Shown here piece after piece: positions 1 through 64,000 of a stretch of 64,000 nt of DNA. The stretch is taken from assembly GCA_030272155.1 (NCBI GenBank), contig CP126200.1, forward strand, positions 1,116,001 to 1,180,000, in the 5' to 3' direction. Numbering within the stretch: position 1 is the stretch's first letter; each line of letters opens with the position of its first letter. The notes under the pieces were generated by a model. That model did not search any database and was not told the DNA's origin. It saw only the letters and a program-made list of their open reading frames with translations. The DNA is from Tetradesmus obliquus (taxonomy: Eukaryota > Chlorophyta > Chlorophyceae > Sphaeropleales > Scenedesmaceae). The position numbers were made by a program, and so were the translations under genes.

Positions 1-3000
1 TGCCAGCTAGAACCCTTACTGCTGCTGCGGGTGATCTGCGCATGTCTGCTGCTGCCGTGTTTGGACTGGCTGCTGCTACTGCTGCTGCTGCTGGTGACTG
101 TGCGGGAGGCGCTCTGCTGCTGCGCCAGGTCTATGTGCTGCTGCTGCCAGGCAATGAAGCGCTTCATGGCCCAGTGCACACGTGGCAGGTCATCAGGGTC
201 CTGGCAGTACAACAGCAGCAGCAGTACAACAGCAGCAGGGTATTGAGCAAGCATGGTGTCTGAAGATCTGTGAAGCGCTTCATGGCCCAGTGCACACTGG
301 GCAGGTCGTCAGGGTCCTGGCAGCACAACAGCAGCAGCAGTACAACGGCAGCAGCAGTACAACAGAAGTGCTGTGAAGCGCTTCATGGACCAGTGCACAC
401 GCGGCAGATCGTCAGGGGTCTGTTACGGTTGGTGTGGCCTGAAGTACAGCAGCAGTAGCAGCAGCAGCAGCGCAGCAGGAAATACAGGCAGGCTCATCCG
501 GTCCACTTCTGTGCTGTGGATGTGCTGTGGATGCGCTATGGATGCGCTGTGGATGTGCTGTGGATGTGCTGTGGATGTGCTGTGGATGTGCTGTGGATGC
601 GCTGTGGATGTGTTGTGGATGTGTTGTGGATGCGCTGTAGATGCATTGTGGATGCGCTGTGGATGCGCTGTGGATGTGCTGTGGATGCGCTGTGGATGCG
701 CTGTGGATGCGCTGTGGATGCCCTGTGGATGTGTTGTGGATGTGCTGTGGATGCGCTGTGGATGCGCTGTGGATGTGCTGTGGATGCGCTGTGGATGCGT
801 TGTGGATGTGTTGTGGATGTGCTGTGGATGTGCTGTGGATGCGCTGTGAATGTCCGGTGGATGTGCTGTGGATGTGTTGTGGATGTGCTGTGGATGTGTT
901 GTGGATGCGATGTGAATGTGTTGTGGATGTGTTGTGGATGTGCTGTGGATGCGCTGTGGATGCGCTGTGGATGTGTTGTGGATGTGCTGTGGATGCGCTG
1001 TGGATGTGCTGTGGATGTGCTGTGGATGCCCTGTGGATGCGCTGTGGATGCGATGTGGATGTGTTATGGATGCGCTGTGGATGTGCTGTGGATGTGCTGT
1101 GGATGTGTTGTGGATGTGTTGTGGATGTGCTGTGGATGCGCTGTGGATGCGCAGTGGATGCGCTGTGAATGCGCTGTGGATGTGCTGTGGATGCGCTGTG
1201 GATGTGCTGTGGATGTGCTGTGGATGTGTTGTGGATGTGCTGTTGATGTGTTGTGGATGTGCTGTGGATGTGTTGTGGATGCGTTGTGGATGCGCTGTGG
1301 ATGCGCTGTGGATGCGCTGTGGATGTGCTGTGGATGCGCTGTGGATGCGCTGTGGATGTGCTGTGGATGCCCTGTGGATGTGCTGTGGATGTGCTGTGGA
1401 TGCGCTGTGGATGCGCTGTGGATGCCCTGTGGATGCGCTGTGGGTGTGTTGTGGATGCGCTGTGGATGCGTTGTGGATGCGCTGTGGATGTGTTGTTGAT
1501 GTGCTGTGGATGTGCTGTGGATGTGTTGTGGATGTGTTGTGGATGTGTTGTGGATGTGCTGTGGATGCGCTGTGGATGTGCTGTGGATGTGCTGTGGATG
1601 TGTTGTGGATGTGTTGTGGATGTGCTGTGGATGCGCTGTGGATGTGCTGTGGATGCGCTATGGATGCGCTGTGGATGTGTTGTGGATGTGCTGTGGATGT
1701 GCTGTGGATGTGCTGTGGATGCGCTGTGGATGCGCTGTGGATGTGCTATGGATGTGCTATGGATGTGTTGTGGATGTGTTGTGGATGTGTTGTGGATGCG
1801 CTGTGGATGTGCTGTGGATGCGCTGTGGATGCGCTGTGGATGTGCTGTGGATGCGCTGTGGATGCGCTGTGGATGTGCTGTGGATGTGCAGTGGATGTGT
1901 TGTGGATGTGCTGTGGATGCGTTGTGGATGTGCTGTGGATGTGCTGTGGATTTGTTGTGGATGTGTTGTGGATGCGATGTGGATGTGTTATGGATGCGCT
2001 GTAGATGCGTTGTGGATGCGTTGTGGATGCACTGTGGATGCGCTGTGGATGTGCTGTGGATGCGCTGTGGATGTGTTGTGGATGTGCTGTGGATGTGCTG
2101 TGGATGCGCTGTGAATGTGCAATGGATGTGCTGTGGATGTGTTGTGGATGCGCTGTGGATGCGCTGTGGATGCGCTGTGGATGTGTTGTGGATGTGCTGT
2201 GGATGTGTTGTGGATGCGCTGTGAATGTGCAATGGATGTGCTGTGGATGTGTTGTGGATGTGTTGTGGATGTGTTGTGGATGCGCTGTGGATGCATTGTG
2301 GATGCGCTGTGGATGTGTTGTTGATGTGCTGTGGATGTGCTGTGGTTTTGTTGTGGATGTGTTGTGGATGTGTTGTGGATGTGCTGTGGATGCGCTGTGG
2401 ATGTGCTGTGAATGTGCTGTGGATGTGTTGTGGATGTGTTGTAGATGTGCTGTGGATGCGCTGTGGATGTGCTGTGGATGCGCTGTGGATGCGCTGTGGA
2501 TGTGCTGTGGATGTGCTGTGGATGTGCTGTGGATGCGCTGTGGATGCGCTGTGGATGTGCTATGGATGTGCTGTGGATGTGTTGTGGATGTGTTGTGGAT
2601 GTGTTGTGGATGCGCTGTGGATGTGCTGTGGATGCGCTGTGGATGCGCTGTGGATGTGCTGTGGATGCGCTGTGGATGCGCTGTGGATGTGCTGTGGATG
2701 CGCTGTGGATGTGTTGTGGATGTGCTGTGGATGCGCTGTGGATGTGCTGTGGATGTGCTGTGGATGCCCTGTGGATGCGCTGTGGATGCGATGTGGATGT
2801 GTTATGGATGCGCTGTAGATGCGTTGTGGATGCGTTGTGGATGCACTGTGGATGCACTGTGGATGTGCTGTGGATGCGCTGTGGATGTGTTGTGGATGTG
2901 CTGTGGATGTGCTGTGGATGCGCTGTGAATGTGCTGTGGATGTGCTGTGGATGTGTTGTGGATGTGTTGTAGATGTGCTGTGGATGCGCTGTGGATGTGC

Positions 3001-6000
3001 TGTGGATGCGCTGTGGATGCGCTGTGGATGTGCTGTGGATGTGCTGTGGATGTGCTGTGGATGCGCTGTGGATGCGCTGTGGATGTGCTATGGATGTGCT
3101 GTGGATGTGTTGTGGATGTGTTGTGGATGTGTTGTGGATGCGCTGTGGATGTGCTGTGGATGCGCTGTGGATGCGCTGTGGATGTGCTGTGGATGCGCTG
3201 TGGATGCGCTGTGGATGTGCTGTGGATGCGCTGTGGATGTGTTGTGGATGTGCTGTGGATGCGCTGTGGATGTGCTGTGGATGTGCTGTGGATGCCCTGT
3301 GGATGCGCTGTGGATGCGATGTGGATGTGTTATGGATGCGCTGTAGATGCGTTGTGGATGCGCTGTGGATGCACTGTGGATGCGCTGTGGATGTGCTGTG
3401 GATGTGCTGTGGATGTGCTGTGGATGCGCTGTGATGTGCAATGGATGTGCTGTGGATGTGTTGTGGATGCGCTGTGGATGCGCTGTGGATGCGCTGTGGA
3501 TGTGTTGTGGATGTGCTGTGGATGTGTTGTGGATGTGCTGTGGATTTGTTGTGGATGCGCTGTGAATGTGCAATGGATGTGTTGTGGATGTGTTGTGGAT
3601 GTGTTGTGGATGTGTTGTGGATGCGCTGTGGATGCGTTGTGGATGCGCTGTGGATGTGTTGTTGATGTGCTGTGGATGTGCTGTGGATTTGTTGTGGATG
3701 TGTTGTGGATGTGTTGTGGATGTGCTGTGGATGCGCTGTGGATGTGCTGTGGATGCGCTGTGGATGCGCTGTGGATGTGCTATGGATGTGCTGTGGATGT
3801 GTTGTGGATGTGTTGTGGATGTGTTGTGGATGCGCTGTGGATGTGCTGTGGATGCGCTGTGGATGCGCTGTGGATGTGCTGTGGATGCGCTGTGGATGCG
3901 CTGTGGATGTGCTGTGGATGCGCTGTGGATGTGTTGTGGATGTGCTGTGGATGCGCTGTGGATGTGCTGTGGATGTGCTGTGGATGCCCTGTGGATGCGC
4001 TGTGGATGCGATGTGGATGTGTTATGGATGCGCTGTAGATGCGTTGTGGATGCGCTGTGGATGCACTGTGGATGCGCTGTGGATGTGCTGTGGATGTGCT
4101 GTGGATGTGCTGTGGATGTGCTGTGGATGTGCTGTGGATGTGTTGTGGATGTGTTGTGGATGTGCTGTGGATGCGCTGTGGATGTGCTGTGGATGTGCTG
4201 TGGATGTGTTGTGGATGTGTTGTGGATGTGCTGTGGATGCGCTGTGGATGTGCTGTGGATGCGCTGTGGATGCGCTGTGGATGTGTTGTGGATGTGCTGT
4301 GGATGTGCTGTGGATGTGCTGTGGATGCGCTGTGGATGCGCTGTGGATGCGCTGTGGATGTGTTGTGGATGTGTTGTGGATGTGTTGTGGATGCGCTGTG
4401 GATGTGCTGTGGATGCGCTGTGGATGCGCTGTGGATGTGCTGTGGATGCGCTGTGGATGCGCTGTGGATGTGCTGTGGATGTGCTGTGGATGTGCTGTGG
4501 ATGCGCTGTGAATGTGCAATGGATGTGCTGTGGATGTGTTGTGGATGCGCTGTGGATGCGCTGTGGATGCGCTGTGGATGTGTTGTGGATGTGCTGTGGA
4601 TGTGTTGTGGATGTGCTGTGGATGTGTTGTGGATGCGCTGTGAATGTGCAATGGATGTGCTGTGGATGTGTTGTGGATGTGTTGTGGATGTGTTGTGGAT
4701 GCGCTGTGGATGCGCTGTGGATGCGCTGTGGATGTGTTGTGGATGTGCTGTGGATGCGCTGTGGATGTGCTGTGGATGCGCTGTGGATGCGCTGTGGATG
4801 TGTTGTGGATGTGCTGTGGATGTGCTGTGGATGCGCTGTGGATGCGCTGTGGATGTGCTATGGATGTGCTGTGGATGTGTTGTGGATGTGTTGTGGATGT
4901 GTTGTGGATGCGCTGTGGATGTGCTGTGGATGCGCTGTGGATGCGCTGTGGATGTGCTGTGGATGCGCTGTGGATGCGCTGTGGATGTGCTGTGGATGCG
5001 CTGTGGATGTGTTGTGGATGTGCTGTGGATGCGCTGTGGATGTGCTGTGGATGTGCTGTGGATGCCCTGTGGATGCGCTGTGGATGCGATGTGGATGTGT
5101 TATGGATGCGCTGTAGATGCGTTGTGGATGCGCTGTGGATGCACTGTGGATGTGCTGTGGATGTGCTGTGGATGTGCTGTGGATGTGCTGTGGATGCGCT
5201 GTGAATGTGCAATGGATGTGCTGTGGATGTGTTGTGGATGCGCTGTGGATGCGCTGTGGATGTGTTGTGGATGTGCTGTGGATGTGTTGTGGATGTGCTG
5301 TGGATGTGTTGTGGATGCGCTGTGAATGTGCAATGGATGTGCTGTGGATGTGTTGTGGATGTGTTGTGGATGTGTTGTGGATGCGCTGTGGATGCGTTGT
5401 GGATGCGCTGTGGATGTGTTGTTGATGTGCTGTGGATGTGCTGTGGATTTGTTGTGGATGTGTTGTGGATGTGTTGTGGATGTGCTGTGGATGCGCTGTG
5501 GATGTGCTGTGGATGTGCTGTGGATGTGTTGTGGATGTGTTGTGGATGCGCTGTGGATGCGCTGTGGATGTGCTATGGATGTGCTGTGGATGTGTTGTGG
5601 ATGTGTTGTGGATGTGTTGTGGATGCGCTGTGGATGTGCTGTGGATGCGCTGTGGATGCGCTGTGGATGTGCTGTGGATGCGCTGTGGATGTGCTGTGGA
5701 TGCGCTGTGGATGTGTTGTGGATGCGTTGTGGATGCGCTGTGGATGTGCTGTGGATGTGCTGTGGATGCCCTGTGGATGCGCTGTGGATGCGATGTGGAT
5801 GTGTTATGGATGCGCTGTAGATGCGTTGTGGATGCGCTGTGGATGCACTGTGGATGCGCTGTGGATGTGCTGTGGATGCGCTGTGGATGTGTTGTGGATG
5901 TGTTGTGGATGTGCTGTGGATGCGCTGTGAATGTGCAATGGATGTGCTGTGGATGTGTTGTGGATGCACTGTGGATGCGCTGTGGATGCGCTGTGGATGT

Positions 6001-8818
6001 GTTGTGGATGTGCTGTGGATGTGTTGTGGATGTGCTGTGGATGTGTTGTGGATGCGCTGTGAATGTGCAATGGATGTGCTGTGGATGTGTTGTGGATGTG
6101 TTGTGGATGTGCTGTGGATGCGCTGTGGATGTGCTGTGGATGTGTTGTGGATGTGTTGTGGATGTGCTGTGGATGTGTTGTGGATGTGTTGTGGATGTGC
6201 TGTGGATGTGCTGTGGATGCACTTTGGATGTGTTGTGGATGTGCTGTTGATGTGCTGTGGATGTGCTGTGGATGTGCTGTGGATGTGTTGTGGATGTGCT
6301 GTTGATGTGCTGTGGATGTGCTGTGGATGTGCTGTGGATGCCCTGTGGATGCGCTGTGGATGCCATGTGGATGTGTTATGGATGCGCTGTAGATGCGTTG
6401 TGGATGCGCTGTGGATGCACTGTGGATGCGCTGTGGATGTGCTGTGGATGTGCTGTGGATGTGTTGTGGATGCGTTGTGAATGTGCTGTGGATGTGCTGT
6501 GGATGTGTTGTGGATGTGCTGTTGATGTGCTGTGGATGCGCCATGCATGTGCTGTGCATGTGCTGTGGATGTGTTGTGGATGTGCTGTGGATGCGCTGTG
6601 GATGCGCTGTGGATGTGCTGTGGATGCGCTGTGGATGCGTTGTGGATGTGTTGTGGATGTGCTGTGGATGTGCTGTGGATGCGCTGTGAATGTCCGGTGG
6701 ATGTGCTGTGGACGTGTTGTGGATGTGCTGTGGATGTGTTGTGGATGCGATGTGAATGTGTTGTGGATGTGTTGTGGATGTGCTGTGGATGCGCTGTGGA
6801 TGCGCTGTGGATGCGTTGTGGATGCGCTGTGGATGTGCTGTGGATGTGTTGTGGATGCGCTGTGGATGTGATGTGGATGTGTTGTGGATGCGCTGTGGAT
6901 GTGTTGTTGATGTGCTGTGGATGTGCAGTGGATGTGTTGTGGATGTGTTGTGGATGCGCTGTGGATGCGCTGTGGATGCGCTGTGGATGCGCAGTGGATG
7001 CGCTGTGAATGCGCTGTGGATGTGTTGTGGATGTGCTGTTGATGTGCTGTGGATGTGCTGTGGATGTGCTGTGGATGTGTTGTGGATGTGCTGTTGATGT
7101 GCTGTGGATGTGCTGTGGATGTGCTGTGGATGCCCTGTGGATGCGCTGTGGATGCCATGTGGATGTGTTATGGATGCGCTGTAGATGCGCTGTGGATGCA
7201 CTGTGGATGCGCTGTGGATGTGCTGTGGATGTGCTGTGGATGTGTTGTGGATGTGCTGTGGATGTGCTGTGGATGCGTTGTGAATGTGCTGTGGATGTGC
7301 TGTGGATGTGTTGTGGATGTGCTGTTGATGTGCTGTGGATGCGCCATGCATGTGCTGTGCATGTGCTGTGGATGTGTTGTGGATGTGCTGTGGATGCGCT
7401 GTGGATGTGCTGTGGATGCGCTGTGGATGCGTTGTGGATGTGTTGTGGATGTGCTGTGGATGTGCTGTGGATGCGCTGTGAATGTCCGGTGGATGTGCTG
7501 TGGATGTGTTGTGGATGTGCTGTGGATGTGTTGTGGATGCGATGTGAATGTGTTGTGGATGTGTTGTGGATGTGCTGTGGATGTGCTGTGGATGCGCTGT
7601 GGATGCGTTGTGGATGCGCTGTGGATGTGCTGTGGATGTGTTGCGGATGCGCTGTGGATGTGATGTGGATGTGTTGTGGATGCGCTGTGGATGTGCTGTG
7701 GATGTGTTGTGGATGTGCTGTGGATGTGCTGTGGATGCGCTGTGGATGTGCAATGGATGTGTTGTTGATGTGCTGTGGATGCGTTGTGAATGTGTTGTCG
7801 ATGTGCTGTGGATGCGTTGTGGATGTGCTGTGGATGTGCTGTGGATGTGTTGTTGATGTGCTGTGGATGCGTTGTGGATGTGTTGTCGATGTGCTGTGGA
7901 TGCGTTGTGGATGTGCTGTGGATGTGCTGTGGATGTGTTGTGGATGTGCTGTGGATGTGTTGTGGATGTGCTGTGGATGTGTTGTGTGGATGTGCTGTGG
8001 CCGCCTGATGACCTCTTTAAGCATGCATCGTGATTGCTTTCTAAACGTGCTATGGATGCGTTGTGGTTGCGTCTCTGGTGGTGCCCGGCACTTGAGGGCT
8101 GATGATGCAGCATGCCAAACGCCAAAGGGGAGATTTCCAAGCAGAAGCTGTCACACCACGCACTGCATTGCACCTGCTGCGCAAAACATCTGCTGGCTGC
8201 AAGCACTTGGCGGACAACGCAGGCATGCCAACAGCACACAAAAGACGTAGACTGACAAACAATGATAGCAAAAACATCTCAATATTGGCGCACCTCCTGG
8301 CGTGGCATCTCTGGCGGCTGCAGGCTCTTGAGCGTGGGCACTAGCATACAGCAGCACCCAAGCTTCTTTCAACAACATAACCAGTAAGAAACCAGACATG
8401 CCGCACCTGCTGGCGGGGCATCTCTGGCGGCTGCAGGCTCTTGAGTGTCAGCGCCAGCATGGCACCCGCCTCTGAGGGGCCCTTGTCGCCTGCGGGTGGT
8501 GCGATGTGAATGTGTCACAGTGAAATGCATTGCAATGACAAGGGCAGCGGCGGTAGCAGCAGCAGCAGCAGCAACAAACTCAGTTTCATCAATGAGCTCT
8601 TGTCACTGAAAGATAGGAACAACCAGAACAAGTCAAAGGCTCAGCACAGCGTCCACCCAGCAGCCACAGCAGTGCAGCAGGTGGTGCCAGCTCACCTCCT
8701 GCGCGGTACATCTCCAACGCCGTCCACAGCAGCAGCAGCCGCTTGCGCCCGCAGCCCACCAGACCCAGCAGCTGCAGAGAAGGACAGATAGAAGCCATGC
8801 AGCAGCATTAGCAGCATT

Positions 8819-8855
<37 letters not shown>

Positions 8856-10497
8856 CGGAAGCCCCAGCACTTGATGAACTAGGTATGCTGGCCCCAAACT
8901 GTACCATGAGTGCAACCACCAAGTCATGTGCAAGAGAAGCTGCACACCAAAGAGGCACGGAATCTCTATCAGTCAAGTGTTGATATAACATGTTATAACA
9001 AATGATAACACAGACAGCTAGCCAGCCCACACCTGCCCCGCCTCGACTAGCGCCACGAGCTCTCGATGATCAATGACACCACGTCATAATACTATGCTAC
9101 ATAACAGTGTTATAACAGCATGGCACATGCCGGGCCCCACCTGCCCCGCTTCCACCAGTGCCACAAGCCTGTCCTCTTGCAGCGGCAGTGCCCCCAGCTC
9201 TCTATGATCAGCGGCACCGCTGCATATCACTGTGTTACATAATAACAGAATAACAACATAACACATGCCAGCCCACCTGCCCCGCCTCCACCAGAGCAAC
9301 GAGTCTATCTTCCTGCAGCGGCAGCGCCCCCAGGCTCTCGATGATGAGCCCAACCGCCTCTGAGGCTTCAAGCCGTGCAGCCACAGGGCCGTGCAGCCCA
9401 GCCACAAAGCGGCACAGCTTCAGCTGCTGCTCGATCTGTTGTGTAGGCGAGGTTTGGAGGGTTGAAAAAAGTGGGCGGCAGAGCAGCAGCAGCAGCAGCA
9501 GCAGCAGCAATGACGGAAAACTTAGAGCCTGGCGTGCAGACAGTAAGAGTCACCCGCGCAGCGTTGTGTTTGAAGGCTGCCAAGCCATGCAGGATTCATG
9601 AGCCCGACCGCCTCTGAAGCTTTAAGCCGTGCAGCCATAGGGCCGTGCAGCCCAGCCACAAAGCGGCACAGCTTCAGCTGCTGCTCGATCTGCAGTGCAA
9701 CAGGTAAGAAAGGTGTGAGAGGAGGACAAAACAACATGCACATCCAGCACAACAGTGCCATCAAAGCATGCTTCACAACACAGCTCCACACAAGCCGCCG
9801 TACCATAGCCTCCAGCAACAGCACAACCAGTAGGCCAGTGATTGCTCAACACACCTGCAGCGCCAGCGCCCCCCCCCCCCCCCCTCCGCCCCCCCCCCCC
9901 CCCCCCCCCCCGCGCCCCCCGTTCTTCCTGTACCAGGCTCGTGCTTTGGCCAGCAGCTCTCGCACCTCACCCTCCAGGTCTGCCCCACAAGCCCCCCTAA
10001 TGCATGCATCACCCCACTTGCATGCGGCATGTGACTAACCTAGCAAGGAACAGCAGCATGCAGGCCCCGCAACCACAGCACCAGCAACGCCTGCGACAGA
10101 CCGCACACACCCAGACAACTCACAACGCCATTGATTCCGCACCTGCAGCGCCAGCGCGCCGCCCTTCTTCATGTACCAGGCCCTAGCCTCAGCTAACAGT
10201 ACACACACATGCCGCTGACAACAGAAAATAAGGCATCAAAAGCCCCACCCACCTGCAGTGCCAGTGCTCCCCCTTTCTTGCGGTACCATGCCCTCGCCTC
10301 AGCCAGCAGCTCCCGCACCTCACCCTCCAGATCTGCTGCTGCCAGCACACCCCAGGCAGCCGGGCCTGACAGGCTGTAGCAGGACCCGGCCCAGCCTGAT
10401 GCTACAGCCGCCGATGCTGACGAGGCGCTGCTACAGCCTGGTGAGCCTGACAGCAGTCCTGACAGCGACAGCAGCCGCGCTGGAGCGTGCTGAACGT

Positions 10498-10536
<39 letters not shown>

Positions 10537-11115
10537 AAGATGAGGCAGGCTTGCTGGAGTTGGTGGTGGTGGTGGGAGGTGTAGGGGCTTCTGTTGTTGA
10601 TGGCGGCGGCGGTGTGGCAGCTTCAGCAGCTGCAGTCTGGCTAGTTGCAGTGGCGGCTTCCTTGCTAGCTGTTGCAGCAGCAGCAGCAGGGCCGGGCAGC
10701 TCTCCGCTTTCACAGCTGCCCAATGTGTACAGTGGCTGATCAGCAGCAGCTTCGGCTTCTGCATCAGCCACCCTAGCTGCTGCATCTACTGTAGCAGTCT
10801 CCGCTGCTGCTGCACCACCACCAGCAGCAGCAGGCGCGATCACTGGCGCATCTGCTGCTGCTGCCGCTTCTTTGCGCGCTGCTGCTGCCGCCGCCAGAGC
10901 AGGCCTCACTGCTGCTGCTGCTGCTGCTGGGCGTGCTGCTATGAGGGCCTCCAGTACCCTGGCATGTGCTAGACCCTCAACTGCAGCACCAAACCTATAA
11001 TCATCATACAGCATAGACAGCAGCAGCAGCAGGATCAGCAGCAGTAGGATCAGCACCCTGGCATGTGCAAGACCCTCAACTGCAGCACCAAACCTGCAAG
11101 CAACAAACAGCACAG

Positions 11116-11151
<36 letters not shown>

Positions 11152-11224
11152 CTAATAGGATCAGCACCCTGGCATGTGCAAGACCCTCGACTGCAGCACC
11201 AAACCTGCCACCAACAAACAGCAC

Positions 11225-11261
<37 letters not shown>

Positions 11262-13242
11262 TAGTAGGGTCAGCACCCTGGCATGTGCCAGGCCCTCAAC
11301 TGCAGCACCAAACCTGCACCAGCGCAGCATAAAGTGTCAACAACAGCAGCAGCAGGATCAGCAGTTGAGTCCAGCGAGTGCAAGTACAGCTCTAGTGCCA
11401 GTCAGCAGTTTAAAAGCAGCGCTGTCCTTTAAGGCCAGGTGCAAAACGCTGCAACATGAATATGACAGCCATGTAACATAAATGTAACGCACCATGATGC
11501 GTCGCCGGCCGCTCTGCTTGATTCCATACCGCTCTTGTAGTGCTGAACCAGGTGCAGTACAAGTTACCTAAAACTGTTAGTAAAAAGCAATAACAGTTAC
11601 TAAGAATGTTACAACGCACCATATGGCGTCCCCTGCTGCCCTGCTCAGCTCCATGCCGCTCTTATAGTGCTCAAAGGCGTCCCGGGGCGAGCTTGCCAGC
11701 AGCACTAACCCACTAATAGGGATTCCCTACCAGTGAATGCAGTTTGTACTTCAGTCATATCATATCAGGATGATGCGACGCACCAGATTGCATCTCCTGC
11801 TGCCCTAGAGAGCTCCATGCCGCTCTTATAGTGCTCAAAGGCGTCCCGGGGCGAGCCAGCCAGCAGCGCCCAGTCGCCCTTGGCCTTCTGCAGCCGGCCC
11901 CAGCGCCGCTTCTCTTTGAGTTCCTGCAGGGAGACATCAAGTCAGCAACAGACGGATCATGGCTGTGCTCTGGCTGCATTGTGGTGGTGCAGCCAGCCCC
12001 AGCGCTGCTTCTCTCACAGCTCCTTTATATACAACATTACGATATGACATGATGCAACATATTTGAAAAACACAAACCCTGGCGCCGCACCTCCTCGTTG
12101 ACGTTGAGCTTGCGCAGGCCCTCCTCCAGCTGGGCCAGGCTGGAGCCCAGGAACTCGCCTGGGGGTAAGATGCATGCGGTTGGCAGCAGCAGCAGCAAGC
12201 AGAGCGTGAGGTGCAACAATATGTGCAAGCATTGCGCAATGCATCGTGCACCCAAGTGACACAGCGGAGAACTCAATGAGGCGACGGCTGACAAAAAAGC
12301 CTAAGCAGAGATTGCACAAAGAAATGGCTGCCGGCATCAAACCCGACCAAACAGTGCAGCAGCGGCCGGCTGCAACGTGATGCTGTCCTGTGCATCTGCT
12401 TCAGCCTGTCTGCTATGAGCTTGTTATTTATGGTTGTGACCTGTGGCGCTCACCTGAGTCTGCGTATGTGTTGAGCTTGACTGTGGCCACGCTGGCATTG
12501 AGCACCGCATCCTCAATCACTGCAGCCGCAGCACACATCATGTTGCAGCGTGGATGTGGAGCTTGTGGTCAAATGAGGTTTGGGTTGGCTAGACTCATGA
12601 CGTATTTTTTTTGAATGCCGCTGACAGCCAAGCAGACAGATTGAACAGCAGTCCAGCATCAGCAAAGGCCCGCATACCAGTAGCAACATCATGTGAGTGC
12701 AAAAATGCTTGCACCGCTAGCATTGAGCACCGCATCCTCAATAACTGCAGGCGCAGCACACACCACGTTGCAGGGTGGATAGGGCAGCTGGGCAGCACAA
12801 CCAGGCGCCTGGGATGATTTCTTTGATTTAATTTGAACTCTGACGTTGAACAGTACTGGAGCCAAACAGCACAATGCGAGTGCACAGCCCAGCATCAATA
12901 GAGGCAACAGCCCTGCTGCAACTGCAGCTTCGTAAAAAACACTGACATAATACGCGTGGAAACCATCAGCAGCCCTGACGCACCTCAGAGCAACCACAGC
13001 GCAGGTTTTACAGCCCCCATGCACTGGCCGGAGCATACACTATTACTCACCAGCCAGCATGTCAGCAGCAAACTCTGTCATGTACACTTCCAGGTGCGCC
13101 CACAGGTGCTCTGCGGGCAGCAGCATCAGCTCACGCAACGCCCGCAGCCCTGGCGTGGCCAGGTGGGCGGGCGAGGGCTCGAAGGCGCAGCAGCGCGAAA
13201 GCAACGCCTCCGGCCACTGCCTGTGTGGAAAAAGTGCGGCAT

Positions 13243-13278
<36 letters not shown>

Positions 13279-14229
13279 GATGATTGGGTGTGACGTATGC
13301 AAATGCAGCATGGGACATTACCCCGGCAGCAACATCAGCTCTCGCAGATGGCGCAGCCCAGGGGTGGCCAGGTGGGCAGGGGAGGGCTCAAAGGCGCAGC
13401 AGCGCGACAGCAGCGCCTCCGGCCACTGCCTGTACGGTGGAGATATTGCAGCAGCAGCGTAGACAGCAGCAGCAGCAGCAGCAGGATGAGTGCGTGTGAC
13501 GTGTGCGCACGCAGCATGATGCAATCAGTGCGGCAGCAGCGGCTCTGGGCAATGGCTGTTGTGGCACAGAGCAGCAGCATCAGCTCACGCTGCACCCGCA
13601 GCCCCGTGGTGGCCAATCATCTCACCATTCCTCACTGTGCTGCCCATTCATCTCACCATGTCCTGCCGTCAAAGTCCTCCGAGCGGCAGGCGAAGCTGCA
13701 AAAGACACACAGGCCGCTGGGTGTTTGGCAATATTCACTTTGTGGCTCGTTCGGAATCCGCGTGGCCTGCAGCCAAGTCCTCCAGCAGCGGGCAGTTTTA
13801 CAAACCAAGCCACAAATAACATGCATGGTATGGTAAACCCTTACTTTGCAGCTCGCTCAAACTCAGCATGCCCTGCAGCCAGGTCCTCGAGCAGCGGGCA
13901 GTGCGCCAGCAAAAAAGCGACATGCACACACCCTACTGCACTGTACCCACCTCCAACCACCTCAATTTGCGGCTCGTTCAAAACTCGGTCTGCCCTGCAG
14001 CCAGGTCCTCCAGCAGCGGGTGGGCACTTAAAAGACCAAGCAGCAAACTAAGCAACAAAAACCATGCGCGGCGCCACAATAAAACCCTACTTTGTGGCTC
14101 TTTCGAACTCCGCATGGCCTGCAGCCAAGTCCTCCAGCAGCGGGCAGTGCACCAGCCCTAGCACCGCCAGCGGCTGCCGGTGCAGGTGCAGGTCCGATAC
14201 GCGGCTGCGGCGACGCGCCTCGTCAGCCT

Positions 14230-14272
<43 letters not shown>

Positions 14273-15057
14273 CACGTGCTCTTGCATGAGTCTGAAGTGC
14301 ATCATGCCCCTCTTCAGAGCAAGCAGGCATGTACGACGCAGCAGGGGGCGCGTACCTGCAGTATCTGAACCCTCATGAACACATCCCCATCGCCCCACTC
14401 TCCTCCCACTATTCACCTGCATGTATCTGATCTCTCCTGAACCTGACCCCTGCTCCCCATCCTCCTACACCCCACCTGCATGAACCTGAAGTGCATTGCG
14501 CCGCTCTTGAAGGCAAGCAAGCGTATCTGCACGTACGTAAACCCTCCTGAACCCCGCTCCTACCCCCAACCCCAACCCCTTCCCACAAACCCACCTGCAT
14601 GAACTTCATGAACCTGAAGCATCCTGACCCCCGCACCCTCTGCAGCACAACTCTCGACCTGCGTCAACCTGAACCCCCCTGACACCCCCACCCCTCACTA
14701 ACACGTGACTCCACCTGCATGAACCTGAAGTGCATCGCGCTGCTCTTGCAGGCAAGCAAGCGTGTCTGCATGTACCTCGACCCTCCCGAACCCCGTTCCT
14801 CCCCCAACCCCCGACCCCCTTTCCACAAACCCACCTGCATAAACCCGAAGTGCACCGCGCCGCTCTTCACGCAACGGTATCTGCGCGTACGTGGACCCTG
14901 CTGAACCCCGCACCCCCCCCCCCCCAATGTCCAACCCCTTTCCTCAAACCCACCTGCATGAACCTGAAGTGCATCGCGCCGCTCTTGAGGGCCAGGTGGG
15001 GGAAGGGGCTCTTGGGCCCGCCTGCATGGAAGCAGAGCGTGGCGTGCAGCGGCACCT

Positions 15058-15098
<41 letters not shown>

Positions 15099-16175
15099 TT
15101 GGCTTTACTTCAGTCTTATATTGGTGCTGCCATTAGCCCGTGGTGCACGGATGCAGGCACATCCTTGGCTTTCCTGTTGCTGCTGTTGTCACAGCCCTGC
15201 AGAGTAACAGTAATTCCAGCTGCTTCAACTAGACATGTCAGTGATTGTCCCCAAGACAGCAAGGCTGCATCGCATGCAGTCGACACAACACATGGCTCCA
15301 CTGCTGCTGGCTGTGCTGGCTTCCTGTTGGTTAGGCATGCTACATTCCGCTGCTGCTGCCGCTGCTGTCAGTGCCGCTGCACTGCAGCTCTTGGTGCTGC
15401 TGCTGCTGTTGGTGATACAACCACCAGCCATTCTGCTGTGGCAGCTTGGCTCCACACCCAGCTGAGCAGTGCGCGCGTGCACGGCTATGTCATACTGCTA
15501 CAGCTGCTGCAGGGACCTCTCTCCAAAGCAGCGTGGCAGCTGCTGGGCTGTGACTGCAGCCTAAGATATGTAACCAGCCCAGCAGGCGTACCGCGTTGCT
15601 TGGGCGCAGCACCACACTTGCAACACGGCGCAGCTGCTGCTGCTGGTGCTGCAAGGCTGAGCCTGTTTGCATTGCTGCTTGGTGGGCTGGCTGCATCTTG
15701 AGGCTGCAGCTGTGCCTGACATGCCACCAGCTACAAAGCCAGCTGCATCCTTATTACGCAGCTCTTTTACTGCTGCTGGGTTGCTGCTTGAGCAGCCGCG
15801 CTCACATGTCTGTGTGCGTTGAAGGCACTCAGGTAAGCCTCAAATGTATCCTTGGGCATCGGCCCAATTGGCAGAACCACCTGCAGTGGCGCAGGGCACA
15901 TGCACCAGCCGTGCTTGTAGGACGAGCATATGCAGTGCCTTGCAGGTACAGCATCAAATAACCTATATGTCTGTTGCCAGCTTTTTGCAGCAACGGCTTT
16001 CTGCACAAGGTGCTGCTGCTTGTACTGCAAGACTAGAGAGCGCAAGTTTACGCAGCGTTGAAGCACGAAACAGCATGCACAGAGGTGATCCAAGTGGCCT
16101 GGCACGCCCATCACATACCACACGTATTTCAGCTGCTGTCAGCAGCGATAGTCCGGGCTCCAGGGTGCGAGACAT
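1..16175 (-). CDS. TRS120: Trs120/TRAPPC9-like TRAPPII subunit, 3' end off left edge
   Basis: Subunit of the TRAPPII tethering complex of Golgi/post-Golgi traffic. Exons traced: 16175-16119, 15880-15806, 15055-14954, 14227-14091, 13220-13051, 12519-12454, 12158-12091, 11923-11784, 10994-10253, 9435-9277, 8771-8696, 8489-8407, 200-1 (open at edge). All phases close, giving about 691 residues in the window. Family hallmarks, recognised from memory of plant Trs120, in order: VVLPIGPMP near the N terminus; GGPKSPFPHLALKSG before LHFRF-like MHFRFMQ; PLAVLGLVHCP; SRCCAFEP; KAKGDWALLAGSPRDAFEHY; FGAAVEGLAHARVL; LKLCRFVAGL; GLVGCGRKRLLLLWTALEMY. Exon 9 carries an Ala/Thr/Ser-rich insert of about 190 residues absent from typical homologues. 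Start chosen at MSRTLEPGLSLL because it leads straight into the conserved N terminus. Intron 12 (8406-201) contains a 7.5 kb minisatellite. Most introns hold decayed copies of exon edges. Confidence 0.9.
266..412 (-). repeat. Two 5'-edge copies of Trs120 exon 13
   Basis: Two decayed copies of the start of exon 13 (DPDDLP..VHWAMKRF) lie upstream, in transcript sense, of the intact exon beginning at 200. The copy at about 266-310 keeps a CAG acceptor. Both lose the match after the codons for RF. Confidence 0.85.
511..8000. repeat. 11-bp minisatellite, about 680 units, inside Trs120 intron 12
   Basis: Consensus on the + strand is GTGGATGYGYT, with two main variable sites (C/T). The register holds for about 7.5 kb: marker variants (see the higher-order entry) lie at distances that are exact multiples of 11, with one clear single-base loss near 3431. 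The unit has no stop codon in any frame, so three-unit (33 bp, 11 codon) periodic open frames run for hundreds of codons on both strands; these are not genes. The + strand is G/T-rich, so the Trs120 pre-mRNA (- strand sense) would be A/C-rich. There are no unique spacers, so this is not a CRISPR array. Confidence 0.98.
1026..7200. repeat. Higher-order repeat blocks within the minisatellite
   Basis: A diagnostic run of variant units (GCCCT unit, then a GCGAT unit, then GTTATG, then usually GCTGTAG) recurs at 1026, 2764, 3292, 3984, 5062, 5766, 6338 and 7130. Spacings are 1738, 528, 692, 1078, 704, 572 and 792 bp, i.e. 158, 48, 63 minus 1 bp, 98, 64, 52 and 72 units. The array therefore grew partly by duplicating blocks of tens of units. 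A partial copy of the marker lies near 1970. Confidence 0.9.
8294..8339 (-). repeat. 3'-edge copy of Trs120 exon 12
   Basis: Copy of the last codons of exon 12 (TLKSLQPPEMPRQ) followed by a GTGCG donor-like site, downstream of the intact exon in transcript sense. A weaker third remnant is near 8070-8090, at the minisatellite flank. Confidence 0.8.
9028..9694 (-). repeat. Edge copies around Trs120 exon 10
   Basis: The intact exon is 9435-9277. A 5'-edge copy with its own CAG acceptor lies at 9594-9694 (IEQQLKLCRFVAGLHGP). Two 3'-edge copies with GTG donors lie at 9140-9215 (LPLQEDRLVALVEAGQ) and 9028-9067 (LVEAGQ). They preserve long matches but are truncated on the exon-internal side. Confidence 0.85.
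9855..10195 (-). repeat. Two 3'-edge copies of Trs120 exon 9
   Basis: Copies of the last ~20 codons of exon 9 (ending ALALQ plus donor) at about 10135-10195 and 9855-9985. The second is interrupted by the poly-C tract at 9869-9920. Confidence 0.8.
9869..9920. repeat. Poly-C tract
   Basis: About 50 bases almost entirely C on the + strand (G on the Trs120 sense strand), interrupted only by a few T and G bases. It lies inside an exon-edge copy. Confidence 0.95.
11046..11313 (-). repeat. Three 5'-edge copies of Trs120 exon 9
   Basis: Three copies of the exon 9 start (FGAAVEGLAHARVL), at about 11046-11094, 11160-11207 and 11266-11313. They are spaced about 107-113 bp, each after an acceptor-like AG, and lie upstream of the intact exon at 10994. 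AGC tracts separate the copies. Confidence 0.88.
11490..11693 (-). repeat. Two 3'-edge copies of Trs120 exon 8
   Basis: Copies of SPRDAFEHYKSGMELSRAAGDAIW at about 11614-11693 and a shorter, more decayed one at about 11490-11560. Both lie downstream of the intact exon 11923-11784 and end near a GTGCG donor-like site. Confidence 0.85.
12713..12770 (-). repeat. 5'-edge copy of Trs120 exon 6
   Basis: Copy of VIEDAVLNAS preceded by a TGCAG acceptor-like site, upstream in sense of the intact exon 12519-12454. Confidence 0.8.
13319..13605 (-). repeat. Copies of Trs120 exon 5
   Basis: A long copy at about 13319-13431 (QWPEALLSRCCAFEPSPAHLATPGLR..ELMLLPG) keeps the frame almost to the middle of the exon. 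A short remnant (TGLRVQRELMLL) lies near 13560-13605. Both are upstream of the intact exon 13220-13051. Confidence 0.85.
13738..14021 (-). repeat. Three 3'-edge copies of Trs120 exon 4
   Basis: Copies of the exon end (LLEDLAAGHAEFERA) at about 13970-14021, 13846-13903 and 13738-13796, spaced about 110-125 bp. The 13846 copy has a GTAAGG donor stronger than the GTAGGG after the intact exon at 14091, so the true donor could be in a copy. Confidence 0.85.
14285..14872 (-). repeat. Array of 3'-edge copies of Trs120 exon 3
   Basis: At least five copies of the exon 3 end (codons for SGAMHFRFMQ plus donor) lie near 14829, 14711, 14590, 14474 and 14285, spaced roughly 115-190 bp, downstream of the intact exon 15055-14954. 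The intervening DNA is C-rich. Confidence 0.85.
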
Positions 16176-17303
16176 GGTGATCAGCTGCTGACTCCCTCTT
16201 GCACTTGCTCCTTGCTGCTGCTGCCCACTGCTGCTTTGCTTGCTGCAGCGTGCAAGGCTCGCAGCACAGCAACTATGTACTTGGTATCAACCTCTCCATT
16301 TTGGGTTTGTTGGAAAGACTAACTGTTCACCAGACACGCATCTGGACAAGCAGCTCGTCCGGAACGTTTACAACGGAAATCGTATGCTGATGCAGCGACG
16401 CTTCAGACGTGCTATAATCCATGCAAGGGCATAAACTTCGAGTTGTGCTACGTCAAAAACTTCAGGCGGCACTGCCACCTGACGCAACAACCCAAGCCAT
16501 GAGACCTACAAAGATAACACCCCACTGGGGCCCAGCCTGCTCTTGATGGCGCGTAAAGACCGCTTGTGAGGCCAAGAGCGCCTTTAAAAAATTTGTTTGT
16601 TACATTACACGTGACTCAGCGGTTATCAGCGCTCTTGTACTCTATTCTGATGGTGATGTCAGCTGAACTGGCCAGCCGTTGATGGCCTTTTGCAGGAATG
16701 CCTGGATAGCACCTGCTGCTGCAACTAACCGTACTTACCATAATCTATACTCCATAGATTATGGAGTAAGCCTGTAAACATAGCGTTCACAAACGGCGTC
16801 AACACTGCTTATACATGAGCCCTGATCAGATGACAGTGACACAGCGCTTGTGACACACATACAGGAGTAGCGAGAGGTGGCAAGGCAATTGTTAGCGTAC
16901 CCATCACGTCAGAACATAGTTTGAGGGTTTCAGCGTGTTGAGATCGCACTACGTTTGTCAGCGCACGCTCGCTACAGCTTGCTTTCAGGGCATCATTTTG
17001 CCATCAGTTTACCATAGCATTACTTACGTCTGCCATTGACGTTCATTTTACAACCTCAAAGATTCCGCGAGCGAGTTTGATCTCAGTCAAGGCAGTTGGG
17101 AGTCTCAGCTTGAGACAGTAGTGACGATGCACTGTCCATTGCGCACACCGCCACACAGCCAGTGCAGCAGGCGCTACCGGTAAACAAAGCAGCTGTGTCA
17201 CAAGAAAAGCTGCTGCAAAGCAGCGGTGTGCACATGCATGCATATGCAGATGTGCTGTGGCTTGACAGCAGCAGCACGTGTGTCCTGCTGTGCATGCTTG
17301 CAG
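16176..17303. promoter_or_regulatory. Divergent intergenic region, Trs120 / J-protein
   Basis: About 1.1 kb between the Trs120 start and the first traced J-protein exon. It should hold both promoters and the J-protein's first exon, because the exon at 17304 opens in mid-codon. No convincing start exon was found. It contains a perfect 10-bp inverted repeat at 16738-16764. Confidence 0.5.
16738..16764. other. Perfect inverted repeat (10-bp arms, 7-nt spacer)
   Basis: Arms CCATAATCTA (16738-16747) and TAGATTATGG (16755-16764) around TACTCCA. It lies midway between two divergent genes, so it could be a dimeric factor site or a transcript hairpin. No function is shown by sequence alone. Confidence 0.7.
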
Positions 17304-17858
17304 GAGCCAGTTAGCTAGCCGCTGCCAACCAGCTCTGCCTTACAACCGCTCGAGGCTGTTAGGAATAACACAAAGAAGAAGAACAGTCAGCGTCCAAGCA
17401 GCAGCAAGTGAGAAGCACTGCCCGCTGCGGTTGGCTGCACTGCATGTGTTCTTGTGTGGTTCATGTGTTTGTGCTGTGCATGCATCTGCAGGCGTGGCAT
17501 GCATCCACTGCTGTGCTTTATCAGTGCACTTTGTGGCTCTCAGCTGGCAACCTTAGCACCGGCCTGCTGTAGCAGTTGCCAGCACCACAGCTGTGCGGCG
17601 CTGGTGATTGCCCGAGCTGCACTTGCACCTGAGACAGGCTTGCTTGCTCACAACTTGCCAGTTGGCAAGTAGTGATATCCGCTCCTGAATCAATGCGTGC
17701 TCTCTCAACACCGGCAAACCTCAACTCTGCTGTACTTTGCGCTTGCAGAGACTCTGTATGAGGCACTAGGGGTGTCGCAGGATGCATCAGACAGAGACAT
17801 CAAGAAGGCGTACAGGCAGAAAGCACTGAAGCTGCATCCGGACGTCAACAAAGCGGTG

Positions 17859-17891
<33 letters not shown>

Positions 17892-19573
17892 CAGGAGCAG
17901 GCCTCTTAACAGCTGGTCACACATGGCCCAGCAGCAGCTGCTGCACGCATCCAGCAGTGCCAGTTGTCAACTGTGCAACGCGTCAGTGTTGACTGTCAAT
18001 GCACCACCCATGCGCACGTTACATCACCCCAACGTCGTGTGCCTGCCTATGGTTGACTTGTTCCTTTGCTGCAGCCCAACGCACAGGAGCAGTTCCTGGA
18101 GGTGAAGAACAACTTTGGCTTGTCCTGTGGCTTTGCTCACACTGCCCTTGTTGTCATTCTGTTTCTGCTGCTTGTGCTGCAGCCCAACGCGCAGAAGCAG
18201 TTCCTGGAGGTGAAGAACGCTTTTGGCTTGTCTTGTGGCAATGGTGCTTGACTATTGACACTGTTATTGTTGTTATGACCTATGTGCTGCTGCAGCCCAA
18301 TGCGCAGGAGCAGTTCCTGGAGGTGAAGAACGCCTTCAGCGTGCTGTCGGACGCGCAGCAGCGCGCAGCATACGACAGGAAGCTCAGAGGGGTGAGCGGG
18401 CAAACTGACAGGGCTGGCGGTTACATGCATATGTTTGTTCAATGTGTGTACATGTGAGTGTAGTTGTGTGTGTGTGTGTGTGTGTGTTTTTTGCATGCAC
18501 ATGCAGTGCACAGCGCATCGCTGCTGCCATCTGCACAGTGCTGTGTTGCAACTCCGATATGTCAGCACGCTTACGGCCTACTGGCATTACGTTGCAGCCA
18601 CTGCGTTGCCGTTTAGCTGGCTCTGATACTCATACTTTCCATTCTCTGGTGCCTATGTCATCTGTCTGCAGGGCTTTGGTGATTTTGGCAGCTGGGGTTC
18701 CTCAGCTGGCGGCTTCGGCGGCGCCTGGGGCGGCAGCGGCAGCAGCAGCAGCAGCAGCGCGGGCGGCAGGCCGCGGCCGAAGCAGCCGGAGGAGGAATTT
18801 TATGGCCTGGTGCGTGCCACTTTGCTGCTGCTGCTGCTGCCAGCCAGGCGCTTAGTGACATGGTGATGTGTATGTTGCACCTGCGTTTGATGGCAGAGTC
18901 TGTTACAGTCAAGAGTGTTGCAACGGAGGTGTGCTCTATGTTTGCTGGCTTGCCTAGGTAGGTAGGCACGTGTGGCTAGGTGGGTTAAACATGCGGGTGG
19001 TGATCAACACATGGTAGGTAGCGTAGGGAAATTCCAGATTGTTGGCATCGTGGAGCGCTCGGCTGACCCTGCTGCGGCTGCTACTGTGCAACGCGGTGCG
19101 CGCCTGCACTGTATGGCCGATCTGTTGTCCCTGCAGGGTGATCTGTTTGCTGATGTCGGTGCCAGCGTTGGGGGCTTGGTGCAGCAGGCGCAGCAGGGGG
19201 CGCAGCAGCTGGGGGATGCTCTGAAACGGGGCAAGATCGTGAGTGCGGCGCGCCTGGCAGTGCTATCACCATAAAATCACGTGCAGCAGCACCAGCAACT
19301 GGGGTAGATAAAGCGACGCAGCCTGCTGGTGTCCATCTAGGTTTGTGTGCAGCGGGGTCACTTGTCCTGTTTGCTCTCACGCTTGATCTTTTGGGGGCGG
19401 TGCTGACCCTGCAGGAGGACTTTTTCAATGACCTAGAAAAGGAAGTCACCGATTGGAGCAAGAAGCGGTCAGCCAGCGGCAAGCCGGCGAGCCTGTGGGA
19501 GGAGCTGTCAGCAATAGGCGAGGAGTTTGTGGACTTCCTGGAACAGGGCCTCAAGGACGAGCAGCAGCAGACA

Positions 19574-19610
<37 letters not shown>

Positions 19611-20233
19611 CGAAAGAGAGCTGGCAGGGTGGGGGCCCTGGCAGGGAGGGCAGCAGCAGCTTTCAGGGTGGCGGCAGCGGCAGCAGCTCCTACAGCAGCA
19701 GCAGGGCGCGCTCGCCAGTTGATAAGTTTGAGGAGCTGAAGCGGCAGTATGACCTGTATGATGAAGGGAAGAAAGGTGGCAGCAGCAGCGGCGGCGGCAG
19801 CAGTAGCAGGTGAGTGATGGCGAGTAGCAGCAGTGTGTGGCGCGAGGATGTTCCGCAGTGCAGTGTGTTGTTGCTCATGCTGGTGTGGCGTAGTTTACAG
19901 TGATGCGCTTGCCTGCAGGTGCCTGGGTGCAGAACCTGTCTTGAAGCTCTGGTTTGTGCTGTTGAGGCTTGCGCCTGTGCTGGCAGCGCTTGTGCTGTTG
20001 CATTCAATGAACACGACTGCCACGGCGGGCGTATCCATGCTACCTACTCATGCCAATCTATGTGATGACGTATGGCTGCTGTTTGTTGCTGCCTGCTTCC
20101 TGCTTCCTGCAGTTCCAGCAAAAGCAGCAGCAGCGGCAGCGGAGCGCGCACAGCGCAGCCGCCGCCTCGCAAGACTGCAGACGAAGAAATTGACGACATG
20201 CTAGCAGCACTGAAGAAGAAGATGAACAAGTGA
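17304..20233 (+). CDS. Plastid-type J-domain (DnaJ-like) protein
   Basis: Co-chaperone predicted to stimulate an Hsp70 ATPase, probably in the chloroplast. Exons: 17304-17407, 17749-17855, 18296-18391, 18672-18809, 19137-19238, 19415-19809, 20113-20233; all phases close, giving about 354 residues from the first traced exon. The first exon needs two bases from an unseen upstream exon, so the true start is missing. It is Arg/Ser-rich and ends VSVQAAA, like an algal transit peptide. The J domain follows at once: [23 protein letters not shown] (HPD triad), [22 protein letters not shown]. Then come a Gly/Ser linker, an acidic region with DDFF-like [11 protein letters not shown] and [17 protein letters not shown], a Ser/Gln tract coded by AGC repeats, and a C-terminal [16 protein letters not shown]. 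The [14 protein letters not shown] block resembles plant chloroplast J-proteins as I remember them; the exact orthologue is not certain. Confidence 0.85.
18075..18230 (+). repeat. Two 5'-edge copies of J-protein exon 3
   Basis: Copies of [12 protein letters not shown] at 18076 and 18183, each after a CAG acceptor, spaced 107 and 113 bp from one another and from the intact exon at 18296. Both diverge after about 14-17 codons, so neither can supply helix IV of the J domain. Confidence 0.9.
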
Positions 20234-23043
20234 GGGTAGTTAACTACCACTGGACACAGCACGGGTTATACGAAGATGCTGGGCTGAATGGCTGCAATGG
20301 ACGGACTCTGCATATCTGCTGGGGCACTGCCTTGGCCAAAATGCTGACTTGACAGCGGAGCCAACAACAAGCATTGAGCAGCAGCAGCTTGCTGCAATGT
20401 CGTGGTTTGCTTGTTGCGGGCGGGATGCACAGGGCAAGGCAGTCGTGTGCTGCAAGCACTGCACAAGACTAGCACTCAGTGGCAGGCTGCGCTGCCTCTT
20501 GCGGCAAGAGCTGCAGGAAGCGTAACCGAGATGGACCACCACTGAGAACCTGTTACAAGTGACGGGGCTGCCAGCATTGGATGTGTAACTGGTCAAGCCA
20601 ACCAGTTTGAACCAGTTTGATCAGTAGGCCAAGACGGCGCGTGTGGCAAGCAGAAAGCCGTCACAAATCAATTATGATCTTATGATAGCTCAGCAATGCT
20701 GCTGACGCACAAGATGATGCCATTAAGGTACAAAGCTGTAAAAGGCCGACCTGTAGCATGTTAAAGACCTGCAGCAAAGAAGCCGCGCCTCTGCCAGCAC
20801 CTGCAGCACAGCTTCCTGCTTGCAAAAAGTGACACGAAGGCAATCACATAGGTGGCTGGGCATGCCTGCTGCATCAACAACACAGATGCTCTGCTTCAAC
20901 CTTAGGCGTCCCTTTGACCAACCTATGAGCAAAGTTGAACGGCCAAATGACCATCACATCTGAGCGCATCAGCCAACACTGCTGGGCTGCAGCAGAAGCA
21001 CATTGATGCACAACCATGCGCATGCTTGGCCCCTGCATGCCCTGTGATGCCCTGTAGCACCCATAGAACCTGTGTGCTTGCTGGGAACCAGAAGCCTATC
21101 AGCTATAGACCTCATCCAAGCAATGTCAGTCAGCAAACAACTGCAGTACCTCTGGTCAAAGAATGGTCAACATGCTGCCGCTGCGGCCAAATCTTCTTGG
21201 ATAGTACAGCAGCAAGTCTGCGCCGCTGCAACACCAGGTGCACAGTGAAGCATGCAGCGCGTGCCTGCAGCTGCAGTGAGCCCTGTGGTGTGTTGCACAC
21301 ATTTGACGCAGCTCAAAGACAGCAACGTAGCAGATACTTGTCTCCTTGTGCAATGCCTCACAGTGCTACAGCACAACAGCAAAGCTGGGCACAGGGCCAA
21401 GCTATCAAATTTAGCAAGGCATGTGCAGGCGCATGGGGGCATCAGCCAACATGCACTGGCTGCTTTTTTTGCCATGACTGCATCTCCCACGCATGTTTTG
21501 GTTGTTTGGGTCGGGGCAATGTGCTAGCGCTGCTGCTACACAAACAAGCAAGGAAGCAGCCATGTCGGCAGGCGCTTGGCGAGCCATCCTAGCTGTACAA
21601 CACATAATCAATAGGTATCACAAGGGCAAGGGTGCAGTCCCGACACCCGTCAGCATCAGTCTGGTGATGCTGCAGGCCACAGTACGGCAATACCCCGCAG
21701 TCTGCTTCGTCAAACCTAATCTAAACAACATCAACCCAACACCATCGGCAAAGTCCACAAGCCTTTGGATTTGCCAGATGCCTTGCGGCAACACCACGAA
21801 GCACACCCTGTGCCGTCCCCACTACAGCAGATGCACACAGTACAAGCAAGCCCCTGATTCAGGGCTGTACATTGTATGGCATAATATTGCCAGTGTACAC
21901 AAGAGCGTCCCATATGTCAGAGTCACAGTCAGTACGCAAGCTTAGACCAACCAAAGACAAGAACAAACGCTACATACCCATTCATATCTTTTCTTCAGGA
22001 ATTCTGCTTTCAAAGCCCCAGCACCACAAGATATGCTCTGCAGCCACATCCTGCCTTGCATCAACTAGAAAGCAGTAGCTGTGCCACGGCCCCTGAAAAG
22101 AACAAACAATCAAACAAACAATCAGGACAAACGCGCCTGTGCAACATCCCAACTGCCAAACCCCATGTGGCAAAGCAAGGCAGTTGGGAAGGCCAACCTT
22201 CAAAAGGTACCTCAAGGCAAGATACACACATCAGACCATCAGCAGCTGCTTGCAGGAAAACTGTTTGTGCTCGGCCTCAAAGGCCGCAAGGGAAGAACAC
22301 ACAGCAGCAACCATGTGCATGCCAGCAGCTCTGCATCTGTGCTGAATTGTTGCACCATCAAGGAACACAGCAACACTTCCCGCCAGCTCCTGGCTCGCAT
22401 GCAGTGCTGATCAAAGACAACAAACAGCAGGGGCTCACATGCAGTGCCTGAGGCATGAGCAGTACGCCACATGCTCGGCAACACAGCAGACCATCAGCAG
22501 CTACTTGCAGGAAAACTGTTTGTGCTTGGCATGTGACCAACCACACATCAGCTTGTGTGCTGATTGTTGAAAGAACAGCCTCCACTGTCATGCTTGCACA
22601 TGCTCAAGCATGGGTTTAAACAGCCTTCAGTGAAGCTGCCAGAAGCCAGCTCGACACGGCTGATGATGTGGGCTGTAGCAAGTTTCCTGCAAGCGTGCAA
22701 CAAAGGCACCCTGCATCTGCTACCAGTGCGTGCATGTACGAATCACAGAAGGAAGTAAAGTGTGGCTTTCACCAGGAGGAAAAGGATGACACAGAGCTGC
22801 CGCGACACAGGTGCGGCCTGCCAAAGCAGCCGGGGCGCCTACCCTGACCAAATGCTGCCAGTCTCGTCGACTCTTCAGTGGACAGCCCGGTGCTTGATGC
22901 CTGTCGCAATCCTCCTCCAACCATGGGAGAGCAGCAGCACTACCGAGCCATCAAGTCCGGTGACTCTGCAGGCTTAAAGGCCTGCTGCTGCCAGGGCGCG
23001 ATGCGCATTGTCTTCATGGCTGCGCAAGCCTGTCTTCCAGCCT
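20234..23043. other. No gene recognised
   Basis: 2.8 kb downstream of the J-protein and of the convergent gene ending at 23044. TGTAA, the usual green-algal poly(A) signal, occurs near 20585. A pair of ~42-bp near-identical segments lies at 22237 and 22491. Longest open frames lack ATG starts or conserved features. Confidence 0.6.
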
Positions 23044-24992
23044 TCAGGAAGCACTGGTTGACATAGGGAGTGGTGTGGTGCTACCGTAGTATGGAGATGA
23101 TGGTGTGTCTGGTAAGGGCAACAGCCAGCCGAGGCAGTCGTCTTGCCAAGCAGTGCTGGAACATGTCATTGCTGTGTATACAGCTGCAGGTTCTGGGGGG
23201 TTGACAGCTGGCGGTGCAGTAACAGCACGGAAACAGCCAGTGGGTGAGCTGTGCTGCGCTGAGTCAGCGTCTGCACCTGAGTTGTCACAACTACGGTGAG
23301 CTTTGGCAGCACATGAGGTGTGCTGACGCTGCTGCACCTTCAGCTGTGTCAGCTGTGGGTTAGCAGCAAAGTGCGGTTGCTGGACCTGAAACATGCTGCC
23401 GTGCCTGGATCGCACAGCGCCTGTATGCTGCAGGGATGCCATGCGTCCTTCTGGTGCTGCTACTGCTGATGCTGTTTGCTTCAGTACAAGTCACGACACA
23501 ATTTGCCGCAGCCCGCTCATGTCAGCCAATAGTTCTGCAAGCAGAAAGCACACAGACACAGGCACAAGTTAGAGCGCCACTTGTTTTTTGTGATTTTTGT
23601 ACTGTAGACACGCGGACGTTTTGTACTTGCGAGCCTGTCACCACTCCCGCAAATCGCTGGCTCGCATACAGGCTATGCCAATGCATCTGCTGCTCACACA
23701 GAAGCATGTGCTGCCCTACAGCTGTTTATTTCCAGCAGTTGCTGCTGCGGCACTGTCAAGCACTTTTTCAAAGCTCACATGGTGTGACAGCAGCGCGCTC
23801 TGCTGCTGTGTGCCTGGCCCTCCTGCTGCATGCATCGCCTGCCAGGCAGCTGAGTCAGCTTGTGCCAACTTCAGCAGCTCTGGTGCACTGGATGTGCGCA
23901 CGAGCCCGCTGCTGCCTGCTGCTGCTGCTGTTGAGTCGCAGTCCATCTGGTCCGCTTGCTGCAGCACATCGCAGCGCCATGCGTTGCCGGCGCAGTTGTT
24001 GCTGCCGAGGGCACCCAGTCCTGCAAATGTCTGTGTGGTGCTGCTGTCAGCTGGCTGCAGTTGCTGCTGCAGTTGACCTGTGGCAGTGCGGCAAGGGTAC
24101 ATACAATCCTCAGGTGCAAGGATACTAGCGGGGTTAGTGCAGGGCAAGGATACTGCCGAGTGCAAGGCTTGGGAGGGGTGTCAGGGCGCGGCCCTGCCTG
24201 GCAGTACGAGACCTCCCTTCTTGGACGGATCGACCATGCGAGCATGTCAAGAGAGTCCTTGACTACAAATGCAGATGTTAGTTGTGTGCCGCGCAGCCAT
24301 CCTTTGCTGGACAGACAGACTGGCGGGCTGTCCTGGTGGGCGTTCACCCGGCCAGCACCTGCCTCAGCTTCTTTCGAAACCACCAACCCGGAACTAGATA
24401 GCAGGTGTGTTGCTCACCTGGAAGCGGGGTTTTGACAGCGTGCTCCCACACAAAGCTGAACGAGGGAGCTGCTTCCTCCATGGAGCAGCACTCCTGCATC
24501 AGCACGAAGCGTCGTCAAATCAATATAGTCTAAATAGGATAAGAATAATGTTTTGATGCTGTTTACAGTGCCAGGTGTGTGCATTGCTGGCACGCCACCT
24601 GCAGGGCAGGTCGCCCAAAATGGTCACCCAAGCTGCCTTACCTGCGCTTTGACCCGCTTTACAGTGGCTGCTGCTTCGCCAGCATTCATGTATACCGAGA
24701 TGGTCTCGGCATCGGTCGTGGTGGTGCTGGCCTGTTCAGAGGAAGAACTCCAGCCCCGCTTGCTGCCAAGCTGCGACATCGTCAAATGCTGCACAAGATT
24801 CAAGTCCTGAAAGCTTTATAGAGCGATATTGTCTTGAAATGCTGAAGCAGTCCGCGGACTACTCACAACTGCTGCGCGGTGTGTGTGAGGATACGGCGAC
24901 ACACTCAGTAATCTTTCACTGCAAAAGGTACACGTTGACTGTGTTTCAACGCGAATGAGCCACGCTTGAAGCTCTGTGGGACCCAAGTGCCT
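23044..24992 (-). CDS. Unidentified protein, six C-terminal exons
   Basis: Exons 24992-24867, 24770-24642, 24493-24418, 24393-24359, 24066-23779 and 23427-23044 (stop) have good GT-AG borders, and all five junctions close in phase, giving 345 residues. I do not recognise a family. Visible features: HLGPTELQAWLIRVE, then SVYMNAGEAAATVKRV, then FSFVWEHAVKTPLPVPGWWF followed by basic RKKLRQ, then a Gln/Ser/Ala-rich region, and a Cys/Pro-rich tail ending LPMSTSAS. The upstream part is unresolved: an open segment at 25210-25085 (LAAKSSLAGHLYMRNWYCL) and a 33-bp exon-like unit present twice (25769-25737 and near 25475-25443) may belong to it, but I could not close their phases. Confidence is high that this is a gene and low for its N terminus. 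Confidence 0.7.
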
Positions 24993-27400
24993 CTGCACGC
25001 GAAGAACAGTCAAGTGTGTCAAAGGAAGGTGTTACTCACTCCCCTTTCACTCCTGCACTGCGCACCACGATTTCAACTGCATACACTCACTAGTTTGGCT
25101 GGACTTGATGGTCAGACAGTACCAGTTTCGCATGTACAGGTGTCCCGCCAGGCTGGATTTGGCAGCGAGCCAGTCGATGCCAGCGCTCGACATGAGGGCG
25201 ACGTCCCATGATTCGGATTACACATGGACGTGATAATTTAGCGTATTCTCAGGCAACAGGCTGGCAAGCCACCAAAAATGCTGCGATTGTAGTGCTTTCA
25301 CTGCTAGCCGCGATCTGTGCATCAACAATCCAGATCTTGGCAGCAACTGCCAAGCTTCAGCACAACAGCACTTGCGCACACAGCACATGGTGATTTGGCG
25401 GACTGCGTCGTCTGCAGTGCACACATGCTCACCCAGTTGCTCGAGCAGCTTGACTTCAGGCTGCGCTGCAACAGCGGTGCTGATGTACAGGTGGCACGGC
25501 TGGCCAGGCGCGCTTTTACAAGGATGTTTGCAGCACAACTGCAACGACACCAACAGCGTAGTCTATGGCGCACACCATGCGTCTGAGAACAACACAGGCT
25601 GTGCTGCTCACCACAACACAGGTATGTCAAGTTCAGATACAGACATAACGGCACGGTTTGCTGATTTACAGCAGACAAGCGTGCCCAGACAAACACCACC
25701 ACCACTTTACAGATCTCTGAGAGACCAACAGCTCACCCAGTTGTTCGAGCAGCTCGACTTCAGGCTGGGCTGCAACATGGTGCTGCTTCAGATGTGGGAT
25801 GGCTGGCCAGTAAAAAGCTTGCATTGGCATGTGAACACAGTTTGCATTAGCTGAATGCAACATGCTGTTTACTCACGCATCTAGGAGGCGCCCCCTGCCA
25901 CCATGGTTGCTGTCTTCAACTTCATATATTCTGATGTGCTGCTCCTCCTGCTATTACTTGTTATAGTATTACCTGCAATCAAAATAAAACCTGGTCAGTG
26001 CTGTTCCCGCAGCAGCCAGGAACGAGCACTGACGGTCTTCTGGTCCTTTGTAGTCTGAGGTAGCCCTGGTGTAGTGTTGTCAGTGACACGCCCAGGTCGT
26101 CACTTTCAGCACAGGTGTGCAGAGGGGTTGTTTTCCTCGCAAAGAGGCAGGAGAAGCAGCATTGTGTTTGGTGCATGCGGAGGTGGGGGGCATGCATGTA
26201 TGCCAGCCTTTCATTGATCGTTAACTGCTGCAGTGAAAAGGTTCATATCAGGCTGCATTGTTTATGTTGCTGTCCTTTCCAGTCAACGGGCGAAGCGCTC
26301 CCCATTGGTATCATCAAGCTGCAGCTGGTGCTGGCTGGCGGGTCCGCATCCTGGTAACGTGAGGCACGATGAGGCGAATGAGCTGCTGAGGAATACAAAT
26401 TTAGGAAAACTGCCCCAAACACAGCGTCCGCCCCCTATTTCAAGACTAGCGAGGCTGCGGGGCGCACTCCAAAACAGCCAGGTAGTGCGCGTGATAACAG
26501 TATAAAGCTTGCATTGGCATGTAAACACAGTTTGCAATAGCTGAATGCAACATGCTGTTCACTCACGCATCTAGTAGGCCAGGCGTGCTTTCTGGATGTT
26601 TATAGCACACCTGTACTAACACAAACGTCGTACCCTATGGTGCACAACACTGAGAGTGCTCAGGATGCCTACATGCTTACATGCCAAATGCAAACTCTCT
26701 GTCAACAGCATGGGGTCCAACACGGCCTGTGCTGCAACAACAGAAGTGCCACTTGTGTCAAGTTGCCATACAATTGTGATGGCACACAGTTGCTGGGTGC
26801 ACTGCAGTCACTCAGTGACGGACGACAACAACACTTTCAAGATCTCTAAGAGGCAAGCAAAGAACCTCTAAGAGACAAGCAGCACAATCCTACACAACAA
26901 TATTAATGCCAGTAGATGGCCGCGCTTCACGTACAACTTAACCTGCAGAGGTGCTGCTGATAGTACAAAACAACTGAAAAGCATAGCAACTCAGGCGCAT
27001 GCGCGCCTGCCTTGGGACACACGACTGAAGTTAACTGTGCAGCAAATGAACAAATCATTGTAACCTGAGGTGCAACACGATACTACAGCAGCTGGCAGCA
27101 CCAGCAAAGCACACCAGCAGCACTAGCAACAACAACGCAGGCCTGGTCTGGCGGGCCGCTAGCAGGCACAATACAATTACACAGCAACAACACGGCCTGA
27201 GCCTTGCCCCATGATGCAAGGACTAGCCACCCTTCGCCAGCTGGGCACTCATTTTGCCAGCTGAGCATGCTGGCACAGCACAGACATCACACTCATAGCT
27301 TGCATACACTCACTGCATACACTCGCTGCAACGCCCGGAGCAGGGCAGCCTCCTAACTTTGGCCTCCTGCTCAGGGCTTTGCATCCAACTCGCAGAACCA
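24993..27400. other. Probable upstream exons of the unknown gene; internal duplications
   Basis: Contains exon-like open segments on the - strand (25210-25085; 25930-25877 ending in a GTGAGT donor). A 33-bp unit after a TTGCAG acceptor occurs twice with 30/33 identity. A ~78-bp near-identical direct repeat lies at about 25807-25886 and 26504-26583. No complete model could be built. 26600-27400 shows nothing recognisable. Confidence 0.45.
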
Positions 27401-27446
27401 ACGTGCAGCATCAATGTGCATAAGCATCAATCGCTCACACAGCAGC

Positions 27447-27866
27447 AGCCAGCAAGCCGCTGCGGCGGCAGCTCAGCTCGTGCAAGCGCTTACATCACCC
27501 AGCTCAGCTCTCACAAAAGATTATGACATCACACACTTATCAGCAAGTACATCATCACACAGCAGCAGCCAGTAGGCCGCTGCGCCCGCAGCTCAGTGGG
27601 CTGCAGGCCATCCACTTGCAAGCACCTGCAACGTCATGCAGCAGCAGCCAACAGACTCCTTTTGCAAGCTCCATAACATCATACAGCCGCAGCCAGCAGC
27701 ACGCTGCACCCGCAGCTGAGCTCTTGCAAGCAATCATAACACTGCCAAACACTTCACTCAAACACTTGCATGCAGATGCCATCTCTATGTCAACAACATC
27801 ACACCGCAGCAGCCAGCAGGCCGCTGCGGCCGCAGCTCAGGGGGCTGCAGGGCATCCACTTGCAAG
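27447..27866 (-). repeat. Four 3'-edge copies of the last Kelch exon
   Basis: Copies of the gene's last codons (WMACSPLSCGRSGLLAAAV) at about 27803-27866, 27670-27725, 27563-27622 and 27447-27500, spaced about 110-130 bp beyond the stop at 27928. Alternative terminal exons are possible but not needed. Confidence 0.85.
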
Positions 27867-27927
27867 CAGCTGTGACATCACGCAGCAGCAGCCAACACAC
27901 GACTTCTGAAAGCATTCATAGAAATCA

Positions 27928-30900
27928 TCACACAGCAGCAGCCAGCAGCCCGCTGCGGCCGCAGCTCAGGGGGCTGCAGGCCATCCACTTGCCTGCTGCA
28001 GGGTCGTACGCCTCCACTGCTGCATGCAGCTGCTGGTCCCCTGCGTTGCCGCCAACCGCAAACAGCCTGCCGCCGAGTGCCGCCACGCCACAGCTGGAGC
28101 GCGCGTGCTGCATGAAGGGAATAGAAAACGGAAAAAAGCAGCGGCAATGCAGGCAAGGCAGGCGGCAGGCAGGCATGTCAGCAGCAGTAGCAAGCAGACG
28201 CGGCGTGCGTGCCAAAATGGCAGATTGCTCTGTACACCACATCAATGAAACAGTATGATAAGCAGAAGCATACAGCCCAGCGCCGCCATGCCACAGCTGG
28301 AGCGCGCATGCTGCATGATGTGCGCAGCAGGCCAATGACCGACAGACAGGCAGGCTAGTGCAGCCAGATCCAGCAGGTAAGGCAAGCGACAGACAGCCAG
28401 ACGCATCGGCAATGTGTTCAACAGCAGCAAGGCAGATTGCGCAGTGTCGGCGAGGGAATGGAAGACGGGCAGCAGCAGCAGCAGCAGAGGCGCAGCGCAC
28501 ACAGGCAAGCCAAGCGGCAGCCAGGCAGACACGTCAGCAGTAGAAATAGCAAGCAGACACAGCGTCGGTCCAGCATGGCAGCTTGCCCTATACATCACTT
28601 CAATGTAATATCACAAAAAAAGACACAGCAAACATAGCAGCTGCATGCCAATCGCTGCATGCCCTGTATGTTTCACCTCATTACAACGCCCTGTGATAGG
28701 ACCAGCAGTAACAAGCGTAGCAGCAGCTCACCGTCATGCTCGTCAGTGGACTCCAGCGCCCCTCCCTTGGGTCGTACCCCTCCACGCTGGCCAGCCTGCA
28801 GCGCGCCTCGCTCATGCCGCCAAGCACCAAATGCCAACACAGAAACAGCAGGCGCCAGCATGCAGCTGCACTGTGCTGCAGTGGCTGGGACGTCCTGCAC
28901 GACGCTAGGCATACCAACCAAACAAGCCACCTCCAGAAGCGACACCACTCAACCTCGCAGCCGCAATCCACTACTAGCCAACTCACCGTCATGCTCGTCA
29001 GTGGACTCCAGCGCCCCTCCCTTGGGTCGTACCCCTCCACGGTGGCCAGCCTGCAGCGCGCCTCGCTCATGCCGCCAAGCACCAGCAGCCGCCCTTCCAG
29101 CGCAGCAGCGGCGCAGTACTTGCGCTCGCTGGCCAGCTGCTGCGGCAGCAGCTCCCAGGCGCCGCGCCCGGCGTCAAACACCTCCACAGACCTGCATGTT
29201 ATTTGTTAAATGAGCGGCAGGTGTGAGTCGGGCCAGCCGGGTGAATGGCTGGTCAGAGATGCGGGGCACATGGCGACGACAAAGGTGCACAGAGCTTTGT
29301 GCACATTTGGGTGTGGACACGCATCCGGAGAAGATGCAGCAGCTGCCAGGCGCAGCGCCAAGCATCAAACACCTCAAGAGACCTGCGTGGGCACATGTAG
29401 GCACCCAAGCAGCCTTTTAACCCCAGCAACACACCTGTGAATGGCCTTGCTAGCCTGACCTCCCAGTGCATACACGCGGCCGGCCAGTGACGCCACTGCG
29501 TGTGCGTAGCGAGGCTGCTGCATATCAGGCAGGGACTGCCAGCAGCAGGAGGCGGGATCATACACCTGACATGTGCATACAGACAGCAGCAGCAGAGTGC
29601 ACGACAGCAACCGCAGTCAAAGTTGATTACAAGGCACCGATGCGACAAGCAGGCTGGGCCGTACACATATCAGGGGTCCATACGTCAGTACACGTGCATA
29701 CACACACAGCAGCAGCAACGACTGTCAAATTGTGAGGGATGTAAGGCAGGATTGCAGCCAGAGACAGCAGCATACATGCCAAGGGGTGTGGCGCAGGCTG
29801 CTATACAGCATGCGCACAGACATGAACAAGAGCACAAGCGACACTTGGGGCGTAAACTGCGGCTGATAGGCACAACCAGCATGGATGCGATTTGTCCACG
29901 GGTGCATGCAGCACTCACCTCTGCTGTTGCCACCACTTGGTTGACCTGGCTGCGGCCGCCAGCAACATACAGCAGCCCTGGCAGCAGCAGCAGCAGCAGC
30001 AGCAGTAGAAGCATTCAAGCGGCATACACAGCAGATTCAGACCTTGCCAACAAAGAAGCCCAGATATGAGGCATCCAAAACAGGCACCACAGCCAGCAAC
30101 TGGTTCTACCCTGCCTGCTAAGTAATCAACTCTGACGTACTGTGTCATGCCAGCAGAAAGCGCAGCGAGCCGCACCAGAAGCGCCCGCAACAGCCATTCC
30201 ACCTGTCACACACCTCGAAGCTGCGGTGTCCGCACAAATCATAAGCAACAACCTGCAGGCCTTACCTGAAGCGCCCGCAACAGCAGCGTGCAGGCGTGGC
30301 GTGCGTGGCCCCTCGCAGCTCTGCCAGGCTTCCCCTGCTGCATCCAGCTTCACCAGCAGGCTACTGTACATGCCTCCACCCACAACATACAGCTCGCCAC
30401 GCCCCAGCAGCCCAGCGCCTGCAGGAAACAGCACAGCACAGCACAGCGGCTGGTCAAACCTTGGTCAAACCAAATCGTGCACCAGCAGGCTGCTACTGTA
30501 CATGCCTCCACCCGCAACCTACAGCTCCCCACGCCCCAGCAGCCCAGCGCCTGCAGGAAAGCAGCACAGCAGCACAGCGGCTGGTCAAACCTTGATCAAA
30601 GGGTTTGCATTACTGGGTGTAAACTAAGGTCAATGCGCATGCTGTGAAACCCATTGCACTTTGTGTTTCATCTGCACAGACAAACTGTTGCATTTTGGCA
30701 TAACGCCCACCTGCAAAAGGCAGCGCAGCCGGCAGGGTAGGCCCCGGACTCCAGCTGTCATTGCGAGGATCATACAGCTCAACCGCTTTCAAACCCCTCC
30801 ATGACAGATCATGGCCGCCTGCCACCAGCAGCCGAGTGGGCTGGTAGCCGCGCTGCCTGCCAGGCCATGCCTCCAATACCACAGCACCAATGCCCCTGCT

Positions 30901-33309
30901 GCTGCCGCTGCTGCTCCTGCTGCAAATGCCCTCTAGCCACGTTGGGGTGCTCGGTTGTTCAAGAGCAGCAGCAGTAGTCGTACTGAAGGTAATGAAAGTG
31001 CTGCTGCTTGCATGGTTGTTGGGGTCCAGGCCTGCACCAGGATGCAGGCTGCTGTCCTGCAAGCTGCCTGCAGCACCGGTGCTGCTGCTGCTGCTAGCTG
31101 ACGCACCAGCACCCTGCAGCTGCCTCTGCTGCTGCTGAAGAAGGTGCAAGAATCTGCCATCGTCATTGCCAGCCACACCTCCACCTCCTTGCACACCCTG
31201 CTGCTGCTGCTGCTGCTGCAGGCAATGCTGCTGCTGGCACTGCACAGCTGCCTGGTGCAGCTGCCTCGCAAGCTGCGCAGCAGCAGGTGTGGTGCATGCG
31301 CCCAGCTGCTGCTGTGATGGAGGTGGCTCGTCAGGCAGCAGGGACAGCTGCAGCAGCGGCAGCAGCTGGTGCAGTAGCGGCAGGCGGTCCTGCGCTGCTG
31401 CTGCCACCCAGTCTGAGACAAGGCACAGAAGCTCGGCTTCCTGCAAAAAAGGCAGCACACACATTGACCAGGCACAGATCATGATTCAGTGCTTGCTATG
31501 AATGACGTGGAGGCACCACAGATCATGCAGACAAGGCAGCAGTGTCATCATGCAGCCCACACATCCTACACAAAGCCCGCAGCCAACCACCTGAGCCTTA
31601 TGGGTGAGCTCTGCCTTGCACTAGGTCAGTCCTGCACTAACGCTGTGCAACACAGAGCTGGCACACAGACCCTGTGCCATGCCCACTCAAGGCGTGTGAA
31701 CAGCGTGTTGACCGCACAGTAGCTGACAATGTGCTAACTTCAGGTCCAGCAACCACACATGGTCAAACTTCAAAATAATCACTGCAGACATATGCGGTCC
31801 ACCCAGCCACCGCACCTGGTCGACCTCGAGAGCCTCGCAGGACAGCAGCTGCAGCAGCAGCGCTGGCGGCAGCTTGGTCAGGCCCTGCCGCACCTCCGGC
31901 AGCAGCAGCAGCGAGGACAGGTGCTGCGCAATGTACTGCACCTGTTGGGTGCAAAGCGTGCCGGCGGATCAGCAGCAGCAGGGGGTTGCAGGGCTGATGG
32001 TTGGCGCTTGCAGGAAAGCATGCTGGGGGATGCTGCAGGAGTGGTCGGCCACAAGCAAGCATGCCGACAACACAACAGGCGACAGGAAAGGGCTGTAGGT
32101 TGAAGCGCCCAGTGCATGCTTGCGCTGTGCTCATGGTTGCGCAGCGCAAAGTGTGCAGCTCACCCCTTCTGACTGCAGCGCGCTGCAGTGGTAGTGGTGC
32201 GCCAGCAGCAGCACATCGACACACGCCTCTGGGCTCAGTGCGGAGCGCAGGAACTGCACAGCAGGTACGGCAATGTATGCACAACGCTTACATTATTTTT
32301 GCAGTACCTATGCAGCTGGGGGTGTTATCGGCAGCACGGAACTGCTGATATGCTGCACATCCCAGATGCGATACCATTGCCCAGCTGAATAGCGCATGCC
32401 AATCCACGCCCTTGCCGTCCACACCATTATGAATGACCGTAGCAAACCACACCGTGCAGTGTCCTGCAACCACTCAAATTCCTCCGCATGCAAGGTTACG
32501 ACATCCCTGTTTCAGCAGCTGAAACCCAGGTCCACGCGCACATCGCTCCCTGCCTGAGCAAGGTCTGTCTGTAACAACTGTGTAGTGCCCACCAACCACC
32601 ACCACCTTATCAGGGACACACGTCATGTTGATGTTGCTGCCAGGAATATTTGCAAGCAGCCAGCGCACCTCGCAGCACGCCTCCTGCAGCGGCGCCACCT
32701 CCAGGTATGAGGCCATGTCCAGTAGCCACGCCACATTGCCCGCACACACCTGCAGGACAGCAGATGAGCATACACTTCTGATCACAGTTGAAGACATGGG
32801 CTGTGTTGCAGCACTATCATCAACGTAAGGCACGATCCGAGGGTGCAGCTGGCGTAGGCGCCTAAACCATAAGCTTGTGCATTCTGTTGCCACTGCAAGA
32901 GCCAGGCATTGGGCGGTTGCAGCAGCGGCATCTTGCAGGCATCTGACATTGCGTGGCAGCGACGTCACCCCGTGCAATGGCCACAAACTCTCACCGTGAT
33001 GCTGTGCTCATACAAGATTGTCAGCAGGGACGAAAGCTGCTGGCTGCTGTAGGGCAGCTGCACCACGATACTGTCCTGCAAGCTGCAGTTGCTGCTGCCC
33101 TCTTTCATGCTTTGGCCTGCGCCACACAGCAGTGCCCTGAAGAATCCCGAGCTGCTGGCCAGCACCACGCGATGAGCGCCGTGCAGATCGCCATCTGCTG
33201 ACTGCAATTGGACATCGACCAGCTGCTGCGACCTCCAGAGCCCGGCTAGGCTTGCACACTGAGCAGCTAGGAACTGCTGCTGCTGCTGTCGTGCTGCTGG
33301 TTCACACAT
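27928..33309 (-). CDS. BTB-BACK-Kelch protein
   Basis: Kelch-like architecture; in other eukaryotes such proteins are substrate adaptors for Cullin-3 ubiquitin ligases. Exons: 33309-32995, 32749-32669, 32253-32164, 31941-31816, 31440-30711, 30418-30266, 29977-29919, 29565-29435, 29191-28987, 28107-27928; every phase closes, total 689 aa. Residues 1-105 are a BTB domain (VDVQLQSADGDLHGAHRVVLASSS, FFRALL). Residues ~106-235 form the rest of BTB/BACK (ACCEFLRSALSPEACVDVL, EAELLCLVSDWV). A Gln/Ser-rich linker follows in exon 5. Kelch blades run from about residue 405: RLLVAGGHD, ELYVVGGGMYS, LLYVAGGRS, RVYALGGQAS, RLLVLGGMSEARC, RLFAVGGNAG, with paired W/YDP motifs. The start ATG at 33309 follows an acceptor-like CAG, so a 5' UTR intron is likely. 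Exon-edge copies occur in several introns. Confidence 0.93.
28277..28320 (-). repeat. 5'-edge copy of the last Kelch exon
   Basis: CATGCAG acceptor followed by codons for HARSSCGMAALG, upstream in sense of the intact exon 28107-27928. Confidence 0.85.
28730..28835 (-). repeat. 3'-edge copy of Kelch exon 9
   Basis: About 100 bp nearly identical to the end of exon 29191-28987 (LVLGGMSEARCRLASVEGYDPREG...SMT plus GTGAG donor). High identity suggests a recent event. Confidence 0.9.
29310..29385 (-). repeat. 5'-edge copy of Kelch exon 9
   Basis: SLEVFDAWRCAWQLL-coding copy of the intact exon start (SVEVFDAGRGAWELL), about 190 bp upstream in sense. Confidence 0.85.
30473..30556 (-). repeat. 5'-edge copy of Kelch exon 6 with a stop
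   Basis: Same CTGCAG acceptor and start as the intact exon 30418-30266, but a TAG replaces the Tyr codon after GEL. Inclusion would truncate the protein, so it is a dead copy or a poison exon. Confidence 0.88.
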
Positions 33310-34245
33310 GTCCTGCACACGCCATGTGGGGAACAAAACGTTGTTTAAAGTATATTACGAGCACATTATGCTCTGGCGTGTGGTCTGTCATGCGTCAGGC
33401 ACAACCACCAAGCGCATTTGCAGTGCTCACCAACAACGAAGAGCACATGCCAGGTCAGACAGCCATGATCATGTCGTGAAACGTGTGTCTCCGACCTCCC
33501 AGAGATTATTAACCGTGCCTCAACGAGCAGCGGTGGTGTTGGGCTCAAAAATTGTAAAGTTTGGGACGCAACACTGCTGTACGTGTGTAAAACTGCAAGA
33601 TGGTCTTCTCCTGGTGCTGGATGAGAAACATAAGATGTAATGCGATGTTCTTGAGGCGTTTGTACTCTGGTAGAATTGTCAGACTGCTCTGGCAGGGTGT
33701 CAGCTGAATTGACAGTTCTGGCCTGGGCCCCGTGGGCTGCTTCACTCAAGGGCACTCTTGTCTGCTGTCACCGTGCTTAGCAACTAGAACAGAACTTCGG
33801 AAACAATAAGCACGATCACGACACACCGTGCTACCTGTCAGCTGCACTGCAGCAAAGCATCAACATCAGCAGAAGTTCACAGCATGCATGCTGTTCATAC
33901 AAACTGTGCCCATAGCTTCAGGCAAAACTGTATCGTGCAGCATAATTGCACAACACGCCTCTGAACACAACTAAACGGCATAAACACTGCATCACAACAC
34001 ATGCTAACCCGCTGGCTGACCACTGCTTGCAGTCCAGTGTTTGCCAGTCTGACCAATGAAAAGTGGTGTCTAGGCTCTACCAACCGTTTGGGCTCAACCG
34101 CATGTGCTACATGCCTGCTACTTCACGCCACTACACGACAATCATGCCTGCTACTTCACGCCACTACACGACAATCACACACATGTTCTGGCACCCCGTA
34201 AAGAATGCATCCTGGCTGCTAAGGCTGACATGCGCATGCCTGTAA
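33310..34245. other. Intergenic region, Kelch 5' side / dehydrogenase 3' side
   Basis: Upstream of the Kelch start and downstream of the dehydrogenase stop, so it should hold the Kelch promoter. A perfect 33-bp tandem duplication lies at 34110-34142 and 34143-34175. No coding sequence recognised. Confidence 0.6.
34110..34175. repeat. Perfect 33-bp tandem duplication
   Basis: Two identical adjacent 33-bp copies just past the dehydrogenase stop codon, likely in or near its 3' UTR. Confidence 0.95.
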
Positions 34246-35293
34246 TCACAGCTTGCTGCTCATGCCGCCCGCCACCACCAGCGTCTCCCCAGTCATGTAG
34301 CTGGCATCGCCACTCGCCAGGAACGCAACAGCCCCCGCAATGTCCTGCGGAGTGCCCAGCCGCTTCAGGGCGGTGGCCTCCACCTGTGCACGCTCCTGCA
34401 AGCAAGCAGCGGGACAGGCAGGGGCGTAGCAGCGGCGGCAGCAGGATCTGAGTGAACAAAGCGCATGGTGTGGATGGTTCTGCCGCTTCAGCGCGGTAGC
34501 CTCCACCTGTACACGCTCCTGCAAGCAAGCAAGCAGAGAGGCAGAGGCAGGGATGTAGCAGCGGGGGCAGCAGGGCTCGAGTAAACAAACTGCATGCAGT
34601 GGAGTGCTCAGCCACTTGAGGGCAGTGGCCTCCACCTGTGCGCGGTCCTGCAAGCAAGCAGAGGGGATTAGCAGTGCAAAGCTCAGGCTAGAGTGAAAAC
34701 ATCACAATGTGCGCAGCACCCAGCTGCTTCAGCGCGGTGGCCTCCTGTGCCAGCTCCTGCAATGAGCCAGAGCGAGGCAGGAATGCACAGGTCAGGCTGG
34801 TGTGAACACATTACGCGTGGTGCGGTGTGCCCAGCCGCTTCAAGCTGGTAGTCGTGATCTGTGTGCGCTCGTGCAAGGCCAGCGAGGGGGCGCACGGACT
34901 GACTCAGGATACAGGGTTCAGGCTCTCTGTGTCAGCTGTTGCCAGCAGGAAGCATGAGCAGTGGCATGACAGAAGCAGCAGCAGCACACATGCACCGTGC
35001 AGCAGCCACAAAACATGTGCCGCAGCCGCATACGCCATCATAAGAACAGCAGCCAAGTGAGCACAGAACACAGCAGCAGTGTGTTCCTCTACGCCAGCAC
35101 TGCGCGATGGACACGCACCAGCTGGGGGTCTGCCACCAGCGCTGCCGAGAACTTTGTTGGCACGATGCCGGGCGCCACGCAGTTGACTGTGATGCCCTCA
35201 GGCCCCAGCTCAGCAGCCAGGCCCTTGGTCAGGCCTAGCAGGGCCGTCTTGCTGACTGCGTACATGGCAATGGGCGCAGGCGGCCTGCAGATG

Positions 35294-35331
<38 letters not shown>

Positions 35332-35426
35332 TTCAGAGATAAGCCAGCCAGGCCCTTGTTGACGCCTACAAGGGCCATCTTGCTGACAGCATACATGGCA
35401 ATGGGCGCAGGCTGCCTGCAGATGAG

Positions 35427-35467
<41 letters not shown>

Positions 35468-37565
35468 GGTTAAAGATCAGCCAACCAGGCCCTTGGTGAG
35501 GCTTAGCAGCGCAGTCTTGCGCACGGCATCCATGGCAATGGGCGCAGGCAGCCTGCAGATCAGCAGGAGCAGCAGCAGCAGCAGGAGCAGCAGCAGCTAG
35601 CAGTAGGTTTCGCAGCATGCACTGCATGAGCAATGCATGCACCTCAACCCGCTGCTGCCCACCGGATGAAACGCCGCGACACTGCCGACAAGGATGATGC
35701 GCTGTAACAAATAATAAAAACAAGCCTCACAATCATGATGCAGAACACTCTAGTAATATTGGTGCGTGGTGACGCTGCCCACTCACTGGTATGCGGTGAC
35801 GCTGCTGATGAGGATGATGCGCCCGCCACGCTTCATGTGTGGCGCGGCAGCCTGCACCAGCAGCAGCGCCGCCTTGATGTTGATGTCCAGGATCTTGTCA
35901 ATGGCATCTGACATGGCAGCGGCAGCAGGACCAGCAGCAGCGGCAGCAGCAGCGCCAGTTTCACGCAAGTGAAGAGGGAGCAGTTCAGCACGGCGTGCTC
36001 GCGACGAGTTATACCGCCACGGTGCATGAGCCGCTGCTTACACAAGCGGAAGGCTCGCACTGCTGCAACACACAGCAGGCAACTACGCCACGCGCAACCT
36101 GCAGCGGGTCACATGCAGCTGCACGTTGCAGCATGCCTGAATTATTCCGGTCATCGAGGTTAGCCGGTCCCAAATGCACACAGCAAGCGGCAGGGTATGT
36201 AGTAGCAGCAGCAGCGTCGCACCTGCTGGCGTGTCCACCAGCGGCCCTGCTGTGGGGTTGACTGCTGCATTGGACACCAGGATGTCCAGCTGCCCAAACT
36301 CCTGCAGCAAGCAGCAGCAACAGCAACAGCAGCAGGCAGCCAAGAATTTCGATTGATGTGAATGTCAAGGCATTCCAGGTTCGAATGCTGCAACAATGCA
36401 ATGGACACCAGGATGTTCAGCTGCCCAAATTCCTGCAGCCAGCAGCAAGCAGTAGTAGAAGCCAGGTGATGGATGTGTCGATCAAGGTATTTGAATAAAC
36501 TGCAGGCAGCGATTGCCACCAGCCCTGGCCCACAACGTGCTGGTGCACAATGCTTGGCATACACAGTCTGCCCCGACCTCTGATGTGTGACAAACCACGG
36601 GTGCATACTACGGCTGCAGTCTGATAGTTGGGGGGCTGGTTGCGTATTGGCCTTGATGATGCAACAGAATAATGTCAATCCACACTGTAAGACAACCGTT
36701 AATTGCCAGTTACTGAGCAGCGCACGCACAACCACGAAGTGCTTGTTACATTGGTCAGGTCACCTGTATGGTGCGGTCCACCAGTGCTTGCCGCTGCTGC
36801 GCGCTGCCAACGTGGCAGACCATGCCTGACACGCTCAGGCCCTTGGCCCGTAAATCTGCCACCGTTTCATCAACATTCTGCTGCCGCCTGCAGGGATTCA
36901 AATTCAAAAACAACAAGATGTTTGAGTGCAGGGTGTTGAAGCACAGTGAACTGTACAATTCACATAGCTGCCGAAAATGCACGAAAATCATGCTGCCCAT
37001 GCATGAGGCGAGGGCAGCATGCTGCGCATACTGTAGCAGCCACTGCCGGCAACAAATGCAGCTCAGACCAGAGGAAGCCGGCTTTCACAGCATCTGCACT
37101 TGAAACAAATGTATCAGTTATGGCAGCTTAACTTTGTGCGGGTGCTGCAATGCACCACCTACAGGGCTGCATGAGGCAGCCGCAGAGCAGGCTGTGCTCT
37201 GTAGCGACGCAGCCTAGCAACTGCTTGCTTGACCTCTGCTGCAACCTGCTGTTGCAGGATTCACCAGCAACATATCAACCATGCATGCTGCGGAGGTCAT
37301 GCATGGCCAGCTACGCTGCCTGCAACTCCCTGACGAGATGTTGTGCCAGCTGGCAGATGCACATCTGTTGCTACGGAACAACTGCTCTCCACCATGCACT
37401 GCGCAACAGAAGCACCATGCGCATCCACCAGCAGCAAGCCCACCTGCTGCAGATCATGACGCGGGCTCCCTCCTGTGCTAGGCGCTCCGCAATGCCCAGA
37501 CCAATTCCTGCAGTGGCAGCAGTGACCAGCGCCACCTTGCCCACCAGGCGCTTGGGCGTCTCCAT
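34246..37565 (-). CDS. DHRS4-like short-chain dehydrogenase/reductase with PTS1
   Basis: NAD(P)H-dependent carbonyl/retinal reductase family; DHRS4 of animals is peroxisomal. Exons: 37565-37444, 36887-36764, 36301-36223, 35907-35787, 35284-35119, 34395-34246; phases close exactly, 253 aa, the usual classical-SDR length. Cofactor motif TAATAGIG (residues 15-22) has Ala where most SDRs have the first Gly; DHRS4 shares this. [12 protein letters not shown] and [11 protein letters not shown] match DHRS4 closely. [10 protein letters not shown] follows; the catalytic set is S144, Y157 and K161 ([11 protein letters not shown]). [14 protein letters not shown] leads to a C-terminal SSKL, a classic peroxisomal PTS1. 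Start is the first ATG of the frame, 9 codons before KVALVT. It is divergent from an alpha/beta hydrolase that also ends SKL, 642 bp away. Confidence 0.95.
34470..34870 (-). repeat. Four 5'-edge copies of dehydrogenase exon 6
   Basis: Copies of the exon start ([14 protein letters not shown]) at about 34475-34525, 34605-34650, 34715-34760 and 34835-34870, spaced about 110-125 bp upstream of the intact exon at 34395. Decay grows with distance ([44 protein letters not shown]). Confidence 0.9.
35345..35560 (-). repeat. Two 5'-edge copies of dehydrogenase exon 5
   Basis: Copies of [21 protein letters not shown], including the catalytic Y-x3-K, at about 35345-35418 (Y kept) and 35490-35560 (Tyr changed to Asp). 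AGC tracts sit between the copies and the intact exon at 35284. Confidence 0.9.
36393..36436 (-). repeat. 5'-edge copy of dehydrogenase exon 3
   Basis: CTGCAG acceptor then codons for [12 protein letters not shown], 130 bp upstream in sense of the intact exon 36301-36223. Confidence 0.85.
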
Positions 37566-38207
37566 GCCGGGGAGCTGATGCAATGAATTTCGCAAAGTGA
37601 TGTGTGCTGTACGATTTGAACGTCAGTAGATTGACCGAGGGCGTGCAAGCTTGGGAAAAGCAGTTGGGAGCTTGGGGGCAGCAGCACTTGGCAGGTCAGG
37701 CTAGAAGATGTGAAGCGTCTGGTGCACAAGGTTGAACCTTGGGTCCTGGTACGCCAGAAACATGGCTTCTGACGTGAGTGTTATGCGAATAGCAGTGCGC
37801 TACGTCATGAAGCCTGAACCAGGAGCCCTAGTCGGTTGATTAGTAACACATTACGGAAGACGCCCACCAACTGGCTATTGGTTGCAGCACAATCTCATAT
37901 TGTTGATCGATCTGCAGGAGAGGGCTGCTTGCTGTTGTCCGCGTGGCATCTGAGTCGGATTGAGCTTGCGCACCAACAGTCTCAGTAGCCTTGTTGTTCA
38001 AGCAGACGGCGTACTTCGCTTCATATTGCTTCTTACTCTCCATTACAGCCGCGCGTGGTCTTGCGAACCGCAACAACCACTTACAGTTGCCTGGTGGGCT
38101 GGTGTTGCTGCTCTTGGGGACCAGTTGGGCAATTCCGCAGCACTCCGGCGCGCTGCCGCTGCGCTTCAACTGCTGAACGTTCAAATAACTCAGCACATAC
38201 AGTCTCC
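37566..38207. promoter_or_regulatory. Bidirectional promoter region, dehydrogenase / hydrolase
   Basis: 642 bp between two divergent start codons, both of genes ending in SKL. Both strands have open frames near 37840-38200. One, on the + strand (LPGGLVLLLLGTSWAIP), could be an N-terminal membrane segment of the hydrolase, but no good splice joins it. Confidence 0.55.
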
Positions 38208-40185
38208 ATGACGCCTCCTATGCTTTACTACCAGCCAGGAGGCATAGCAGAGAAGGTACTAGCTCACTGCACTGCCATCAAGCAGCCCTTCAACCCCACA
38301 GTTTGGGCCCCAAATGGCCACATCCAAAGTGCCATGGGCATGCTTCGAACGTTGTCAGCGAAGGGCAGCTACAAGCGGCAGCTGGTGCTAACTAGCGACC
38401 ATGGGACGCTGGGGTTGGACTGGTGGGGCGGGGCTGACAAGCCCAGCTATGCAGCTGCGGATGCTCCAGTGGTGCTTTTCATCCATGGCATTAACGGTGA
38501 GCAGCAGCACAGGCTCCAGCTTAAACAATTGCTGGTGTGATGAATGGATGTGGCACAAGGATTGCATGAACAGCTGCTGCAGTGCTGAAGTCGGTAGGAA
38601 TCAAGGAGCTTTTCATGCATGGCATCAGTGGTGAGCAGCAGCGCTTTGCTCATTATCATCTTCACGACAGCAGCTGCTGTAGTATTCGATTGCGGATGGA
38701 CGTATAGATTGTGCTGCAGCAAGCGATTGTGCTGCAGCAGCTGCCAGTAGCTTGCCGTCATGGCGAATTGGAGAGGCAGCAGCAGCTGGCAGTAGTTGTA
38801 CCGCCGCAAATGCGGCGTTGGCACCGCTGCTTACGAGGCGTGCAAGGCCATGGGAGTGGCAAGCCAGCATTGCACATGTGGCTGCAGTTGCATCTGCTCG
38901 TGTATTGTGATATCTGCTTGCATGCCAACACTAGTTTCTGAGGGTCAGCTATGTGCATGCATACCTTGCTAGCTTGGTGTGCACCCGCAAGTGCAGTGAA
39001 GCCAGTGAGATATGCATGGGACACCAACTGCTTATAAGTGGGTGCTTCGTGCATAAGCAGCGCTGCTTGTGCACCGCTGACAGATTCAATCACTGATAGC
39101 ACATGCTGGCAACTGCATCAGTGGTAAGCAGCTGGACAAAGCACAGTGTAGACACGCACATGCCGGCTGCACTGCTGCATGTGCTCTGTCACTGCACATC
39201 TCACAGCATCACCAGCCACAGACAGTCCTGCTGCCTCACAATTACTGTCACGCTTCTGTAATTGATGTCATGCTGTCACTTTGTTGTAACTTTGTTGTAA
39301 ATGCCGCCAGGTGGCAGCCATGAGGGCTATGTGAAGTGGGCGTGTGTGGCAGCGGCCTTGAGGGGCTGGCGTGCCGTGGTGCTCAGAATGCGTCACGCTT
39401 GTGCTGTTGATGCTAGATAACTTCATTGTCACATTGTTATTGTCACGCTGTTACAAACACATCTTGCAGGTGGCAGCCACGAGGGCTACGTGAAGTGGGC
39501 ATGTGTGGCAGCTGCATCGCGCGGCTGGCGTGCCGTGGTGCTCAAAATGCGTCACACTTGTGCTGTTGATAAACACTAGTGTGACATTGTTATGTCATGC
39601 TGTCATGCTGTTTTAAACACATTTTGCAGGTGGCAGCCATGAGGGTTATGTCAAGTGGGCATGTGTGGCAGCGGCCTCACGCGGCTGGCGTGCCGTGGTG
39701 CTCAACATGCGCGGCTGCAACGGGCTGCCGCTGACGAGTGCGCGCGGCTACAACGCAATCAACACTGCCGATGTGCACGTGGCTGTGCAGAGCATACACA
39801 GGTGGGGCTGTTTCTTTGGTGTTCTTGCAATGTTCACGATGCCTCTGCCGTGTTCTGTTGTTGCCTGCGCGTTTGCAGTCGCTCCGCCTCCGCACAACAG
39901 ACTGTGCTTTCTTTGCTGTATTTTACGATATGTATCTCTCCTGCAGCCGCTTCCCCGCAGCGCCGCTGATGGCTGTGGGCTACAGCCTAGGCAGCGTGCT
40001 GCTTATGGTACAGTGCTTGATTAGTGCTTTGACCACTTGCTGCCTGTGCATCTGTTGCTCGTGTTGTGTTGCTGCAGCCGCTTCCCCGCAGCGCCGCTGA
40101 TGGCTGTTGGCTACAGCTTGGGCAGCGTGCTGCTGGCCAAGTACCTAGCAGAGGCAGACAACGGCCTCTACAGCCGCCACGAAAC

Positions 40186-40221
<36 letters not shown>

Positions 40222-42789
40222 GTCTGGCGCAGCAGCAGTGTCTGATGACAGCAGCAGTAGCAGTGGGCAGGCGCCAGCAGCAGCGCCGCTGCGCGGCAGT
40301 GGGCTGGTTGGTGCTGCGCTGGTGTCTCCGCCTGTGTGCCTGCACAGCACCAACAGCAAGATGGGCAAGCCCAACAGCATGAAGTTCATGTACAACCTGG
40401 CAGTGGCCTACAAGTGAGTGAGGCGCCTTGTGTTTGTTCTTATGCGTCCTGCTTATATGCGCCAGATAGATTGTGGTTGTATGTTCAAATTGCCACAGCA
40501 TGAAGCTCACATACAACCAGCTGTGGCGTGCAAGTGGGGCGCCGGCACAGCATCATAATCTTATAGTTGGCGCTAGTTCTCCTTGAGCAGCAGCAGCAGC
40601 AGCAGCGCCTCGGTCGGTGTTTTGCGACTGCCACCACACCCATTGCAGGCCGCCTGCAGGCTGCCCGAGTGTGTTAATGAGCACAGCGCTGGCTACCGAG
40701 AGATCCAGGACTGAGCACAAGCCACTGCTACATCCTTTCACAGCACGTGCCTTCAGACTGGCTACGCGAACCAACGCTGTGCATTACACTAACTGTGCAG
40801 TGGCTTGTGCTCAGTCCCCTCTTCAAATCTTCCATTGCTGTGTGCCTGCAGGCTGCGCGAGTATGTGAAGGAGCATGCAGCCTCCTTCCAGTCCCTGGGC
40901 GTCCCCATCGACACAGCAGCCATGCTCAGCAGCTGGACAGTGGGCAGCTTTGATGATGCAGTCACGCTACGCTTGCTGGGATATCCCGCGCCGCACATCT
41001 ACTACAGGCACGCCTGCAGCACCAACTACATCCCACACATACGCACGCCCACACTCATCATGCTGTCTCGAGATGATCCGTTCCTGGGGTGAGTTGATGC
41101 AAGCGGCTGCTGTGTGCTGTGCGTTTAGTGCGTTTAGTGATAGCGAGTTATCCCGCACACACGCATGCCCATGCTCGTCATGCCTTCAAAGTGTGACCTG
41201 TTTCTGGGGTGGTCTATGTGGAAGCGGCAGTTGCTTGTGGTTGTAGGTGCCGCCTACATCCCACACATCCGCACACCCACACTCATCATACTGTCAGGAG
41301 ATGACCCGTTTCTAGAGTCAGCTGCGTGTGGAAAAAACCAGCTGCAGCTGGGTCCGAGCACCAGCTGAACACGTGTCTGATTGTCTGCTGTCATCAGATG
41401 TGGACGAACGCCCCCGCTGGTCTGGCTGTGAAGGCAGAGCAAGCAAGCAATGAACGCGACGCCGCTGTGCCGTACCTGTTGCTGTCGGCCTCTGCAGCAT
41501 GCTGCCGTAGGAGCAGGTCGCCATCCACACACTCACTTGTTGAGTGGCGTGGCAGTGACCTGCTCCTTAGGCAGCATGCTGCAACGTAGCTCGCTGCTTT
41601 CTTGTTGGACGCACTGCCCCTCCTCCTGCTACTGCTGGTGCTTGCCTGTGGTTGCTGCAGCATGCTGCCCAAGGAGCAGGTCGCCACTGTCTTATTCGTG
41701 CTCCTTGCAACATTTTATTTTTCATTTATACTTGGCCTTGACCCTTGCTTGTAATTATCGCTGCCTGCAGCATGCTGTCCAAGGACCAGGTCGCCGCCAA
41801 ATCTTCCGCCTTGCTGCTTTGTCTCTTTCAACTTGTCTCCGCACATATGCCGCTGAGCTCTTTTGCCTTCCATTGCTGCAGCACGCTGCCCAAGGAGCAG
41901 GTCACTGGCAACGCCTTCTCTCGACTCTGGAGTACAGCCAATCGTGCCTGACACATCTGTTCTTGCAATTACTGTCAACCTTGCCACCTGCAGCATGCTG
42001 CCAAAGGAGCAGGTCACCGCCAACCCCTTCACGCTGCTTGCAGCCACGCGCCGCGGCGGCCACCTGGCGTTCCTGCAGGGCTGGTGGCCCCTCGGGGCCA
42101 GCTACTGTGATGAGGTCATAGATGATTGGCTGGGCTCAGCATTACAAGAGTGGCGGCACGGCTGCGATGCTGTTTTGCCCCGGCTAGACGCTGCTGCAAA
42201 CAGCAGCAGCAGCAGCAGGTGGAGGCACACGCCAAGCAGAGGTCAGGCGTCAGCAGCAGCAGTAGGTGATGGGGATCTGCCGTCGTGGGTGCAGCGGGCA
42301 GTGCACGGTGGCTGGCAGCCGCAGCAGTTTGACCCAAGCAGTTTGGCAAACATCATGTGCAGCTGTGCACCTGATGCAGATCCGCTGGGCAGGGCGCACG
42401 CAGCAGATGCGGTGCTGAATGCAGCTACGGCGCCTGCACAGCTCGCGGCTGCTGCTACTGGGAAAGCTGCAGGGGGTGCAAAGCAGACGCGGATGTTTGG
42501 GTTTGGAGGCAGCAAGGGTGATGCTGGCAGCGCTAAGGGCCTCAGGGGTGATGGAGCATGGGCTCCTTTTCAGGACAGCAGCAGTAGCAGCAGCAGCGGA
42601 GGTCGGCGTTGGAATAGTGTGAGTGCGGCTGCGGCTGTGAATGGGTTTGATGCTGCTGATGCTGAGTTTGCTGGGGAGGTGGATGCTGCAGTGGGTGCTG
42701 CGGAGGCGAGTGTGGGCAGGCAGGCAGCCAGCGGGAAGCAACAGCAGCAGCCGGGGCAGCGACAGCGGCTATGGCGCAGCAAGCTGTGA
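38208..42789 (+). CDS. EMB8/ABHD3-like alpha/beta hydrolase with C-terminal SKL
   Basis: Serine esterase/lipase family of ABHD1/3 and plant EMB8. Exons: 38208-38496, 39630-39801, 40078-40413, 40852-41088, 41994-42789; phases close, 609 aa. Early block YYQPGGIAEKV...NPTVWAPNGHIQSAMG matches the family N terminus (W..NGH.Q). LFIHGINGGSHEGYVKW is the oxyanion region. The nucleophile elbow is GYSLG with S167; the acid is D340 or D341 in LIMLSRDDPFL; H368 lies in RRGGHLAFLQGWWP. A poly-Gln run (AGC repeats) sits after the nucleophile helix. A ~215-residue Ala/Gly/Ser-rich tail follows the core and ends LWRSKL, a PTS1. The start used is the first ATG of the frame after a TACAG acceptor-like site; an upstream exon with a membrane segment cannot be excluded and would conflict with peroxisomal import. 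Confidence 0.93.
39311..39553 (+). repeat. Two 5'-edge copies of hydrolase exon 2
   Basis: Copies of GGSHEGYVKWACVAAA.RGWRAVVL at 39311 and 39470, spaced about 160 bp before the intact exon at 39630. Each has a CAG acceptor and stops matching at the codons for MR. Confidence 0.9.
39948..40008 (+). repeat. 5'-edge copy of hydrolase exon 3
   Basis: 60-bp copy after a CTGCAG acceptor, including the catalytic GYSLG, 130 bp upstream of the intact exon at 40078; the match ends at GSVLL. Confidence 0.9.
41150..41315 (+). repeat. Two 3'-edge copies of hydrolase exon 4
   Basis: Copies of YIPHIRTPTLIMLSRDDPFL at about 41150-41210 (decayed) and 41247-41315 (well kept, with the catalytic DD), downstream of the intact exon 40852-41088. 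Confidence 0.85.
41490..41912 (+). repeat. Copies of hydrolase exon 5 start, one inverted
   Basis: Direct copies of MLPKEQVT after CTGCAG-like acceptors at about 41494, 41656, 41765 and 41876, spaced about 110 bp before the intact exon at 41994. A further copy at about 41551-41583 is on the opposite strand and could pair with its neighbours in RNA. Confidence 0.88.
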
Positions 42790-44702
42790 AGCCGTGCTAG
42801 AGATGCTGTGGCAGCTGTGCGGCTTAGCGCGCTTTGCAGCAGTAGCTGCCGCTGCCGTGGGTTGAGAGTGGGCTTGTTGCGGGGCAGCGTCTGGCAGTGT
42901 GCCGCCACCCATTGTGCAGCACACCAGACAAGAGTGATTCCGTCTGTTGCAGCCAGGCGGCATAGAGTCGTGTGCACTGTGGTTGCTGTGCTTCTTTGTA
43001 TAGTCTCTTTGTACACCTCTTGTACCAGTATCAGAGGAGTGTTGCCAACTTGTTTGCCTACTTGTCTGACCAGGCGTGTTCTGATTTGTACCACATACTT
43101 GAAGGAATAGCAGCTGCAGCGTCTTTTCTGCGGCTGCTCTTTCTTTGCTTGTGGAGTTGTGCGCTGCTGTAGCGGAGCTGGGGTGCATGGTGCCTCTGGC
43201 CTCTTGCCAGTCCGTGTTCATCCATCGCGATTGCCAGTCTGTATGATGGTGCAACTGATTGTGCAGGCATCTTGCCAGCGTTGTTTCTTTGCCGCGAGAG
43301 GGCTGCTGGATGTGAAGGGCGCACTGACATTTTGTGTGTGGAACTTGGCAGCTGATAGCCCTGTAAGGTGCGTTCAGGCAGCTTGGCTAGCAAAGGCTGT
43401 CTGGCGCCGCTTCTATCAATCGGCACAAGCTTGGTCGAGGTTGAGCGTTCAGGTTTTGCTGAGAGCCGAAGTCAGCGGCTGTGCAGCGTGCTCTGCCTGT
43501 TGCTTGTTGCCATTTGTAGTTTGCCTGAGGCCTGAGTTGTTGCGTGATAAGACACCGTGTGACAGCGTGACAGCAGCTTTCTTCTTGCACCGCTGCTTTT
43601 TGGCACCGTGCTGCTGACCAGCAAAGTGCGCGGCAAGAGATCCGCATGTAGTGATTTGCTGCCGTGCCAGTTTTCTTGTCCAAGGTTGGCAGCTTTTTGT
43701 GAATTCTTCTCTTTCTAGAAGCTGTGCAACGCTGTTTTTCGTGCCCCGTGGCACGTTCTTGACGCGGCTGTACTCATTTTGTTGAGCGTTGCGCACTGTG
43801 CTGTTTTGGCAGCTGTAGTCATTTCAGAGCCTGTTTGACGTATGGGGCTTGGGCCTGTTACTGCCGTATGCAGACACTGGGTGGCATGTTGGAATTGAGC
43901 ATGCTTGACATGTGTGATCAATATAGGTTGCGCTCAGTTTTCTTGTCTGTCTGTGGCTGCAGTGCCTGGCAGCCATATGGCTGATGATGAAGATGATTCA
44001 CTTCATTTGTGTACAGCTTGAACATGCGCCATTGCTGATGTCGCCTGTTCCTACTCATGCTTAGATGCCAGCTCTAGCTCGGTTAGTGCTCAGCAATGCG
44101 TTGCAAGAGCCTGCAGCTTATGGGTGCAAGCATAAGAATGCAGCTGCCTGTTGCAACAGCAGCAGCATTGCAATGGATGCATTGCATGGAAGCCGTTGTA
44201 ATGCAGAGCTGAGATAGGTGTCTGAGCGTCCTAGGCGCTACAGCACCGAGTACAGCGTCGAGCAAAGCGTGACCTGCAATATTTTGTAAGACGAGGTGGC
44301 CAGGCCTCGCCCTGTAGGGAGTGCACCGGTGGGCGCCAACAGGCCCCAGCTTTCTGTGGTCTGGCCCAGACCAGTGGGGCGCAGCGGATCGCGTATTAAA
44401 AAACGTTGTTTCAAAGCGTTTCAACAAGTATTAGAATTTTCTTTCCTTCGAATTTCTGCGAAACGTGTGATTCATCGCCTGTCACGGAGAAGTGCAGGCA
44501 GGCCCGACGCGACGGCGCGACGGCAGTCGTCACTGATAATGGCCCAATATCACTGATAATCGCCATTAATGCTGTAACAGCACTGCTATTTAAGTTCTGC
44601 GGGATCCAGCGAGAAAAGCCAGCAGTTGCAACTTCAAACTTGACTTCAGGTACAGCATCACCGAGCCAGTGCCTTCACGCCACTCGTCAAGCCAAGATCA
44701 CC
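42790..44702. other. Intergenic: hydrolase 3' side, secreted-protein 5' side
   Basis: No gene recognised in 1.9 kb. A TGTAA, the green-algal poly(A) signal, lies near 43361. A TATA-like CTATTTAAG at about 44584 is some 115 bp before the next ATG. Confidence 0.5.
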
Positions 44703-45356
44703 ATGTTCCGCCCAGCCTTCATTGACCTGGGATGCATCATGCTCCTGGTTGCTGGGGCCCACGCCAGCAGGGCTATTGACACCACAGAAGGTGAGCAGGG
44801 TTGCACAGCAGATCATAATGGTCAGCCTGGCCTGACTCAGGCCTCAGTGAGGGCCCGTCAGCCTGTGTGTTCTAAAAACAAATGTGAGGGTATGTACATG
44901 CACGCATTATGCATATAGTCACGACAACCAGCTGCTAGAAGCTGGGCCTAGGCCCATCTGCAGGCCTGCAGAACTAGATGGGCCCACAGATGGAAGCTGT
45001 GAATGGTGCATGCATGTCTGTCTGACGGAGCGCATCGATGCAAAATAACAGTTCGATGATGCTCCAGATCTCCAGATCTAGTCAATCATTTCGCCTGTTG
45101 AGTTGCTGTTGACTGCTGTAGGCATGTTCTGCTGCTGCTGCTGCCGCCGATGCTGCTGCCACCATGCCATGCAGACTCCGGCCATGGCCGCAACCTCCTG
45201 CAGGACTGCACCAGGCTGCCCAATGACAACGCCTGCACCAGGGGCGGTAACGACTGCTTCTGGTGCTCCAGAACAAGTCAATGCCTCCCTGCTGCCACCG
45301 GTGCAGCCATCTGCACATTCGTTCAACCACCCGTTGACAATGAGTGCGCGCCATGA
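44703..45356 (+). CDS. Small secreted Cys-rich protein; may extend to 46043
   Basis: Exon 1 is 44703-44790. It codes a signal peptide: MFRPAF, a hydrophobic core IDLGCIMLLVAGAHA, then polar. Exon 2 starts at 45175 after CATGCAG. The mature part begins around HGRNLLQDC and has seven Cys, including NDCFWCSRTSQC, which looks like a plexin/PSI-type or similar disulfide module. Conservative stop is TGA at 45354-45356 (89 aa). However, the same frame continues past the TGA with four more Cys (CAMYGG..GCEQQCNSGGCGANYC), meets a GTGAGA donor at 45455, and joins in phase to a third exon 45962-46043 (TVPCSFQGQNFGPP) ending TAA. Explanations: the TGA is the true end; it lies in a short intron (45300-45387 would be in phase); it is read through or read as selenocysteine; or the copy is broken. 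Function unknown. Confidence 0.65.
44946..44990. other. Inverted repeat in intron 1 of the secreted-protein gene
   Basis: GGGCCTAGGCCC is itself palindromic, and the segment TAGGCCCATCT pairs with AGATGGGCCCA about 20 bases on. Could form an intronic hairpin. Confidence 0.6.
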
Positions 45357-46043
45357 TGCGCCATGTATGGCGGCGCAAACCCTGCAGGGTGTGAGCAGCA
45401 GTGCAACAGTGGTGGTTGCGGCGCAAATTACTGTGGAAAAACCAGCTCTGGCAAGTGAGACAGTGTCTGGCCATGGCACTTGACTCTCCACGATACAGTG
45501 AATTTCAGCGTGCATCAGCAACAGCAATCTGTACCGCCTTTTCACATTTTCAACACTTGTTGTAGCAGCACGCAAGCTGTTTGGCGAAATGAAGCCAACA
45601 GCAGTGGCCAGCTGGCTTGGGGCCAGACTGTGCCATGCTGTCTGGAGTTGATGTTGTGTCTCACATCAGCTGACACTGTGATTTGGCCTCTCATGCGATT
45701 TGTCTCGACTAGCAGTACTGCTCAGTGCTGCACTTGTACTGCAGTGACACTGCACTGGTGTGGTTGGCAGTGTCTTCTGCTGCCCTTGGCACTGTCGCCA
45801 ATCCACCTGGCTGGCAGTAATCAGTAGCAGGCTTTTAAGCACAGCTCCTGTGCACCAATTGCAGTTGCACGCACTTGAGCAAGGCTATTGTGCACCAGTT
45901 GTTGCTTTGCTGATCAGGCTCTGCCTGACAGTACATGATCTCTGATCCCTGCTTGTTGCAGTACTGTGCCTTGCTCCTTTCAAGGACAAAATTTCGGGCC
46001 GCCAAAGGTCCAGAGGGGAAGGTATCATACAGTTACAGTGTAA

Positions 46044-46660
46044 CAAGCAACGAGCCTTGCCCTCAAGGGAACCAGTCACTCAGACTCAGGCCACACCTGA
46101 CCAAGATATGCCTGTACAGCAAGGCTGGACACTTCAGTATCACTGTGTACGGCTGTCATGTCTCAAACATGCCCAGTTTGCATTATGTGACAGATCACCA
46201 GCTGGTACCGCAGTACACGACATCAGTTACTCTGCTTGGGGCAACACGCCTCCACATGCCATCATTGCAAACCGCTGCTACTGCTGCTCAACACGGCCAG
46301 GAGGGATTGCTCTCAGGCCTCAGGTCCCTCGCACCGCCCCACGTTAGCCACACGGTCAGCAGCATACACGCATTTCTCCCCCTACCTCAGCCAGCCGCGC
46401 TAGGGGCTGTGCAGCCACCACCAAAGTGACAGCAGCACTGAAGGCGCTGCACGGTGCCGGCCCTGGGTTTCATGCCCCAACTCGCATGCCGCAAAGCACA
46501 TACACATGTAATGCCCGTTTATTCAGCCGCTCCTGTGGGGCGCGGGGCCGATGGCGACGTTGCTATGGCTTAAATGGTAACATGATGTTGATGATACCCA
46601 TGTAATGCCCATGTAATGCCCAACTCATGTGATCACAAGCCGCTGCACCGCCCTTGCTTC
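46044..46660. other. Intergenic between convergent genes
   Basis: No gene recognised. It carries open frames on the + strand (to 46429) without conserved features. It lies beyond the end of the transporter's edge-copy array. Confidence 0.5.
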
Positions 46661-46663
46661 CAA

Positions 46664-46985
46664 GCGCACAACTCAGCAACTGACATCGCCAGCAACTGAC
46701 GTCATTACTGCCTTCCTCAGCAACCCACTCCAGGCGTTGCGCTGCCACCAAGCTGTTAGCAGCAGCTCTGAATGTCCTCAAGCCCACGTAGTGCCCGGCG
46801 CCGTGTCAGCAGCTCTCAAGCCGCACCGTCAGCAGCTCACGTCGTCACTCGCTTCCTCAACCAGCCGCGCCAACCGCTGAGCCGTCATTACACAGCCTCA
46901 AGCTGCAGCCTCAGCAGATATCGCCGCTGCCCTCCTCAGCCAGTCGCGCCAGCCGCTGCGCTGCCATAACGCTGTTAGCAGCAGC
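46664..46985 (-). repeat. 3'-edge copies of the transporter's last exon
   Basis: Copies of LKTFRAAANSVMAAQRLARLAEEGSGDIS at about 46890-46985 and 46664-46800, with a more decayed one near 46800-46880, beyond the intact stop at 47069. The frame is kept in the first two. Confidence 0.85.
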
Positions 46986-47068
46986 CCTGAAGGTCCGCAG
47001 GCCCCAAGACACGCGCCTCAACTCACATGCCATAACCTATGTGCCTTACACAGCCTCAAGCTGCAGCC

Positions 47069-50000
47069 TCAGCAGCTGATATCGCCGCTGCCCTCCTCAG
47101 CAAGCCTTGCCAGCCGCTGCGCTGCCATGACGCTGTTAGCAGCAGCCCTGAATGTTTTCAAGCCTACGTAGTGGCCTGCATGGATGTTCAGGGTGCTCTT
47201 CAGCACTGCCCACTTGCTGAACTTTGGGGTTTGGCCTGCAGCGATGCTGGCAGCCTCTTCTTGCTTGTGACCTTTGTCGTACAGCAGCGCTCCTGCAGCG
47301 AACACGGCAAAACCAACGGCCTGCAAACAAAGCAATTTGGCATCACAAGACAAGACAGAGGCATGTACATGTTCAGGCTGTGTCAGCAGGTGCAGTGACG
47401 GTCCAAAGGCCCTGCCCTCCAGCGATGCTTGCTGCCTCCCCCTGCTTGTAGCCTTTGCCGTAGAGCAGCGCACCCGCCGCCAACACAGCAAAGCTGATAG
47501 CCTCGAGGGACAGCTGTCAGCAAACTGACATGCCACTGCCCCCCACCATTGCTGTGTGTCCCATGTGTCCCACATGTCGTGCATGCCCCACATGCCCCCA
47601 CCCTGTCCCACAACTGTCCCGCCCACCTGCAGCCAGCTCCAGCTGTCCCAGGCCTCACCCAGGGACACACCACCCCACCGCCACCACTACCACAGCCACA
47701 GGTCCAACCTGTCCCATATGTCCCGCATGTCCCACCCACCTGCAGCCAGCTCCAGCTGTCCCAAGCCTCACCCAGGGACACACCACCACTGCCGATGTGC
47801 AGGTAGAACAGGCCCAGCCCAGCCTGCAGGCACACGAAAAATAATAATAAAAGTGAACATTCATGATCGAAAGGTTTCAGCAGCTAGTGTGTATGTGCTG
47901 CTGCTCTGCCATTCAGCTGCAAGTACACCAGCCCTGGGCCAGCCTGCGGGCCTTCACATGTCATCCCTATGCCAATTCGGCCAGTCTCAGCGGTAAACAA
48001 CGCATGACCAAATACCTTGCGTGCTGTGATATGCCGGCGCCAGCTATGTGCATGTGTGCTTCACCCCTCCTTCCTCACCAGCCACACCAGCAGCGTCCGT
48101 GCGTTCTCCAGCACGGTGCGCGCTGCCGCCCCGACCTGCTCCGTGACGTACATGCCGCTGATGTTGTACACCAGCACGGCAGCAGAGCTGAGGAACAGCA
48201 CCACTGCACGTGAGCACCCACAGCAGCAGCAGAAAGCAGCAGCAGGATGACAACACCCTGTGAGCCTGGATGGCTTTGCTGGCTTGAGAGGGTCCCACAT
48301 CTGCAGTGCTGCGCAAACTGTGCACCATGCACTAGCCGCCTATCCTCTGCCACCCAGCACGCGGTTTTTCTAAGCAGCACTCAACCGCCCTCGTGCTGCA
48401 GCTGCTGCTGCTCCTGCTGCTACCGCTGCTTGTGAATACATGTGTAGCAAGTGTGTGCATCAACACCCACCTGCAATGCTTGTTGAGCTTTTCACCATGC
48501 ACCAGCTGCCCACGCTGTCCTCAGCCAGGCCGCTGCCGTCCTCAAAAGGCAGCTGTTTAACCACCGCAAAAAACAGAAGCGATCCCAAACCCCACACCCA
48601 CCTGCAATGCTGGTTGAGCTCTTCACCATGCACCAGCTGCCCACGCTGTCCTCAGCCAGCCCGCTTCCATCCTCAAAAGGCAGCCGCTGCAGCAGCGGCA
48701 GCGCGCCGCCCAGCATCACTACACTGCCAATCACGCCCTCCCAGCCCACCACCTGCATGAAATGCACCGAGGTGTGTGATATGTACACCGAGCTCTGCAC
48801 AGCTCTCTGGTTAATCTCTTGTATTGCTGCGGAACCTGTTGGCCAGCAGGGTGGTAGTGCTGACCTGCTGACACACATCCATCCTGCTGCAGCCCTGCAT
48901 GCAGAAGCTGGCGCACATGCAACACCTTCTGCACTCGAACGGCAACACAGTGCGTGTTGAGAACAAACTACCACACTCATGCTGCTGCTACATGTATGCT
49001 ACTGCAGGTTTGCTGCTTCTTGCACCTCGTATCAGCTGTTGCTGCTGCTGCTGCTGCTGCCTCCCCCCAACCCACCTTGAGTGGGTGCATGCCCATCTCA
49101 CTCATGAAGTGGTCCTCAACAGTCACCTGGCCCGCCTGGATGGCCTGGCATCAAACAGCACAATGAAGGCAGCAACAAATGAGGTCAGTTAGTGTTTGCA
49201 GCAGCGTAGCAGCAAGGTGCTGACGCGGCTTGCAGTGGTCACCTGCCCCGCCTGGATGGCCTGGCATGGTACACAAAGGACAGCGCACGCGGCACATTTG
49301 GTGCAGGTTACGCAGGTACAGCATTATTCAGAAGTGTCAGTGCTGTTGTTTTGTCATTGATGACGCATGCAGCATTGGCGCTGCTGAGCCAGTGTGGACC
49401 TTGTGTATCAGCCGTGTTGCAGTTGCTGTAGCAATGCACATGGCAGCGCCCAACAGCTGCGCCTATGTCGCTGATAGCTGGGCGGACCCACCCAACAGCA
49501 TGCCGCACCCTTTGCTGCGCTGCTTGTTGCTGACGTGTTGCACATATCAAGAGGCCAACGCGTTCACTGTACTGCCGCTCACCTGTGACAGGATGATGAG
49601 GCACATGCCCAGCAGCGCCTTCTTGGGGTCTGCTGCTGCTGCACCACCCTCACCAACTCCACTGCCGCCAACGCCGCCTCCTATGCCAAGCATAGGCAGC
49701 AATGATGAGATCGATGCCTGTGACGGCTCAGTGCTGCTGCTGCTGGATGGGGTGCTGAGTAGGTCTTGCAAGCTGTCAGCGCCGCTGCTGTCATTGCCTG
49801 CCAGCACGCGGGACACGCCAACCAGGGAGATGCCGGTCTGCAGGGGGGACACACAGCAAGGGGACACACCAGAGGTGGTGGAGCACTGCTGCATGCAGCA
49901 TGATTCTGTGCAAAAGTGAAGACATGCTGGACTGGCAGCGGTGCATGCTGACCCGCATTCTGTTGAGTGGCTGTCGCAAAGCTGTGAGGGCACTGCCCAC

Positions 50001-52120
50001 ATCAGCAGGGGCAGCTGCGCTTGCACTAAGAGTCCCACAAGCACCACCTTCTTCACTCATGCATTATATTTTGCTGCATTTAAGCAGTGCCGCAGCTCTT
50101 CCTCACCATGCACAGCGCCACGCCCATGAAGTGCCACTTGTTGAGGTGCCGCTTCAGGAACAGCACCGCAAACAGCGCCGCAAACAGCATCTCCGATCCC
50201 CGCAGGATCTGGAACACTGCACGAAGGCACACAGCACACAGGAAAGCAGCGCAGGTGCAGGAACATGTTCAGTCCATGGCGCGCCAAGTTATGTTTTGAC
50301 TTCAAAGCGCCAGCGCAAACACAGATGCATGTACTGTACAGTGCAGCAGGCAGGATGCTGTTACCTACATGGTCGGCAAGGGCGTCAGGTTAAAATTGAC
50401 GTGCTGCATGCATGCATGCATGCGTCATCTGCTCACCCTGCGCCTTGTTGCAAAACAGGCTGCTCAACTGCTGCAAGGCACATTTGCCTTGCAAATCTTC
50501 ATCCACAGCGCTAAAACACTGCCCGACCCTGCCCAAACCTGCCCACCTGACGCTGCTGCATACAGCAGCCCCACATTCATCAGTGTGGTGGCAGCAAGCT
50601 TACTGCTGCAAGCTGCTTCCGCCTCCCAAACCCCTCGACACCCCCCCAAACCCTAATCAAAGCCTTGATTAATAGAAAGCCATGCTGCGAAGCACTAGGC
50701 ACCTGACGCTGCAGCACACAGCAGCCCCACATTCATCAGTGTGGTGGCAGCAAGCTTACTGCTGCAAGCTGCTTCCGCCTCCCAAACCCCTCAACAAACC
50801 CCCCAAACCCTGATCAAAGCCTTGATTAACAGAAAGCCTTGCTGCGAAGCACTACGCACCTGACGCTGCCACATATAGCAGCCCCACATTCAACAGTGTG
50901 GTGGCAGCAAGCTTACAGCTTCAAGCCGCTTCTGCCTCTTGGACCCCTCGACCCCCCCCCCCCCAAACCCTATCCAAAGCCTTGCTGTGCAGCACTACGC
51001 ACCTGATGCTGCCACATATAGCAGCCCCACATTCATCAGTGTGGTGGCAGCCAGGTCAAAGCCAGTGGGGATGCACAGCATCAGCCCCTCCTTCAGTATG
51101 AACTTTGCGCCACTGCTGCTGCCACTTCCGTGAACTTCATGGTCATCTTCACGGTCATGTTCATGGTCATGTTCATGCTGCTGCAAGCGGTCCTGTGCAC
51201 GCGCTGCTAGCAATGGGACTGAGAGGTCGCTTGCATCCCCTGCTGCTGCTGCTCCCGCTCCTGCTGCTGCTGTGCTTGTGGTGCCTGCAGGTGCCTGCAT
51301 GCAAAGAGCATTCGCAGCTTGAGTGCCAGCAACATGTCGGGTTGTTGAGCAGGGCGCACAAACAACAGGCTAGTATAGAGAAGGACCAGGCTTCGAAATG
51401 CTTGGTGCTGCAGAAGCAGTAGACAGTTCTGAAGAACTGGCGTCGAGTGCTGCTACAGTAGCAGCTTATCACCGTGCTGTGGCCACTTGCTAAGCTGTGG
51501 CAGCCTGAAGGACAGCGCACAACTGTATCCATGCCTATCCATCAAACATAACATGTGATTGTACCTAGCCGAGGGATCTGGCAGTGCATCAATCACCTCA
51601 GCAGCAGCACCAGCTGTGGCGATGGCAATAACCTTGCGCGGTACTACCCCAGCCACATGCCTCCGGCTGCTGCTGCTGCTGCTGCTACTGTTAGAATTGC
51701 CTGCCTTCTTCTTCCGCTGCTGCCATGCCTCCATGCCCCAGCCAATGGGCAGGCAGAGAGCCATTGCTACAAACATGAGCGCTGTCTGTAGCCATGGCTT
51801 TTGAAACGGCTTGGTGTCGCCTGAGCAATCCTGGCCCTGAAGCTGATATACTGCAAAACGGCGGGAATCGCGGTAGATTACAGCACCATAACGTGTGTAG
51901 TGTTGCTGTGGGGTGCTTTATGCTTGGCTGGAGGATACACAGTACTACTGCTGGAAGCAGCAGCAGCAGCAGCAGCAGAACCAGCAGCAGCAGTAGCAGC
52001 AGCCATGTCTGCTGTTGGGCAGGTCCGTGCAAGCCACTCACCGACTTTGGACAGCAGTGCGTTCACTGCGCCGCACAGAATCAGCACAGCTGCGTTGAGC
52101 GATGCAGACAGCCCCGCCAT
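47069..52120 (-). CDS. SLC35F6-like transporter (drug/metabolite transporter superfamily)
   Basis: Multi-pass membrane protein related to SLC35F6 (nucleotide-sugar-transporter-like, endolysosomal in animals); substrate unknown. Exons: 52120-52042, 51850 to ~51565, ~51294 or 51274 to 51003, 50216-50107, 49837-49583, 49135-49076, 48752-48602, 48203-48079, 47823-47740, last 47320-47069; about 557 aa. The exon 2/3 junction is the only uncertain one. Family blocks: WLQTALMFVAMALCLPIGWG; FDLAATTLMNVGLLYVAAS; FQILRGSEMLFAALFAVLF; TGISLVGVSRVL; VEDHFMSEMGMHPLKVVGWE; MYVTEQVGAAARTVLENART; GLGLFYLHIGS. Ser-rich and His/Asp-rich loops interrupt it. An alternative last exon (47501-47373) starts in the same phase. 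Edge copies fill most introns. Confidence 0.9.
47373..47501 (-). CDS. Alternative last exon (10a) of the SLC35F6-like gene
   Basis: After a CTCGAG acceptor it codes AISFAVLAAGALLYGKGYKQ and stops at 47373, in the same phase as exon 10b (47320), whose start codes AVGFAVFAAGALLYDKGHKQ. Over the shared ~23 codons compared, most differences are at third codon positions, so both seem to have been held as protein. It may be a mutually exclusive terminal exon or a young 5'-edge copy. Confidence 0.55.
   Translation of the reverse strand, partial: AISFAVLAAGALLYGKGYKQGEAASIAGGQGLWTVTAPADTA
47625..47690 (-). repeat. 3'-edge copy of transporter exon 9
   Basis: Near-identical copy of GGVSLGEAWDSWSWLQ plus GTGGGCG donor, downstream of the intact exon 47823-47740. 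It is flanked by short tandem CATGTCCC-type repeats. Confidence 0.88.
48470..48555 (-). repeat. 3'-edge copy of transporter exon 7
   Basis: Copy of LPFEDGSGLAEDSVGSWCMV..STSIA plus GTGGG donor, 130 bp past the intact exon 48752-48602. Confidence 0.88.
49238..49262 (-). repeat. 5'-edge copy of transporter exon 6
   Basis: CATCCAG acceptor and codons for AGQVT, upstream in sense of the intact exon 49135-49076. Confidence 0.75.
50555..50925 (-). repeat. Three 3'-edge copies of transporter exon 3
   Basis: Copies of LAATTLMNVGLLYVAAS plus GTGCGTAG-type donor at about 50860-50925, 50700-50765 and 50555-50615, spaced about 145-160 bp after the intact exon ending at 51003. Confidence 0.9.
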
Positions 52121-52190
52121 CACTGTGCCAAAGTGCCGAGGAATCTGCAATGGTGCAAGCTCTCAAACTCCCTGTCAGGCATAAGCGTTA

Positions 52191-52814
52191 ATGAGATCAA
52201 ATCATTCGGACATTTTGTTTGATGTGAGCACGTGGATCAAGTGTGGCATCGGCGAGCAGGACGAGAAAATTGTTAATATTACGTCAGCTGGCACACGTGC
52301 CCTGCGGGAACAGTTGCATGTAGCACATGCTTCAAGTTCACATGCTGGGCTTAAGTTCATTGCTTACGAAGGTATCTGCAGTGTGCTGGAAGTCTTGAGC
52401 AATTACAGTGCACATACACACTCCATGCCAACCAATCGCTGGCAAGTTGCAGCAAGCACCGTACTGTACAGCCTGTACAGTCGGGTCATTCGACGCTACA
52501 AGTTGCAGTGCTCTGCAGTGCCACCTAATTCAACAGTCCTGAACACGACTGCAACTTGGCCACAGTGCTGTCCACCGGCGCCTGGTGCAACAGCTGCTGA
52601 GCAACGCAGTGGGCAAGCACATGAGCTAGCTCGAGCTAGCTGCAACTCAGCTGCGCATAACAGGATGCATGCGGAGCACGCTACGCAGCCGTTTGATCAT
52701 ATGCTCAACGCACTCTGCAAGCCTGAAAAATCACACACATCACTACTGACAGCAGCTGAGCAATTGAAAGGAAGAACTAGCCAACCTGGCTATCGTGGTA
52801 GGATAGCCGCGTAA
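52191..52814 (+). CDS. Orphan ORF of 207 codons, divergent from the transporter
   Basis: Unspliced ATG-to-stop frame starting 71 bp from the transporter's start on the other strand, in a stretch of only moderate GC where long open frames are not expected. No family recognised. It is not Cys-rich, has no clear signal peptide, and contains a predicted amphipathic LREQLHVAHA segment and a Tyr-rich VLYSLYSRVIRRYKLQ stretch. A strong imperfect hairpin begins at its stop codon. Could be a lineage-specific gene or a chance ORF. Confidence 0.35.
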   Translation: MRSNHSDILFDVSTWIKCGIGEQDEKIVNITSAGTRALREQLHVAHASSSHAGLKFIAYEGICSVLEVLSNYSAHTHSMPTNRWQVAASTVLYSLYSRVIRRYKLQCSAVPPNSTVLNTTATWPQCCPPAPGATAAEQRSGQAHELARASCNSAAHNRMHAEHATQPFDHMLNALCKPEKSHTSLLTAAEQLKGRTSQPGYRGRIAA

Positions 52815-52874
52815 CAACAAGTGGGATCAATCCAGCCCCTGTGGGCGCCTGATTGGTTCCCACTCCTTGTTGGG
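52812..52874 (+). other. Imperfect hairpin directly after the 207-codon ORF
   Basis: Arms around AACAACAAGTGGGATCAATC (from 52814) and GATTGGTTCCCACTCCTTGTT (to about 52872) pair over roughly 20 positions with small bulges, around a ~12-nt loop. Position at the stop codon suggests a 3' UTR structure, a small-RNA precursor, or a remnant of an inverted-repeat element. Confidence 0.55.
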
Positions 52875-53867
52875 TGGAGCATGTTCAGTGAAGTCAAATC
52901 CCCAACCTCAGGAACATCCAACACTCTGGCAAAATGTTATCGCTACTGTGCAACAGCTCAGCTGATTCAGCCGTCCCTCAGGCTCAGCAAATTCTAGCAA
53001 GCCCTTCTGGAGCATGCTGATCAGCACACTCATGGGTGTGCTGTTTGCCCCATCCTTCAGGTTTCAAGGTCCAAGCAACAAGCTGCTTGTGCATGGCATT
53101 CAACAAGTCCTCAAGCAGCAGCTGTGTCGAAGTCGCCCGCTCCAGCAGCTGCTTCAACGGGCTGCTGTGCTGCAGACAAGTGCCAACAACACAGCCGGTG
53201 CACGCACGGCTGCATCGTTGCAAGCCTCGTGACACTCTCGGGTGTGTCTGGCAGTGGCTGCAGCCCCTGTTTTGACACCTTTACCAAGCCACATACCGCC
53301 TTGCCTACATCGTGCACGCAGTGCCTATATTGCATGGATGCCAAACAGGCCACCATGATGCACAGGTCACAACCAGCATCGAACACCAGTAACAACAGCA
53401 CACACATTGCCACAAGGCTCATGCGCACATGTGTATAAGGCCTAGATGCAGCACCAGGCAAGCACTATGTGACGCACACATCAACATGTAGATGAACGTG
53501 GTGAGCTGTCAGCTACAGCATACACCTATACAAGCGCCAAATACGCGGCAACTGCGTACCGTGCACGCTGTGCCTGGCGCCACAAGATCATCAACATGCC
53601 AACCAGATACAAGCGTCTACATAGGAGCAGGACGGACGGCCATATGTGCTGTGGGCAATCAACCCGCACTGCACATGACCTGCACGGAAGCCGCCACGAG
53701 CAAGCAACCGCATGTGTATATACATATTGCAGCTGCACGCAACTCGTGTGAACTCAAGCATCCCTAGCTTGAAAGCCAGGCGGCCTGCAAGATAACAACA
53801 CCTCCACCTGCCTTGATACCATCATTTTGCCGCACAGGTGTGGCTGTGCTGCCAGGACCTGACAACG

Positions 53868-54202
53868 TCAACCGTTGACGCATGATGACCATGTTGCTGC
53901 CAGGATCCAGGCAAGATAGGATTGCGTTTGCATGCATTTGCGCGGCTGTGCAGAAATATGATGAGCGCTGTAGGCTACAAACATAGCACCAACGTTGGTG
54001 TTGACACCAAGCCAGGCGTAAGCTAAGGCCATGAGGTACACGTGTGCATGTGGCTGCAAAACAGCAGCACTGCACGTCACATTGTATGTAGTCCATATGG
54101 ATGCATGTGCTGCTGCAGCCAGCTGGCTCCACACCCTGCCAACGCCGCTGTCTGCAACAAAGCCATGCCATGCATCTGCAGGACTGAAACTTTCCTCAGG
54201 AA
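53868..54202 (-). CDS. Unidentified two-exon C-terminal fragment
   Basis: Exon 54202-54081 (VPEESFSPADAWHGFVADSG, AAAAHASIWTTYN) joins in phase to 54053-53868 (HVYLMALAYAWLGVNTNVG ... stop), with ACAG and TTTGCAG acceptors. Two short hydrophobic runs suggest a membrane protein. The N-terminal part was not found. A second open segment on the same strand, 53764 to about 53930 (RLTLSGPGSTATP), is a competing reading. Family not recognised. Confidence 0.35.
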
Positions 54203-55100
54203 CTGTGCTGCATATGTAACAGCAACAACACATCAGGCTGAGCCATAAGGACACACACAGGTGTGAGGTCAGTGGACAGCAGCTACCTGTGCAGCATTTC
54301 CTGAACCAAACCATGCTGTTGCAGCATGGATTGTTTGCTCTGACCGGATCATGTGCAAACTTTTATATGCAATCTGGCCAAGAGGACCAGACGTGAACCC
54401 ACCACAATGTGTTGCCGTGATCAACATAACATGTTACTAACACATAAAGTGACGGGATGCTAAGGCAATCCCAGGTAATGGTACGTGCTCTTAGAGTAAG
54501 TCCGCCCCGCAAGCAACACACAATATCCAATACTGGTGCTGTATCTCCTCCCAGAAAGCTATTAGAACAGTCCCTATCTAGTTCTGATGCTTTGCAGTCA
54601 TGCCACACCCAACGCGTCCAATTCAGCCTGTACAAGCCTCTGATTCACTGCACCGCAATGCAGTACATTCCATGCCCTGCTCAAACCGCAACACCGCTGC
54701 ACACCTAGAAACTGGATCAATCACCCACGGCACACACCTCGACAGCAACTCTTTCCATCATCTCGATGCACTAATTGCAACAGATAACTCACCATACAGC
54801 CACCGGCCCCCTAACGACCCATCCACCGCCTCGGCAAACAAACACACCAAACTCAGCATGCAGCCACCACCACCCTGCCAGCATCTACCGACAGCTGCAC
54901 CTTCAGCGCAGCAGCAGCAGCCAGGCCCTTGCCCGCCCCATCAACAGCAGCAGCCACCACACATCTTCAAAGCACCCTCAAACCACCTGCACACGCCAAC
55001 CGCTGCCGCAGTGATTGCAACAGGTGAATCAGCATGCAGCCACCAGCACCCTCACACAACCCTAACAGCCCTATCCACCACCTCAACAAACAATCTTAGC
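54203..55100. other. Downstream of the acyl-CoA reductase; one edge copy
   Basis: Contains, at about 54880-55010, a decayed copy of the end of the reductase's last exon and its 3' flank. A segment at about 54440-54640 is less GC-rich and open on the - strand but unrecognised. Confidence 0.5.
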
Positions 55101-58100
55101 TCAGCATGCAGCCACCACCACCCTGCCAGCATCTACCGACAGCTGCACCTTCAGTGCAGCAGCAGCCAGGCCCTTGCCCGCCCCATCAACAGCAGCAGTA
55201 ACAACCACCTGCGCCTCTGCTGCAGGTGACACCGCAGCCTCCATCTCTGCTGCCTCTACACTGCTGGACTCGCTACATGCCATGCTGCTGTTGCTGCTGC
55301 TGCGGCTGCTAAGCGGAGCAGCAGCAGCGCCAATGTAGCTATCGGCGCTGCGCAGCAGGGCTGTTGATGATGGTGGTGGTGGTGAGGCTTGCGTGATGAG
55401 CTCGCGGATGGCTGCAGGTGCGTCGGGCTTGTGGACGAAGAGGTTGATGAAGTGGCCGGTGGACTCTCCAGGGCAGCGGAACAGCAGCCTGCGCACGCCG
55501 GACAGAAAGGTCAGGCTGCGGGAGGAGCAGCAGCAGGACAAGGCAGGCGGGCAGCAAGAGAGCGTGTCAGCAAAAGGCTAAAGCAGCAGCGCTTGTACAG
55601 GTGTGACAATGGCGAGTACAGCAGCATGTTTGCTGTGCCATGCCATCAGTGAAGGCAAGTGTGTGCACTGCAACAGCAGCTGCGACGGACGCATCCAATG
55701 TTGCAACAGAAACGCAAGAGGCACAGTGACCTTGGGCAGGGGTTCTCCTGGACAAGCACTGCTTGAAGGTGTGCAGCTTTGCTTTTTTCATGTTGAAGAC
55801 TGTCCATTTTTACAGTGTCAGCACTCACCCGTAGTCGTCCCAGTTCACGGCAGCGCCGTCGTAAATGATCTGCCACGCTGGCTGCTCCTTCGGTTCAATG
55901 CGCTTGCGCAGCGCCTGGCAGTTGTCCACGCATGACACGATGGAGCCTGCACAAAAAAACAATACAACATTTTGAGGATTGAAACTTCCCTCAGGCACAA
56001 GCCCAGCGAGCCGATACTCCGCTCATGAGGACTAGTATTGTACCAGTCCTTCCGTCATTGCAGCAGCAGCAGCAGCAGCAGCAGCAATAATGGGGCAGGC
56101 AGTCACCAATCAGTTTTCGCATCATAAGCGCGCTTGCGCAGTGCCTGGCAGCTGCCCTCGCATGACACGACGCAGCCTGCAGCAACAGCAGCAGGTTAGT
56201 CAAGAAGCAGGAGCATCTTATCGCGTTGCACCAAACAATGTGCCTTGCGTGAGTTTGTTGCAAGGCATTTGATCCTGTTGGCTGCAACGTGACCTAGTCA
56301 TCTTGGGCAGCAGCCAGTGATGTTATAGGATGTTGTAGACAAAGGGAGGCAATGACGCAGCAGCAGCAGCAGCCACTCACGGTTGTAGTTGAAGCTGTTC
56401 TGCACGCACAGCGCCTTGAATGCGTTGCGCAGCAGCAGCGCCTTGCGGCCCCGCCCGCTCCACTCCAGTACCTTGCAGATGGGCCACAGCTTGGCCTCTG
56501 TGAGCCAGCGGCCAATGGCCAGGCCCCAAGCAGAGGGCTCGTGCTTGCCCTGGTAGGTGAAGTAGCTGCGAAGAAAGGCAAGAGGTTAGAAGCAGATGTT
56601 TAGTAGAGAGCAGATGGGCCACAGCTTGGCCTCTGTGAGCCAGCAGCCAGCGGCCAATGGCCAGGCCCCAAGGGGAGGGCTCGTGCTTGCCCTGGTAGGT
56701 GGGGTAGCTGCGTGCAGTAAAGTAGAGGCAGGTGCACGCTGTGTTTAGAGCAGGCGTGCTGTATGCTTGTACATGCTGAGGTTGTTGGGTGTACAGTATT
56801 GGCAGGCGAGGCTTGACCTGGTAGGTGGGGTAGCTGCGCAGCATGCATGCAGGCAGGCAAGCATGCAAGGTGGTTGCTCAGATAGATGCAGATGGGCCAC
56901 AGCTTGGCCTCTGTGAGCCAGCGGCCGATGGCCAGGCCCCAGCGGGGTGGCTCGTGCTTGCCCTGGTAGGTGAAGTAGCTGCAGAAACAAAAAAGGACAT
57001 GCGACAGTAAGGACAACCGCAACATGGAGCAACTCAGCAGCAGCAAAGCGGATGTAAGACAGGATGCTTTGAAGGGCATGCACCACAGGCGTTCCAGATG
57101 GCAGCACCTCTGGAAATGAGTGCCGCCTGTCTCGAGGTAAAACACGGGGATGCATAATAAACCAGAACAAGTCAATCTTCATACGGAAGTGATATACAGC
57201 AAAAGGCGCTCACAATCAACAGGGCAGGTGAAAGGTGGTGGGTTCGCGGCCCAGAACTGCGCCATCTCGCCAACTGCCTTGGCCGTGTGACACGTCAGCA
57301 TGACTACAAAGACCATTTTTCGTACAAAAACATGACATAACACATGACAATACTCACGTCGAGAAGGGCAGGCGAAGTGGGGGCGGGTTGGCTGTCCAGA
57401 ACTCTGCCATTGCCCCAATCGCCTTTGCCATGTGCAGCGGGTACACGGCAGCAGAGGCGGCATGGTAGATGGTCACACCAGGCGCTGCCGCTGGGCCTGC
57501 GTCTGCGGCGCCTGCTGCTGCTGCCGCGTTGATGAGGGCGGCAACTGCAGGGCCAGTAAGCAGTGTGCAGGATTGGCACAGGAGGGCGAGGAAAAATGTA
57601 TATGTGTGTGTTGGAGATGCTTGGCGAGCAGTGATATCTGCAAGTACGGGCTGATTGTATGATGGCTGGCAAGGGTAAGCCACCAGGTACTGAACACAAT
57701 AGTGAGCACAATATTGAGATTCAGTAACACTACTACAATATTCTCAACCACAACACTTACCTGTGTCGCAGGGGATGAGGTCCAGCAGGTAGTGGGGGAG
57801 GCTGAGGCCAAAGCTGTCGCCAACTAATTTAAATTACATCCATAACAGCAACCATAACGCTTGTAACATTCACCTGTGTCACAGGGGATGAGGTCCAGCA
57901 GGTAGTCGGGGAGGCTGAGGCCAAAGCTGCCGCCAACTAAATCAGCTCACATCAATAACAGCAGCCATAACGTTATAACAGTCACCTGTGTCGCAGGGGA
58001 TGAGGTCCAGCAGGTAGTCGCGGAGGCGCAGGTCAAAGCTGTCGCCAACTAAATCATATCACAACAATAACAGCAAAAATAACGCTTGTAACAGTCACCT

Positions 58101-60517
58101 GTGTCGCAGGGGATGAGGTCCAGCAGGAAGTCGGAGGCGTAGGCCAAAGCTGTCGCCAATTGATTCAAAATTACATCAAGAACAGCAACCATAACGCTTG
58201 TAACAGTCACCTGTGTCGCAGGGGATGAGGTCAAGCAGGTAGTCGGAGGCGTAGGCCATGCTGCTAATGCTGTGGAAGAAGCCCGCACCGTACGCTGCAA
58301 GTGGGGTGGGGGGGGGGGGGGGGGGGAGAAATTGCAGCAGCGGCAGGCATGTCAGGAGAGAGTATTGTGCAACAGACGCTTCTGATGGCTTGTGCTATCA
58401 TGCGTGTGTAGATCCACAGAAAATCTGAGTTGCCCAGAAGGCAGCAAGGCGCATTGTCATGATCATACGCACTTTGTCATGCGCCATTACACTTTGTTGT
58501 TATATAAAAAGGGTTTACTGTGCCATCTGCTCACCCATCATGAAGCCAGGTGATCCTGCAAAGTTGTTGATGTACCCTGGGTAGGGGCCCCCAGCCGTAG
58601 CAGTGCAGCAAATGGCACCTCTGCTGTACAACAAAGCAGCAACTGCGCCCTCCTCACACAAACACGCACCCATCATGAAGCCGGGTGAGCCCGCAAAGTT
58701 GTTGATGTATCCAGGGTAGGGGTCACCAGCCAGGCTGCTGATGAGGCTGGGCCGCACAATGACCTTGGACACACCCTGGGGAGGGCAGCAGCAGCAGCAG
58801 CAGCAGCAGCGCCAGCTTGAGAATGCTTGCAGCACACGTACCTCAGCAAGGTCCAATCAGCAGTAGGTTGTGCACAAGCAGCATTTATCCCAAAGCTCAG
58901 CATCACTGCAGATTGCCATCGTGCAAAACAGCAGCACACAACCCCAAGACTAGGCGCTGCACAAGCGCTCGCGCTCTCACCTGCAGCTGCGCCTCTCCCA
59001 CCAGGCGCTCAGTCAGCAGCTTGCCAAAGGCATACGTGCACATGAAGTTAAGACCCCGCATCAGCACCCAGTCAACAACCAGTCAACCAGTCAGACTTTA
59101 GTCAGCTAGACATCTCTGAACCCTGAAATTGTAACAGTTCAAAAGCCTCCCACCTGCAGCTGTGCCTCTCCCACCAGGTGCTCCGTCAGCAGCTTGCCGA
59201 ATGCATACGTGCTCGTGAAGTTGAGCTGCCTCATCAGCGCTGCAGCCTCAGCATCTGCATCCTCAGCCTCCATGGCCAGCAGGGCTTCCACCAGCTGGCT
59301 GTGAGCGATGTTTAAGTTACTCCATGCTAAACAACAAAACCACAGTATCACAAAAATACACTTTGCACGAAGCTTCCTTACCCACCTCTAGCTGTGCCTC
59401 TCCCACCAGGTGCTCCGTCAGCAGCTTGCCAAAAGCGTACGTGCTCGTGAAGTTCAAACTTGCCATCAGCGCTGACGCCTCAGCATCTGCTGAATCCGCC
59501 TCCATAGCCAGCAGGGCTTCCACCAGCTGGCTGTGTGTTAGGGCTTCATTTGGTGCGCTGAGGGGCAGGGACAGCGGCACGTTGTGCAGCTCCTCGCGCA
59601 CTAGGGAGTTGCGGGGCTTGAAGTTGTTGACAAAGTAGGTGCTGGTGAAGAGCAGGCAGGCCAGGCTGGGCCAGGTGGAGGCGAGGCGCAGCAGGCGCTG
59701 TGTGCCCAGGTAGTTGGACCTGTGGGGTGGGGTGGCGAGGCAGGCAATGGGTGAGGTGTTAGGGGTGTGTTACTCGCTGCAGAAGAGGTATTGAATGGTA
59801 GTGTAGCATTAGCCAGATCAGTAAAGAGTGCCCTGCAAACAGGCATGCACAGAACATGCGTTGCGGTGGTTGGAGTTATTCACAACGTATTCATATGAAG
59901 TAGGTGCTGGTGAAGAGCAGGCAGGCCAGGTGGGGCCAGGTGGAGGCGAGGCGCAGCAGGCGCTGTGTGCCCAGGTAGTTGGACCTGAGGGGTGGGGTGC
60001 GGCGGCGAAGGGCACATCAGGAGCAGGGGTTGGCAGGCGGCCAAGAGGCGAGTGGTGGCCTCACAGCTAAAACCAGCAACAGCACAAGGCGCAGCATGCC
60101 ATGCAGCCCAGGCTGCCACAGCAGCAGCAGCAGCAGCAGCAGCAGGTGCTTGACTCGAGCCAGTGACAAACCGCTGCAGCCAGGCCTGCCACTTTACACC
60201 AACACATTCAACGGCTTCTTGGAGACAACCCTGCATCCAGCACCGTCATTCTCATAAGAGGTTTAGATCCAATCCCACCTAAGCGTCTTCTGGATGGGTG
60301 CGTCCAGCTCCAGGCTTGCAGCGCAATGGATGACCACCTGCACCTCGCCAGCCAGCGCTGCAGTATCCTGCTCGCTCAGCCCCAGCCCTGGCGCATTCAT
60401 GTCTCCCTCCACAGCCGCCACCTTTGAGAAGACGTTGCGGCCGCCTGCTGCTGCCTCCTCGTGCAGCATGTTGAAGAGCGCTGAGCACAGCAGCTGCGAG
60501 TGGGGTGAGGACGACGG

Positions 60518-60557
<40 letters not shown>

Positions 60558-61450
60558 TGTTTAGACGGCAGTGAGCTGTGGCCTCATCATGTAGAATGTT
60601 GCAGAGCGCAGAGCATAGAAGCTGCAGCAAGGGGAGAAGGAAGGATTGAAAGCGGGTGACAGCGGCAGCAATAGCAGCAGCGATGGAAGGACAAGGCACG
60701 AGCGCTAGTTGTCGGTGTGCCAGCTGGTCATGCAAAGGTTGCAGCGCACAGGCCAGTCTCAGGAGTGCGGCAGTTGTTGTAGCAGCTGGCGTTGAGCAGT
60801 GCCCATCCAGTGGCAGCTGAGCTGGGGTGACACCTGAGCTCGGCGGTGGTGCCAAAGGACAAATTCTTGACAATGTTGAGGAAAGCCAGAATCCTGAAGG
60901 ACCGTCCTCCTGCAGCTGGTCTGGTGTGCTGTCTGCCTGGCTTCTTGTGCACAGCATGACAACAAGCAACACACACATTTTGCAGCTGGTTATGACTAGG
61001 GACACAGGCTGCTGCAGCCACCGAAGCAGCATCAAGGTGCACGCACCTTGTCCACTCGCTGTGCTGCTGAGAGCTGCTTCTTGCCTCGTGCCAGCAGGTA
61101 CACCTTTTTGACCTGCACCACACCAGGCCAGCCACCCAGCAATGCCTTAGAACGTTCTGTTTTATTCATACGCGCCTGCTGGCGTTTCAGAGTGCTACGT
61201 ACTGTTTTGGGCTCTGCACTGCAAGCCAAGCATGTGACTGCCTCACAGTGCAGCCTGCTGCACTGCCGACACAGCTGTGACCAAGCGTTGGGCGCAGCGC
61301 AGAAGCGCAAACGTTTCTTTAGCCGGCACGCACCTCTGTGAGTCGAAGCAGCTGCTCAACGACAACAGAGCCCAGAAAGCCGAGCCCTCCAGTCACAAAC
61401 ACCGTCTTCCCAGCCAACTCCGCGCTGGGAGAAAACATCTCTGGCTGCAT
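55101..61450 (-). CDS. FAR: Fatty acyl-CoA reductase (alcohol-forming)
   Basis: Reduces fatty acyl-CoA to fatty alcohol with NADPH, for wax esters or ether lipids. Exons: 61450-61334, 61112-61047, 60493-60279, 59719-59386, 58775-58670, 58294-58211, 57544-57358, 56565-56381, 55946-55829, 55515-55101; all phases close, 608 aa. The Rossmann motif VTGGLGFLG (residues 19-27) leads to VKKVYLLARGKK, typical of FARs. VIHCAASLELDAPI, SNYLGTQRLL and LLFTSTYFVNN follow. The catalytic Y227-x3-K231 lies in TSTYAFGKLLTEHLV, then VIVRPSLISSLAGDPYPGYI. The C-terminal FAR domain is traceable (TIYHAASAAVYP, YQGKHEPSAWGLAIGRWL, GRGRKALLLRNAF). The tail is Ala/Ser/Val-rich without a PTS1. Start ATG lies 13 codons before the first strand. 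Nearly every intron holds exon-edge copies. Confidence 0.94.
56115..56180 (-). repeat. 5'-edge copy of reductase exon 9
   Basis: Decayed copy of the exon start (CVDNCQALRKRI-like) after a CTGCAG acceptor, upstream in sense of the intact exon at 55946. Confidence 0.75.
56600..56990 (-). repeat. Three 5'-edge copies of reductase exon 8
   Basis: Copies of YFTYQGKHEP..WGLAIGRWL..EAKLWPIC at about 56884-56990 and 56603-56710, and a short one near 56806-56836, upstream in sense of the intact exon 56565-56381. The first two keep the frame over ~30 codons. Confidence 0.9.
57220..57290 (-). repeat. 3'-edge copy of reductase exon 7
   Basis: Copy of AKAVGEMAQFWAANPPPFT, past the intact exon 57544-57358. 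Confidence 0.85.
57760..58145 (-). repeat. Four 3'-edge copies of reductase exon 6
   Basis: Copies of ASDYLLDLIPCDT plus an identical GTGA donor context at about 58097-58140, 57985-58022, 57870-57910 and 57760-57800, spaced about 111-114 bp from one another and from the intact donor at 58211. A regular five-member tandem array. Confidence 0.93.
58307..58326. repeat. Poly-G tract
   Basis: 20 G on the + strand, just upstream in sense of reductase exon 6, where it reads as poly-C before the acceptor. Confidence 0.95.
58533..58590 (-). repeat. 3'-edge copy of reductase exon 5
   Basis: Copy of PYPGYINNFAGSPGFMMG plus donor-like site, past the intact exon 58775-58670. Confidence 0.88.
58980..59295 (-). 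repeat. Two 3'-edge copies of reductase exon 4 with the catalytic motif
   Basis: Copies at about 59155-59295 and 58980-59045, both with donors and open frames, both keeping Y-A-F-G-K and most of LLTEHLVGEAQL. The larger one spans about 46 codons and retains the acidic Ala/Asp/Glu stretch. Confidence 0.9.
59895..59990 (-). repeat. 5'-edge copy of reductase exon 4
   Basis: Copy of SNYLGTQRLLRLASTW..LACLLFTSTY after its own acceptor, 270 bp upstream in sense of the intact exon at 59719. Confidence 0.9.
60571..60624 (-). repeat. 5'-edge copy of reductase exon 3
   Basis: CTGCAG acceptor and a copy of LLCSALFNMLHEEA (LLCSALCNILHDEA), 130 bp upstream in sense of the intact exon at 60493. A CTG tract lies between the two. 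Confidence 0.88.
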
Positions 61451-62725
61451 GCTGGTGAAGAAAGCTATTGTGTAGTTGATGCTTGGATTCACCAGCTTGA
61501 TGTTTGACAGCCAGTGGTTTCGCTGCGTTTATGTAGGCGCTGCTTCGGGTATAAACGAAAGGCGCTGAGGCACAGAATGAAAGAAGGTTGAGTTGATTGG
61601 GCCCGGAATGGCCTGCTCCGACGATAGGACAATCGAAGGTTAAGCAGGTGTGTTGGGCTAAGAATCCGAAGTCCCCTCCGGTGCGAGGTGGGACCTTGGA
61701 CAAGCTCGGTGGAACGCTGGTTGTAGATCATCGACTTTCAAAGCTGACATTTTTACTAAAATGTATTTCAAATGTAACATTGACACCAAAAGCTGCGTTT
61801 ATGGGCTCTGCACGTGCAACTGCCACCGGCCCGGCGAGCAGTACAGGTGACCGCCGGCCGCCTCCTGTGAGCCGTGTCGCGGGGCGTGCCGTAGCCAACG
61901 GACAGCGTCAGTGCATACATAGATGCCTGTCAGCGCATGCGATCATCACACTTGCCATGCGCGGCACAGTACCACGTGCCACAGGACACACTGCAAGCAG
62001 CAGCAGCACTACGTGCTAAAACCAGTTGATGGCTGCTCCATTGCCTCGAACGCAGCGGCTGTGTTTCCTTTTGATACACAAAAATCGTGCACCAGCATGG
62101 AAGGGGCCGTCAGGGGTTCAGGGTCAGCAGGCCCTGCATTCCAGCTCCGAGAGCTTTTGAAGCCACTGCGAGGGTGCACATGCATCCTGATCAGAGCTGC
62201 TGGATGCAACAGCAAAAGGGCCTAGAAGCACGGGGACATCAGCCGGCTGGCAGCAGCAATTGCGCATCGTGCTGTGGAACACTACAACAGCTGTTGCAGC
62301 AGCAGGCAGCCGTTGACAGCGTTTGCTGTGGCACCACAGAATATTAATCAAGTGGGGCGCGCTGCAGGTGGTGTTCTTGATCTTGATGTTGGCTTGATCG
62401 CCACGCACAGCTCAAGGAGCAGGAGAGGCTGGCGACACACTGATGATTGCTGTTTTGGTATTGGCCATGCACGCCGCCGGCGTACAGTGTTTCACATGGA
62501 ACCTGTGTGCACACGTGGGCAGCTCTTGTATCCTGTGTCAACAGGATGTGCTGCATGCACGGACACAATGCCCATGCCTTCGAGCCCCTTGCCCCTGCAA
62601 AAATCAGTAACCCGTCCTGCAGTTCTGCTCCATGACGACGTGCCTGTTTCAACGACCCACCTTTGCGTCTGACAAGCAACTGCTGGAGGAGCATGTGGAC
62701 TTAGCCGCTTTGCACAGCAGCATGC
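61451..62725. other. Region upstream of the reductase
   Basis: Should hold the reductase promoter. Possible + strand exons start at ATG 61799 and at about 62030 but could not be joined into a model. No RNA gene recognised. Confidence 0.4.
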
Positions 62726-63360
62726 ATGAGGTCTCGTGTCTTTTTCGAAGCAGTGGAATGCTGCCCGCCCAACAGCCGCATATGCAGCCTTGGCTGCATG
62801 CAGGCAACACAAGTGCTGCAGTGCCACTGGGCGCGAGCAACAGCACAGCAGTGCTGTGCTCTTGTGCATGCTGCCGACCTCACCAGTACAGCAGGTAGAA
62901 AGCACCACACCCAACCCATTCAGACGATGACGAGCATGATATGTGTGGGGTGTTGGTGTGACCCAGCCTGAGATTGCAGCCACTTGCAGCAGGTGATGCA
63001 GACCTGCATTGTGCTGGCAGAGTATCCCGTGGTGCAGAAACAGCAGTGCCATTGGTTTGGAGTGACAGCATCCGCCAGCTGAAGGTACTGCAGCTTAGGG
63101 GGCTGGTTGAGTGGTTGTGCTGGGATGCACTTGGCACAGCAGCACGGGCGAGTGGCGCTGCACTGCATGCTGCTTGCCGCACTGTGGGGGAGGACGATGT
63201 ATGGGCAGCAGCAAGAGGACCTGCAAGCAGCATCAGGGCAAAGAAGATATGTCAGCACAGACCACGGCACAGAAACCATACAGATCAGGCGTTGACACAA
63301 GCAGTACAAGCAACATCAATGCACCACATACAGCTTCACACGCCAAGGGAGTATCAGTAA
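62726..63360 (+). CDS. Possible two-exon gene, family unknown
   Basis: ATG 62726 to donor at 62894, then acceptor CAGCAG to exon 62993-63360 with stop. Phases close and give 178 aa with a Cys-rich start (CCPPNSRICSLGC) and IRQLKVLQLRGLVEWL. Against it: the opposite strand has a 186-codon open frame (63052-62492) that also looks plausible. Only one of the two is likely real. Confidence 0.3.
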
Positions 63361-63769
63361 GGGTTCACGTTCTGTGTCATTAGCCGAAGCCTCACAAGGT
63401 GTCCTAAGATATGTGATTTTGGTCATCATTACTCCCATGCCACAGCATGCATACACTGAGAAACCAAACACAAAAAATCCGCCCTACATGGCAGGCGCTT
63501 GCAACACAACACATCACACGACGCCATGTGCAGACCAACAAAGGCTGCTGCACACCATATTTAGAAAATGATGCAATGCTGTGTCAAGACGCAGCAAGCA
63601 CGAAGAAACCACGTTTCACAGCCAGTTCAAGAACCTCTACCCTGACAGGACTACAAATATCATCATGCTGCATTGCATACCACATGCAGCGCTGCATGCA
63701 CAGGGCAAAACGCTGCTGTGGCTGCTGTGCCACTTTAACTATACTGATTGTGCTGGTCAATAAGCTCAC

Positions 63770-63877
63770 CTAGCAGCAAGATGTTTCCTGAATCTTTCAG
63801 CTGCCACCGCCGCCGCCGCCGCAGCAGCAGTGGAGCCGCAGGCGCAGGCCTCGTTGCAGCATGTGATCAGATCGTAC
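63770..63877 (-). CDS. Single exon of a gene entering from the right edge
   Basis: 108 bp between a CTGCAG acceptor and a GTGAGC donor; open in one phase: YDLITCCNEACACGS, a poly-Ala run, then VAAERFRKHLAA. Partner exons not identified. Confidence 0.4.
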
Positions 63878-64000
63878 CTGCAGGGGGCGGCAGCATGCAG
63901 GACAGGCAAGTCAGCACTTTGACTGACAGCAATAGTACATGCAAGCACCAATCTAGTGGAAAAAAAGCCACAATGCACACGCCAGGCAACAATGCACACA

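Follow-up and report, generated by a model that had tools for sequence, protein, structure and literature searches.

Truncated exon copies in Tetradesmus obliquus introns, probably made by tandem duplication across splice junctions, may be kept under selection

Why do introns in a 64-kb stretch of Tetradesmus obliquus DNA (hereafter the window, meaning the whole stretch) contain truncated pieces of the exons beside them, and are these pieces decaying debris or something that is kept? We surveyed 264 kb, made up of the window and 200 kb in 50-kb blocks (B1-B4) from four other contigs. Gene models came from our own HMM; its exons were filtered from 568 to 242 (score above 5, length of 50 nt or more, low complexity below 0.3, no copies of a better-scoring exon), giving 470 usable exon edges. 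Window exons starting below 8300 (removed before the count of 568) and positions 9-20 kb of block B3 were left out of the exon set. The 50-nt exon edges were searched against masked flanking sequence reaching no more than 1.2 kb from the exon, and the 92 edge matches obtained were reduced to 81 unique copies by merging overlaps, with 6 mid-exon matches kept out of the set. Pfam-supported genes contain 35 of these 81 copies. The window was also compared with itself by BLAST, without the satellite below 8.1 kb. The HMM gene finder mistook copies for exons.

The 81 copies belong to 52 of the 470 edges, and their placement is strictly polar. Copies of 5' edges lie upstream at 25 of 236 exons (37 matches) and downstream at none, while copies of 3' edges lie downstream at 27 of 234 exons (55 matches) and upstream at none. 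Mid-exon queries matched upstream at 3 of 141 exons (5 matches) and downstream at 1 of 141. In the 242-exon search, neither exon edges against the flanks of other exons nor reverse-complemented edges against flanks gave any match. Copies are 0-21% diverged from their exon, with at most 4 per edge; the AG acceptor is retained in 32 of 34 5' copies and the GT donor in 40 of 47 3' copies. These results bear out the preliminary description, made from the sequence alone, according to which introns here hold truncated edges of the adjacent exon complete with splice sites. Its figure of more than 50 copies is also right, the window having 52 at 35 edges. Whole-exon duplicates that were later truncated are rejected as a source, since both edge types would then be expected on both sides and the opposite cases number zero. 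All seven gene regions of the window contain copies, at the following positions.

8286-9692, minus strand (from BLAST pairs, alignment and counts): exons 8407-8489 and 9277-9435; 3'-edge copies 8286-8347, 8995-9059 (a BLAST pair only) and 9049-9220; 5'-edge copy 9598-9692.
10140-11867, minus strand: exons 10253-10373, 10844-10980 and 11784-11923; 3' copies 10140-10199 and 11603-11703; 5'-copy array extending to 11364.
12454-15055, minus strand: exons 12454-12519, 13051-13220, 14091-14204 and 14954-15055; 5' copies 12715-12780 and 13325-13518; 3' copies 13735-14020 and 14469-14867.
18067-18391, plus strand, DnaJ gene (Pfam DnaJ): exon 18296-18391; 5'-edge copies 18067-18110 and 18175-18209, only the second counted among the 81.
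27435-30600, minus strand, BTB/BACK/Kelch gene (Pfam): exons 27932-28107, 28987-29191 and 30266-30418; 3' copies 27435-27720, 27797-27863 and 28724-28829; 5' copies 28267-28318, 29336-29389 and 30480-30600.
34250-36447, minus strand, short-chain dehydrogenase gene: exons 34250-34395, 35119-35284 and 36223-36301; 5'-copy arrays 34482-34877, 35345-35609 and 36397-36447.
39308-41324, plus strand, alpha/beta hydrolase gene (Pfam): exons 39630-39801, 40078-40413 and 40852-41088; 5' copies 39308-39551 and 39941-40003; 3' copy 41254-41324.
47604-51115, minus strand, SLC35/EamA-like transporter gene (Pfam): exons 47740-47823, 48627-48752, 49076-49144 and 51003-51115; 3' copies 47604-47674, 48463-48553 and 50544-50919; 5' copy 49238-49267.
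54768-60621, minus strand, fatty acyl-CoA reductase-like (FAR) gene (Pfam NAD_binding_4, profile positions 1-258 of 258): exons 55116-55515, 55829-55946, 56381-56565, 58211-58294, 58670-58775, 59386-59719 and 60279-60493; copies 54768-54953, 56130-56181, 56610-56712, 56887-56987, 57752-58146, 58532-58596, 58974-59065, 59149-59303, 59898-59999 and about 60575-60621.

The window stands out in the survey, with copies at 35 of 103 edges compared to 17 of 367 elsewhere, and two of the FAR-paralogue places that we examined have no short-range repeats; the earlier statement that every large gene is affected therefore holds for the window and fails outside it. Self-comparison of the window gave 82 direct repeat pairs, of which 81 are separated by less than 1 kb, as opposed to 4 inverted ones, and the four other blocks have 27/5, 3/0, 13/4 and 31/2 direct/inverted pairs within 1 kb. 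Among 152 direct pairs less than 700 nt apart, 95 involve an exon edge, 32 involve a weak or copy exon and 16 are confined to introns, compared to 7 in exon interiors and 2 in intergenic DNA.

Steps between junctions fall mostly in a narrow size class: 56 of 81 measure 99-164 nt, the median of all 81 is 134 nt and none is shorter than 99 nt, in agreement with the spacing of 105-160 bp first described as common. The sharp lower limit of 99 nt is beyond what the mechanism proposed below accounts for. Junction distances are evenly spread modulo 3 (24/27/30), and on this ground in-frame exon extension is rejected. Clean tandem arrays are present in the window at 57752-58258 (112 nt x 4.5) and 50544-51051 (157 nt x 3.3), and exon and intron are both clearly duplicated in the arrays at window exon 58211 and at exon 46555 of B3. 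Exon divergence is below 5% in 22 copies, and for 11 of these the similarity of the intron ends within 12 nt. The gap between exons is longer where copies are present (median 553 versus 325, although any exons overlooked would raise both figures). The geometry of the copies is explained by tandem duplication across splice junctions; the duplication events themselves we infer, with support from the strict polarity, the clean arrays and the longer gaps. A process directed at junctions, which had been raised earlier, is unneeded for polarity because duplications within exons should be purged, yet there is some excess at edges, which are touched by 12 of 16 clean arrays (300 random placements led us to expect 7.3 +/- 2.0 and never exceeded 12). 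The earlier claim that decay grows with distance finds no support: the farther copy is the more diverged in 11 families and the nearer in 8, with 2 ties (sign p 0.65; Spearman 0.04).

The copies have also retained sequence that matters for splicing and coding. Acceptor positions -16 to -3 of the 32 AG-bearing copies have 61% identity and score 3.21, compared to 3.53 for exons and 0.31 +/- 0.33 under random change; donor positions +3 to +6 of the 40 GT-bearing copies score 1.39, with 1.98 for exons and 0.51 +/- 0.19 at random. Differences between copy and exon affect 4.7% of 0-fold sites (133/2846), 10.4% of 2-fold sites and 20.7% of 4-fold sites (183/886). The resulting 0-fold/4-fold ratio of 0.23 (bootstrap 0.18-0.28; window 0.22, other blocks 0.25, Pfam-supported genes 0.25) lies below the 0.53 obtained by simulating neutral copies (range 0.40-0.73, 60 runs). 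Changes private to single copies comprise 64 synonymous and 67 non-synonymous ones, where random change should be about a quarter synonymous, as estimated from the genetic code and not by simulation. Third-position composition and transition bias are rejected as causes, given that the excess is seen for all four bases and transitions make up about half of the changes at every position. Constraint seems weaker in the nine copies that lack a splice dinucleotide, where the ratio is 0.36 on a small number of sites. Alignment gaps are mostly not multiples of three (22 of 27), and 16 of the 81 copies have such a gap, so that many copies are partly decayed. The earlier view of the copies as decoys in decay finds no support, given their codon-level and splice-signal constraint, and passive decay does not explain them.

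We regard it as an even question whether selection maintains spare exon edges in these introns, with coding sense and splice competence intact even though a complete exon is beyond the reach of most of them. It would act through their potential to turn into the exon edge (by repeat-mediated deletion or exchange) or through unrecognised use in splicing. For the former we tentatively put forward a partly conjectural scheme. Short tandem duplications (unit about 100-145 nt, rarely longer) would recurrently span one splice junction, thereby setting a truncated exon edge, together with a splice site, into the adjacent intron and lengthening the latter. Edge and copy would then be direct repeats about 120 nt apart, between which deletion or exchange could fuse the copy's junction to the real exon. 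Lineages whose copy had been spoiled by a frameshift, a harmful amino-acid change or loss of splice-site function would lose the gene on fusion, and because of this cost copies might stay promotable without needing to be spliced. Exchange would have to be frequent enough for selection and rare enough for fourfold sites to reach 20% divergence. No case of promotion or exchange was seen. Frameshift gaps are rare at the junction and commoner inward (0/770, 1/807, 3/797, 4/687, 2/528 and 6/364 sites in successive 10-nt bins, the junction bin looking better than it is, since a local alignment cannot reveal gaps close to its own end), which is the pattern that promotion predicts.

The exon-derived part and splice signal of the copies stay functional while the surrounding intron mostly diverges (mean identity 0.70 compared to a null of 0.61). 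Third-position divergence is not clearly coupled to intron identity (rho -0.15, p 0.19), and divergence at codon positions 1 and 2 falls as intron identity rises (rho -0.23, p 0.037), as a simple clock would give. For 5 of the 9 copies without a third-position difference, the identity of the flanking intron exceeds the null by no more than 0.01 or does not exceed it at all; the copy of window exon 28987, for instance, matches at all 33 third positions along 98 nt beside intron of identity 0.59 (null 0.61). Such perfect matches next to unrelated intron could be due to recent exchange. A test on runs of identity gave weak evidence of conversion tracts (p 0.047 across 39 pairs, a single pair being below 0.05).

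We consider it unlikely that the copies are selected directly because the spliceosome uses them, whether for alternative acceptor or donor sites, for small cassette exons or for stepping-stone sites. Such use would fit the coding constraint and the strength of whole sites (median copy versus exon scores of 6.7 versus 6.5 for acceptors and 5.0 versus 6.3 for donors), and a potato gene gained a new intron by such a duplication (PMC4974935). The inner ends of copies, however, have no excess of splice sites (26% versus a null of 32%; 21% versus 21%), on which basis we reject alternative, mutually exclusive or duplicated exons with inner splice sites of their own. The best downstream donor would keep the frame in 7 of 9 5' copies at scores above 4, but in 11 of 23 above 2 and 13 of 27 above 0, and the best site of 3' copies in 8 of 25, 11 of 31 and 16 of 39. 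Preservation is otherwise not far from a third, the flat modulo-3 distances also speak against use, and cassette exons are suggested for 5' copies with strong donors and unsupported for 3' copies. Moreover, the DnaJ, dehydrogenase and FAR proteins fit their Pfam profiles end to end without the copies (adh_short_C2 positions 4-235 of 236 for the dehydrogenase). By eye, a few AG|GT cases were seen at copies. As regards recursive splicing at stepwise AG|GT sites, several 5' copies lack an initial GT.

It is less probable still that the copies had diverged before they arose, recombination having joined very different haplotypes or homeologues and so placed the functional edge of another allele beside the resident one. 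If the source was a functional allele, differences should be biased towards silent ones, splice sites should be good and introns should have diverged; in simulation, lengthening the exon branch fourfold recovers the observed ratio. This would, however, need about 20% fourfold diversity; exon 9277 and its 3' copy differ by 14 mismatches, 12 of them at third positions over 80 nt, and one 1-nt gap. The copies without a third-position difference that adjoin intron at null similarity also speak against it, as does paralogue L033, in which silent changes and a boundary peculiar to the copies are common to two of them (by eye).

Purely neutral accumulation of junction-spanning duplications, with copies decaying as junk and polarity and enrichment arising from purging inside exons, seems improbable to a greater degree. 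Nothing beyond purging is required for polarity, the intron parts of the arrays at 58211 and 46555 are about as well conserved as the exon parts, and most copy gaps shift the frame; in addition, 21 of 81 copies keep a flanking intron identity of at least 0.80, so a neutral young class does exist. Against neutrality stand the ratio outside the simulated range, the functional acceptors at 61% identity and the conservation of many exon parts whose adjoining intron is close to random. An assembly artefact is scarcely credible; nothing was found in its favour, and the copies are diverged, number up to four per edge and are polar, the controls are empty, and contig ends carry telomere repeats, among the ends listed.

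Introner elements are mobile repeats common to many genes, and intron change by them occurs in protists and algae. The copies share with them intron change across many genes and differ in being found by likeness to their own neighbouring exon; with 1 of 82 direct pairs more than 1 kb apart, the window is almost without long-range pairs (blocks B1-B4 have 26, 17, 21 and 8), and an introner origin is rejected for the window. A closer precedent is the potato RdRp gene, where a junction-spanning tandem duplication gave a new intron via a cryptic donor (PMC4974935). This is one case, whereas the 81 copies in 264 kb described here derive from 5' as well as 3' edges, lack inner splice sites for the most part and show signs of constraint. 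The same paper covers the Rogers model of intron gain by duplication of an AGGT-containing exon, with ATP2A1 of Hellsten (PMC4974935). Tandem duplication adds splice sites and leaves the protein unaltered in both, but in that model, as presented there, the duplication lies within an exon and the intron forms between the copies, whereas here the copies lie inside the intron with one splice site each (PMC4974935). Gain of this type, with both intron splice sites from duplicated AGGT, is not what we find, inner-end acceptors and donors being without excess. Small tandem duplications arise by break fill-in (PMC8355091), a candidate source of short direct duplications; a tie to splice junctions or to a 99-145 nt unit would be conjecture.

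The duplication route is thus already known, while its prevalence here and the constraint on the copies look new; among the matches listed from the open-access literature (titles and abstract openings), constrained exon-edge copies are not described. Multiplication of splice sites by tandem duplication is described from single cases in the works cited here and has occurred many times in this one genome, and with many events in a narrow size class the process becomes open to statistical study. If the constraint is real, part of the intron sequence would be under protein-level selection outside the usual message, and annotation and codon-based tests would take the copies for exons. The copies also offer a natural system for measuring how the spliceosome chooses among near-identical competing sites.

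The analysed DNA comprised 264 kb of the 104.66-Mb, 17-contig genome: the window and four 50-kb blocks (B1-B4), one each from contigs 1-4. Exons were called with a gene-finding HMM trained on these 264 kb themselves. A GC-rich stretch of long overlapping ORFs in block B3 (approximately 9000-20000; L019-L020), possibly a mobile element, was excluded from exon and array counts. Among the matches listed, TTTAGGG repeats lie at both ends of contig 1 and at one end each of contigs 2 and 3; at the start of contig 1 (G000:C1:1170-4753), the telomere motif recurs every 889 bp, five times, suggesting a subtelomeric tandem repeat.

When 50-nt exon edges were searched against masked flanks of up to 1.2 kb, 5' edges were repeated upstream in 25/236 exons and downstream in none, and 3' edges downstream in 27/234 exons and upstream in none. 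The polarity claimed in the preliminary description, with truncated 5'-edge copies upstream and 3'-edge copies downstream, is thus exact. Mid-exon pieces are repeated in 3/141 cases upstream and 1/141 downstream. Neither exon edges searched against flanks of other exons nor reverse-complement edges in the same 264-kb search gave any match. In total, 81 unique copies are present at 52 edges. The window alone holds 52 (35/103 edges), bearing out the earlier figure of more than 50, compared to 29 copies at 17/367 edges elsewhere (Fisher p 6e-14 for edges). Short-range repeats in the window are direct in 82 cases and inverted in 4; the direct/inverted pairs below 1 kb in the other blocks number 27/5, 3/0, 13/4, and 31/2. 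Regional copy density is very uneven, block B2 having 3 direct pairs below 1 kb. Among 152 direct pairs closer than 700 nt, 95 touch an exon edge and 16 are wholly intronic.

Successive junctions lie 99-306 nt apart (median 134), with 56/81 steps at 99-164 nt and none below 99; nearer repeat pairs at 62, 70, 94, and 95 nt are present, not classed as exon-edge. Inter-exon gaps containing copies have a median of 553 (n = 43) versus 325 without (n = 166). TRF gave 212 rows with periods below 40, 8 in 40-100, and 11 in 100-140. After merging, 12 of 16 arrays of period 80-330 touch an exon edge, versus 7.3 +/- 2.0 for random placement (maximum 12 in 300 placements). The polarity would be expected of tandem duplication across one junction, if only message-sparing products survive. 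Runs of (GCA)n/(CAG)n, approximately 9-19 units long, occur within several exon-edge arrays (window 8799-60556) and may help seed duplications, for example:

11108-11151: (GCA)n/(CAG)n run within an array
13245-13277: (GCA)n/(CAG)n run within an array
35296-35468: (GCA)n/(CAG)n run within an array

The window also carries a 7.5-kb satellite (510-8000) of 11-nt units, TGTGCTGTGGA (approximately 681 copies, 88% match), with marked GC skew on one strand.

The copies had been pictured as decaying decoys. This picture is not supported: coding sense and splice signals are largely retained, and the copies are not simply decaying. The splice dinucleotide is kept in 72/81 copies. Acceptors of the 32 AG-keeping copies have 61% identity to their own exon's acceptor and score 3.21 versus 3.53 for exons (random change, 0.31 +/- 0.33), and donors show a similar trend (1.39 versus 1.98; random, 0.51). 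The intron adjoining the copy junction has a mean similarity of 0.70, close to the 0.61 given by chance, but at least 0.80 in 21/81 copies.

When copies are aligned to the intact exon, codon positions 1/2/3 carry 87/63/249 mismatches in approximately 1510 sites each; copy-to-copy alignments give 64/40/118 in approximately 630. Divergence from the exon is 4.7% at non-degenerate, 10.4% at twofold, and 20.7% at fourfold sites, a non-degenerate/fourfold ratio of 0.23 (bootstrap over edges, 0.18-0.28) that is similar for the window (0.22), the other blocks (0.25), and Pfam-supported genes (0.25). A neutral simulation, in which a copy changes freely beside an exon allowing silent changes only, gave 0.53 (0.40-0.73), reaching 0.23 only if the exon branch is four times as long. 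Copy-private changes comprise 64 synonymous and 67 non-synonymous. Third-position divergence does not track intron identity (p 0.19), and divergence at positions 1 and 2 falls weakly with it (rho -0.23, p 0.037). Of the alignment gaps in copies, 22/27 are frameshifting; none of these lie in the first 10 nt at the junction, where local alignment could hardly reveal them, and they are commoner inward.

Pfam matching of window proteins was done after removing copy-like exons. Profiles were matched by DnaJ (2-63/63), adh_short_C2 (4-235/236), and NAD_binding_4 (1-258/258) proteins. Partial matches were to BTB/BACK/Kelch, Abhydrolase_1, and EamA/SLC35-type families, and one further protein, the seventh (8.4-15 kb), had a sub-threshold match only. 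At genes with end-to-end matches, the copies are therefore unnecessary for the protein. Splice sites at the inner ends of copies are not above chance, junction spacing is flat modulo 3, and cassette use of 3' copies would preserve frame in 8/25, about chance; we therefore favour an indirect route to constraint over direct use. There is a hint of cassette use for 5' copies with strong donors (frame preserved in 7/9).

In the indirect route, the direct repeats formed by exon edge and copy, spaced approximately 120 nt, would undergo deletion or exchange that makes the copy the real edge; lineages with broken copies would therefore be lost. Constraint should then be tightest at the junction and relax after splice-site death (the ratio is 0.36 in the 9 copies without a splice dinucleotide, small numbers), and recent exchange should leave a perfect exon part beside unrelated intron, an arrangement seen in 5/9 copies without third-position differences. 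The direct evidence for such exchange is weak (p 0.047).

The fatty acyl-CoA reductase-like (FAR) gene (window 54768-60621, minus strand) has many relatives in the genome, of which a subset of stretches was compared. Short-range repeats are absent at the paralogue loci on contig 4 (65-68 kb) and contig 10 (2.796 Mb). The locus at 58 kb on contig 4 has one 62-bp array, and that at 7.094 Mb on contig 2 has several, one of them a 5'-edge array in which an intact exon is accompanied by three copies whose differences, read by eye, are mostly silent. In the window, the match to the query protein is broken at residues 231/230 and 293/288, points at which the contig 4 and contig 2 paralogues match unbroken (TGA inside 2/4 such matches). 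This may reflect intron gain in the window or loss in the paralogues, either alike. The features concerned are:

L033 (stretch with a FAR paralogue) 1781-3340: 5'-edge array, three copies and intact exon, by eye
Window 57545-58210: FAR-gene intron at a split point, with exon-edge copies
Window 58776-59385: FAR-gene intron at a split point, with exon-edge copies

The spacers of the L033 array are (CTG)n-rich and by eye apparently open in frame; 3'-edge copies are present there too.

The geometry of the copies is the same as that of the junction-spanning duplication in potato RdRp (PMC4974935), which also gives the Rogers/Hellsten model, where an exon piece with AGGT is duplicated. Constrained copies such as those here are, as far as seen, described for neither system. 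The duplication geometry is thus already known, and the constraint on the copies is apparently new relative to those two systems.
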